A stretch of DNA of 64,000 bases from Zhengitettix transpicula (Eukaryota; Arthropoda; Insecta; Orthoptera; Tetrigidae), in the NCBI GenBank assembly GCA_037074705.1, contig CM073595.1, forward strand, positions 51,393,639 to 51,457,638, read 5' to 3'. The position numbers and the translations under genes were made by a program. Positions 1 through 64,000 of this stretch are shown here, piece by piece. The stretch's first letter is position 1. Each line of letters opens with the position of its first letter. Below the pieces are notes generated by a model. That model saw nothing but the letters and a program-made list of their open reading frames with translations. It was not told the origin of the DNA and ran no database searches.

Positions 1-171
1 AATTCCTTATTAAAATTATGTATCTGACATACAATGTCACTGCTAGTAGTGTACATTCTTCTATGTTGTAAAATATTTTTCTCAATGTTTATATATTATT
101 TCATTCCTTTCATTTATTGTATTGGTATGTTTCTTATCTTAATTTTTTCCGATATACATTTGTTCTTTCAG

Positions 172-208
172 ATATTTAGCAAAATTAAGCACAGCTCAAG
201 ATAAGTAA
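172..208 (+). CDS. Candidate terminal exon of a gene lying to the left (weak)
   Basis: A pyrimidine-rich tract ending TTCTTTCAG at 163-171 precedes a short open stretch that reads YLAKLSTAQDK and stops at TAA 206-208. A codon split after its first base is needed at the acceptor. If real, this is the last coding exon of a plus-strand gene whose body is outside the window. The following 2.3 kb of gene-free AT-rich DNA with poly(A) signals and the convergent Nek8-type gene fit that reading. I do not recognise the peptide and it is too short to assign. Confidence 0.2.
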
Positions 209-713
209 ATATATAGATTTGCTATCATTTGGAGGTATGGTGTCATAATCCATCAATGCTGTATGCAACATTTGGAGGATTATTGGTGTGACAGTCTGAT
301 TTAGAATAGCCTTATGGCCAGTGTGCCAGTTCTTCGATCTTGTACTCTGATCATGAGAAGACAGTGTTCAATGTACTTCAGTATTATTCATTTTGCCCAC
401 CTGTGATACTTTATTATTCAATACCCAGTTGACAAAATTCACAATTTGCTTCTAATGGGTTGTTTTCAATTAACTTTGGCAACATAGAAACTATCTCAAT
501 TCACAAAATTTCTAGAAATTGAGTAGTTTACTACACAATATGTCAGATGGTCAAGAAAGGCATTATAGGTATTTTAGAAGATAAGTGTTGAATAGGAAAT
601 CATTTAAAACTTCAACAATGAAAACTTGGTCATGAGGAATGGAGAAAGAATTCCATGCTACGTAAATCAGGACCAACATTCCTGTAGCCGTGGACCACCT
701 TTGTTTTGCTTAT

Positions 714-735
714 TCTCTCTCTCTCTCTCTCTCTT
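714..735. repeat. (CT)n microsatellite
   Basis: About eleven CT units in an otherwise AT-rich sequence. Confidence 0.9.
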
Positions 736-1103
736 TGAAGATAATTTGTATTTAGATGTGAAAGTGGAGATAATTATCTCTTAAGTCAGTTGAATTTGGT
801 TTGTTTCTGAAAGAGTTTGAAAAGTCATGTTTTTACATCTGAATATTTGTTTTAATCTTTCTTCTTTTTATCATTCCATATTGCAAATGTAATCTCCAAG
901 AAATCTCTCACTTCAAAACCAAAATTGAAATGATTTGTAAAATTTCACATCTAATTTTGAATTGTGCTTCATACTCTTCTGTATAACTTTTGTATTTCAT
1001 ACAATAATTTAAACCATTTCAATTTTTGCATTAATAGAAAAATATTAAGATTTATTTGGTTCAATTACATATTTATCAACCCTGAAATAATTTTTGTTTG
1101 CAG

Positions 1104-1206
1104 CTATGCTGGGGTGAATGGCCAAAGTGGACAATTTCTTAAAGCTATTCCGTGGCCTTGTCATTCTTCAGTCCAGTGTGCTTATGACTACTGGACGGAG
1201 AACTGA
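1104..1206 (+). CDS. Candidate alternative terminal exon (weak)
   Basis: A strong acceptor (TTTTTGTTTGCAG at 1091-1103) is followed by 34 open codons ending in TGA at 1204-1206. The peptide begins YAGVNGQSGQFLKAIPWP and is cysteine- and tryptophan-containing. Its base composition is less AT-rich than its flanks. It could be a second terminal exon of the off-window plus-strand gene or a chance open stretch after an acceptor-like sequence. I do not recognise it. Confidence 0.2.
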
Positions 1207-2500
1207 TAAGGGCGTGTAATAGCAGTTTCAACATGGAAATTTTACCTTCTGACTGACTGAGAAATCATCACAAGATGAGATGAAATTGGTGGAGATTTTT
1301 TCAGAGAACTTTAGATCTGCAGTGGGTATTTTTATATATCCTAGATAATTTCTACTTTGTTAGAAGCCTATAAAAATTTATTAAGGAAAAAGACCCATTT
1401 ATTTTATATTGCTGAAAATGAACGTGCATGTAATTTGCACAATTTTGGAAGTTAAATGAGGCAGGAAATCGGTTGTGAAAACTATTATTTAGCTTTTCAT
1501 AAAAAGTTGGCTAGATTTTAATGTAACCCAATATTTTTAAATACTTTGAACTACTGATCCTGTGAATAAAAAGCTTTACTAACAGTTTTGAACTTTGCTT
1601 ATGTGGAAGCAGTTTTGACATATAAGGTTAATTTTTTTACTTACAATTTAAATAGCAAAATATTTATATTCTAATTTTTATAAATTACTTAAATTCTCAA
1701 CTGGAATTTGATTTTTAGGCTTCAGTGTTTTTAATATCTATATTGTTCACTAAATGAAAAAGTTCAAACAAATGCAATCTTCCTCAAAAATTGATTTTAG
1801 TGTTGCAATAAGAATGGGACTTTGACCCAAATTTTCATGCTCAAGTGAAAGACTTGTCCAGAGAATATTCTGAAATCTATAAATCTTTATCATCAAGGTT
1901 GTATTACAAAATATTTGCTTTGTATATTTATGAAAGTAGTCAACTTAAATTTGATAAATTAGAAAGAAATCTTCCTAATGTAATCGGAACTATTTTTTTT
2001 CATTGTCATCTACATGTATGCAATATTGAACTGAACAATGGTTTTCTTGGTTTGAAACGACGTAAATTTTTAGGGGTTGCTAGACCTATGATAGTAAGCA
2101 ATTAACATTTTTTAAAAAAACTTTGTATCTTGGCTTTTTTGTAATAGATTTTTTTGAAAGTTTATTAAAAATAGTTACTTTAAGAAACGAAAAATTCTAT
2201 AGAATCTATTTACTGCCATAGTAATTGTATTTTTTTTCAAGACTGAAGTAACTGACTTTTATTTAAAATGTAGTAAAATATGTCGTATAGTGATTCAAAG
2301 AACTATATTCTTTTTACTTTGATCTGTTTCTTGCCCAAGAATATCTGCGAACTGGAAAAATTGGAACTAGGTTAAAGTTTGTAATTTTAACACAAGACTT
2401 GTGAAAATAACCCATATTAAATCCTTTCCTTGTTAAGCCTTCTCCTTTTGCTTAGCTTGTACATGTGAATGTGAATAAAGTAATTTGTGTATAATCTTTG

Positions 2501-3519
2501 GTTATTGGTAATAGTTGAAATGAGAAATATTTTGAATTAAAATGGTCTAATAATGCATTAAAATATTAAATGTATTGTTTATACCAAAGAAAAATAGTTG
2601 TATGAAAAATACATTTGTAAATTAGAACAGATGTGAAACTTGTTATATATTTGGTATAATATGTAAATTATTTACCTAGTCTTGCATGGTTTTAAAAATA
2701 TAGATGAATTGGTATCAGAAAAGTGTAAATATTTTAATGAAAATTGCTATGAAAGCACCAGTAAATAATACTAAGAAATCTTTCCTCTTAAATTTGCTTT
2801 GTAAAACAACAAAATTGATTTACTTTCCCTTATATTTCAACTGTGAATTAAGTTCTTCAAAATACTTTAAGGAATACTTGGCAATAGGTTCAAATTCCAA
2901 AAGGGTGACATCTAAACTAAAACAGTCCTTTCCACGAGTTTTCAGATGTTGCCAATTCAACTTTAATCCAATCTGGCATCTGAAAATAAAGTTTTGTATA
3001 AGTATGTTGATTTTAATTTGTCTTCAATACAACTGAAACATTTTATGTTGAATGTTTCATTGTAAATTATGTGCTTTTGCCCATCCAAAAATGGAGGAAA
3101 TTATTTGAATCAAAGCTAAATTCTAAAGTGGGTAAGGGTATTATTTAATTGACAAAAGTTAATATAAGTTAAAGAGAAACTGGTGGCAACAAATTTTCCT
3201 TCCAATTCATTTCTCCACAGAAATCTCATAATTTGAAAGAAAATGTTATTTTTAAACTTTGGCATTTTCCAAAATTGTATAACAATTATGGTAAAGATTT
3301 CCAATGTATTGAGAGCAGTGTTCATGGGTGTGGAACTTTGGCTGTTGGTAAGCTTGAAAAGAGGAAACTAAGCTTTTTTCATATTTGTTTTAGAATTTTA
3401 AATATATATATTTAATGAAAATGCTTTGGTGACTACTTGTGTCTAAAACATGGTTCTATGTTAATGTGGTAAGCTTGAGTAGGTAGAAATTGCAATTGAT
3501 TATTGAAGCACAAGCCTTT
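2501..3519. other. Intergenic stretch or Nek8-type 3' UTR
   Basis: AT-rich sequence between two convergent ends. The minus-strand 3' UTR of the Nek8-type gene should enter from 3519 downward; an ATTAAA-like signal on the minus strand lies near 3410. The open frames here show no family resemblance and no good splice sites, so I annotate none. Confidence 0.4.
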
Positions 3520-6500
3520 TTATAATGAACAACTAGATAGTTTTACCTCTGTATCAATACTGCTGGCTTCACTTATTTCATTTGACTTATTTTCCTCTAG
3601 TTGTGCTAGTGGAGCTGTGGTATCAACAAGAATCATGATTCCATTTTCAAATATGTAAATTGCTGCTAAACTTAGAAACTGACCCATCTCTATCTGTGTT
3701 TGGGATGCATACAGCCTAAATAGAAATTCACACAATTATTTAAAAAGAATTGGTAACTATAATTAATTTAAATGCATATGAAGTGGGGTTATATATTTTA
3801 AAATCTGTGATTTCATGCTTAGATTTGAAAACTATATTTAAATGCTGAAATAGTTTTCTGTCTATGATATATATTGTGTTGTTACATTGTAAACCCAATG
3901 TATGAATCATTTTCCTATAACAAAGAAAAATCACTACTTAAAACACTCTATTAACAAAATTAAAGGCAGTCTCAGCAAGGAAAATTATAATATTAATATA
4001 AATCTTCATATTGTATTCAATGAGAAAACTAGTGCTCCATTTATTTGTTAAATTGTTTTATATTTGTAAATTTCATAATTAGCACATTTTGTTTTCTCAA
4101 TTATTGCTCTGTACTTTCTTCAATGTATTGCTTTGTACTTTTATTTGCTTATAAAATAAAATAATTAAATGAAAAATATGTGACTTAATTTATACTAATC
4201 AAGTTTCCTCAAAATATACTATTAAAATATGATAAATAAAATCAATTAACTGGATTTCATTGGTAAACATTTTAAAATAAAGAATATATACCCCACAATT
4301 AATTTATCACTTGGACAACTTTTTATTATGAAAATCAATTGAAATATATAAGAAGTGTATTAAATTGCCATGGCACAGTCTATTTGTAGCACAATTTATT
4401 GTGATATATATCATAAATAAAATATACAGTATAACACACTTCATAATTATTTGATTCAACCGAATAACTACATACGCTAATATTTCCTGAGGTTCCAATA
4501 CTGGTACGGACTGTTGGTTGCTCAAATTTTCCTGTGAACCTGCCTAAATCAAAATCAGTATAAGAGAATACATCAGATTTAAACAACAATCCAACATATA
4601 TAAATTACACAAGGCCAAATTAAAATAAAAACAACAATAGTACTGTGTGAAAAATAATATTTAATTAAAGTGGTTACTGTACCATTGCACTAAGAACAAG
4701 TTGAGTGCCCCATAGATACACAGCATTTGCATTAGTTCCTACTACAGTATATGATGGGCCACACTGCACCATCTGGAAGAAAAATCATATGGCAACTGTC
4801 ACAAAGTATTAAATCATAATATGGAACTCGTAGAACAGACTATAATTGTGATATACTATAAAATTGAACAAAATATGTGAACATTGAAGAATTTCTTCAC
4901 TGTTATATACAAATAAAAAGAATGAATGACACAAAAACTTCAGGAAATATCAAATAAATCACAGTTCAGAAATTATTTTCACGCACTGTTCTCACAGATA
5001 AATAATGTTGATCGATACAATGCTTGAACTAAAAAGTTTTCTCTATTCAAGGGTGCAAATTTTCATAGTCAGTTAAGACACAATCTCTGCTCCTCCTTGG
5101 TGCCCTTTCAATCCATAAAAATATGACAATCAATACCGCACTGAGAGTTCCATAACATTCTCTGCCACTTTACATCCATCAATCCCAATTAATACTTTAT
5201 ATTGCCTCACTTATACATTCCTGTATTTCACCATATACTGAATAAATAAATATAACCTCTTTGTCCTCTTTGTATCACCCTATATAATTATGAATAAATA
5301 ATATACCCTCTCTCTGGATTCATTCCAGTATTTCAGGGAAAGCTCAAATATGGATGACTGATTTGAAGTACTTACTGTGATAACTTTATCTGCCATAGTT
5401 TTCACAATTCCTGGATCAGATGGTTTTGTATGTCCATGTCCAAGCTGTCCATAATAATTACATCCAAGTGTAACAAGAGATCCATTTTCTATTAGGATGG
5501 CAGAATGTGTGATACCAAAGGATGCATCAACAACTTTTCCATTTACACATTTAACATGTTTCAAAGACATTGAAACATCTCCTTCCTACAAGTTTAACAT
5601 GTCTACATATTTAATCATGTATTATTAGTATCTGCATTTTAAATTTTTGTGATTTCAATAAACTAAGTTTTAATTTTAATGTGTGCAATCCACATAATTA
5701 TATATGTTGCTAAGAAAAATATCAATATATGAAAAAAATGATATACCACAAAATAGATACATTCACAATTTATCACTTAACATATTTAAGAATATTAAAT
5801 AGTTGTGCTTGATCAATATGCAAAATAAAGTTAAGCATATATTGATACATACTTTGGAAATAGTACCTAGCTTCTTTTGAGTGTTTCGACCACATGCCAT
5901 AAGAAGACCATCCACTGTTATCACAGCTGTGCAATCCAGACCAGTACGAATGACAGTAATGACCACAGACAGAGGAAGAGACACTTGCTGTGGTATGCAA
6001 CTAATTAAATAACTAATATTACTTAAAACTCCTTTTAATTAAAATCATACTTTACATTCAAATAAATGTTGAACTCATAAAGCTGAACAGCAATTGGAAA
6101 TTGGCATTCTTTTGAATCAAAAAATTGCAATAATTTAAGGGATAAGAAAAAGTACTCACAATGTTTTACAACATTCATCTGTGGTTATGTAGGCAAATAG
6201 AGCACAATTAAGAAATTTGTGGTTTTAACTTAGGAAGATCCTTTCCTTCACAAATAAAAGTGTTAATTATGAGAAAAATACTGAAGACAACTTTTAAAGA
6301 CTTAATCAGTGCTGAGTCACCACTGCACATTTAACAACAGAAAAAAAACACACACACACATAGTAAATAAGTATATACAATTATTAGAAAATAATATTCA
6401 ATATATTTAATATTCTCATTATACCTCATATGAACAGAAGTAAGCCATATTCATAAAAAAGGTGCCATCAGACTAAATTTGTTGCAGACTTTTAAGTGAT

Positions 6501-6934
6501 TACAGTTAAATTTTGATAATGTTTATTTAAAAAATTCCAAGGATTAAATAAATTGCTCAATTTTATTAAAAATAAATCAATTTGAATAAATAAACTATCT
6601 TTAAAAAATCTAGAAACACTAAAAATGAGTGCCCATGGAACTGTTATATGGAAGTGCAATCTTTATGATGATTTAAAATGATACAAGAATTTTATTGTAT
6701 GTTTATGTCCATGAAAAAAAAAGTGGCACTATGAAAAGTTACACATTGTCATAATATTCCACTTTTGGTCATCCTAGGTTGAGTTTTCCCAGTAGTCCTT
6801 CAAATAATTAGGAAAAATACTGGGAAGAAGCCCAAATTCAAAGCCAAATCACTTCCTTCCTTTTCCCTTAAAAATTACTAAGTAGTTGAGGAGTTTGAAT
6901 CCTGAGACTTTACAAAGCAGCAACACTTAATTTG

Positions 6935-6980
<46 letters not shown>

Positions 6981-9900
6981 AAAGTGAGTTATAAATTACA
7001 AGATACTTACTAATTGTTAAGAGATCCAAGACAAAGACTTCCATCTGATCCCTTTCCCCAAGTATACAGGTGCCCTTCTTCACTCAGTGCACATACATGT
7101 TTAGGTGCACAAGAAAGTTGTACAATATCAACACTTCGAAGTTTCTCTATAAATGATACAGTCAAAAGAAGGGATTATATAATTTAATAAATTGCAATAT
7201 TGTAGTTGTATGCATAATGTATAATACATATCCACACTCATAATTTATTACATAATTTCCTATATACATAATAAACAATATTGCTTGGAAAATATAAAAT
7301 TACTAACCTATTAGCGTTGGTTCTGAACAGTTGTTCCAGTCACCATGTCCAAGACATCCAGCACTTCCTTCTCCACAGGTCATTAACTTTCCTGATTCAA
7401 TGACAAAGATGCTGTAGGCATCACCTGCACCAACCCTGACAAAATTTAAATGATATGTTTCCTGCACATTTCTTGATTTAACGCTTTACTTTTTTAAATA
7501 TTCATTTAAATTTTTTACAAAACTTAGTGTATTCTGATTAAACATTAATCAGTTTTTCTATGATATTTAGTAATAAATTTGTTCCATGTCTAAATGGTAT
7601 TGGTTACAGTTATAAATTAGGTTTTCAGATATACTTCTTTCACTTAAACATGTAATAGCCCTTTTTTACCATTAGCATTAATTATGGTATGAACAATTTC
7701 TACATTTTCTCCCTCCCAAATTTGAATCATGTTCATTTAATATCTGACCTCTCCTCCTATCAATTATAAATATTCAGTAATATTCTTAATTGTGTTAAAA
7801 AGAAGAAGAAATAGTGTATATAATCAATATACACTTTTTACAGATATAATTTTAAGTCATATAAATTAAAGCATAAATATTTGCTAAAATTATTATATTG
7901 AAAGAAGTGTTTTTCTATAGCTTGTTTTCACTTATACAACTATTTTTCCTTATATAATAATTTATTTTCCATTTGATATTCTCAAATTATAAAGCAGAAA
8001 TATTTTTGTGCCTTTTAATGACAGATATTATTTATTACCTCTAAAATACATTAATTTTATGAATACACTATTAATCTTACAAATTATAAATTAAACTATG
8101 TAATGAATAAGTAGAACAGAGAACATAAACACTAAAAACCTTTAATTAAAGTCTATTTCATACACAAGAAAAAAGAAAAGAAAGAAATAGTTAAAAACAT
8201 TTACAAAAGGAAGAAAACTTTACCTATTAACTGTAGTACCCTTCAAAGTATCAACACGAATAGGATCATGAGTCCATGCTTTGCTATCACCAATACCTAA
8301 CTGTCCTTTATTATTGTCTCCCCAAGCGTAAGCAACAAACTCTGAAAATGAGAAGTAAATTAAGGATTTTTTTTTAATTTGAATAAATTGAATATTAATT
8401 TTATAATACCAGAAGTAATTGCTACAACATGGGACTTTCCCACGGCTACTTCCTTAATTTGGATTCTAACTGGTAGTTGAATTGGTTTCATGGAGAAGGT
8501 ATGCCCTTGAATGCACAGCTCATAAAGAACTGACCTGCAAATCATGAATGCTTTTATTAAATAATTAAAAAGTTTATCAATATTCCTATCACAGTAAAAT
8601 ATTATTATATCTTTTTCTGATTTTTGTATTAACTAACAGCTTACATCATATTAATCAAAGTTTTAACTGATGGTTAACTGTAGAATTTAAAAGTAATTTT
8701 TTTTGTATACTCACTGGTTGCAGAATGATCAACCACTTATAAATGGATTGTTGAGATACTCATTGTGTATTTAGATAACTAATCCAGTTAATTTACCGCA
8801 TATTGAATTTTAAGAACACAGTGAATATTGCAACAAATAAATGTAAAAAAAATCATTTTTAATAAAGGAAAATTGTTTTTAAATAAAGCGAAACCTTAAA
8901 TTTCATCAACTTTTTATTTATGAAAAAAATTTTACATGTCAAAAATAAATATTTTTTTCCCCCATAAATAAAAAGTTGACGAAATTTAAGGTTTTGCTTT
9001 AATTAAGAAATGTTTCACTCGTCTGCTATACAACATAATTGTGGAATATTGTTTGTATCTGCTTTACATGTAATAATACCTATATGTTTTCAATTTTCTG
9101 AGATTCGTTTACATTACAGCCATATATAAAAGCTAATAAAATAGCTGTGATCAAACCTTGTATTATGATTAGGAAGATCTGGGGCTTCTTCTAAAAGAGG
9201 TGGAATTCGGAATTCAATTATATCACCAGCAGAAGGTCTTAGCATTGGATCCCTTTTAAGAAGATCATTCACAAGTTTGCGAAGCCCTATTGAATATATA
9301 AGAGGCAAAGGTTGGAACTGACCCTGTGAATAATGAATTAATTGGTTAAAACATTGTGCAAATATTGTCTAAACTCATTTAAACATTAGCTCAATGTTGT
9401 AGTAAAATGTTTCAGAAACTATTTCTCATGTTAAAATGTATGTTCAATATGAAGTCTATGAATGTGTCTCTTCTATATATTTCTTAAAGAATAAATAAAT
9501 AATATCAACATACATTACAATGTATTTACACAATTTTATTCACACAATTAAATACATTCTATTTTTGCAAACTTTCTTACCCTCATTATTTTATTAACAA
9601 GTGCAGGAAGATTTGAACCCTCAAAAGTTTTCTGAAGGCATGCCATCTCATATAGTATACATCCTAATGCCCAGATATCTGATTTCTCTCCATACTGCTT
9701 TCCTTCACACTGCAAAATATTTTATATAAATGAATAAATAATCTAAAATCATGGAAACCTGCTATTAATTTGGGTAAGATGATCCTTGAGGACCAGTGTC
9801 ACCATGTTGTGACATGGTCCACTGGCCCTCAATTTCAGGTAAGTCATTGACTTACTGTTTCTGATTCCTGTGTGTCTTAATTATATATAAGAAACAAAAT

Positions 9901-11910
9901 ATTTACCATTTCTGGGCTTATATAGTATGGTGTTCCCAAGACAGTATGAGCTTGACCTCTGGTTGACATAACTTTAGAAATGCCGAAGTCTCCCACTTTT
10001 ATTTCTTTTCTTTTGGTAAGAAAAACATTTGCAGTTTTTAAGTCTCTGTTAATATGTAACAATACACTTCAATTTCACACTTATATAAATATAACGATAA
10101 TCTGCCAACATGTGTATTGGTACATATAAAACATTTTACCTGTGAAGTATATTATGTTGGTGCATATAGTGAATTGCTGATACAATTTGTAGAAATAAAG
10201 TAAGTATTTCTCTTTCTGGAAGTCTTGTTGTTTGCTGTGCTAACATTTTAGCTAAAGTGCCACCATCTGCATATTCCATTTCTATCATCAGAACACCATC
10301 ATGTTCATAGCTTCCCATGTACCTATGGATTATAAAAGACAAATATGTTTAATTAAGCAATTACCTTCAAAAATTTAGTCAGTTTCATCAAAATTCAGAG
10401 TTTAATATATGTGCTCTCACTACTTGTAATTTATGATTTTTTTACACCTTTACATATATTTAATTTAAGAAGAGAGTTTTAGTCACTTATCAATTAATTC
10501 TGAAAACAGATTTTATATTTATTATAATTTCTGTAAAATTCAACACTCATTGAAGCCAAGTGTCACAATATGATGTATGGAATATGGACTATTACTTATA
10601 CAATACCAAGGAAAATTGAAATTGAGGCTAAAGCACATGCTGGCAAGACTATTGAAAAATAAATATTTTGTGCAAAAAAAACAAATGGTTCTGCTTGCTT
10701 ATATGTTGCATAATAAATTATTATGTATAGTTTCATTATAATTTGAATGCCATTTGAAAATCTTAAATTACTTTTCAATTTAATGATAAGTACACAAACT
10801 CTTCAGGGAATCTTGAATTGCAATTAAATTTTAAAGATGTACCTAATAATATTTGGATGGTGTAAGACTGAAAGAACTTGGACTTCATTCAGTGCAGCTT
10901 GCCTTTCTACTGCTGTTAATTCGGTCATATTCACCTCTTTGATAACAACCAAAACATCTTCACTAAGCTTATGGTATAATACAGCTGTACCAAATGCGCC
11001 TAGAAAATAGTACTTGACAATGTATTAGTCAAACTGAAAGACACATTCCATACTCTGTTAAAAAGTGATTATATATATAAAAAATCAGCATTTTATTTCA
11101 ATCATATTAATAATAGAAATTGCTATTCTATTATATTCTTGAGCAACTACAAAATGTATGATATGGAGAGTGTGACAATGTAGACATATTATCTTAACCA
11201 GTATCAAACATGAAATACATCATTGTCCTTATCCTGTTTTTTAATATTAAAAAAAGTCATCTGTTTTATATGAATTGCATTAGGAGCTTTTAGCTACTGC
11301 CAGTTTCAAGTGGAAACCTTCAAATACATTTCACACCACAGTAGCACTTTTAAATTTTTTTTAAAAAAAATTGAAAATAACGTAGCTGAAAGCTCCTAAT
11401 GCAATTCATGTAAAATACACGAGTTTTTTAACAGATAAAAACAGGATGACAATGTGATTTTTTAACTGCCTTATCCAGTTAAAATTTGAAGATGTATAAC
11501 ATTTTTGTTTAATGGAAAGAAAATTTGAGATCATACAATTTAAAATAAATGCCATTTGATCCAGTTTTTTATTTGAAAAATGTGATGGAAGAACAAATAT
11601 ACGTCTATTTTTAATATCTCATGTAAATAGCAAGATGTATTTTTTCATAAAACTTTTATTACAAGATACAAATTATTATGTAAAATAAAGAACTAAAAAA
11701 ATTATGTCTAGGCAACAAATGAACAAAGTCATCCTGATAGGATAACGATATGATCTTTATTTAATTATTATTACTTAAGAAATCTTGTCAAAAATACTTA
11801 ATAGTATTGAACTCAAAAATATGCATTATAAGAAAATAGTTGACCATCAAACCTTTTCCAACAACCCTAATTTTCCTATATCCATTCAATATGCTTCCAT
11901 TTGGTTGCAT
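3520..11910 (-). CDS. Nek8: NIMA-related Ser/Thr kinase with C-terminal RCC1 repeats (Nek8 type)
   Basis: Fifteen coding exons join in frame: 11910-11853, 10999-10843, 10322-10140, 10045-9907, 9709-9581, 9323-9157, 8534-8410, 8341-8224, 7435-7308, 7146-7011, 6000-5853, 5585-5376, 4772-4683, 4543-4476, 3715-3520. All introns are GT-AG, and the protein is 683 residues, close to vertebrate NEK8. The kinase domain covers about 11-270: glycine loop VGKGAFGTAV at 17-26, lysine 40, glutamate 58, HRD 132-134, DFG 152-154, SPE 176-178. SDIWALGC and [10 protein letters not shown] match NEK8 better than NEK9 (which has GDYG where this has GDFG). RCC1-type blades (for example [28 protein letters not shown]) span about 290-600. 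A tail of about 80 residues follows. NEK8 family members act at the ciliary inversin compartment and NEK9 in mitosis; either role is inferred here. The exon at 6000 needs acceptor AATTAG; the nearer CACAG breaks the frame. The last exon is read through to TAA; a further 3' exon is possible. Confidence 0.92.
6937..6978. repeat. (AT)n microsatellite in a Nek8-type intron
   Basis: About twenty AT units just downstream, in gene direction, of the exon at 7146-7011. Confidence 0.95.
8881..9004. mobile_element. Short palindromic element (MITE-like) in a Nek8-type intron
   Basis: Arms at about 8884-8921 and 8963-9000 are reverse complements with few mismatches (AAAGCGAAACCTTAAATTTC against GAAATTTAAGGTTTTGCTTT), around an AT-rich centre of about 40 bp. 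It has no coding capacity. The layout suggests a miniature foldback element; I do not know the family and see no clear target-site duplication. Confidence 0.7.
9786..9832. repeat. 47-bp near-perfect hairpin in a Nek8-type intron
   Basis: TTGAGGACCAGTG opens the sequence and CACTGGCCCTCAA closes it, with ACCATGT and ACATGGT inside. It is markedly more GC-rich than the surrounding intron. It could be a deletion derivative of an inverted-repeat transposon, or a transcribed hairpin. Confidence 0.7.
11221..11454. mobile_element. Palindromic foldback element in the first mapped Nek8-type intron
   Basis: The left arm (about 11221-11303, containing GAATTGCATTAGGAGCTTTT) and the right arm (about 11380-11454, containing AAAGCTCCTAATGCAATTC) are inverted copies, diverged by small indels. 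The central 75 bp is not palindromic. It carries no open frame, no recognised family hallmark and no CTGANGA core. Confidence 0.7.
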
Positions 11911-12800
11911 GATTCTGCACTAATTTGTTGCTTTAGTGTGCAGTAATTTGTCTGGAAAGTTAAATAATAATGTTTATTATAAATAATCGCAATACTTTCA
12001 AATTACAATAAATTTAATTTTATATTATATAAATATTGAAATATAAAAGGATATTTTACTTTAAAACATATTCCAGGTGAACAATTATGAGATACTGATG
12101 AAACCATTTTTGTACAAAGCGGATTTATTTTTTAAAGCTGCTAACATTATTTTCTTAGCTTATGTGTTTAGTCATATGAAACTACCACCATGTAAAGCAT
12201 CAAGAGTTTCTGTTGAATTCAATCTTTGGCACTTGTGCTACAAATAATATTTAAGGAATTATTATTAGGGAGGAAATTATTAATATAAATTATACATGTA
12301 CTCCCTGTGTGTTCCTCACTATCAACTGCTAAATCAACGTGATCAGTAATAAATTCAATTTAACAATAAAATAGCAAATGTGCTGGCAAGCATAAAGTGA
12401 AGCGCTTTCTTGGTGAACACAAATTATTAAGCGAAAGTAGCCAAGTAAACGGATGGTTATTGCAGAGAGAGAGAGAGTAATGTGGTGGAATTCGAAAGAT
12501 TACCTTATGAAACCTTCCAGTCTTAGTATGAAAGCCTATAACACTGCATTGCAGGTGACAAATTGCGACGAAGCCCGAGCGTCATACTTGGTTACTTCCC
12601 ACGCGTGTGTTAACGCAACTGGTAGGCATGGTTACGGATCGTTAACTTATGTTTTGCACGTAGAGAAATCGTTCGCTTTTCCATCACTTGAATGAGTAAT
12701 CATCGTTAATTAAAACAGTATTCACGCGTTTTGTAGCAGTCTTTAAGAACAGTTAGCAAAGGCGGATGCGCTTGAATACAATAGAGCGCGTTTTCGTTGA
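11911..12800 (-). promoter_or_regulatory. Candidate upstream/promoter region of the Nek8-type gene
   Basis: The coding ATG at 11910-11908 is preceded on the minus strand by TTAGTGCAG, so a separate 5' UTR exon further upstream is likely. From about 12390 to 12800 the sequence becomes richer in CpG, with two ACGCGT palindromes near 12600 and 12722 and a short GA run near 12465. This is the nearest CpG-rich patch upstream and so a reasonable promoter candidate. No TATA box or mapped start supports it directly. Confidence 0.3.
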
Positions 12801-15800
12801 ACTACTTTTATTTTTCTTCAGAAAATACATGGAAATTGACACTGTATTTCAAACTTTTTAAACTAGTTTCTTACAAGTAATTGTTGATTGTTTTCTATAT
12901 AAGAAGAGACTTGTTTTCAGGTACCGTATAATGTGAGTAGGGAGTTCCCAATGGATGTGCTGATATGGATAAATGGAAATGGCACAGTATTTTTGTATTT
13001 TTAACTAGTTCTCTACAATAAAGTCATTTTTTAATGAAAGGAGAACGTATAAAAATATAATTATGTATACTAATAAATATTTTTTTAGTATCGACAAATG
13101 CAAACGGTGAGTTCCCAAGCGATGAGCTGATCGACGGGATGTCCCTTATTCTGGCTGCAACACTATACCAACTTTACAAGCAGGATTGGGTCCTTTGTCC
13201 TCGTAGCTTTTCAGAAATGATAGGTCCCAGCACAAAAGCTGTTGGTTTTCAGATAATACACGTATTTCTGTATGATGACGTTTAAATGAGAGATGAAAAA
13301 GTTTCCTTCGTTTGCAGAGATGCGGCCTGAGTAAAAGCCAGAGTCCGAAACCTTTACAAATATTAAAATTGGAATAACGTCTAAATTACGACCGGTGTAG
13401 GTCAAGGCTTTTTCCAAACAGCGGACTGGGTAGAATCTAAAGGATTCAGACCTACAGTGAAATGAAAATGGTGTCTGGCATATGCCCACTAGATGAGTAA
13501 TGAGGCGTGATAGTGGCATTTCGTAATCCTCTGGGCAAGGCTGACGCTTGATACCCGGAGTCTGTGACATCCTAGCCGCAATCCATAGTTGATAATACTG
13601 TGGGTTCATGACACATTTCTGAGCTCGTCATGAGCGGAATGATCATGGTAATACGTGAGGAAGTGATGACGACACGTGTATCTCACACACGAATGGAATT
13701 AAACGGGAAAATTGGTCACATTTTACTTAACCCCTTTTCGCCAAATAACTTTCAAAATTAATATTTTCAATACCAATGCTATGATTATCATTTAGGATTG
13801 TTCCAAACATCGGATTGAAGGTCATTGTTTTTAAACTTTCGACTACCTAACTGTATTTTTGACGGAAGGCCGTGATATATCAAATAATTATCGATCAAAA
13901 TGAAACACGTAAAAAAATAGCGTAGTTATTCCTAGAAGTTCAATTTTAATTTACATAACCTTTACGGTGATATTTGGTTCTGAGTAAGCTGATCTACTAC
14001 CAGATGGATATTTCGGATAAGATTAAGCAATAAGCTTTGAAGGACATAACAATCTGGTTTATCGTTATCACAGGATCTGCTACTAGCCTCTTCAGCACAA
14101 GTCTTGTGTTTATCGAAAGTCTTGAATTGAACCATAGAATATAAAACAACTAAGAATTTGAATGTGAATGCTCAGTGGGGTTTTATTTTATTGTCGTGTT
14201 TCGTCAGCCTACAGAGTAACTTAGAAACAATTAAAAATTACGGCCAGAATGAATAACCAACGTATTAAATGCCAGAAATAGCTTTAAACAATCTGGTGAT
14301 TTCTGTATGTCATTGATAGAATTATTCAGTGAGCCAAAAATATTATAGACAACTCATCAAATTTATAAACATAAATCTTTCACGAAAATTAATGTTCATC
14401 ATTAAGATCAAATTAACAAAAATGGCTAGCCCGATATCCGTACTTAAAACCGAATTTTGTGGGTCGAAAGTGGAAAGGTGGCAACAGTGTGTGATGCTCT
14501 TTTATTCATTAGATATATTAATCTCAGCAAAGACTATAAATTCTCTCAGACTGCGTAATACATTGAAGTGTAAATTGTGAATGTTTTTACAGGTCATATA
14601 GGATATGGGTAAAGAAAAGTAAAATGGAGACAAAATTAAATCAGTAAAGACTACTCGAGAGCTTCCACAGACGACGAGCCCTGGAGATGTTATTAGATGA
14701 AAATTTCTTTGGATAAATCGTAATTCATATAATTTACTTTGATCGCTGTCTTCCTTTTGTATTCTTTCCATGAGATCATATGGCCTCATCTTAGGAAAGA
14801 TTGGAAAAATATAAATATCGGTTTCCGCAGTTTATTCTTTTTCTTTCCGGAACTGTTACGCTCACTACTGGAGACTGGACTGTTAAGGTTGGCGGCACTG
14901 GCAGGGATAAACTACCACCACCATCTTTCCTCGACAAAGCCAACGCCCTTCTTACGTTAAAGTTTGAGGCGAAGGCTAAAAGAGAGAGAGAGATTTTATT
15001 AATTCTATTAGTCTTTCGTTGAGGAAATAAGAAATGTCATAAATATTACAAATATTTACTAGTAACTATGGAATGCTGACACATACATTTTCTTGTTCAA
15101 TATATAGGTTCTACAGTAATTACAAATTAATTAGCAGCTTTAAATACAATTAAATATCAATGGAATTAAAGAGCACCGTATGCACTCAAATATATTTAAA
15201 TGGGAACTGAATTGATTTTTTTTTTGTTGGAGTGAATGTCGTCAGAGAGGAAGAAGCTACGTTTATCAAATTAAGTATAACTGGACTGTTGCAGATAATC
15301 CTAAGTGAGGATAAAATCTTATTAACAGTCTCCAATAAGATGTTTATCCAATTGGAAAGCTTTCGGCTATGTCATAATCATTCCACAAATCAGATTGGCA
15401 TAGGGAATTATAATCTTCATTTTCTTACGTTGTATAATTCTGGCACTGATATAGGTACTTGTGCTAGTTTTGGATAATTAAAGTGGATTGATAATGTGCC
15501 ATTCCCTTTACCTTCCCCCCCCCCCGCTATTGCATTTATTTAATAAAATTAATCAATTATTATTTTCTCTTATCAGCATTCCACAGCATTATCTATATTT
15601 ACGAGTGTTTCGTATGAACCAGCATATTGAGTAACTATTGAAGATAAATTTATTCGTTATCACTGTTATAGATTTAATGGAAATATCTTGAACTAAAACC
15701 TTTAATGTATCTATTCTTAACAACCTGTGAGTTGACGCATTGATACAATTTTTACCGATTTAGTGACAGTTTAATCAATAATCTGTAACTCAAATCCATG

Positions 15801-18800
15801 AACTAGAAGTCGGACAAAATTTATAGCTCTGTAACATACCTCTGGTTTAAGTTAAGGGGGAAACAACAGCACGGAGGAAGTAATTTAGACTTTTCGTTTA
15901 ATAAATGAAGGACAAATTAAAAAGATTCTGGACACTTATTTACGAACGAGGAAAATGTCTTCTGATGTTAATCGAAGAACACTGAACTCAAGTACACAGA
16001 TAAAATAACAGTATGCAATCACAGGCTACGTGATGGAAGGTATATTCTATTAACAGTGTTATAAACAATTGTCATCGACTCACTTTCAGAACATGTGATA
16101 TATTTTCTCATTTAACGGTGACATAATTTTTTCGTTTCTCGAAACACGAAATATTTAATTTTCTAACCATCCGATAAAAGGTTGTTGTATTTTACTATTA
16201 ATATAATAAATGATAAAACCCTTAAATCACACTGACATATGAAATTCATTTTAATGTAATTTACATTAAAATGTCAGAAGCTTTCGGGTATATAACTATA
16301 TTCATCTATAAAATTATTAAGTACATCATTAGATTAAATTTTTTGTATACCAATGTTAATACATTATGTCCCAGAGATTTAATTACATTTTGCATATCTG
16401 ATAATTTAATTAAAATATTTTTACTTATCTCCAGGAGTCGCAGAGTTTAATTCTGGCATTAACCATGGCGATTAATGATATTTTATGTTCCTCCGCGTGG
16501 AGATGGACGTGATTAACAAAAGGTTACCCTGTTAGGTTACCTGGTAATTTTTTTATATTTTCTTAGTGTACAAGCCATATTTTGGCCTGTATATAGTTAA
16601 AGGTTGTATTTATTTCCTCCTTTAAGGTACCGGGAGTATTTTTATGAAGTTAGCGAGTATTTTTTTACTGTTTTGATTCTTTAGACACTTTTATTTTATA
16701 TAGTAGGAAAATTCCCGAATACTGTCGATCAACATCCTGGTTTATTTGAAGTTAGATGCCGAGGGGTTAGGTCGGGGAGGGGACCGTAAATGGGTAAATG
16801 TTCCAAACACTGACGCTATTGATGCTGAACTGTTTACCATGAGGTTAGGGTAAAATCAATTCCTACTCCGGGTTAATTTAAATAAATACCCGGGCAACAG
16901 CGTGCACTCAACTAGTTTACAATAAATTTGAAATTCTAACATCGTAAAGATTGTTTAGTGTATAATTTACCTACTTAATTACCTCACAATATTCTTGAAT
17001 AGCTTTTTTGATGGCTTTGCATACTTCTGGTACAATTTCGGAAATTACTTGATTTGATATTTTATACTGCTATTTCGTGCAGCTAAATATCGGAGAATGG
17101 CCGTCAATCCGACTGGTGGCTGAAAGGAAGATTGAATCTTTTTTAAAAAAATTTAGGAACTACCGAATGAAGTTCTTCGAAGCCACTCGCTGCAAGTCTG
17201 AGGAAGTTGCGAGTTTCCATCATTTAATTTTAATTCTAACATTAATTTGTCGCCATTGATTCTCCCATCTTTTAAAGTTCCCTCTGCCGCCATATTATTG
17301 GAATAGGCAGCTATTACAATGAAAGCACCACTTTCAATGTCTACGTTCAACTTGACCGATTTTGGTGTGACAACATGTATATACATGTTTGTTGTATCTC
17401 AATCAATTGTTGGAAACACGTTGATGAATCCAACAACAATTTGTATCCCAGTGTGGACTAACTCAGTCTTCCTTCCGCCCGAAGATGAACACAGATACTT
17501 TCGTAAGTTGAATTAAATATATTATAATTATCAATATTTTCATGTCGTGCTTTATTAATCGAAATGCTTGAGCCAAACTTTCCCACTCCAGTCTGCTTCG
17601 GGGAAATTAAAAATCTATTGTGTTCTTCATATTGCATAGGGTTGCAGGAAACGTAAGAAGTACCTTGATTCCAAAAAAGGAATCGTATTTCTCCTTCAGC
17701 ACTTCGCTACAAGGACCGAGGTCAGTCCATACATGGAGATATAGAAGAACCGCTCGAATGACGCTAAGAAGCCGATGAACAGTTTCCATTCGCTTTGTGG
17801 CCACATTAAACTTTATAACGATTTGAAGATTTCCTATCAATTGAATCTTGTTCCTCTTTTTCATCTGATCTGTTGAGGAACGAAGTCGCTGGTCGTATCG
17901 TACAGTGTTCCCGATTTTAAAAGACTATTTTAAAAAATGTCCACAGAAAGATCTGGAAGCCTTGGACAAGGGCTGGGAAATACATTTATTAAATAATAAA
18001 TTAAATTAATAGCTTTAAATTCACTTATATGATGCCGCTTCAGTTACAAATATTTCTGAATGGGATTCACATTCACTGTTTCTCGTGGTTGGGGTAAGAT
18101 ACTGATTTATGTGGTGTGGTATTTTACTAATGAAATATATGATTTTAAGTTCAAACAACTATAAAGTGGCTTGATCGCTCAGATAACCTTCAGCTTTGTT
18201 GACGCTCTGGACCTGATCCTCCGCCTGATCCACTAATATTTTTTTAAAGGTGTAATATTTGAGGATAGAAGGAGATAAAACCGAATGGAATGGTGCGTCA
18301 GTACATTATTTATCTGTCACGCACAGAAAACTAGCGTCACTTTGAGATCAGTTCAGTTGGTGTCCAACACCTTGCGAAGATTTACACAGAAGAATTTATC
18401 ACGATTGAAAGTTGAAGCCGACAAAAGTTCTGTGCCAATTTAATTCATTCTTACCCGAAAGATTCGTCTTTGTCTGTGTCCTCAGACTTTGGAGTTCCTA
18501 GGGTTGTGGTGTGTGTGGGTTAGAAGGACAATGGCCGTTGTCTTATAGCGTCGGCTGAGAAGGGAATTTGTCTGTCTCTATGGATTTAGGGTATTATACA
18601 TTTCCGGGAACGGAGGCTTTCAACTTCCTTCTCTGCTTTTCTTGCCTTTTCCCTTTCTCATGTTCGTCACACATTTCCAACTTCCCTATTTGTATTATGT
18701 CTGCATCCTTCCTCTTTTATAATCGTCAACTTCTTCATCAGAATAAAACTACACGACTTGTAATTAAACTTTTTTTTTGACAAACGTTGTGAAATGTATC

Positions 18801-18909
18801 GTAAGCAAATCGTTTTCGTCCTTGATTGTATACAACTCCCGAAAACGTAATTTGTTTTTAATTTAAGCTATATTGACTCGTGTATCATTACCAGACAGTA
18901 GATAGCATA

Positions 18910-18910
<1 letters not shown>
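12801..18910. other. Gene-poor intergenic stretch
   Basis: I see no recognisable gene. The longest open frame (minus strand 13609-13211, 132 codons) has no motif I can name, no RBS-like or splice context, and sits in a locally less AT-rich patch that may be old transposon sequence. A poly(C) run lies near 15516. A short palindrome around 16250-16270 (CATTTTAATGTAA / TTACATTAAAATG) is present. Other open frames are short and unlike known families. Confidence 0.4.

Positions 18911-18911
<1 letters not shown>

Positions 18912-18956
<45 letters not shown>
18912..18956. repeat. (GA)n microsatellite
   Basis: About twenty-two uninterrupted GA units. Confidence 0.95.
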
Positions 18957-18959
<3 letters not shown>

Positions 18960-21500
18960 CTTATCTTATCTCGCTTTGACGAGTTGGAATATTTCTGCAC
19001 AGGATAATTTAGACGATTGCTTGATGAAACTGTACAGACGAACATGCGTGACGGATTAGGCAGATAAGATAATTATTTAATATGTTCCCATGCTCATGTT
19101 CCCACGAAAATTTATAGGTCACTGTATGTCAGACAGAAAAACTACGGCGGCTCTCTTCCTAAAAAAAATTGAATTTCATTATTTCGGCAATTAAAGGCAA
19201 GGCGAAGAGAAAAATTTAATTATTCACAGAAATTAATTCCCATAAAACGTCATGTTCTGTGACAATTTTCGGATGAATTGAGACCGATAACACATCCAGG
19301 AAGTTCTGTTGAGATGCTATTTTAATTCTGTAGTAGAGCTTGGAAGCAAGTGAGCCACGGCATTGAGGAAAAGTTTCTTTTGGGAATATTTCTAATTCGA
19401 AGTCTTAGCAATTGACTATATACTTCGGGGTGAGATAATTGTTATTTACAATGCCCTGTGTTCAAAAATTAACTCCCAATTTGTTGAATACGTTATACAA
19501 TGAATAATAGAAATTGTTCCGGATTCGTTGGCAGTCTCTCGAAAAATTAAATAAATTATGAGGATACAAATTTTTCGAGACGAAATATAGTTTTTTTTAA
19601 AAGCAACAGGCTACATGAGGGTAATCCACATGATGGAAACTCCCCTTTAATAGCATAGGAAGGGATTTTAAAAGGGGGGATGCGGAAAAGGTAGAGGAAG
19701 GTAGCGAAGGGTTAGCTAGGGCGCCCGGGTTGTAGTTTAAGGATCCTACCCGGCATTTGCCTAAAAGGGATGCAGGACAAACCCTAGAAATGTTCATCAG
19801 GTAGGTCGGACAGTAAAAAGCTTGTCCCACGCCCTTACAATGGCGGGAGAGGGGACGCAGCCTGGACCAGTTTATGAGGCAGCTAGCCGACTGTTACAAT
19901 GGGAATAGCGGAGAACTCTTACTGTATGTCCAAGGTCTGTGACCCTGGAACATCCGCCTCTCAAAACCAGGCCGAGGTGCCTCGGCTTGTGGGAACCTTA
20001 GTTCTAAAAACCAGATAGAGAAGAAGGCATCCTCAAAGGTAGGCTCAGCCAGATCTCTCTGGGAAGGTTCACCTGCGAGAGAACAGCCCCCGCAAGCTTC
20101 CTATGACGAAATATATTCATTGGGAATATAAATATATTTTATTCATAACATAAATTGACTGAATGTAATTTATCTTATTTAAAAGATAACCATTTACAGA
20201 GACAATAGTATTTATTTTAAACCTTTATAGTCCGTTGCATTCGGCCGAGGCTGTAAATATCCTTTATATTCGTACTGTCAATTCATATTATGAATTCAAC
20301 AAGTAGTGAACTGAAATGGCCACAAAATTTTTTTTTCAAACAATTAACTAAGATAATGAACACGGCGTGGTGAGAGGCCGGAAGCTACAGATTGAAAATA
20401 AATCTATTGCGTCCACAAATGGTTATTGTATATATAAGATAAAAATATATTCCAGTCGTCGAAAAGCGCAAATTGGAATGGCTCTTATGAAGAAAAAGTT
20501 ACGTCTGTAATTATTCCGCGTTGCTATTCATTACGTGCAGCTTGATCACGATAGAAGGTTTTCTTCTCCAAGGTTGATAATCTCAAGATAACTGGCTATG
20601 TTACATAATACGCTACACATGTAAAGTTACGAAACTGCAGTACATTTTTAAAGAATTGGAGCGTTATTCACAAACCAGCAGAACCACAGAAACGAATTGT
20701 TCTTTATTGAAGTAATGGGTTGGTGTTCGAATTTTAGATATATCTAAATACGAAATGAATCTGATTTATACACGCCGTTACGAGCCGAGTTCAGAATATA
20801 TCAAATCAGCTATTATTATTTTTTGGATCATGTTTTACGACGAAGGTATTTTTTTTGCGTGTATAAACATAACATGCAGGACATGATATAGTTTTCCTTT
20901 CTGAATTCTTATAACTTGGGCGAAGAATCCACTCGTCCTGTGAATCACTATCATACTCAGAGTAATAATTTTTTTTATTCCAATTCTATTCTCTATTATT
21001 TAAGTAGACCAAAAATTGTATTGTGTATTGTATTGTGGCATGATTCATTCATGCGTTTCTCTTAATTAATTTTGACAATAGTCCGGAAATATGTCGGTTA
21101 TGACTATTCCGCCGCAGAATGTCGTCGACGGACTTTCCTTTTAATGACACACCCGGAAATTACTGTTACCTGTAGCTATTTCAGTAATTTCAGGCACCGT
21201 TCGGAACTGATAATCTTGCCGATTTCAGCTCAAGGTTATTTCTGTATAATAAGTGAAAGAATGAGTTTTATGTTATGGAGGAGAAATTTATAATATGTTC
21301 TGTTACCGTAGAAACAGAATAGATAATATTCATAGTCAACCTGATGAGAATACGATTAAGTACGGAAACGTTGTTTAGATTGATTGCGTATAATTGTTAA
21401 AGTGAACATTAAATATATATTATCAATTAGCTTTTGGTAAGTTTTACTGAACACTTCACTTCATTATCCCTTATTCAGAAATGAGTTTCAAATAGACACT
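18957..21500. other. Gene-free stretch containing a GC-rich island at about 19600-20100
   Basis: Most of this is ordinary AT-rich sequence with no supported gene. At about 19600-20100 the composition shifts to roughly balanced GC, with poly(G) patches and segments such as GGCGCCCGGG and GGCCGAGGTGCCTCGGC. The edges are abrupt. The shift suggests an inserted element, possibly a retroelement untranslated leader, but no coding motif identifies it. Confidence 0.35.
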
Positions 21501-21724
21501 AAATTTTCTTACAGAAATGACGCTTTCAACAGCCTATTTAGGAAAGAGCGCTTGTTAAAATCTGTTCTTCTCCGCTCGCACTTAATTATAAAAATTTGAT
21601 CCGTTCTTCCGTAATGGGTTGGCTCTCGCTTCCTAAATCGAATTTCCTGTCTGATAAAATCTTTAAAAAGTACACTCAGTCTAGGTCGTTTCCTCATTCT
21701 CTTTAGGGCATTTATTTTCCGCAC
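21500..21724 (-). pseudogene. C-terminal tail of a non-LTR retrotransposon ORF2 (fragment)
   Basis: The minus-strand frame 21724-21509 reads RMRKRPRLSVLFKDF, then REPTHYGRTDQIFIIKCERRRTDFNKRSFLNR split over two stretches. This matches in layout the region after the reverse transcriptase thumb of CR1/Jockey-type ORF2 proteins, where a basic RRQRTD.GK.SFLNR signature precedes the stop. No RT core is adjacent, so it is a 5'-truncated, decayed copy. Confidence 0.6.
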
Positions 21725-22412
21725 TTTTTCAAAGAATTTGGTTTCATTTTTACTGTACGTATCTCAACACATACGATTTTTATTTGAACTTCTCTCTTTC
21801 TGATCATACAGTTCCCAACATCAAGGCGAAAAATTCACTTCCTTTTTCTTCCAAAAGAAACATTTACAGTTTCCACATCTATCTTGTGTTTTAGACTTGA
21901 CTGCAGACGAATTTTGTTACTGCTGATTGTCACTATTAATTTTAAGTTAACTTGGATTGGCTCATTTACTTCTTGTTTCTAGATCGTCTTCAATGTTCTT
22001 CACATCCTCGCCGGTCTTCACTTCTCTATATAATATACATAGAGAAGCGTGCGAAAAGTCTCTTCAAAATTTATATTAGTGAATTGATCGGCTATAAATT
22101 AAAATAAATAAAAAAAACTGAATTAATGTTTTAAAATTAAAAAGTATTAGAATTCGCGACTTATTTCACACCCTCGTCTACAGACTCTACGGAACACAAC
22201 TTGATCCAATTAAAAGATTTTTCAAAACTATGTTTACATATTTACTCCCAATGGGTTTTTTCAGTCGCCAATTAATAAAATAAAATTTTTAATAAATTCC
22301 TCCATAAATTTTATATTAGGTTATTATACAAGTTTTAATTTAACGTCTGTTTTTGAATTAATAAAACAATTTATGAACTTATACAGACACACTATATTTT
22401 TTATTTATATGG

Positions 22413-22452
22413 TAACGACGTTTCGATACCTATTTGTATCTTCTTCAGGTAT
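22413..22452 (-). ncRNA. Hammerhead ribozyme-like motif A
   Basis: On the minus strand CTGAAGA (22448-22442) and GAAA (22424-22421) flank stem II GATAC / GTATC, closed by an AAATAG loop. After GAAA comes CGTC, so a two-pair stem III (AC/GT) and a GTC cleavage triplet can be drawn. Stem II plus its CAAATAG loop resemble the well-known Schistosoma satellite hammerhead. Stem I is weak as read, which is the main doubt. Confidence 0.55.
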
Positions 22453-22532
22453 TTTCCAAATCAATATAATAAACTAGCTCATAAAATATTAATTTTATGT
22501 ATAGAGACACTTTTTATTTTTTATTTATATTG

Positions 22533-22572
22533 TAACGTCGTTTCGATACCTATTTGTATCTTCTTCAGGTAT
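22533..22572 (-). ncRNA. Hammerhead ribozyme-like motif B (altered cleavage site)
   Basis: This is a direct copy of motif A with identical CTGAAGA (22568-22562), stem II and GAAA (22544-22541). The base run after GAAA is CGAC instead of CGTC, which removes the expected GTC triplet. It is likely a non-cleaving relative. Confidence 0.4.
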
Positions 22573-22660
22573 TTTCAAAAACTAATAATTTTGTTGTGCC
22601 AGTTTATTATATTGTGCCAGTTTATTACATTCATTATATTATATTATATTGATTTGGAAA

Positions 22661-22702
22661 ATACCTGAAGAAGATGCAAATAGGTATCGAAACTTTGTTA
22701 CA
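22661..22702 (+). ncRNA. Hammerhead ribozyme-like motif C (inverted copy)
   Basis: The plus-strand copy has CTGAAGA at 22665-22671 and GAAA at 22689-22692. Stem II reads GATGC / GTATC, replacing one A-T pair of the sister copies by a G-T wobble, so pairing is kept. Downstream CTTT replaces CGTC, so the cleavage region looks damaged. Confidence 0.45.
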
Positions 22703-22727
22703 GTATAAATAAAAATAAAGTGTCTAA

Positions 22728-24429
22728 ATAATGTCATTAATTGTTTATATTTATTATAATTAAGCCATTGGTAAATATCATTCATGATATACGTTTTTTT
22801 ACGTGTTGAAAACAACAATTCAAATGAGTACGCGATTCTATAACTCTCAATATTCTCTCGAATTACGTGTTTATTTGTCTGTTAAAATAGAAAATGCGTA
22901 AAACACTATTATTTTTTATATAATATTTCGCGTCGATGAAGCTTTGGTACTGTTTCGAATTTTTTTAATTTATTTTGTTATTACGTAGTCATGACCTTTT
23001 TTTCTTATTCGAGAGAGTATCGTCGACTTTACAGAACTGAAGGTCGTTTTTGGTTGTGACGCTGGCGGACTTTTGACCGTGCCAAATGAGGCCATGTGTT
23101 GCTGTCTGCGAGGTAATAAAATACTCTAACTGGACGAGGAAACGTTAAATACATTCCAGGGAGAGGCTGTTCTTAAGTATTCCTGTTAAAGGAAAGTTCC
23201 GTCAAGTGGATTTATCGTGGAGGATTCGTCATCGGTGGACTCACTGCTGATATAAAAAAGCGACTTCATAAAAAGGATCGCAAAAGAATCCATTTCAGTA
23301 AATCGATAAAGAACGTGCGCTTGCCTCACTTATTTTAATGTTCAGAGTGACTCACTTCGGTGAATAATCCGCATTCCTGACTTATCGTCTGAGTCTGCTC
23401 AAGTTACGTATCTTAAATTTATTCTACGGTTGATTTTTTAACTTTTCATTCTTAACAAAATGTTGATAAACTAAATTCTTGATCCGTTGCACCATTACAA
23501 ATTTACTGGAACAGTTGCCGCACCTCGTCAGTGAGTCACAAAAACGGCGACAGACTAAACTTCTCAATAGTTATAGTATAAAGAAAATATGCTGACGATG
23601 ATGCACACATAAAGAAGTCGAAATTATTTCATCGTTAATTAAATTATTCCCTTCCAACTCGATCCAATTGCACTCTGTGATATTTTAACAGCGTGGTCAA
23701 AACTCAAAAAGAAATTATCGCAAGAGTCGAACCAGTCAGATAACTTAAGCTCATGTTAGCTAAAGAAGAGGTGGGGGAACACAAAACAATTAAGACGAAC
23801 AAAAAAAATATTTTCTTATAATTAGTGTGAGACGGTTCGTACAGATTAAAAAATTTTCACTTAGCGTAATTGGCGGTCATAATGAGTTTTTTTTATATAA
23901 TACATTACAATAGCTTAAATCTAATTAAAAGAAATGGTAGTACACAAGTTACACTCTAGTTTCCTTACTCGGTTTTGAACCTTGGACTGTAAATAGCCCA
24001 CTGGATTTTACTCACAGTGCGAGTTTAGATAGTAATTTTCTTGGGCGGGGGGGCAGAGCAGATCGAGCAGGAAGAGAGTTGTCAGACTATAAGAACCCTG
24101 AAATTACAGATTGCGATGAGGTTCCGATCTGGGATCCACGAGATAGAAAACGATCAAGAAGACCGCATTGCGTGGGGGAAGGGGTGTTAAGAAACTGACT
24201 GAAGGAAGGAGCTTGAGAGAAATGGAATACAATTCTAATTTAATCTTCTGAAACCGGTGTTACAGCCCCTTTGTGAGCTTTAGACTCCTTCCATCTTGAG
24301 TCTCTATCCATCATGCCTTGTAGGTCCTTCAAAGCTCCATCTAGCCACCGTAGCATGGGTCTTCATTTTCTTCCACTACCTTCTGGCTGTGTCCTAGACA
24401 TTTAAGCACACAAATTATTATAGCATGCT
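22728..24429. other. Gene-free stretch
   Basis: No supported gene or repeat family. A moderately GC-richer patch at about 23000-23400 and a poly(G) run near 24045 are the only compositional changes. Confidence 0.35.
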
Positions 24430-24725
24430 TTTCATACAGTTATATAGCTCATACGTTCTCTAAGGGAAAGAGAATTTAGACTTAATCTGAACTCTCTAGT
24501 GAACTCTCTGTTATAAAATAACGTAAAATGGTAACATTCCTTATATCCTTAGTTAAATAGTGAGTTAATCTCTATTTTCAGATATATTTCCACTAATCTT
24601 CTTTTCTTGGCTGTGCAATATTAATTATTTGTTTTACTTTTTCAAAATTAACCTTTAATCAATTTAAATCTATATACATGTATTTATAGTTGAAATAATG
24701 TCCCTGAACCTAGCTTATATTTTAA
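24430..24725 (+). mobile_element. 3' UTR-like tail of a LINE family, shared with 59305-59610
   Basis: This segment matches, in the opposite orientation, the DNA directly downstream of the ORF2 fragment at 59690-60180. Shared blocks include AATTTAGACTTAATCT, ACTCTCTAGTGAA, AATGGTAACATTCCTT, TTTTTCAAAATTAACCTTTA and ATACATGTATTTATAGTT. Here no coding part is left, so it is a strongly 5'-truncated insertion. Confidence 0.65.
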
Positions 24726-25375
24726 AATAATTCTATAAATTTACTCTGATTTCTTTTGTTGTATCTTCTTTTATTTAATTTGTAATTAAATTGTAATTTC
24801 ATGCGTCTACCACTGGGCAAACTGCCCATTTGTAGATTAAATAAATACATAGACATATGGCACAGCTTGGGCCATAAATTTTCCTCAGGATCTTCCTTCC
24901 AAATTATTTATGTAGAAATTAAACACAGAAAAGGTAAAAAAAAGTTATTACAGCCTCAAAACGTTAATGACGTCAAAAAGAAATTATCTAATTTCATTAG
25001 ATCCTCCTCTAACATTAGGCCGGGCCGTCCACCATTTTTAATCTTGTCTTATACTCGTGGATGAAGCAAACACATGTCGGGTTGTAAAGCATAAAATGCT
25101 TTAAGATTGAAAACTATGCTATAACATTCGTAACTTTTAGATTATTTAGGCAAGATTGCGTTGGAGTACAGAAATATTTTTTTAATAATTTTTTTATCTC
25201 CGATAACGATTAATATTTCATAAGAAAACCAAAATAATAAGTCAAAATTTGGTGATTCGTTGTTTGCAAATTTTAAAGATTTAAATTAAATTAATAATCG
25301 TAAAAGAAGGAATTAAAATATGCATGACGTATGGTAAACAAAATAAACTTTTAATTTTTTAAATAAAGGGATTAA
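24726..25375. other. Gene-free stretch
   Basis: AT-rich. An open frame at 24801-25064 on the plus strand has no recognisable motif and is not annotated as a gene. Confidence 0.35.
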
Positions 25376-26076
25376 AGACATCTCGAAAAATAAAGGTATT
25401 TATTTTCAATTACAACGGAGTTACAAATTACAAAGAAATTGATTACAGCGGGTATTACAATTACAAAATCAGATTTATTTTAATTTCTGTTTTTTTTTAC
25501 AGCAGACTTGGTTTCAAAAGATACAATGTATTTTTGTTTATTATTTCCATGCTGACCAATACTACGCACTGTCACACAAATTATTATTTCCTTCAACTGC
25601 AATATTCCTATATATTTACACCAAGTAAAAAATGTTTTCACAAATTGTCTGTAATTATATTGCATTTCACTGATTTGTGACCTGAAGTGTTTTTCAGTTA
25701 TCCCAAACATATTTGTTTGCGTTAGCAGAACTAGATTAAATATGGCGGACGGTCCAGCTCGTATTAGAGGGGCCTTAAATTTGATTTGATAGTCCATGAT
25801 TACAATACATACGTTTATCATTTATACTTGATTGAAAGATTACAGTTGATATAAATATATAAATATTTTACTCGTATAGACGTATGTTATTTTTATGGCT
25901 ATTACTGGTAGGTGTACATAGTATTTTTTTTTATTATGTACGTATAAACATAAAAGCAATTTTATTATTTTAGTGTAAAATTACGTAAATAAAAGTTTTT
26001 TCTTAAATTCTTTTTAGTATAGGTAATCAGGGAACGAAAGCTCGCATACAACATATGGTTATTTACTTCAAAATTT
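25376..26076. repeat. Tandem duplication, copy 1
   Basis: This matches the next 680 bp (26086-26765) along almost its whole length, with a constant offset of about 715 bp near the left end. Both copies start close to AAAAATAAAGGTATTTATTT. Copy 1 has an extra block of about 17 bp near 25745 (around GCGGACGGTCCAGCTCG). A minus-strand open frame of 113 codons (25821-25480) has no recognised motif; small differences between copies do not look like protein-level constraint. Confidence 0.85.
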
Positions 26077-26085
26077 AAATTTAAG

Positions 26086-26765
26086 ATAAAAGACTTATTG
26101 AAAAATAAAGGTATTTATTTTCAATTACAACGGAGTTACAAATTACAAAGAAATTGATTACAGCGGGTATTAAAATTACAAAATCAGATTTATTTTAATT
26201 TCTGTTTTTTTTACAGCAGACTTGGTTTCAAAAGATACAATGTATTTTTGTTTATTATTTCCATGCTGACCAATACTACGTACTGTCACACAAATTATTA
26301 TTTCCTTCAACTGCAATATTCCTATATATTTACACCAAGTAAAAAATGTTTTCACAAATTGTCTGTAATTATATTGCATTTCACTGATTTGGGACCTGAA
26401 GTGTTTTTCAGATATCCCAAACATATTTGTTTGCGTTAGCAGAACTAGATTAAATATTATTAGAGGGGCCTTAAATTTGATCGATAGTCCACGATTACAA
26501 TAAATACGTTTGATTGAAAGATTACAGCTGATATAAATAAATACATATTTTGCTCGTATAGATGTATGTTATTTTTATGTGGCAATTACTGGTAGGCGTA
26601 GAAAGTATTTTTATTATGTACGTGTAAACATAAAAGCAATTTTATTATTATTATTTTAGTGTAAAAGTACGTAAATAATAGTATTTTTCTTAAATTCTTT
26701 TTATTATACGTAACCAGGGAAGGAAAGGTCCCATATAACAGATGGTTATTTTCATCAAAATTCTC
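26086..26765. repeat. Tandem duplication, copy 2
   Basis: Second copy of the unit, only about 10 bp after copy 1. It is shorter by the block near 26450 and diverged by scattered substitutions and small indels. The shared open frame is shorter here (26424-26176, minus). High similarity implies a fairly recent duplication or an assembly artefact. Confidence 0.85.
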
Positions 26766-27658
26766 CCATAGCCTTGAGTTAGCCTTGAGTTCTTTGCTAT
26801 TCTTGGTGTCATATGCAGCCTTGTCAATACAATTAAATAATAATACATCATGGTGTAGTTATGAAATTTGTTAACAATGGTTTGGGTAGAATATTGAGAG
26901 AGGAATCTACGCGGAAGGGAAGAATCGTGAAAGAAGAAGAATTCAACTGACGACAGAGCTGGATAATTGCCTCGGCTTGGGAACAACTTACAGCAAATTT
27001 GCAATTCCACGACGTTAAGAGTCGTCGTTGTGATTAATTGAAAGAGAGGTTGTTGCGCAGATGACTAAGCGAGTCTTTTCCCGAGTGACTCACGCGTGAT
27101 GTATTCACACGGCCCAGTGACGCCGTGACGTGCGTGTGTGCGTGCGTGTCCCCGGAATGTCTGCACATTGCGTAACACGTCTGACGCGCATGTTCCGTGC
27201 ACGCTACAATTGCGAGACTCGCTGTTTAATTCAGCTTTACGCAAAACGCCTCAAGTGAATTACCTCGGCTGCTGTTCCACGCAGATATTGTTTAACTCGT
27301 GAACACACATTGGAAATATGATTAGTCCATTGCTCGTGCATGGTCAGATGTAAATCAGGCTTCTCAATTCATGCATATTCCGTAAACGGTAATGTCGTAT
27401 CTGCTGGCGACTGTTCGTCCATCTTGGATTTCAAATTTAAAGTCAATGGTGGGGTTTGATGCAGAGAGAATATTTTTGAAGTGTTCCGTAGTCTGGTTTT
27501 GAGGCGAAGTTGGCGATTGGGATTATGAGAATAAGCTGAACTTAACTGTATTGAAAAATGGAAAATTAAGATAAATGAGACGAAATCAGTTCAAGACGAC
27601 TAGTGTTCCCGTCAGTGTTAAACAATATTCAAATCCCAGTAAAGATTAGATTAGATTA
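26766..27658. other. Gene-free stretch with a CpG-rich patch at about 27000-27420
   Basis: CpG dinucleotides are frequent at 27000-27420 (for example CACGCGTGATG, GACGCCGTGACGTGCG, GACGCGCATG), unlike the flanks. Such patches can mark regulatory DNA or young insertions. I see no exon beside it. Confidence 0.35.
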
Positions 27659-28233
27659 GTCTCTGAAGTGTAGTGATGGATCCAAGTTACATCGACGGTT
27701 ACGTTTTCGCGCAAAAAGTCTTGTGGGTTACGCCTAAACATTGCTTTTCTGCGTTGAAATGTTTTTCCGAATCCGTTTTTGGTCCAGTGTCAACAGTCGC
27801 GGCACCCATCGCGCTCAAAGCTTTTTCATTGTCAGTTTTTCATGGAGGATGAAATGCACTGGTTCAGTTGAGAAGCCTACGGTATCAGCTACCTCACGCA
27901 CTTTTAGTCTGCGATCTTCCATTACCATATTGTGAACTTTTTCGATGTTTTCCTTGAGTGGTGACCGCAAGTGGGCGGCCGGAGCGAGTTTTTATCTTCT
28001 GTGATTCTGCGACCTCGTTTAAAGTCATTAATCCAGAAGTAAATAGTCTTCAATGCTTGTGCAGAGCCCGCATGAACTAGATCCAATTCAATTTTGATTT
28101 GTGCAACTGTCCAACCCTTCAAATGAAAATGTTTAATGACAGCGCGATATTCGTTGTTTTTTTTCACATTGTCTACACCTGAATACACATATAACACTAC
28201 AGAAGGCTGCCAACAATAAACTACGACTGGCAT
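27659..28233 (-). pseudogene. Decayed mariner transposase, 5' part
   Basis: Read on the minus strand from 28233, the frame gives NEYRAVIKHFHLKGWT and ALKTIYFWINDFKRGR, the paired helix-turn-helix DNA-binding part of mariner transposases, then MEDRRLKVREVADTVGFST and KLTMKK. An in-frame stop follows LTMKKL, and the reading frame shifts before the block with FRRNPQDFLR and VTVDVTWIHHYTSE. That last block contains the first catalytic aspartate of the DD(34)D triad; the family usually has DETW, here DVTW. The copy ends abruptly near 27650, so the two remaining catalytic aspartates are missing. Non-functional. Confidence 0.85.
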
Positions 28234-29349
28234 ATGTTTAAAACTTTTAGTAATATCTAAAAAAAATCATGTTTACCAACAATGGCGCAAAAGTGAAAAA
28301 TTTATCAGACTTATCGATTAACCCTCGTAGATCGTAAAATTACGAGTAAATGCAATTAATAACAAAGAAGAAAACTTAGGAGACTATAAATAATACCATT
28401 TCGATAAATTTATTGAGTCGCAGAACGATAAACAAACTTGTTGCCTTTTAATTAGGAAATATTTACGTTTTGCCTGATAGTTAATTTTAGTTCTTAACGT
28501 TTTTAAAATAAAGTTTCTGGAGGTTCATTCATAATATTCGCCATGGGCTTTAATCTCTTTCATATTAATATTTACAAACGTTCACTTTCCTGAGGATATG
28601 TACTTATAAACTGACACTTCTGAGTAAACAATCCAACAACACGTAACTGAAACGAAAATACGGAAAATTGTATAGTTTCCCCTTGTTTCTGTCAACGTTA
28701 ATGAGTTAATGACCAAAGGGGTTAAAAATTCAGTTAAATCGGTGGTGGTGTTTTTTTCTTGTGGTTGGTAGCGACAGCTGAGCGTTTAACATTTTCTCTG
28801 GATCGCTGATATATTTTTATTTTACGTGGTTTTCTTAGCCTCTGTTAATAATTTTTGTCTCTATGAAGAGAGTTTTAAACTCGGACACAGGAAACCGCCT
28901 GTTTATGTCGTTTGCATGGGATGTGTCCGATGTGTTTACCAGACGATTGTCGAGCGTCAACGTCTGAGCCACGAGTTATTTATTTCCATTTATTTAGCTT
29001 GAGATAGTAACATAGTAACAAAAATAAATAAATCTAAATACAAAACATAGCTTACAAATTATTATTTCTAGCATACACTCTGATTATTTTCTTAAATTGA
29101 CTGATACTTGAGCATTTTTTATTTCCAAAGGTAGCTTATTATTTTATTTCTACATTCTTAGTAATAATTTTCCTTATTCCTAGTTTGGTAACTATGTACA
29201 TCACATTTATTACTCACTAGATTCTTATGATAACACGGTAACTTATCCTTCTCTAATTTAAATATAAACAACATTACATCACAAAATATTATCTGCCTTA
29301 TATCCAGCCAATTTAGTTCACACAGCATATTTGTGCCACTAGCATATCT
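28234..29349. other. Gene-free stretch
   Basis: AT-rich with short GC-richer segments. No supported coding exon. The left edge could hold the missing terminal repeat of the mariner copy but I could not identify it. Confidence 0.35.
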
Positions 29350-30230
29350 ATTTCTACCTAAAATATTTCCAAATTAATAATTTTTTGGATATGTACAATA
29401 TAGTGCTACAATACTGCAAATGTGGCATTATTAAAGTTTTATACACTAATTCTTTGGCTTTTATGGACAACACGGATCTTATTCTTCCTAAGAAACCTAC
29501 TTTCTTGGCTAATTTCTTAATAATTAATTCTGCATGCTCATTCCATTTTAACTTATTGTCCATCATAATCCCAGTCATCTTTATAAACGTTAACTTGTCT
29601 TATTTACATTTAACAACAAGTTATTAACCTTTAACTATTCTAATACAATTCACACGGAATTTAAATCACATCCAGATAAGTATAATAAAGTATAGTCGGC
29701 AAAAATATGTGTACTACAGTTTCTTATGTACCTAGGGAGATCATTTATATACAATATAAACAAAAGAGAACCCAACTTTCTCCCTTGGGCCACACCAAAC
29801 GTTATATCGGTCTTTCTGGAACATCTTTCAGCTATTTTTACATATTGGGTTCTGTGTTTAAAATAATCTCGCAACCAACCCAATATCTTGCCTCTAATTC
29901 CATACTTTTATAGAGATTATTTATCAATCTATCTCTGACTATATTTCGAATGCTCTTTTTAGATCCAATAACACTGCTACAGTTACATTTTTCATGCCAA
30001 TCTCTCTCTCTCTCTTCAATTGTTCTCCCACGAACTGAAGCGCAGATTGAGTAGAATGTTCTAAAACCTGACTGAGTAGTCTTTTTCCAGCAATATCTTC
30101 ACACCAGTTTTCCTTCGTGTATTTGTTCTGGAAGGAGTACGCAGATAATTCCTGGCACTCAGACTTTAGTCCAGCCAACACTACTTTTATTTTCAATATT
30201 TTCAGTCTAACCACGGAGTCCCAAATAAAT
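29350..30230 (-). pseudogene. Decayed reverse transcriptase of a CR1/Jockey-type LINE
   Basis: Three minus-strand blocks in consecutive order make one RT. At 30214-29939, HSTQSALQFVGEQL and AVLLDLKRAFE are the fingers and motif A (which carries a catalytic aspartate). At 29883-29650, GVAQGRKLGSLLFILYINDL corresponds to the PQGS.LGPLLF.IYINDL motif B, and FADYTLLY is the FADD motif with its second aspartate changed to tyrosine. At 29578-29354, GIMMDNKLKWNEH and LVYKTLIMPHLQYCS form the thumb. Stops and frame breaks separate the blocks, so it cannot make a working enzyme. No endonuclease domain is visible. Confidence 0.85.
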
Positions 30231-32140
30231 GATTTACAATTCCCGCCATACCCTAACAGATCAGAACATTGATCAGTTTTATGAATGAATATGAGTAATT
30301 AATAAGTAATAAATAATAATAAATGTGAGGCAGTGTAGTAATAATTGAAATAGCTTTAAATTGTTCACTATTACTGTCAAATTTACATCTTTACTGTATT
30401 TATATTTAAATTAAAAAGAAGAGAAGTGTGCGAGTATACGAATTGAGAAACTTTGCGAAAATTTCATCAGTAGTTATTTACATTGTTATGGGAGGAGCCA
30501 TTTTTTCATACCCAATGAAGTCATAAAAAATCCGATACAAAGGTATTTCTTTTAAAACGGTACGCTCAGTTTTTGTGACGATAAATTTACATAAGCCAAT
30601 GTGAATTCATATAAGTAGGGCAAAGTTTTGGTTCTTATTAAACTTGAAATACTTCAAGGAGTTACATGTGACACCACAAAAAAAAAGAGCTCACATAAGA
30701 ATTATTAAGACTAAGCAACCGAAACGGGAAATTTCTATTTTTTTAGACGTCTAAGAGGCATTGAAATAATCTTCAAACAGCGATTATGTATAAAAGTTCT
30801 TATAAATTTTAAACTAATCGGAGTAGTAGTAAAATGAGGTTGTTCAAACTATATTTTGCTTCTTAATTATTAACATGAAGAAGTGTAAATGTACGGAAAT
30901 AGTTCTTTATACTCTTTATCATTTTCCTTCATTATTATTTTTCCTTACAAAGTTTTATTTCATGTCGTTTGTGTCACTGTCTGTTATGTTCAACTGTGTG
31001 CAAAGAAAAAATCCATGCGGGTAGATCAGGGCCAGATCGACGGTGATAGCTCTTATGGAGTCTAATTAGCGTTTTTATGCAGGTTTCTATCGATAAATAT
31101 GTTTGTAAATCCTCTCGCACTGTGAAAAATAAACCGTCAGCTTTTTTATTATATATTAATTATTCTTTAATGGGAGAGGTTCATGATGGGAGCAATATAA
31201 TCACACATTTATTAATTCAGAATTTTACAATTATTTTCTTCTGTTTAGTAACATTAATGTTCTTGATTGGATGGGTCTTTTAGTGTTTGACTGGAGCATA
31301 TTGATAAAACAACATCTTCTCATACTTGAGCACAAATACTAAAGTGTGCTGAGCACATTCAATTTTTACTAGGGAAATTAGCTTGCAGCTGTAGTTTCTC
31401 CTTATTTAAATATTTTGGGGAAGGATTATGGTGAGCAGTTAAAATGTATTTAATGCCTTTCATCGAACGTTTATCTTATCTACATTACACAATAATGCAT
31501 TCATTTCAGGCTGAATGCTTCATTTCCGAAACAAAACATTTTTTTCACTTTCTGTCATTGTATACACACAATTTGAAATAGTTAACATTTGAGATATTAT
31601 TGTTTATTGCTTCTCTTTTATGACTTCTTTGTTTTTTGTGTGATGCTTAATATTAAATTGCGTTTTCATAATTTATATAAGAACTACAGTTTATAAAGTT
31701 TTCTATTAATTTCTCTTATGACCTCTGCCTACAATCTCTTAAATTCCTCAAGAAACGAATGTTTTATTTTCCCTAAATAGTAATAAATATATTTACATTT
31801 TCCTTGCTCCCCAAAACAAAGCATAGTTTCTCTTTTTATTTAAAAACAAAACATTAAATTCAGAGATCATGTAAATGATAGTTTCCATATTGGCTCTTGA
31901 GATGATTACTTAATTTCTCAGCGTAATCCTCGGTATGTATCCAGAAACGATCTTGAAATTCTTATCAGTATCTAGTGAAGTAATCTTAGTTTTTTGCTGA
32001 TAAGACGTCTTAGTAAGATGCTTCACGATACGTTGCTTATCGTCGAATTAAACTTTATTCTAGTGTATGTAAGTGATCTTCATACCGTATAATTTAACTT
32101 CCAATGTAACTGGCCTTGTCAAAAACAAAAATAGTTTACA

Positions 32141-32143
<3 letters not shown>
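30231..32143. other. Gene-free stretch upstream of fimbrin
   Basis: AT-rich sequence with no supported exon or repeat family. It lies 5' of fimbrin exon 1A and may include distal regulatory DNA, but nothing specific can be pointed to. Confidence 0.35.
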
Positions 32144-32188
<45 letters not shown>

Positions 32189-32193
32189 CATAT

Positions 32194-32271
<78 letters not shown>
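32144..32271. repeat. (TA)n and (ATACAT)n compound microsatellite
   Basis: Alternating TA runs are interrupted by two blocks of the hexamer ATACAT. It lies about 0.4 kb upstream of the fimbrin start. The open frames through it (IYIYIY and YTYTYT) are translations of the repeat. Confidence 0.95.
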
Positions 32272-32657
32272 CTGTATATACTCTTGTGCATTATTAAGTA
32301 AGCTCTTTTATACAGATAGCCATTTCTGCAAGTAAATCGATTTGATTATTTCAACTTCATCGATTTAAATCTGAAAATTCGATCAACAAATGTATCGTTT
32401 CTTTATTCTCTGCGTTTATAAGTTGAGAGAGAGGGCACATTTGTTGTTTTAATGCGCATAAAGTTGCATTAATAGGTATCCACCATCTATTTTCTCCCTT
32501 TCCACTTCGAACGTGGTAAAGTTTACGTTGTCATGTTGCCTGCTTGCAAAGAGTCCTTAAATTTAAAAAGACATTGCATTTAAAGAGACTATCTGACATA
32601 CCACAGGATTCATTCAAAAATCTTTGGAATTCAATAGTCGTGTCTCAGTGGTTGAAG

Positions 32658-32729
32658 ATGGCGTCCGCAGGCGGTGCAAATAAACTAAGCGAAGAAGAAA
32701 GGGGCGAATTGCAAGAGCAATTTACAGCG
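32658..32729 (+). CDS. Fim: Fimbrin first coding exon 1A
   Basis: ATGGCGTCC opens a 24-codon exon that ends in phase 0 at GCG followed by GTATG. The peptide ([19 protein letters not shown], then EQFTA) supplies the entering helix of EF-hand 1 before DKNGDGYI. The ATG context (GAAGATGG) is acceptable, and TGA lies in frame upstream. This form matches other plastins best. Confidence 0.88.
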
Positions 32730-35700
32730 GTATGTTTAGTAAATTATTTAACCTTAATTTAAGCCTCTGTACTGAGTAAATATTTATGAGATAACCGTTA
32801 ATACTAGACTTAATGACGATATAAGTTTGGGCTGTCAGTGATGTCGTTTTCATGCAAACATTTGACAGTAATCTGCGAAAAGAAGACGTTGTACGATGTT
32901 ATTCTTAGTTTCTTTTCGATTACTCTTTATTCGATATCGTAAATATGAAATGATGATTAATATAGGAACGTTTTATGTTCGGCGTTAAAGATAATCGTAT
33001 GGCGTTGGAAGTTCATGTTTTTTAAAATTTTGCCCCTATTATGCCTGTAATACCTTCGATGCCCAATCTCAACATTTAATTACTTAAAATACGTTTTACT
33101 TGAGGTCTTGCAACGCAATTGATAGGCTTGAATAACAGAATTCACTATTACTGTATTTGGTATAATTGTTTTAAAAATAGTACATTTTGTATTTGATGAA
33201 TTTATCTTATTTATATATTATCCTTCCATTATATAATCTGAAACTTCCATATAATGGAAACTTCGGTTTTATTATTGTAGGTCATGAAACCACCTGAAAT
33301 AGAATAATATCAGACTTTTCATCCCTCAAAAAATGAATGGCAGGCTTCTTTCAGAAATCATTTTTCTACATTACTATTTAATATTAATCATGGCACTTAT
33401 ACTAATTTGTATTGTTTGGTTATTACATTTTTTCTTCAAGTGATATTTTTATGTTGGTCAATGGAGAGAAATGTTAGATTGCATTTAATAGTGCCTTAGA
33501 TGATTTAGGTTTTGCTAATTGAGTGTATTTTGTTTTTACTCCACAGTAGGCTTATGGCAGATCAATATTTTTTTATTTACACCACTTGTGCAATCAATTC
33601 TTATCTTGAAATACATATCATAATTTACACAGGAAGACAGTGGAAATCCTTTATTTACCTAGGTTCTTGTTTTACACCGCTACTCAGCTTTCACAGATAA
33701 GTTGTTCAAAATTAATGGCCTTGACTTCAGAACTTTGTTTTATTAACTCGGACGTGTATCAGTTCTTGCCCAGTTACCCGTTGAGCTTAAATTGCTCTAG
33801 TCATATACATATTACATTTGACGTTGACTTCTAAGTAAAATATTTGGTTTTGAGAATTTTACTGTGTATCATATTTAGGTAACTTTGTTGTTACTTTTAA
33901 ACTGGTGTCCATCACAAAATAATACTTTAAGATATTATACTTGCTAAAGCTTAACTGAAACTATCCCATGTATGTTTATGAAATGTTTTTACTACAAGAG
34001 TCCATTATCAACACTTTTTTTGTTTTGTTTTGAGTAATTATTTGAAGATATTTGTTGTATCCACCATACAAATTTATTATTGTTCACAATCCATTCTTCT
34101 GTAATAAATAGTATCCTTTTTCAACATTTGTTTGGATATTGTTTGATCTATTTCAAATTAGTTATGTTCTAAAATCTTGGAATTGAATAAGAATTACATA
34201 TTGTATGTAGATTGTAAATGTTAATATCAGATATCAAATTCATTAAATTTGTTTTTAGGATGACTTTCCAAACTTGTTTATCTGTAGTCCATTTTGCCAC
34301 TGATGAGCGTCGCACAATTAAATCAGCTAATAGGAATACTGTATAAATCCCAATTTTATTGTATGAGATTCTCATGTGACGAATTGCAACCGTTATGGTG
34401 ACAAAGTTTTCCATTCTTTTGTTAATATTTACTGTTAACTAAATGAAACAAGCAGTGAAAAAACTTTAATAGTTGTAAATTTATAATTTTTTTTTAATTG
34501 CGGATTAGTATGGTTGTGTCGACATCGTGGTCATTGGCAACCCGTATGTTTTTGTACAATAGTTTACATAGCGTTATTGTTTACATACATAGATATTCTT
34601 AATATGATTAGCGATTATGTGATTAACAATAACCCTTTATATTACTTCCTTATAAATATTGTACATTGTTGCGAGATAGGAAAAGTGTCATTATCTTGTG
34701 TAAACGTGACATTTCTTCAATAACTGTTCTCATAATAGCCATTTTACTTTTGTGATTAGGATTGAAGTTATTGTTGCCATTTTTAAACTGAACATATAAA
34801 ACAAGTTTCCAACATTTATATTACATTAAACAGCTCGTAACTATTCCTCAAAGTGAAAGTGTCAGAAAATTTCAAACACATTAAACGGTTTTACATCGCC
34901 TACCCTTTGTCCTGGTAGTCCTTATCTTATGGAAGCTATACATAATATAATTTAATAATTCACAGTTATGTTTCTTCATTTATTGAGAAAGTCATGTGTT
35001 CTTTTTGCTACAGGTAGTGTCACTGATTTGACTCTTTCTCCATCTTGTCTCTTATGTTCTAACTGAGTGTAATAGTTTGTTGTGTTACACATACCCCGGT
35101 TTTCTGATTCATGTAGAGTGTCCATAGTCTTCCACTCCCTCGCCAAACTGTACGTATATTGGTGTTAACGATAGTAATATATGTTCCACCGCACAATTGT
35201 ATTTTTAGGGTGCTCAAAAGAGACTTCCTTGGCTGATATAGGCCAAAGGTTTGTATTTTATACTTGGCTTCACAATTGATCTTCATCATTCGTCCACAAT
35301 AACACATTTCAAAAGTTTCTGCACTTGTTGGACTTTAACCGTCTAGGTTTTAGGTAAAGTGAATTTAATGAATTTTATATATGAAAGTTGTTTGTTATAA
35401 ATAGATTCTTACCTGCTGAATTTTTCATTTTTTGTTTGGAAACTTATTGGTCATTAGGGCACAATATATTCAGCCTCGAGTGTTTGTCCTATTTGTTCTT
35501 AGAGGAACGAATAATTCCCGAAATGAGGAATCTAATCTAGAATATTTTTTTTTTATTTAGGGTGTTAAGGGTGCACTGTCATAACAGGTGGTGTCATTGG
35601 CCGTTAGCAGATCAACGTTTGATATTCTAAGAATTCGAAAAATTTTCCCAGAAATAATTTAGCAAACAGCCTGGTATTCAGCTTGAAAGAATGTGATAAA

Positions 35701-38700
35701 CTAGGGGAAAATTCTGAGTTGTTAATCGTCGGAACTGGTAACATACAAAATCGGTGGCTCGGCTTAATAAAGATGACTGCTGCAGATTTATATAGAATAT
35801 TTCTTCAAATTAAATAGACACTAATTTTGAGTTTATGTACGTGATAGTGTATAGTAACAAGGTTCGTCTACAGACAAATTCGTTCGGCTTGACGTTGTTC
35901 TTTGAAATCGCTTCGATGTGTGTAACTTGACAAGAATATATTAAATCTGCGTGTTTTGCGTCGGGATGGGTAAGGTTGGGGTGTATCCGTTGCCGTTTAA
36001 GGCGATATTGAGAGCGAGCGTGAGTCAGGGCTAGACCGTTGCTTCTTATCAGCGGCGACGCCCACGCCCACCTGCAACGTTCATTTCTGCGAATCTTCCG
36101 TTTCTGAGCAGTCATTCGTTAGCTAATTCCAGTCGTCGCTTTCTTCACACCTTCCGTTTCCAGTGGCGAACCCTTGTCTCGACCTTAATCTGCGACCGAG
36201 TCACACGAGGGAGAGAGATTCAGTCGGCATCACGCGCGTTCTTTGTTGTGTGTAGGGAAATGTGTTCCATATGTGGTCGCTCTCATATCTGGCCCTGCTT
36301 TTTCCTGTTTGCCCGTAACGGTCGTTACCTTGGTTGACGTCGCCATATTCATATTCTACCTGTAGCGGCCCTGACGGCCGTTACCCGCCTGACTCGTAGC
36401 GTATCTGTAGCTTCGATAAGACGCTTCCCTGAGACGGTGGATCCGGGTCGACAACCGAGATAAGCAACGGTGTCTGTTGGGCTGGGCATGGTATGGGATC
36501 CTCCAACGAAATAGCGAGATTCGCGGTTCTTAACGGGTTTCGTGTGCCTCTGGTCCCGGCGGTGTCTCGTCGCCGATAAGATAGCGAATTAAGTCGAGGT
36601 TGTATTTTAAGTTGCCAACGGAACAGCTGACCCCTACAAACGGTGACTTGCTAATTGCCCAGGTTTCGCTGAATCGTAACTCACGCATGTTACGTACGTA
36701 GGTCGAACCACGATCGTTTGAGAGATTCCGCTGTGCCATTAAGTCTCCTACATTAATTTGTTCAACTTCCTCAATACTGCGATATAGTATTATTATTTTA
36801 CATCTAAAATTGCGATTAACAACGGATCAACATGTATGGAGGATTAACAGTTCTTATATAATTTTCAGTTTCATTATAAATCAAATTTCGCGCTGTATAA
36901 CTCTACCAAACACTAGACCTTTGTCTCTAGATTTATTTTTATAACTCAGTATATTAATCAAATAACTCAGCGTGTTTGTGAGACACCCTTTGCACAGTGA
37001 TGGATGGCTCAGGATAGTTCTGAGATACATCAATTCAGATGTGTGACTGATGAGTAAATAAACATTTGTATTGAATTCTGAATTGGCTTTCTGGATTTTA
37101 AGGAAGGTAGGAGAGGTAGCGAGGCAAGGTAAATGCAGAGTAGTGTGTGGCTTGACAAAGAGCCAAGGTAATGTCGCAACGCAACCTCTACGCAGCACGC
37201 AGGAGGCCGTATTACATACAAGCTTCTATGTGACGACGAAAATCTATAAACAGAGAGAGCAAAAAGTAACCCCAGACTTCCTACAATCAGTCCCCAGCAC
37301 ATGCATCCGTCCCACGAAGGAACTGTATCATTACTCTCAACTCTTTCCTGCTCTAATTTCGACTTCTCTTGCAACATATCGCCGACTGCTCGTTAAAAAT
37401 TGTTTGGATATCGCAGAAATGAGGTTCATTATTACGCCCTAAAGACGCGAAGTATCAGACAACAGGTAATTGAAGTAAATGAGATGCCAAAAGAAACACA
37501 TAAGAGAAAATGGACATAAGACTTTAATTTTGTATGTAAAATCAACACAACACGAAATGAACTGGAATCTTTCCTATCACGAAAAGAAGTCACAACTGCA
37601 CGAACCGTATAAAAAAATATACTACAATATACATATATGAAAACTCCGTTAAAATGTTGGGAAAAAATCAATGGAGAATTTGCAGCAGTAAGGACTAGAT
37701 GGGAGTGTTTTTGCATCGCGTTTTAACAATACAGCAATGTCTTCGACTTGGTAATCTCTAATGGTCTGGATTTTCATTAAATTCAGATGTAGAACAGCTA
37801 AGAGCATCAAGTGGCTTTTATTAAAGGGGAAAACTAATACAAATGGCATGGGTGTAGTTAGATCAATATTAACGTAAATATTTTGAAAATAAAACAATGC
37901 TTCAGAGACCAAGAAAGAAGGGGAGAGGGAATTATAGATGGCATTCTTATCTTGTTAGAGAAGAAAGATTTGTAAAAGATCTTAAAATGGAAGGGCGTAC
38001 AGTCCCCGGAGAAGGTGGGCCGCAGTGTCCGCTGGAATGAAGGAAGTGAAATTGTTTCATTTATTGAGTACTATGGAAGGACTCCGAAGGACGTATGGTA
38101 CAAAATTAAAGCTCATTTTTGTAGAAGAGAAACTTTTTAGTTTGAGCTAATATTGTAGAAAGTGTGGGAAGGTTAAGGACCTTCTTAAAACTTAACGTTT
38201 ATAGTAAAATAAAATGGAAGTGAAACACGTACAGCTCAAATGTGGTTGTGCTGGAGAATACTTATTAATAATTATATTGTGAATATAATTAGGAAGAGAA
38301 TATGTGTGATGGAGGTTCGTGATTTACTGCATACTCTTCTGTAGTGCTCTGCCGTTGGCCAGGTCCTACAGATTCTCGAGACAGGAGATGGATCCAATAC
38401 AGTGATTCGGGGATCAGTGATTACAGTACTGAATCGTGATAAATAAGCACGTAGGATTTGGTGGATACTGTGTATGAAAAGGTTGGCGCAGGAGTGAACA
38501 ATATGGAGAACCCGAATCTGCGTATAATTTGTTAACAATAAGAGAAGTTCGGTAAGTACGTCTATATATCAATTAGCTATATGTAGCGTGAAGCAGAAGA
38601 GTTGGGAGTGGCCGTCGTAGCTGCACCTCCGAGACTGACTCACGCTTGATTCACGCGAACATAGGCGTGAAGCCCAAGACAATATCTAAGTACTTCCATA

Positions 38701-41700
38701 TCTGACTGAGATAAGTTATCGTGGAGGGTCTTAGGGATCGCGCATTCGTGAGATTGGCGGAGACATGGACAAAGCCCTGTTCAAGGAACTCAGCCAGGAT
38801 GTGCGCGAGCAGTTCCTCATGGTAAGGATCCTTCCGTACCCTCCTCTTCCTTCCCAGAGTCGTGGGAACCACCGGTTCCGTTACTCAAGTGTCCCCTGGT
38901 TTGGAATGGTGCCAAGGGTTCACGCTCTTAAGGATTTTCCACTATACCAGCTTATTTATGACTTAAGATCCTGATGCTTCGTCCTTCTTGATGTCAAGAC
39001 GTATCTTGAGAAGTTTAAAATGTTTAAAGTTTAAAATGATAGTGCTTAGTGAAATTATCTCGTCGAACCAGGTGGACACGTCGCTCCGTAACATAACGTA
39101 TGACCCCACATCAGTTTCCTCAACGTAGGCGTTGCATAAAATCCTTCTCGGGTTTCTAGACGTGCACTGACCTTCACTTCGGAACGTGAATTTTTTTTTG
39201 GAAATGGGGTATTATTATTCTGATTTCATTGACATACAAATCATTTCTCTCCCGCACAGTACATTCAATTGTATCCGATCATTTGGCCTCAAACACCTGT
39301 CAGACCTTGGTTGATTAGAGTAGGTACACTCCTGCGTGAATGTACAATATCCGCTGCTGCTCTCATTGATTCACCTACTAAATAGTATGTATACTGTTTG
39401 AAATGTTTTTTCTTCACTCTTCATTTAATTTTGGTTATTTGATACTTGACTTTGGGAAAGCCCTTCAATATCAGAACTGTAATAAAATTATTTTTATTTT
39501 GCGGAAAATTGGACGTAAATACTTAGACCTTAGATTGTTTTCTTGACCGCTTTAATATTTGATAATTGAGTAAACTATATATATATATATCAGTTAATTA
39601 GCATATACTTGCCCACTGTAGATATGAAATTGTATTATGATAATTTTTCTATGTGGATACATTATTCATAACTCGCAGGTTACATAAAATGTTATATGAA
39701 ATTATGGGAATATAATTAAAACTGCATTGAATAATTAAGATAGACAATACAGTCAAGAAAGGTAATATAAATACCACACAACGTTTCTGGGTTCCTTTTT
39801 CTCTTCGTCAGGTGCTAAGAAGAGCCTAGAGAAACATAACTGCACTGGTCAGTTGACAACATTTTAAGACCAGTGCAGTTGTGTTTCTCTAGGCTCTTCT
39901 TAGCGCCTGAAGAAAGGGACAAGAATCCCAGAAACATTGTGTGGTATTTTATATTACCTTTTTTTTGTCTGTATTGGCTATCTTTCTTATTCTTTATTTT
40001 CAATCAGACGTAAATTTTTTCATTAAAGCTGCATTGAGTTGTTATAATTTGTGATGTGAACTCCTTTTTTTCTGTAGGCGTCAGGTTGTTTGCTGCTAGA
40101 CACTTACTGTAATTTTTATTTTCTTGATTCACTAGCCTTAAAATTTCATTTTATCTTGTTTCAGATTGACAAAAATGGAGATGGGTATATCGATTTGTCC
40201 GAGTTGAAGGAAGCTCTAGATGTTTGTGGCTTCAAAATTCCAGGATGGGAAGTGAGGAAACTAATTTCAGAATTTGACAGCCGCAACACAAACCATGCTG
40301 GTAGACTTTCGTTTGATGAATTTGAAAAGGTTCATATTCTTTTCCCCATCCACTGCAGCTTTTACCTGATCTTTTTCTTATTTCAGTTAAACTTAATTTG
40401 GTTCATTTTTTTCCAGTTGTGTGTTGATTTGAAGGCAAATGAAGTTGCTAGTACATTTAAAAAGGTCGTGTCAAAGAAAGAAAATCTTGAAACTTTGGGA
40501 GGAATGTCAGATGCATCCAGTGAGGGAACAACACATTCAGTTCGGCTGGAAGAGCAACTTGCATTTTCAGATTGGATCAACAGTAATCTGAGACATGATC
40601 CTGACCTCAAGCACCTATTGCCTATTGATGCAGAAGGCAAGGCATTGTATGATAAAGTAAAAGATGGAATTTTGTTGTGGTAAGTAGTGTATTGATAAGT
40701 GAAAGCTTTGAACCATCTGGTCGAAAATTGCCAAAGAAACCCTTTAAATTTATTCACTTTAATCATTTTGACTTGGGTATATAAATTGTTTATTTTAAAA
40801 TTGGTTTTTAAATTCCTTTTTTATTGTTTAACATCTTTTCATTAAAAGATCAATTCTCTTTTCATCTACAAATTAACTTTCCTAACCACTGTAAACAATT
40901 TGAGAAATTGGCCTTGTTTCCTTCCATTTGCTACACATCAGTTAATCTTTTATTTTGTCTGGTTGTGATAAAGTACCCTTTTCAGCATACAGTTTGTAAT
41001 TTCATAAAGATTACAAACTATTTAAAATGTGTCTTAGATTTATTTTTCACAGTATTCTTTCTCCCTGTCTTTCGAAAATCGTTGAGTAATTTTAATCATA
41101 TCCATGTGACATCATTGTAATACCCCATCCTTCGAGTACCATTTATTCTGCAGTAGGGCTGTAAATTCATTTTACAGTTTCTTCTGTTATGTGTAGCAAT
41201 CATATTAACTGGGTACAAATCCTTGTTTCTGTTATGCCCCTGTTTTTATTCCCTGTGATATAGAAAATGCTTCAGTTGTTCACCCTTATATTAATATACT
41301 TTTTTCACTACGAACTTAGTAATTCTTATTAATTAATGAGGGAATTTCATATTCTGCTAATGCCAGACAGATTTTTCCTTTCCTTAAGTCATATGCCTGT
41401 CTCAATTATTTGTAATATATGCTTTAATCACACCATCTTTGTTAGGTATTTAGTGTGAAGAGGAGTTCTCAAAGGCTTTGGAAAGGACTTTACATTGTCT
41501 AAGCCATGAGCACTCTGCAGCAGAAGGAAACTTTACTGGCTCTGCTCGTTAATGCTAAATAATTTCTATAATAATCTTTGTGTACAATGTCCTGAAAATT
41601 GAATTTGTTCTTTATAGATAACAAATCTGAATTAATTCACCAATCAGTTCTACTTTAAATCCAATTCACAGTGACATTTTGTTGGTGAGAGGAATTGATA

Positions 41701-42945
41701 CTTGCTAACTTTTTCTAACAATTTCTAGGAAAATGAAAAATTTTGCTATTTACAACTGCTTATACAATTCAGTTTGACTTCTGAAAATTGATGTTATTTT
41801 GAAATGTTTTATATTATTATTTGGCTTCCCCATAGGACTTATAATAATATATTGCATATTTGTTGCAGTAAGATTATTAACCATTCGTGTCCTGACACAA
41901 TTGATGAAAGAGCTATCAATAAGAAAAACTTAACCCTCTACACCAAGCACGAAAATCTAACCTTGGCATTAATATCATCCCAAGCTATTGGATGTAATAT
42001 AATTAATATAGATGCTCATGATCTTTCTAAAGGAAAACCTCATTTGGTACTCGGACTATTGTGGCAAATTATTAGAGTAAGTATTTTGACATTTTGATTG
42101 CTTTTGGCATACTTTTCTAATATGTTTGATTTGTTGGGTTTTACTAACTCTAAATGGAAACTTTCAGATAGGGTTGTTTAATCAAATTACATTGGAGAAC
42201 TGTCCTGGACTTCCTACACTTTTGATGGATGGTGAGCATATTGAAGATCTTATGAAATTATCACCTGAAGCCATTCTTCTAAGATGGGTAAACCACCACC
42301 TACAACGAGCTGGAGTGGCCAGGTAATTCATTGGGTGCTGATGTTTTAAATCATGAAACTAGCTAAAATTATGTTGAAAAATTTTATTATGCAATGTATT
42401 ATCTGCATTGGCTATTTAATGGAGTCATATGTTTTATTGTATGCCAGTTCCAGGGACATTTAACAGAACGCCACACTCATAACAGCTATTCAGCTTTTTA
42501 GACTTCGTACGTCTTGTGGTTTGACCATAGGTCCAAATAAAAGCTATCTAAATTAATACTTTATTATTAGTATGATATCAATTTTGTGCTATAATATATT
42601 TTAATGAACAGGAATAGAATAATTTTTTCATTGGCACTATATATATATATAATTGCAATATTGGTATGGAAAGGAAAGAGAGATAGGTGGTGGCTTACTT
42701 GAAAGTGAAGTGTGGTGTCGCCATAAGGAACTGAAGGTTGTTCTTCCGCAGCCGGCCGGTGCACGGAATGGTATAACACTCCTTCCTGAAGAAGGAGGCT
42801 GAGAGCCTCCGAAAATTTGAAGAACAACCTTCAGTTTCTTATGGCGACACCACACTTCACTTTCAGGTAAGCCGTAGCCTATCTCTCTTTCCTTTCCATA
42901 CCAATATTGCAATTATTTTTGACAATGTCATATCTTTACTAATAT

Positions 42946-42993
<48 letters not shown>

Positions 42994-43612
42994 ATTAGGA
43001 GAATCCATTAAGGGATTGTAACTAATTTGGTGACAAAGTCACATCCAAACTTGGATAGTGAGGAAGGATAGAAATAAATAGGAGAAATAGGAGGATTACG
43101 CTTTATGTGAATTCATATGCTCAGGCGAAGAATTACACACATAGAAAAGCATATATATATATACTGAGGAAGGATAGAAATAAATAGGAGAAATAGGAGG
43201 ATTGTGCTTTATGTGAATTCATATGCTTGGGCGAAGAATTACGCACATAGAAAAGCATATGTTCAAAGCAGAGAGAAGGATGGAAGAAGAAGGAAAGACT
43301 GAAAATATTTGACCCAGGCGGGACTTGAACCCACGTATTCTGCTTAGTACACAGACGCCTTAACCATCTCGGCCACCGGGTCAAGTTCCTGACCAGGCAA
43401 ATATAGACAGTCTTATTGTGGACAATTAATAGTTTTTAGTGGAGGAATGGATAGAGTAGAGGGAATGAAGTATTAGGAGCTTCCATTAAGGAATAAATAC
43501 AATATTAGGAGATCCATTATGCTTTTCTATGTGCGTAATTCTTCGCCCGAGCATATGAATTCACATAAAGCACAATCCTCCTATTTCTCCTATTTATTTC
43601 TATACTTCCTCA

Positions 43613-43671
<59 letters not shown>

Positions 43672-46600
43672 TTAGTTCCTTAATGGATTCTCCTAATATT
43701 GTGTATATATATATATGTGTGTGTAAGGATTATGTAACATTATCTAATTAATTAACTCATTTGGACATGAAATAGTGATATTATATCAAATTCGTGTGGG
43801 CATAAGCCCACTTCCTCAGAGTACAATTGCATTGAACATCGTGCTGACTAGGTGTGATCATATTTCACAATATAAAATTAAGAACTGGTCATTTGTATAG
43901 AGCTCTTGTTGTTAGCTCCCTTCACTCAATGATATTGGTGGAAAGCCAACATTAATTTTTATTGTAGTGTGCTAATTATTGTTTATATAGTTACGTTGGT
44001 ACTACTAATGTTGATATTCTCTATCATATTATTAAAATTGTAATTGATTGAAAGTATTAGCATGAATTTTCTTATACCTGCACTTTCTATTGAAACATTG
44101 ACAACTTTGATTTCAATATTTGGAAATATGAATGGCTTGTCATACTTCAATATTATTTTTGTCTGTCTGGTGTTTGTTATTCTTGTAATGGTTTTAGACT
44201 AGCTGAAAGCAGTAAATAAATCATGTGTTGACTGATAATGCTATTTTCCTGTATATGAAAAAATAGTACTTTGGTTTTTTAACTGTACAATGATGCTGTT
44301 AGCATGATATTGTTCAGACTTTTCATTTGTTTTGTAGACGCTGCACTAATTTCCAAGGGGACATAGTTGACTCTGAAGTATATTCCTACCTTATCAAACA
44401 GATTGCACCCACAGATAGTGGTGTTTCAATGGAGGCATTGATGGTAAGTGCCAGCATTTAAAAGTAAAAAGATTAGACAATTAATGAATGTGGAATGTTA
44501 AATTTTCCATCATACTGTTTTGGATACTCAAGGAGCCAAACCAGCTGGCAAGAGCAGAAATCATGTTACAACAAGCAGCCAAACTTGGATGCCGCAGCTT
44601 TGTCACACCAAGTGATGTTGTGAATGGGATTTACAAATTGAACTTGGCGTTTGTTGCAAATTTGTTCAATAACCATCCTGGCCTTGACCAACCAGAAGGA
44701 GAAATAGAAGGTTTGGAAACTTTGGAGGAGACAAGAGAAGAAAAGAGTAAGTTTCCATATAGTTGCATACATTTGCACACAATTTGACACAATCAAAATA
44801 ATTTAGGTTTATGGGAAAGAGTTATTGTCGATTTGATAAGAATTAAGAGCCATTCCTATATTTGACAAAGTTTTGTTCGAAGTTTCAAATTGCTCCTCAT
44901 GTTTCTTGGCTTTAGATTTACTCTTCAGTCAAGTAACATGAACAGTACATCTAGCTCTTGAAGGAGATATTACCCTGATTCCTATTACACATGAAAATTA
45001 GAACTAGATGTTCTGTCAGACAAATAGTTATTTTCAGGTAAACCATGATAATTCCTCCCACTTTCTTATCCATATTTGTTATATATCAATGAGTATTTTA
45101 TACCATTATTTTTAACTGTTGTTTTATGTAACAATAACAATTATATTTCAACAGCGTACAGAAATTGGATGAATTCCATGGGTGTGCAGCCATATGTTAA
45201 CTGGTTATATTCTGATTTAGCTGATGGCCTTATAATATTTCAGTTATATGACATAATTAAGCCAGGAATTGTCAACTGGAGCAAGGTTCACAGGTAAGTA
45301 AACTATATTTCATTTGAAAACTTAAACACAAGAAAATTACGATATATTAACCCTTTGCACTCGAGTGCTCTGCTATGGAGTCCTCGAGTGCAAAGGGTTA
45401 AAGTAACTAAACTTTTCTTCAGTTATTCAGAAAAGGGGATCAGTTTGAACTCAAAATATGTTTTCTAGTTTATAGTTAATATCCTTTGGAGTTTAAGGTT
45501 GTTGGTTGAATTACTCCTCTAATATATACAAATAAAATATTCTTTACATTCATTTCTGTGGAGAAAATAATCAAATATTTGTAGTAATCTATTTGTTACC
45601 TATGTACTGCATAGTGTTTCAAATATGAAATTTGAAAAATCATTTAAGTGCACCCAGTTTGAAATAAAATGGTTTGAATTGGGAATTTTTTTTACTGAAA
45701 TGATTTATATCTGGAAAATATCACAAATATCATTATGAAAATTCACAATAATTTGGATGGGCACCAAACACAAGATCAGTGTGTAGCTACAATATTTTTG
45801 TTGCTAATTAGAATATATGATTTACTCATGCACATTATAATAAATAAGTTTTTTTTAATTCAGGAAGTTTTCGAAACTGAGGAAGTTTATGGAAAAATTG
45901 GAGAACTGTAATTATGCTGTTCAACTTGGAAAACAGCTAAAATTCTCTTTAGTTGGGATTGCTGGCCAAGATCTTAATGATGGAAATGCAACACTGACTC
46001 TAGGTATTACTGTTTTAAAAATTTGGAACTTATAATTTATGCCAGAAGTAGACTTTTTTTGTTACTTAAGATATTGGTACATTCTGTATATTATGGGAAC
46101 CATAATTTCTTTATGAAGTACATTATGTTTATCTGAGTTACTTAATTGTGGAATCTCTTGATTTTTTTCCTGATTGTATGCAGATATTAGTTACATAAGT
46201 ATCTTAGTGCGAATTAAATTAGGTAATGGTGCACAATTGTTAGTTGATTTAAGATGATTACTAGTTAATTTTTTCAAAGAAAAGTGCTGTGATTGGTTAA
46301 ATCTAGACATTTTATTCACATGTGGCTTGCACTCACACAGTCTTCATTTTACAATGCAATTTTTACTGCTTCCAGGGTATTGTAATATAAATACAGAAAT
46401 ATATTCTATAAATTTCTATTTTTGCAGCTCTTATATGGCAGTTGATGAGAGCTTATACTCTTTCAATTTTGACCCAGTTGGCTAATACTGGTAGTCCTAT
46501 TGTGGAAAAAGAAATAGTTACCTGGGTAAATGCAAAATTGGCTCAGGCTAATAAGAAGAGCTCCTTGAAAAATTTTCAAGTAAGTTTCGTAAAGTGCCAA

Positions 46601-47253
46601 GTACATAAAACAAGTCTTTACTGAATTTCTCCAATAATTCAATTAATGATGTTATATAGGAATCTTCTCTGGCTGATGCAAAAGTGGTCATTGATTTGAT
46701 AGATGCAATTAAACCAGGCACTATCAACTATGAACTTGTGAGAGATGGTGGATCAGAAGAGGTAAACTTGAATATTTTTTTTTGTAAACTTTAATATTTA
46801 CATCAGGAAAAACTAGTACATTATTTTTAGAATATTGATTAGTTTTTGAGAATATCTAATGATGTCAGATTTTCATGGTTGAATAATTAGTCATCTGAAA
46901 GCTGGCTGAAATTTTTTTTAATACAATTTGTATATTTGATGATTTTTTATGGATTTCCAAAAGTAAATATGAAAGTTATATACTTATTTGGATAATTTAA
47001 TTTGTCAAATACATCACTGTAATCAATATTCTTATTTTATTCAGAAGTGAATTGTGTTATTTGTTGGATTTTTTTGCAGGATAATTTGGCAAATGCTAAA
47101 TATGCTATATCAATGGCTAGAAAGACAGGGGCCAGAGTTTACGCCTTGCCAGAAGACATAACCGAGGTGAAGCCTAAGATGGTTATGACAGTTTTTGCTT
47201 GTCTAATGGCAATGGACTACATTCCCAACATGGATGTGAAACAAGACTCTTAA
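32658..47253 (+). CDS. Fim: Fimbrin/plastin, actin-bundling protein
   Basis: Coding exons: 32658-32729, 40165-40329, 40417-40679, 41869-42076, 42168-42322, 44338-44443, 44533-44746, 45155-45293, 45864-46003, 46428-46579, 46660-46761, 47080-47253; all GT-AG, summing to 630 codons including TAA (629 residues, the usual plastin length). An N-terminal EF-hand has the canonical loop [12 protein letters not shown] (26-37); a second loop from D62 is longer and less regular. Four calponin-homology domains in two tandem actin-binding domains follow: [12 protein letters not shown] and [14 protein letters not shown] lie in the first, [13 protein letters not shown] and [12 protein letters not shown] in the second, [12 protein letters not shown] and [20 protein letters not shown] in the third, [18 protein letters not shown] in the fourth. 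The protein bundles parallel F-actin in a calcium-sensitive way (family knowledge). Intron 1 is 7.4 kb and contains a second possible first exon. The nearby upstream promoter has not been pinpointed. Confidence 0.95.
33000..35800. other. Fimbrin intron 1, first half: nothing recognised
   Basis: AT-rich intronic DNA. Open frames such as 35307-35059 on the minus strand have no motif support. Confidence 0.4.
35880..36740. promoter_or_regulatory. CpG-rich island inside fimbrin intron 1
   Basis: GC and CpG rise sharply here against AT-rich flanks. Within it are the palindrome GTAACGGTCGTTAC (near 36317) and a nearby GACGGCCGTTACCC, which contain AACGG / CCGTT steps like Myb recognition elements. 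The island lies between the two first exons, 2 kb upstream of exon 1B. It could be the promoter of the exon 1B transcript or a third start. A minus-strand frame (36739-36530) has no recognisable domain. Regulatory function is inference. Confidence 0.4.
38765..38821 (+). CDS. Fim: Candidate alternative fimbrin first exon 1B
   Basis: ATGGACAAAGCCCTG starts a 19-codon open stretch ending ATG followed by the donor GTAAGG, in phase 0, the same phase as exon 1A. Spliced to 40165 it gives [19 protein letters not shown] then IDKNGDGYI. The helix pattern L..DVREQF.MID matches the entering helix of an EF-hand as well as exon 1A does. GC content is above that of the intron. Both first exons joining the same acceptor would give 629- and 624-residue forms. 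Transcript evidence is lacking. Confidence 0.6.
39776..39815 (-). ncRNA. Hammerhead ribozyme-like motif, left arm (stem II decayed)
   Basis: On the minus strand CTGACGA (39811-39805) and GAAA (39787-39784) are intact, stem I GCAC / GTGT pairs, and GTT is the cleavage triplet. Stem II (GAGA / ACCC) no longer pairs well, so this copy is probably inactive. Confidence 0.45.
39903..39942 (+). ncRNA. Hammerhead ribozyme-like motif, right arm
   Basis: On the plus strand stem I GCGC pairs with GTGT using G-T wobbles, CTGAAGA is at 39907-39913, stem II GGGA / TCCC is intact, and GAAA is at 39931-39934. CATT follows, giving an ATT triplet and a C-A mismatch in stem III. It sits on the fimbrin transcript strand, in intron 1. 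Confidence 0.5.
40800..41860. other. Fimbrin intron 3: nothing recognised
   Basis: AT-rich intronic DNA without supported repeats or exons. Confidence 0.4.
42651..42914. mobile_element. 264-bp palindromic element with a hammerhead-like core
   Basis: Long inverted arms, about 95 bp each (42651-42746 and 42819-42914), differ by only a few bases; both contain AATTGCAATATTGGTATGG at the outer end and GAAGAACAACCTTCAG at the inner end. The central about 70 bp is GC-rich (GCAGCCGGCCGGTGCACGG) and carries the ribozyme-like motif. It lies in a fimbrin intron. It looks like a recent foldback insertion; no target-site duplication was identified. Confidence 0.8.
42782..42822 (+). ncRNA. Hammerhead ribozyme-like motif, best copy
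   Basis: All parts of a minimal type I hammerhead can be drawn. Stem I is CTTC (42782-42785) with GAAG (42819-42822). The core CTGAAGA is at 42786-42792. Stem II is GGAGGC / GCCTCC, six perfect pairs. GAAA is at 42811-42814. A short AA/TT stem III follows, and a TTT cleavage triplet ends at 42818. It lies on the fimbrin sense strand. Self-cleavage is inferred from architecture alone. Confidence 0.6.
42949..42990. repeat. (AC)n microsatellite
   Basis: About twenty-one AC units directly before the SINE complex. Confidence 0.95.
43311..43382 (-). pseudogene. tRNA-Ser-like head of a SINE (anticodon ACT)
   Basis: The minus strand folds as a cloverleaf: acceptor GACCCGG pairs with the 3' end, the D-arm begins TGGCCGAGATGG (A-box like), the anticodon stem TCTGT / GCAGA encloses loop GTACTAA, and the T-arm contains GGTTCAAGTCC (B-box like). 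The D-arm looks like tRNA-Ser/Leu but the variable region is only about four bases, where true tRNA-Ser has a long arm. Anticodon ACT is also not normally used. It continues directly into a SINE body, so it is a SINE promoter rather than a working tRNA gene. Confidence 0.75.
43613..43668. repeat. (AT)n microsatellite at the end of a SINE body copy
   Basis: About twenty-seven AT units directly after the inverted SINE body copy, a common tail type for SINEs. Confidence 0.95.
45347..45401. mobile_element. 47-bp piggyBac-like micro-element with TTAA flanks
   Basis: A perfect 15-bp inverted repeat CCCTTTGCACTCGAG (45351-45365; complement 45383-45397) encloses 17 bp, and TTAA lies directly on both sides (45347-45350, 45398-45401). 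TTAA target duplication and ends starting CCC are hallmarks of piggyBac-type elements. Almost nothing but the two ends remains. It is in a fimbrin intron right after the exon ending 45293. Confidence 0.65.
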
Positions 47254-50200
47254 TCAATACTTCTTCTCTTCTGTTTTATACATATATATAAATAACTTTT
47301 TCTGTGATTCAGACTTATCGCAATAACATGCTTATTGTTAGTAAGATATTTAATTCATTAAAAAGTTGTTTATACTTGTGTAAACTCTTATGTTTACTAA
47401 TGAGCAAGTTTAAGTTGTGGATCTGTGTTGACATTGTTTACACTTGAAACTTTTAGGATCGTACATTTCTTTGAGGAAATGAACAGTATTCAATATACTT
47501 CTTATATTAGAACTTAATATTTGTTCCAAAATTTTTTGTTGGACTGTAATTGTTTTTTTAATTTGTCTTACAATAAATGTAAGTCATCTATTACTTATGA
47601 AAATTGATCAACTTTTTAAGTGATTTAAATCTCTTCATAAACTTGCTCCATTTTTACTGCCAGTCAAATGTAAATATGATTGTTTACTCTGTGTGGACAT
47701 GAGTTTAGTGTTAAGCTCTGTTGCTTTCATTATTTTTTTACACAGAGTGCAATCAAATATTACCAAAGGCTGTTTTTACAAAAAATTCAGTGTAGAAATA
47801 GCCTCTGCTAATAAACAATATTTTATATTCATATTCTATAATACTTCATTTAAATTGAGTGAACTCTATATTTGTTAGTTAAGTTTCTTATAAAATGAAG
47901 TAATCCTTAACTTCAAGTATGCCTGAATGTGTAGTATAATATTGTCTGTAAATGCAGACTGCTGTAAAATATTTGTAAGATAATATATTTTTAGGATTCT
48001 GTTAAATGTGACTTTATTCCATTTATTTAAGTTTAATTTGCTTGTAATACTGTGACATAGATTGAATTTGTATAAAACTTTCATGTCTTATTTGGAATTA
48101 TTTAAATTTGCTGCCATCAGATTTGAATTGTTTCTGGGCATTTTAGTATTATTAAGAATGTATATTCGTTCATCTATTAATGCACAATTCCTGGCTGCGA
48201 GCAAAGTTAGTGTGATATGAAACTCATTGGAAATATGTTACATTCCCATTTTAGTGTAGACTGTTAAAAATGCACAATCATTCCAAATTGCTTGGCAAAA
48301 CTTACATCTGTTGGTCAAAAGCTGAGAACTGCAGCTCATATTTTGTTTAATCTTAGAAAGAGTTGTGAATACAGTTCCATTGTTTGAACAATTTAGCTTC
48401 TAATGTTCAAAATAAGTATTTTTATGATAGTACAAATAAAATTGTGTTAAATTAGAGTGATAATATGGAATAATGTTCGTTATTTAAAGTCTGATTGTCA
48501 AATTAAGTTTTAAGTATGTAGAGATTCGCACAACTTATTTGAAATTATCTAATTTTGAATCAAATAAGCTATTAAGCTTAGTTATATTAAAACAATAGGG
48601 CACTATCATTTAATTTATAAACATTGGGTGCAATGTCTTCCCTGATGTATTATAATTGGTGTGAATATCTTGAAGTGGTATTGTCATCTGTTTAAATGAA
48701 CACACGTATCACGAAAGGACCTCAAGTATTAAATACCTTGTTTAATTTGGTTTCAGTTCATTGAAACTGTGTCATGTGATGTTGGTCTTTTCTTGTGTGT
48801 GTCAAGGGCTGAGTCTGTTTTGTGGTTTACTTACTTGACCATATGTAATGGGATACACTCAAAAACATACATTCCAATGTCTACATTGTATGAAGTATTT
48901 TGGACTGGTGAAAGTGCAATACACTTTTCCTGTTCTAGTTTTGTACCCTTTTATTTATGTAAATGTGGAATATAGAATAGTGAATTCTTTATTTTGAAAT
49001 TCCTGCCATTATCAGGGTTAAGTGTGCCTTGCTCAGAGGTTCGTGAACAACTTTTCACTTACATCGACTGAAATTGTATTATTTGGGAATTTGAGAATGC
49101 AGTTGAAAGTCATTTCTGGAGATTTTCATGATATTGATACAATTTTGTGCAAAATAATGACCTGAATTTTCTTTGACTTGTATAACAAGGCATTTCAGTG
49201 CTTTATGGTGCTTTTATTAAGTGTTGATTAAATGAAGTTGCAATACTATTCATCAAATAGACATCCATTTATATTGTCATTTAATGAATTTTCATAGTGA
49301 CCAATAACATTTATTACTGTTTTTACATCTAAAATGTTTAATTATTTTGACCAGTTTGCTTTAAATACACATTTTTTCACCCATTTCACAATGTTCAGGA
49401 ATATATATTATAAATTGATTGGGAGAATTTGATTGACGTTATTTTTCTTCTTAGTTTGACAAATTTTTGTTGCAATTGAATGTTGAATTTTATTACACTA
49501 AAATTTATTTCTATTGAATTTATTCTTAAGTGGTAATATTTTACATTTTTTTTACTCAAGCTAATGAATTATTTTTTAATTCTTCAATTTGAACTTATTT
49601 GTGAGTTTAGCTTTAAATTCCATCTATAAATACCTTCATAAACAGGAAAATTTATCCTCCACATGCTTACTTGCCACCCTCTCCCTGATAATTTGGGGGC
49701 TTTTTTGGCCAACATTAATTTAAATTCATATCGGTTTGACACGTCTACCTGTTGTCTCCACACTCTTTCGGCTATCAAGCTCTAGCCTCTATCAGCTTTC
49801 GTAATTTATGTTAACATAAGTGATTGTGCATAGAACATACCGATAATGGCTTTAATGAATATCAGAGTGCTGAGTAACCTGTTCAGTTCATTCAACAAAT
49901 TGAATACTGTGCTGGAATCGTGCACTTTGCTTCCATACTGAACAACATTCAACTTTTATTATATATAAATGAAAATAGATTTTTATAAGCTGTGTGTAAT
50001 ATTTTCGAGTATGTACTTTCTTACATATGCATTTGTATCTACTGAAATTAAGACTGCATTTATAAAATTTGATATATTTATATATGTATGTGTGTAAGGT
50101 ATGCCGTCGATAAAAATTCAAGTGTCGTATTAAATTCAATTGTACTTCAAGACTACCAAAGAATACACAGTATAATATTTTAATAGCTGGATATATCCAT

Positions 50201-50570
50201 TCTTTTTGGTTAAGCAGGTGTAATATTTGTACCTCAGTTTCTAATAGAAATTTGTCACTCGTAGTTCTGTAGAGATTTTTCTGAAATACATCATCTATTT
50301 TGGGTTGTAAAAGAAGTATTAAACTTAGTTCTTAGTTGTATATTTCATAGTTTTCAAATCAGTTGATCAAAATTATACTTATTTATTTTGTTTTAAGAGA
50401 AATTTCTATTATATGTTAAATTTTATGTATGTTTATATATATGAGATATATATATTTTAATATAACAGTTTAGAATGCCTTTAAATTAATTTTGTTCCCA
50501 CACCTTCAAATTTTACAAAAATAAAAGTTGTAATTTTCTTTTTTTATAGTCATTGCAATAAATAAATTAA
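47254..50570 (+). other. Probable fimbrin 3' UTR and downstream flank
   Basis: AT-rich sequence after the stop codon with several poly(A) signals, including AATAAA at 47572-47577 and 48435-48440 and a cluster near 50520-50565. Different signals may give 3' UTRs of about 0.3 to 3.3 kb. A minus-strand frame at 49778-49584 (containing ERVWRQQVDVSNRYEF) sits in a small GC-richer patch but has no recognised family. No other gene is visible before 51149. Confidence 0.45.
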
Positions 50571-51148
50571 ATTGCCAGTCTACTTTCATTTTTTCCCCTA
50601 TGTAATAAATTTGAAGCTGGATGGTGAGTATATCAAAGTTTCAACGAAGTCATGTTATTTGAAAGCGTTGTACTTCTGTATGCAGCAGGATATTATGGCA
50701 CATTTGTAAAAGAAATTGTAATTACACTTTAATTAATTAGTACAGGATCGGAAATATTCAGAAGCTACAGTGTGAGGAATGTGTTTTTTTTTTTTGTGGG
50801 GGGAAGTGACCTTGTCAGCTGAAAATTTTGGACAAAGTTGGAATTAATGATATTACCCTAGTTTCATTGAGTTGGCCATCCTTCAGTTTTTTTTGTCAAG
50901 AGTCTAGCAGTTGTTACCTGGATTAAAACTTGTTGCCATTGTACGTTTGTCTTCAGAAGGATTACTAACATGGGAGGAAGATTAAATATTATTCCAATTT
51001 TGATGAGAGGTGAGACATCACCTGGACAGATAGATGAATAAAGGTTCTGAAGGTCGGTTGCATTATACATGAAGCGTAAATGACCTGCATGGTGGTAATA
51101 ATTTTATTTTTTAAAATTTAAAATACAAATTGTATGAATTAAGTGAAT

Positions 51149-54100
51149 TTATTTCCCTCCACTGACGAAGGACGATGTTGGTTGCTGGTTGGCGACGATC
51201 GGCACACCCTGCTTCTGCTGGTTCTGGATGTGTTGCTTATTGAGGAACCAATAGGGCTGGCGTTCACGAGGCCAGCTGGCGACACGGGACTCCAGCTCTT
51301 CCTGTGGGGTCAGACTCGAGGAAGTCGAAGACGCGGCGGCGGCGTCACCCACGCGGTTGGAAAGGTCTGCGTCACCGGATGAGTACTGGGGGAGTACTCC
51401 TGGGTAGCTACCCCAACCCTGGGCGTACGGCGACACGAACTGCCCGTTCACCACGTACGCCATCAGGAGCACCGACACCACGGACAAAGGATTCTGCGAA
51501 TGAGACAAAACAGTCAACATCAAGGATTCAGCCCTAAGGTTAAAAGGGAAAATAAAAAACATTCATGATTATTGTTGGCAATCTCTCCGCGTACAAAAAT
51601 GTCCTCTCTCTACACGCATCATTATTTGGGATATGGTCACAAAAACTGGGGTAGAATCGACACACTGACCACGTGATCCAGATTGTGTCGTGTGAGACGA
51701 CAGTTGTCTCGGTAGGCCAAGACCCTTCAAGGGCTGTCGTGACAAGGAGTAGTAGTATTGTTGGGGGATAGTCGTAGGGAAATTGTGCTGATTCACATTT
51801 TCAAGTTGTTAGTTCACATCGGGAAGTTCCACGTTAGCCTTCAATCATGTGATTAAATTATTCTTGGAAAAGGAAACGTCAAGGTCGGATCTGGGCTTAA
51901 ACACAAAGTGGTATTTTCGCCGATTATCAAGACATATACAAGTAAAAGGAATCATGACTAATTAAATGACATTAAGAAAACTCATTTCCCTTTTTCAACG
52001 TTCAATTTATAGTATGTATTTATTTTAAATATATATATATATCGAATTATTGGAAACAGCAACTACACCGAATCAAGAACAAATTCTTTCCATATATAAT
52101 TTGGCCAGTGTTGCCTTATTTCCATTCTGGAACCAGAAGGTTCCATTTTTTTCAATCGTATCCTTCCGTTTCGCAATCTTAAAATTTTTTAAGCAACTTC
52201 TGACCTCAGATTCAAATAATATTTTCCTTCCTGATGCTTTGGAGTAAAAAGGAAAAACAGATAAATATCTGGTTTCTACGTAGCCAATAATATAACTATT
52301 TGCGTTCAAAGTGCAGAGAAATCCAGAGTAATTAGACAAGGTTTTTCTTTCTTCGATATTGTACATTTTATATATTTGTAGGAAAACTAAAATAATCTCT
52401 GTGATTAAAATGAAACCCGCATCGTGTAATACACAATCGGATTTTTTTTGTCATACGTATGTACACGTTTCAATTAATTTTGGCTCTTCGAGCCAGGCCG
52501 CCGTTTTTATTTTAGGCTCCTACGTCATTTCACTATTACTACGTCCGCATTTCGAATTTAATTAGACCTGAGTTTCTAAGCAGAAACAGCCATCATCGTA
52601 TCGTGTAATGAATTGTCAGTCATTCGGGATTTTATAACGGTTTATATGCTGCATTAAAGTTTTGTAATTACATCTGAACTTTATGAGCGCGCAGTTGACA
52701 AAGGAAAGACGGACTTAACAAAGCCACATAGACATCCGTGCCTTGATGTGGAAAGCCTCATCGCCCTATATAGACGACAAAAGTAAACTGTGACATATAT
52801 CTACAGTGAAAATTATGTTATTCATGAATGGCCAAATAAGTCAGAATAAAAAGTCTAATAAACGAATTACAAATTTGTTAGACAAATACGACGTTTCGTC
52901 ATTACATTATGACATCTTCGAGTAAAAAGAATTGGTATGCAGCCCAGAGATGTCTCCTAATTAATTAAAACCTGAATAAGTCCTCATATCATGGCGCCGT
53001 GTTTTGAGCGGCCGTTGCATGAGCGGACAAACCTGCCCCCACCCGATGCCTTCCTCAATCCTGACCGCTGAGCGACCCTATTAAATTAGGGTTGAAACTT
53101 TGAGATTGTTTTAATGTTTTTTTTCTATTATAATGTTTAAAAATTTTAATTAATAATAAATTTATAACTAAATAGGATGTTTTCATATATTTAAGGACGT
53201 CAGATAAAAGATTTGTATCTTAATTGATCATTTCTAGGCATATTTATTAAACAAATCACTAACAATTGGAACATTTTTAGATGTATTTAGAAATTATTAA
53301 TACAGCTAAGTTTCTGAAATGTTATGCATTAAGCTTGTAATATATTCACTTAATGTTAAAAACAAAACTGATTATTTAAGCAATAAAATTGCTCTTCCGA
53401 AAATGTATATCTGCTCGCTCAGCGGTCAGAATTGAGGAGCGGATCTGGGGGGGGGGGGAGTTCTGTCCGCTCATTCAACGGCCGCACATAGCACGGCACC
53501 TGTGGAACGAATTTGTAATTTTTGAAACTTTTTGTTCTGCCTTATCTGGCCTTTAATTATTACACAATATTATCAGCCAATATTTACCAACATGAATTAA
53601 ATACCGCGTAATCATTCCGAGGCACAAATATCCATGAGTTGTCAGAAGTATTTCTCGAGTTTTGTATTTAATTCATCTCGGGACACGTAATCGAGTAATA
53701 GGGCCACCAGGTTGACGGGGTGCGATACTAAAATAACAGGTAAATTATTCTGAAGTGGGAGTTGTTATAAAAGGACAAGCACTTAAGTTAGATAATTATA
53801 GATATCAGATATTTAAGGAGTAGTGACGTCAGTTGAGACATTAAACTCAGATCAGATAGAAAAGGAGAGAACGGTTATCAGCTGTTACATAATGAGATAG
53901 ACAGACCCCGACTGACTTCCAACCAGCGAGCGTCCGCATCCAGAACTGACGCTGCAAGCATAATTCGCGGCATTTGAAGGTTTACGTGAGCAGTAAAGTG
54001 CATACAGTCGCATAACAATGGCCGAAGATTTTATCGTTTTATAGAGGTGAATATTTTAAACCCATCATTTAGAAATCTTTTTTTTTCTTCAAATAATTTT

Positions 54101-55275
54101 ATCTGAATCCTATGTATGTGTGTGTGTGTGTCTATGTAATTACAAATGCAGCCTTAAATGAATATTTTCTGTTAAATTTATTAGTGAGTGAATCAAGGCG
54201 AATATTACATTTTATGGCTTCTGCATCTCATAAAAAGCTTCAAGGACTCGTTCTCTTCGTGAAAAATAAATGATTATGACAGGCTATTGTGTATTTATCA
54301 TCTGCCATTTTCTGCGCCACGCCTCCACGATTATTCAAGTCCACATTGTTTTCCCCGAGACCTTCGTTGCTACCGTGACAGATTTATTACGTACAATCAG
54401 GCAAGACAGGGCTCGAGCTTAACGACGGAGCAAGTAAGAAGTAAACATACGCATTCCTGGGACGAAACTGTTATCTAAGTTGGGAACAGGCGTGACAGAT
54501 AACATTTGTTGCTCTTAACAAATTCGTCCTGGTGACATCAGAACCGCAGACTACGTACGCAAAAAAAAAAAGTGCAGGAGTCGACAATCTGGGACTCAAT
54601 TAATTCCACGATCATCGGTTCTCCAGCATCAACAAATAAACCCTGCTAAAATTCATGAACCGCACCAGCGTGGAATCGTGACGATATTATTATTCTCAAT
54701 CACGATCTATCTACGACGTCACGAAAATATTCACCTTTGTTACGATATCAAGGATTGGCTCCAGATTCCCGAAGTGAATTTGTGAACTGTCGCAGTTCAT
54801 GGAAAAAAAATTTTAATGAACTACAAAGAAAACCAGAGCTGAACGAAGTGGTTTCATCAGCGACTTCTGTTTTCATTACAACGGAAACGGCGAGTTAGAA
54901 CTCAAACGAATTTTCAAGTAAATCGACCATGGATGTCGCTTCACTTCATAATGACATATCTGGGTATTGGGGTTATTAAAACAAACATGTTGAGAGTCTG
55001 GATCTGGAGAGACAGAGGGAGGGAGGGAGAGAGAGACAAGGAGTGAGAGAGAGAGATACAGAGAGAGACAGACAGAGATACAGAGAGAGAGACGGAGAGA
55101 GAGAGAGAGACGGAGAGAGAGAGACGAAGAGAGAGAGACGAAGAGAGAGAGACGGAGAGAGAGAGACGGAGAGAGAGAGACGGAGAGAGAGAGACGGAGA
55201 GAGAGACGGATAGAGAGAGAAACAGACAGACAGACAGAGAGAGAGACAGACAGACAGACAGAGAGACAGACAGAC

Positions 55276-55308
<33 letters not shown>

Positions 55309-57586
55309 GAGAGACAGAGAGACAGAGAGAGAGAGAGACAGAGAGAAATCATAGATCAAGAGTTGTAATACAAACGCCTATTTAAATTTTAAGCAGGGGA
55401 AAAAAATTGCCGAGAGGCATAAGTGGTAAGTTGAAGAATAAGCAACCTCTTTAATAACGGATGACCATAGTATTTATAATGCGGGGGGGGGGGGGATCAG
55501 AAAAAGGGGCTTCACGACGACATTTATAGCCACGCTGTGAGGTAAACAGGTTCATCACTCTAGTTAGGAATGCGCTTAGAAGCCGCCGACAAAAAAAGAT
55601 ATAATATATATATATGTATATATATATTATAGCTGTTTTAATTACAATAGAAATGGCGAGTTTTGAAGTCAATCGTCCATGGATGTCGTTTCTGGAAACT
55701 TTGTTCCTTTCGTCAGGTGATTAAAATAAACACAAGAGCCAGGAATTGTGCTTTTTAATCACCTGACGAAAGGAACAAAGAGACGGAGAGAGAGAGAGAC
55801 GGAGAGAGAGAGAGAGAGACGGAGAGAGAGAGAGAGAGATAAAATAGCCAAATTAGAGATAATGAAGTGGCGATATAAAATACCACACAACGTGTCTGGA
55901 AACTTTGTTCCTTTCGTCAGGTGATTAAAATAAACACAAGAGCCAGGAATTGTGCTTTTTAATCACCTGACGAAAGGAACAAAGCTTCCAGACACGTTGT
56001 GTGGTATTTTATATCGCCACTTCATTATCTCTAATTTGGCTATTTTATCCAATTATTAAATTTTAAAACACGCGTATCATATTTTCATTTTGAATATTAC
56101 GTTTAATTATATAAATTTTTTAATGTAATTTTTAGTGAATAATTTGAATACGCAACTTAGCGTCCCTAATTTTTTTTGGGACCTCTTCAGGTGTTGAAAA
56201 AATTGTAATTTCATAATTAGATGATTAATGTAGTCCATCCTTCAGCACTTCAATAGTCGAAATGCTTTTATTTTTACAAATATGTATTACTCTTATTTCA
56301 TATGCATAGAAAATAATTTGAATCATTTGGCAGTGCAAAGTTTCTATTACTATTTTTTTATATTTGAATTTGATTGATATAACTGTTACTGGGTCCAGGA
56401 CGGGCATTCAAATTAAACGTGTATATTTTGGAAATTTTCTGAAAAGCGTCAAACGATTTTCGATCAGAATTGATTGAATTTAAAGTGTTTTAGAGTTTTA
56501 CCAACAAAAGGTCGGAAAAGTGTCCTCAATCCGGCTACAGCATCGGAATAAGTTGTTTTTTTTGTTTGTTTGCAATTGGAGACGTTACGAATCGTTGGTC
56601 GATAACAATGTCACAATGCTCACAAGTTGACTGTGAAATTAAGGATTGTACAGTCAATTTCACAATGTTTATTAGTCAGCTTGTAAAGTAAGATAAGATG
56701 TAGTCGCATTTTGCCCAAATCAGCAACTTATTTCGCGCATGACGACGTAAGAGAATAACAGAACTATTTCTGTCTCTCGTGCACTTCAGGATTTTGAACC
56801 GGAGCGTAATGGAGTAACTATTAACGAATCTGAGAGATAGCATCCGAGCTGAGCCGATAGAGTTTGGAAAAAATCTCCATCAGTTCTCCAGGAGACGAGA
56901 AGTCGAATCGTCATAAATTATTTATGAACGGTTCTTGTTATCCGAGCTGACGTCAATCATCCACGTTGTCCCAGATTATTAGAATGAAAACCTCGACAAA
57001 TAATTCGAACGCAGCACTGATGATTGCTTCTTCAACGACAACTCGCGTCAAAATGGTTACACGCGGTTTTTAACTCAAATCGGTAACTAGAGTAAGGAAT
57101 AATTCGCAAAATTGACTCCCAGCTGATTCGTTGTTCAACAAAATGACCTTTCCTCGTGGTCGCGCTTGTGATTTATTTGTATTTCTAGTCTGATTCACCC
57201 CGCGAAGCTGACGTTGGCCCAATATCTTGCCAAATCAGCTTCGGTAAACAAGACAAAGTCCGCGGACCATGACTGACGAGCCACGGCGTACGCGACTAAT
57301 GACGTTTCTCACGACACATTCTCTGGGGGAGGGGGGGGGGCTGTTCTGAGATGCTAAAGGGGAAAATACGTCAGCGGTCGTGGTCAAGACACCAGCAACT
57401 GGGAAATTCGGACCTCAAATTATGAAAAATATTCGTCGTGCAGCTGCGTCTGCCTCAGAACTGGAAGATCCGGAGATCGGCAACCCACGAGGCGCCTCTC
57501 CCTCGACCTAATGACTTTCCAGATATAACGGTAACGTTTTTAGGTTAAAGCGTAAGTCTTAAGGAAGCGCGCTGCGTACTCACCAT
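51149..57586 (-). CDS. Small secreted protein, possibly cuticular (two coding exons)
   Basis: Exon 1 contributes only the ATG (57586-57584), followed by donor GTGAGT. Exon 2 (51493-51149) follows acceptor TTCGCAG and ends GGGAAATAA. Joined, they give 115 residues. MNPLSVVSVLLMAYVVNG is a clear signal peptide with likely cleavage before QFVSPYAQ. The mature part has no cysteine: it is tyrosine-, glycine- and proline-containing near the start, has an alanine/serine run (about 50-60), then the block WPRERQPYWFLNKQ, then a glutamine-rich tail. An ATG-only or very short first coding exon, a long intron 1 and a TATA promoter are typical of insect cuticle and other epidermal secreted genes. I do not recognise a named family; cuticle is an inference. 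AATAAA overlaps the stop codon (51153-51148), and another is at 51108-51103. Confidence 0.8.
51494..52990. other. Intron of the secreted-protein gene, 3' part
   Basis: AT-rich with no supported exon. At 52885-52925 it includes a degenerate hammerhead-like segment (listed separately). Confidence 0.45.
52887..52925 (-). ncRNA. Degenerate hammerhead-like segment
   Basis: On the minus strand GAAA (52897-52894) with CGTC after it, and stem II GTCAT / ATGAC, are preserved. The 5' core reads CTCGAAGA (52922-52915) instead of CTGANGA, so it is disrupted. Confidence 0.3.
52993..53500. mobile_element. 508-bp MITE with long GC-rich inverted repeats
   Basis: Terminal arms at 52993-53075 and 53415-53500 are inverted copies with modest divergence, both containing GCGGCCGTTG, ATGAGCGGACA and CTGACCGCTGAGCGA. 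The right arm has a 13-base G run where the left arm has GCCCCCACCC on the other strand. The 340-bp core is very AT-rich and non-coding. The sharp contrast between GC-rich arms and AT-rich core is unusual. No target-site duplication was identified, and the superfamily is unknown. Confidence 0.75.
53501..54850. other. Intron of the secreted-protein gene: nothing firm
   Basis: Mixed-composition intronic DNA; a TG microsatellite near 54117-54130. No exon support. Confidence 0.4.
54862..54945. repeat. Repeat segment, copy 1 of a pair flanking a GA-rich array
   Basis: Contains ATTACAACGGAAACGGCGAG and CCATGGATGTCGCTTC, also found with changes at 55633-55695 (ATTACAATAGAAATGGCGAG, CCATGGATGTCGTTTC). 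The GA-rich array lies between the copies, about 770 bp apart. Confidence 0.6.
55006..55347. repeat. GA-rich array with GACGGA and GACA interruptions
   Basis: A purine-rich tract built of GAGA, GACGGAGAGA and GACAGACA units. The long LSLSVCLS open frames on the opposite strand are its translation, not a gene. A related block (GACGGAGAGAGA) recurs at 55781-55839. Confidence 0.95.
55633..55839. mobile_element. Truncated foldback copy with GA array inserted
   Basis: Segments at 55692-55735 and 55755-55780 form inverted arms (CTTTGTTCCTTTCGTCAGGTG against CACCTGACGAAAGGAAC plus AAAG). The right arm breaks off into a GACGGAGAGA repeat. It is the same family as the complete element that follows. 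Confidence 0.65.
55685..55720 (-). ncRNA. Hammerhead ribozyme-like motif (truncated element)
   Basis: CTGACGA (55716-55710), stem II GGAA / TTCC and GAAA (55692-55689) are intact on the minus strand. Downstream CGAC replaces CGTT, and the partner of stem I is lost by fusion to another repeat. Probably inactive. Confidence 0.45.
55885..55924 (-). ncRNA. Hammerhead ribozyme-like motif with GACA core, left arm
   Basis: Stem I TCAC / GTGT (three to four pairs), CTGACGA (55920-55914), stem II GGAA / TTCC and CGTT are present. The normally invariant GAAA is GACA (55896-55893), expected to abolish cleavage. Confidence 0.45.
55963..56002 (+). ncRNA. Hammerhead ribozyme-like motif with GACA core, right arm
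   Basis: Mirror copy on the plus strand: TCAC at 55963-55966, CTGACGA at 55967-55973, stem II GGAA / TTCC, GACA at 55991-55994, then CGTT and GTGT. The same core change is in both arms, so it predates the palindrome or was copied between arms. Confidence 0.45.
56049..57580. other. Intron of the secreted-protein gene, 5' part
   Basis: No supported exon. At about 56165-56205 a strongly degenerate relative of the hammerhead module is visible on the minus strand (CTGAAGA with GTCCC / GGGAC but no GAAA). From about 56700 onward the sequence is less AT-rich and CpG-richer, approaching the promoter. Confidence 0.4.
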
Positions 57587-57660
57587 CGTCGAGAGCTGAG
57601 AGGAACGACTGTGACTGTTCCGTCGAGTCGGCTGCGGCCTTTATAAAGCACGTCCGCGCC
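57587..57660 (-). promoter_or_regulatory. TATA promoter of the secreted-protein gene
   Basis: On the minus strand a TTTATAAAG box lies at 57647-57639, preceded by GC-rich sequence. About 30 bp downstream TCACAGTC (near 57615-57608) resembles an insect initiator, which would leave a short 5' UTR before the ATG at 57586. The positions are consistent with a strong, tissue-specific promoter; the start site itself is inferred. Confidence 0.65.
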
Positions 57661-57699
57661 CCTCCACTCTTCCAGCAACAATTACAAGCGTATTTCTCC

Positions 57700-58170
57700 A
57701 AGTTGTCGGAAGGAACACGGATACTTCCCCGATGCAAACATTTACTGGGTCACTCACTCGCTGACGCAAGACTTGACGAAAGCGGCAACAGTACGCTCAA
57801 TGTACAAATATGTAAATATAGCTAATTTCAGGAAAGAATAGGTCAAACTTTTCTGCCGCGTCGAAATGTTTTCCTTTCGAGAAACAATCGTCTTGACACT
57901 CACTCGGGGAGATTTCCCGTACGTAAAACAAAAAGCGTGACATACTAAAAATCTGTTTCGCCGCCTGAAACCTTGTGAAATCCACATTTCTACTACAATT
58001 ATACACATTATAACTCATTTTTAATACTCATATAATAGGATTTCCTACGGTGGTTCATAATAATTTTTCTTGCAGGAGTACTTGAGGAGATCAGTCACAT
58101 TGCAAGCGTCGTTATGAACTATAACTCGTAAAATGAAAAAAAATTTACGTCTGATAGAAATTAATAAATA
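57700..58170. other. Upstream flank of the secreted-protein gene: nothing recognised
   Basis: No supported gene. Minus-strand open frames around 57754-58018 overlap in different frames and have no family resemblance. Confidence 0.4.
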
Positions 58171-58173
58171 CTA

Positions 58174-58310
58174 AAGATAGCCAATTCAGACAAAAAAAAG
58201 GTAATATTAATACTACACAACGTTTCTGGGATCCTTGTCCCTTTCGTCAGGTGCTAAGAAGAGCCTAGAGAGACACAACTGCACTGGTCAGTTGACAACA
58301 CTCAAAAGCT
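58174..58310. mobile_element. Single-arm copy of the 39.7-kb foldback family
   Basis: Nearly the same sequence as the left arm of the element at 39737-39984, from AAGATAGCCAATTCAGAC through GGTAATATTAATACTACAC to ACTGCACTGGTCAGTTGACA. The second arm is missing. Confidence 0.75.
58215..58254 (-). ncRNA. Hammerhead ribozyme-like motif, well preserved
   Basis: On the minus strand stem I GCAC (58254-58251) pairs with GTGT (58218-58215), including a G-T wobble. CTGACGA (58250-58244), stem II GGGA / TCCC and GAAA (58226-58223) follow. A two-pair AC/GT stem III and a GTT cleavage triplet complete it. Apart from the short stems, every core position expected of a type I hammerhead is present. Confidence 0.58.
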
Positions 58311-58517
58311 TATAACTGCTAATCACAAAAAAAGTTACATTCATACAAAACAGTAAAGAATTTGACTAAACCAAATTGCATGATATCGAAGTAGTCAGAA
58401 TATGTATTTATTTAGTCTACAAAAGGGCAGTTTTTTCGGCGGTAGATGCATGAAATTACAATTTAATTACGAACTAAATAAATGAAAATAGAATAAATGA
58501 ATATAATTATTTTAAAA

Positions 58518-59297
58518 CTAGCTGGGTGCCCGGCGTTGCCCGAGATGTCATTTATCTATAACCCCCGATATGACTCCAATTTCGGCTGCTTTTGCGCAAT
58601 TTTTATGTAACGCTACTCGAACCCTAATCATTATAATTAACTCTGAAAAATATTTCTTCAACGCAAATATCTGCCATGTTTGCATGTTCCAAAATTTGCA
58701 CCCCGCTACCCCTGCATCTGAGGGGTAAATGCCAATTTCAATGTCGTAACTAAACACAGTGACTTCCATAACCTTTGATTTGACTCCAATCTCGGTTGTA
58801 TTCGCGTTATTTTACTGTAAAGCATCTCCACCCCAAACCCGAAGGGTGCCTTTTTTACAGGGCGTAGGGGATGAAAATTGTATCCAGATAACATTGGTAG
58901 AAACACTATCAATATCTTTGACCCCTAAAAATATTTATCCGACTCAAATATCGGCTGTTTTAGTACGTTTAAATATTTCCACCCCCGCTTCTGGGGGCGG
59001 TAGACGCGTCTCACCCCGACAGTGTTTGTTTCCTGGTCGCAAAGAACACGTGTACGAAATTTGGTGAAAATTTCTCGACTGGTGTAGATTTGTATTTTAT
59101 TTAGAAAACGTTTGTATGGGAAATAGAAAAGGGCTGTTTTTAGGGTTTTCCCGGAAATTATTCGATTTTTTCTCGCCTTTTAAACCTTCCCTGGACCTCC
59201 ACGAACATTTCAAGACTAAGATAAGATAAATCCGTTCAGCCGTTCTCGAGTTTTAGTGAGACTAACGAACAGCAATTCATTTTTATATATATAGAAG
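58518..59297 (+). mobile_element. Arthropod interspersed repeat with AT-microsatellite tail (RTE-like 3' end)
   Basis: Starts CTAGCTGGGTGCCCGGCGTT and ends with a TCCGTTCAGCCGTTCTCGAG block, then TTTATATATATAGA. This start/end pair is a type I associate with 3' parts of RTE-like retroelements or their non-autonomous relatives in arthropods. No RT is present. Open frames inside (for example 58759-59067) are not supported as genes. Confidence 0.5.
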
Positions 59298-59304
59298 ATA
59301 TAAG

Positions 59305-60180
59305 CTAGGTTTCGGGACATTATTTTAACTATAAATACATGTATATAACATTATATTAATTAAAGGTTAATTTTGAAAAAGTTAAAGGAAGAATTAATAT
59401 TGTACTGGTCTGAAAGTAAGAAAGGTAGAAAGATATCTGAAAATACGGATTAAATATTTAACTAGCTAAGGAGGCAAGGAATGTTACCATTTTTCTTTTT
59501 AGTTTATAACGGTGCCCTATCACTTCACTTCACTACACTTACCCTATATTCACTAGAGAGTTGAGATTAAGTCTAAATTTTCTTTCCGTTCGAGGATTTT
59601 CTCCGAAAACTGTTGTTCCACTTATTTATTGTCCTATTTAGGAATGAGAATTTTCCAACATCTGTTTTTTGCCGTCTGGTATTTAACTTAAGCACGTACC
59701 GTAGCGAGTCGGTTCTCTCAATCTATCTCGAATTCGTTTCCGAGGGTTTTTGACCTGTAAAGGCTTTAAAGAAAACGTGAAGCCTGGCTGTTTCCCTTCT
59801 CGTCTGTAGTTTATCCCACCCTAGCAGCTTTACCATACCCAGGTCCTATATGTACGAATTTCGCGGCCCTTTTCTGAACCCTTTCTAAGGATCTAGTTTT
59901 TCCTGTACAACATGCAGCACCATATTCCATTCGTGGGCGTACTAATGATAGATACGCCATTTCCTTGGATTTTCTATTTCCCTTTATGAGATACCTCATT
60001 ACATGCTTTCCTTGTAGCACAGTTTACCGGCTCCTCCCACCCCAGTTTACTGTTAAAATAAATGCCTAGGTGTTTACAGTTTGCCCCCCTGGGCCTCTTC
60101 TATTTTATATTTCAAGGCATATTGTAAGCGAATTTTGGTGAAACTAATCGCCATTCTATTTCGCTTAGCTACGTATATCT
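59305..60180 (-). pseudogene. 3' end of a CR1/Jockey-type LINE: decayed ORF2 tail plus 3' UTR
   Basis: The minus-strand block 60020-59811 reads KSKEMAYLSLVRPRMEYGAA then SLERVQKRAAKFV, the thumb-side signature (Y..LVRP..EYG / LERVQ..AA.F) of non-LTR reverse transcriptases. Further on, frames with stops give LNTRRQKTDVGKFSFLNRT, the end of ORF2. 59610-59305 is the 3' UTR, matching the plus-strand copy at 24430-24725. Upstream, the frame is broken repeatedly. The 3' end abuts the RTE-like repeat at 59297. Confidence 0.75.
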
Positions 60181-63100
60181 AAGTCATTTCGGAGGACATC
60201 TACGTCTATTTTACACAGTCATCTGCAATATATAAAGTTTTTAGTGAGCATAAACTTAAATTAAGTCTTAAAAATGCTATGCGGCAGCACTTGTATGTCC
60301 TGAAGTACGGCATTAAAGAATTTAATTGACATATGGTAAAAGGTTTACTGCGTCTTGGCATAATTACAGTTAAGTAGACCTACATTATCTAGTGAAATGT
60401 TCAACTAAGCGATTATAACTCGCTTGATTCTCTTTAATATATAGTAAGCAATGAATAACAAACAAGGCAGGTACAGTCGTGACACACGGTAGACGTCGAT
60501 GCAGAAATCTATATTCTCCTTTGTTCCTCGAGGCGATTAACCATTAATATAGTCTGTTTAACGTACAAATTTTATATTTCTGGGAGACCTCCCCATATTT
60601 TTCAGTAAAGCAAACTGATCTGGCTCAAATTGTATTCCTTGAAACAACCTAATCACGGTGACGCCAATTTTTTTAAACACGTCTAAAATGAATTAAATAT
60701 TTTCTTTAAAAAAATAATTAATATAATTTGGTCCCAGTCTTGTTAATTTCAGTCTTTTAATTCGGTCTTCCTGCTTCATTGACATTTTTTCCAATCATTC
60801 CAGGCCTTCATTTCAGTCTCCTTATAATGAGACTATAGATATATATATCCGGAAAAGTTGACACCGCTTGTTAGCTGACTGTGGTTGGAAAGTGTGTGTG
60901 TGTGTGTGTGTGTGTGTGAATTCGGTCGTCCCTTTTGGGGAACAGACGCTGTCGCCCATTCAGTTCTTAGGAATAACAATATGACACTTACTCAGCGTAT
61001 CTGTTAAACACGAATCTGATTTTTTTTTAAAAAAAACGGTAATTTACAGCGGTAAGTAAAAAATTGAGTAAAAGGAGGACTGAAGAGAGTCGTCATTTAA
61101 TATATTAAAAGAACAACACACAGTACGTAGAAAATGTGGTGACAGGATGCAACGACGCTATATATGAAAATTGGGTTAAAATACGTTAAAATGTTGAATC
61201 CAGGGCTAGGAAATTTAAACTATTTACTTTGAACTTTTAATGTAAATTAAATTCCACAGTTAGATAACCATTTTAGAATTGGACGAAAAGCGCTGGGTCG
61301 TCGAAATATTTTCTTCGTACTTCACGACAGGTTTCCGTAGTTTTTATCGCTGATTAATATTTTCTAGAGCTTCTAGAGTTGAGAGCATTGTGACCGGAAA
61401 CGGCATTTCGCGTTAAAAAAAATTAACCAGTTTTATTGTAATAAAAAATGCCATCAGCCCACGGCTTTTAATTTTAGACAAGACAAGTTTTTTTAACTGA
61501 GCTGTATAAAGAATTTGACGTAAAATTACATACAGAAAACGGGTCTTACTGAACCGAGGCTACTAGAATTTGAAATGTTTAAATAATTTTACATCAATTA
61601 ACGCAGCTCGTTAATCAGATTTGTATCATTAACAGCATTCTATTACTCATATCCTCTCAAGTGATACAATTCTAGTAAATTTAGACGTAGTGATTGTACA
61701 AAACATTTGAATTTTTTTTTCATCAATTAGTCGTGAAACTTGTTCAAGAAACCCGTGTCTACATTTTTTTTTTAATTTCAAGAACTCGTCTGGCAATTAA
61801 ATTGTTTCGCGACGGCAATTAATTGTCATGAAACGTATTCGTAATTTCTGAAAACAAACCTTTGTAACATAAATAAGTGACTGAGCTATAAATATTTTAA
61901 AGCGAAATATTATAAAAACATTCTCTTATTAGATTGTAACTAAATTGAAATTAATTAATAAAAATTTATTCATTAAACTGCTTTCATTTAATGTAAATTT
62001 TAATAGCGACCAAACGGGACTAGTTATAAATAATCTAAGCCATTCATTACTAAAGTACTAAGGTAATGTATGATCAGGTGAAGAGCGGGATTTGTTGACA
62101 GTAGAATCAGAATATCCGTACGGTCATTCTGATCGTGGTTTACCCCGGCACCTATGAATAATTCAGGAAAATTTTAAGTGCAATCCTAAATCACGACGGC
62201 CCTTTTCCTTCTTGAGTCATACGAATAATAGATCACTATTCCTCAGAAAACATTTACTGTCGACGAATGCAGAAGAGGCGTTTTCCATCCTCATCATTAT
62301 TGCAGAACTTGTATAAAGTTCTCGGAAAAAAGAAAGACGCAGACGCGTCACTGTGATATTACGTAACGATAAACCACAAACGGCTTAATGTTCAATTAAT
62401 GATTTACGTTCCATGTCTGTGAAATTACTGTAAATTGCTTTCTGGCTTCGATATCACCAATGCGAAACGCCGTAACAAATCAAAGAAACGTCAATAAAAT
62501 TCCAACTAAAGATGCTAATTACAAATTTCAAAATAGTTATTAATTAGTTTTATAAAAATTTCAGTATATTTCTACCTTTAATAATTGAATACGCCACATA
62601 ATTCTTCCTAAAAGTCAAATTTGTAAATTATCAAGTGATAGCTTGCAGTAATTGTATTAAAAATTTCAATTATTTTTAAAAAAATATTTATTATATCTTC
62701 GATTTGAATTTGGATTCGACCACATTTTTATTAAGAATTTCTACGAGGAATTATTTTGAAATTGCCACTCACAGATTATAACCGTATAATAGAATAAAAA
62801 AAAGCCATTACAAACAGATATTCTTCAGCAAGAAAAATATAGAAACTCCAAAGAACTTCGCATCATCGACAACGCTGTAGACGACGCCGACCACCGCAGA
62901 CTATCCCCCAGAAATAATCTCGCCAGGACTACAAATTGAGTTAACGTCAGGTGCGCGTTTAAATTCTTCATTTCGAACTATATTTTTACTTTGTAAATAT
63001 TAATTGTCTTTACGGATTCAGTAGCCTACATAAGTACTCTGATTATTATTATTATTTTCAATCCTATATCATTGTAGTTGTGTAAAATAAAATAGTAGAT

Positions 63101-64000
63101 GGCCGATGTACGAAGGACGTTTTGTTCTGTTGAGATCAGAAGTGACATCAAAAATATTTCTGTATTCGGAGAGAACAATAAAATTCTGGTTGGAACTTAA
63201 GCATCAGTGTGACTATTCTTAGTTTCCGGGATCAGCAACATTTATTGTTTCTTAATGAAGACAGTTCAACACGGGCATTATTAGAAATCAATCACTTTGG
63301 TCTACAGAAATGTCCGTTGTAACCGTTTGCCGGTATTTCTGTTTATACAATAATAGTACGGGGAACATTTTTAATTTTTAGGTTGTACATAATTTCTTTG
63401 TACACAGTGTTTTGATCAGTCGCCATTTTAATCAGCAAAACTAATAAATAATTTTGAAAATCTGGAGTTTTCTGGAATACTACACCCGTAAATTTTTTAT
63501 ACATTCTTATTTCAACAAGAACCACATCAAACTATAAGGCAACATTAATTTCTTTATCTTTATGAAAATTAATTTTTTTTTAGATAATTACTCATCGGTT
63601 TTAGTAAGTGGTGACAGGAGAAACATGGAGGCGGGGGGATGTAACACAAAATCTTCAGTTTATCGTGTTACCCATATTAAATTTAAAATTCTTGTAGTAA
63701 TGTATGTAATTTTTGGTAGAATAATGCACCTAGAAGTGTGCTTTAAAGCTACCAAGCTCCTCAATGGAAATTTTAAATATAGTGAATGTCACAAAGGCTG
63801 CCAATCCAACCAGGAGTATATGGGAATCGTCTCCGTGTCAAAAAAGTGGTTGAGAATCCTGCGCCATGCATTAATCAGCATTAGATACCCAGGAAATAGA
63901 TTAACCTAAGAATGGCGGACGCCGTAGCTAGAGGATAATTGCGTAAGTGACTTCCACAGGAAATGGCAGACTTCTATGGCGAAAGCGATGCGCAGTGCTT
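60181..64000. other. Gene-free stretch to the right edge
   Basis: No supported gene. A plus-strand open frame at 63562-63909 (115 codons) lies in a patch less AT-rich than its surroundings but has no domain I recognise and no good splice sites; it may be old transposon sequence. Other frames are short. Confidence 0.35.
60892..60918. repeat. (GT)n microsatellite
   Basis: About thirteen GT units. Confidence 0.95.

Follow-up and report, generated by a model that had tools for sequence, protein, structure and literature searches.

Hammerhead-like modules in foldback elements of Zhengitettix transpicula as probable pseudo-LTR fragments of Penelope-like elements

The locus and its hammerhead-like elements

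The window, i.e., the whole 64,000-nucleotide stretch of contig CM073595.1 that was analysed, contains a mir-184 microRNA precursor (1144-1223, plus strand; 59.8 bits, above the Rfam gathering threshold), plastin exons at 40.1-40.7 kb, whose few named protein matches are mostly arthropod plastins, and a tRNA-Ser with anticodon ACT (43309-43383, minus strand). This anticodon is unusual for tRNA-Ser; the gene lies amid near-identical 100-bp repeats, direct and inverted (43055-43260 and 43518-43616, by self-BLAST), and is possibly a repeat-borne tRNA copy. An ORF at 27922-28266 on the minus strand, which we take to resemble a mariner-type transposase, gave no Pfam match. The elements that carry hammerhead-like cores are the following.

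22356..22755: A-family element, two minus arms (in tandem, 120 bp apart) and one plus arm, head-to-head (self-BLAST, sequence)
22417..22448, minus: A1 minimal hammerhead core to the predicted cut, CTGAAGA-A-GATAC..GTATC-GAAACGTC; weak stem I (descriptor)
22537..22568, minus: A2 minimal hammerhead core (descriptor)
22665..22696, plus: A3 minimal hammerhead core; G-U in stem II (descriptor)
39718..39737, plus: left TSD copy of the B element, agreeing with the right one at 16 of 20 positions (by eye)
39738..40024: B-family arms paired head-to-head next to plastin EF-hand exons; the right arm has the tail, the left is short
39780..39811, minus: B1 decayed hammerhead core, stem II broken (66-column model)
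39907..39938, plus: B2 minimal hammerhead core, predicted cut after 39938 (descriptor)
40025..40044, plus: right TSD copy of the B element (sequence)
42649..42916: C-family foldback, left arm without a core
42786..42818, plus: C minimal hammerhead core (descriptor, minimum-energy fold)
43783..43819, minus: D, isolated and weak hammerhead-like site with GTGGGC/GCCCAC and a stem I run of 1 bp (descriptor)
55667..55736, minus: E1, hammerhead region within a duplicated palindrome core, stem I absent (descriptor, model)
55687..55780 and 55891..55984: 94-bp palindrome core in two copies, 99% identical, on either side of a GA microsatellite
55838..56089: E-family head-to-head pair whose arms are 99% complementary across 93 nt
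55889..55920, minus: E2 minimal hammerhead core, GACA variant (descriptor, model)
55967..55998, plus: E3 minimal hammerhead core, GACA variant (descriptor)
56143..56210, minus: F, degenerate hammerhead-like copy (23.1 bits, 66-column model)
58138..58300, minus: B3, lone B-family arm that includes the tail; its core runs from 58250 to 58219 (descriptor, self-BLAST)

The motif CTGANGA occurs 49 times on the two strands of the window, against 22.7 expected. A descriptor that demanded CTGANGA, a stem II of 4 bp or more and either GAA or GACA selected 12 window sites; 100 first-order random sequences of equal length yielded 0.72 on average and never more than 4. Ten of the 12 were judged to be genuine hammerhead-like modules, in agreement with a reading of the sequence alone, which had proposed ten or so segments combining CTGANGA, a stem-loop and GAAA or GACA: 22448, 22568, 43819 (weak), 55716, 55920 and 58250 on the minus strand, and 22665, 39907, 42786 and 55967 on the plus strand. 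The sites at 26947 (plus) and 10806 (minus) also pass the descriptor and were judged chance occurrences.

A sequence model of 66 columns, built from seven window copies in which both stem I and stem II are present, matched the window 11 times at E<=10, seven of these matches being its own building copies. Outside the building set it recovered the decayed copy 39811 (39766-39831, minus strand; 48.9 bits), which fails the descriptor, E1 (55667-55736, minus strand; 43.7 bits) and the degenerate F copy; a marginal match lies at 21319 (19.0 bits, E 0.08). The window copies represent a few families rather than ten independent events: A (22.4-22.7 kb), B (39.8 and 58.2 kb), C (42.8 kb), E (55.7-56.0 kb), the weak D (43.8 kb) and the degenerate F (56.2 kb), with B and E related in the window self-BLAST. 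Within each palindrome both copies read outward. The sequence-only reading had placed the modules in introns of two genes; this holds, with some probability, for the B element, which lies just upstream of the plastin EF-hand exons and is therefore probably intronic.

Core architecture

The hammerhead position names A9, N7 and H17 are used here. The core runs stem I, CTGANGA, A (or AA), stem II, GAA, about 5 nt, stem I. All ten sites have an extra A (AA in B and E) inserted after A9, ahead of stem II, and helix III is absent, with about 4-5 nt in its place. The bases that separate GAA from stem I are ACGTC, ACGTT, ACATT or AATTT in most copies; the exceptions are ACGAC (22568 and 55716, minus strand), ACTTT (22665, plus strand) and TTTG (43819, minus strand). 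The longest unbroken run of stem I is 4-5 bp in B, E and C and 2 bp in A, falling to 1 at 43819 and 0 at 55716 (both minus strand). As ACGT, ACAT or AATT and one further base stand in for helix III in most copies, cleavage is predicted 25 nt past CTGANGA in the A, B and E cores and 26 nt past it in C. The extra A after A9 departs from the textbook hammerhead core; a viroid hammerhead described by De la Pena and Flores in 2001 reportedly carries an extra core nucleotide.

The sequence-only reading had made an Rfam type I or type III hammerhead match its test. No hammerhead was found above the gathering threshold in the window, nor at E<=10 in 22-60 kb and three short stretches, so that, taken literally, the first outcome named as refuting the reading did occur. 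This null result is tempered if, as is likely, the Rfam hammerhead models expect helix III, which is absent here. An ordinary, canonical type I hammerhead is ruled out by the missing helix III, the extra A and the lack of an Rfam match; thus, from the proposed type I spacing the type I order stands, whereas helix III is missing and an additional A follows A9. Rfam matches on the foldbacks, such as MIR1512 or MIR2606, lie far below gathering and reflect the long hairpins. A CUGANGA plus GAAA core in type I order without helix III is what characterizes the minimal hammerheads of Penelope-like elements (PLEs), and the window modules fit those found in the pseudo-LTRs (pLTRs) of such elements.

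Genome-wide copies and stem II

In a scan of the 993.6 Mb assembly, the core pattern CTGANGAAN{10,20}CGAAACG had 9053 exact matches, against 35 for the pattern reversed; a pattern scan of viral contigs gave 0 matches. Stem II was examined in the first 100 matches listed, all from contig C1 and unselected for pairs 2-4. These three pairs were all formed in 67 of the 100 copies (shuffled mean 30%, maximum 41%) and, counting the 77 distinct stems once each, in 57% (shuffled 26%, maximum 39%). Pair 2 was A-T in 39, G-C in 26 and T-A in 16 of the first 100 copies listed. Roughly a dozen of these copies (L074, L076, L082 and others) form a further hammerhead-like family with stem II GATGGC/GCCATC.

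Within the B family the picture is different. The B table excludes 14 pattern-seed copies and, of the remaining 48, another 24 of other length. Among the 24 copies retained, the stem II pairs form scarcely more often than independent columns predict, and the third pair is broken in 16, so that within-family covariation fails in B. The four stem II pairings noted from the sequence (GATAC/GTATC, GGGA/TCCC, GGAA/TTCC and GGAGGC/GCCTCC) are indeed present, and the covariation claimed for them holds between families and not within B. The free core position N7 differs in 6 of the 24 copies, and the rest of the core letters are almost invariant. In the 52-nt table, position 23, which belongs to stem II, is hypervariable (G 8, A 8, T 4, C 4), although its partner is C in 23 of 24 copies.

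Association with GIY-YIG open reading frames

The GIY-YIG search yielded at least 61 matches (150 scored among 1787 candidates), of which 30 loci were examined; 28 were retained after removal of L048 and L049, which repeat L047. At 22 of the 28 loci a same-strand B arm is found no more than 800 nt 3' of the GIY-YIG domain. Corresponding counts within 800 nt were 0 upstream on the same strand, 1 downstream on the opposite strand and 8 upstream on the opposite strand; at 800-1500 nt they were 1 (same strand, downstream), 1 (opposite, downstream), 3 (same, upstream) and 2 (opposite, upstream). The eight opposite-strand upstream arms are as expected of inverted pLTRs beside truncated copies.

One broken ORF beside a B arm, translated with X at its stops, matches 126 proteins. 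The ten best matches all carry PF00078 and PF26215, and PF01541 is found in 17 of the 120 matches listed, 13 of which also have PF00078; we take these families to be reverse transcriptase, HTH_animal and GIY-YIG, respectively. A Pfam search of the broken ORF, in pieces and whole, gave no reverse-transcriptase match, the only hit being GIY-YIG besides a sub-threshold unrelated family. Seven PLE peptides from ORFs of the GIY-YIG loci revealed no PLE coding remnant in the window.

The position of the B arm 3' of GIY-YIG ORFs implies that at least B is the PLE's own terminal repeat. Linkage of the repeat to GIY-YIG ORFs, one of them with reverse-transcriptase-type homologues, was found for the B family only; E is a BLAST relative of B, and A and C are joined to it by the shared motif and layout. 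We consider it highly probable (about 0.9) that the modules are fragments of the pLTR (5' end) of endonuclease-containing PLEs with minimal hammerheads lacking helix III. The suggestion that PLEs are the relevant context is thus borne out by the linkage at 22 of 28 loci, while that of a separate non-coding foldback class is not, since at least the B family is a PLE pLTR and the head-to-head layout is a described habit of PLEs. A foldback or MITE-type DNA transposon is rejected for the B family, which has two end classes and the GIY-YIG linkage.

Arm orientation, arm ends and target sites

Head-to-head pairs outnumber tail-to-tail pairs by 23 to 4 among B-type arms (some arms standing in several rows), 16 to 1 among A types and 7 to 0 among the first 100 matches listed; same-orientation neighbours are also common (15, 19 and 3, respectively). 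There is partial overlap among the three samples. L048 and L049, which repeat L047, are left out of the A- and B-type counts, and L065, L068, L084, L088, L089 and L090, which overlap other loci, are left out of the A-type counts. According to PMC3846280, head-to-head is the most frequent layout of inverted PLE pLTRs; one of the inverted copies may carry a 31-bp tail, TSDs occur, and some families have a palindromic pLTR 5' end.

Among 94 B-type arms, outer ends fall into two main classes, 37 at query positions 148-164 and 36 at 180-191, the latter class being cut off because the query ends at 191; five arms end between the classes, three at 136-145 and 13 at 114 or less. In the window, only B2, B3 and E3 actually stop near the long end, reaching a common CATT at 111, 112 and 116 nt past the core and then diverging, while B1 and E2 stop about 68 and 76 nt past the core. 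The right arm of the E pair extends further and aligns with the B tail. Short and long arm ends correspond to the optional 30-40 bp tail of PLEs, within a query that stops at 191. Both classes were mixed (short with long) in 7 of the 11 pair rows in which each arm's end could be classed, or 6 of 10 without the second L022 row; L009 and L028 (wide gaps) and L034 (classed differently with another query) are doubtful rows. With mixing in 7 of 11 rows, a rule that exactly one arm is tailed is unsupported. Sister-test site patterns for B1, B2 and B3 (5, 5 and 10) were star-like and uninformative.

On either side of the B element at 39738-40024 stand ATTAAAACTGCATTGA and ATTAAAGCTGCATTGA. In the TSD test, 2 of 8 pairs (this element and L020) scored above all 56 mismatched pairs and 6 of 8 did not; among 636825 16-mer pairs tested at comparable spacing within the window, 7 agree at 15 or more positions.

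Possible origin of the head-to-head pairs

PAc, the Poseidon element of Anolis carolinensis, has a hammerhead at the pLTR/ORF junction and cuts and extends both target strands (PMC11167929). Its reverse transcription starts 111-118 nt into the ORF, the tail being the stretch between two start sites (PMC11167929). By analogy, the PLE RNP would nick both target strands, and reverse transcription would be primed on each nicked strand, starting at either of two internal RNA sites about 30-40 nt apart, whose difference would constitute the tail. Each cDNA would run from the outer edge (the RNA 3' region) inward to its 5' end, and two 5'-truncated cDNAs would meet in the middle of the element as a head-to-head palindrome with ribozymes reading outward. 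We tentatively propose, at somewhat less than even odds, that head-to-head PLE arm pairs are fossils of such both-strand priming, each arm being separately templated and started.

Self-priming, or a mixture of the two processes, would rival this proposal. In that account the PLE origin is the same, and a strand folds on the palindrome at the pLTR 5' end and copies itself. Some B-type arms do begin inside the palindrome CTCAAAAGCTTTTGAG, with 25 of 94 starting at query 8-11, its centre, and PMC3846280 argues for self-priming on an antisense template. However, self-priming implies the same end for both arms, and the rows with mixed ends, some of them doubtful, speak against it; arms ending at different sites thus favour both-strand priming. 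Paired B arms are no more alike than unpaired ones (identity 0.836, n=12, vs 0.832, n=524), whereas paired A-type arms are slightly more alike than unpaired (0.845 vs 0.799 and 0.898 vs 0.849, in 7 and 6 pairs), as hairpin copying would also give, so that arm identity is inconclusive as to mechanism. On balance we regard self-priming as rather unlikely.

Regarding cleavage, the C left arm begins exactly at the predicted cleavage site (42746 matches 42819), and because of this exact coincidence it may be a rare case of an arm templated by ribozyme-cleaved RNA. Both C arms share the outer end (by eye), unlike B and E. Ribozyme-cut junctions were rejected as evidence, as B arms display no enrichment of starts at the predicted cut: none of 94 starts falls at query 97-106 (cut after 99), and five fall at 90-96, where the 42 starts beyond 20, if evenly spaced, would contribute two or three. 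Tandem units of 90 nt ending at the cut in L009 are better explained by slippage on the palindrome CAGAAACGTTTCTG.

Predicted folding and activity

The minimum-energy fold of the C core consists of stem I (CUUC/GAAG) and stem II. The B3 and E3 cores fold with both stems plus extra pairs across the core; in B2 only stem II forms, and A1 has neither stem. Only 8 of 200 shuffles were as stable as the C core, against 47 to 139 of 200 for the other four. The whole B foldback is predicted to form a hairpin of -158.3 kcal/mol (shuffles -57.7); since its arms pair with each other, the core is buried, and according to this model the hammerhead is probably masked by the long hairpin in foldback copies. 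The PAc hammerhead did not cleave without its protein and cleaved with the protein present, its mutation left insertion in vitro unaffected, and RNA-seq reads ending at the cut were not found (PMC11167929). Following the literature, the hammerhead may serve processing of the PLE transcript, as dimers or with protein help; the dispersed copies would most likely be inert relics, judging by the modelled folds and the PAc analogy.

Two other readings of the modules can be set against the PLE interpretation. They could be retrozymes of the non-autonomous kind, or else a distinct foldback class, that PLEs mobilise in trans, the ribozyme giving rise to small RNA circles. The window copies are short and without PLE coding sequence in the seven-peptide search, a 120-bp tandem is present in the window and a 124-bp tandem array in L010, and PMC7761336 proposes PLEs as helpers of non-LTR retrozymes. 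Still, the B arm sits 3' of GIY-YIG ORFs, the Rfam search found no canonical hammerhead in the window, and helix III is absent here, whereas most invertebrate retrozyme hammerheads form a stable one and make loop-loop contacts (PMC7761336). We consider this reading improbable. The L010 array (1963-2793, minus strand) comprises seven tandem units of A-family arms at about 124-bp spacing.

Slightly less probable again is that the motif is selected as a DNA or protein-binding sequence, its hammerhead resemblance being incidental. The third stem II pair left open in most B copies, the buried core, the 2-bp stem I of A, and the fact that C alone of the five cores forms both stems cleanly and is more stable than shuffles all speak for it. 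N7, however, varies whereas hardly any other core letter does, stem II covaries between families, the C core folds into stems I and II, and the equivalent PAc motif was cleaved with its protein present, all of which argue against mere resemblance.

Relation to known elements and significance

PMC7761336 describes minimal type I hammerheads by the thousand in many metazoan genomes, usually without the non-conserved nucleotides of helix III; most are dispersed and some lie in PLE pLTRs. The minimal PLE hammerheads of Cervera and de la Pena 2014 and Lunse, Weinberg and Breaker 2017, as relayed in PMC7761336 and PMC6155905, share with the modules described here the type I order without helix III, the pLTR location and the thousands of dispersed copies. 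Pen2a of Adineta vaga (PMC3846280) likewise combines head-to-head inverted pLTRs, an optional tail and GIY-YIG, with a TSD (seen here in 2 of 8 tested pairs) and, in some of the Penelope families, a 5' palindrome; unlike Pen2a, the window copies lie without a coding remnant nearby in the peptide search. The PAc hammerhead cuts 26 bp past the ORF start (PMC11167929), similar to the core-to-cut spacing of 25-26 nt past CTGANGA found here, and the two arm-end classes resemble its two reverse-transcription start sites and 30-40 bp tail. PAc differs in host and subfamily, and the element described here is known from its sequence alone. Non-LTR retrozymes of metazoans are, according to PMC7229834, also short, non-coding and hammerhead-bearing in tandem units, with a canonical hammerhead, loop contacts and tandem repeats giving circular RNA; in contrast, the hammerheads here are minimal, often head-to-head and, in B, linked to an ORF.

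Both PLE pLTRs with minimal hammerheads and inverted pLTRs are already published. As a known retroelement explains the pattern, it is not reportable as a new ribozyme-bearing transposon class. Both-strand priming as the explanation of inverted PLE pairs was not found in the literature searched, whose coverage is partial, and is possibly new. The value of the locus lies in its material, as 9053 exact core matches and many paired arms are enough to test the origin of PLE inverted repeats, and the same material could test whether ribozyme cleavage ever marks insertions. If true, both-strand priming would answer the standing question of PLE inverted repeats without hairpin self-priming.
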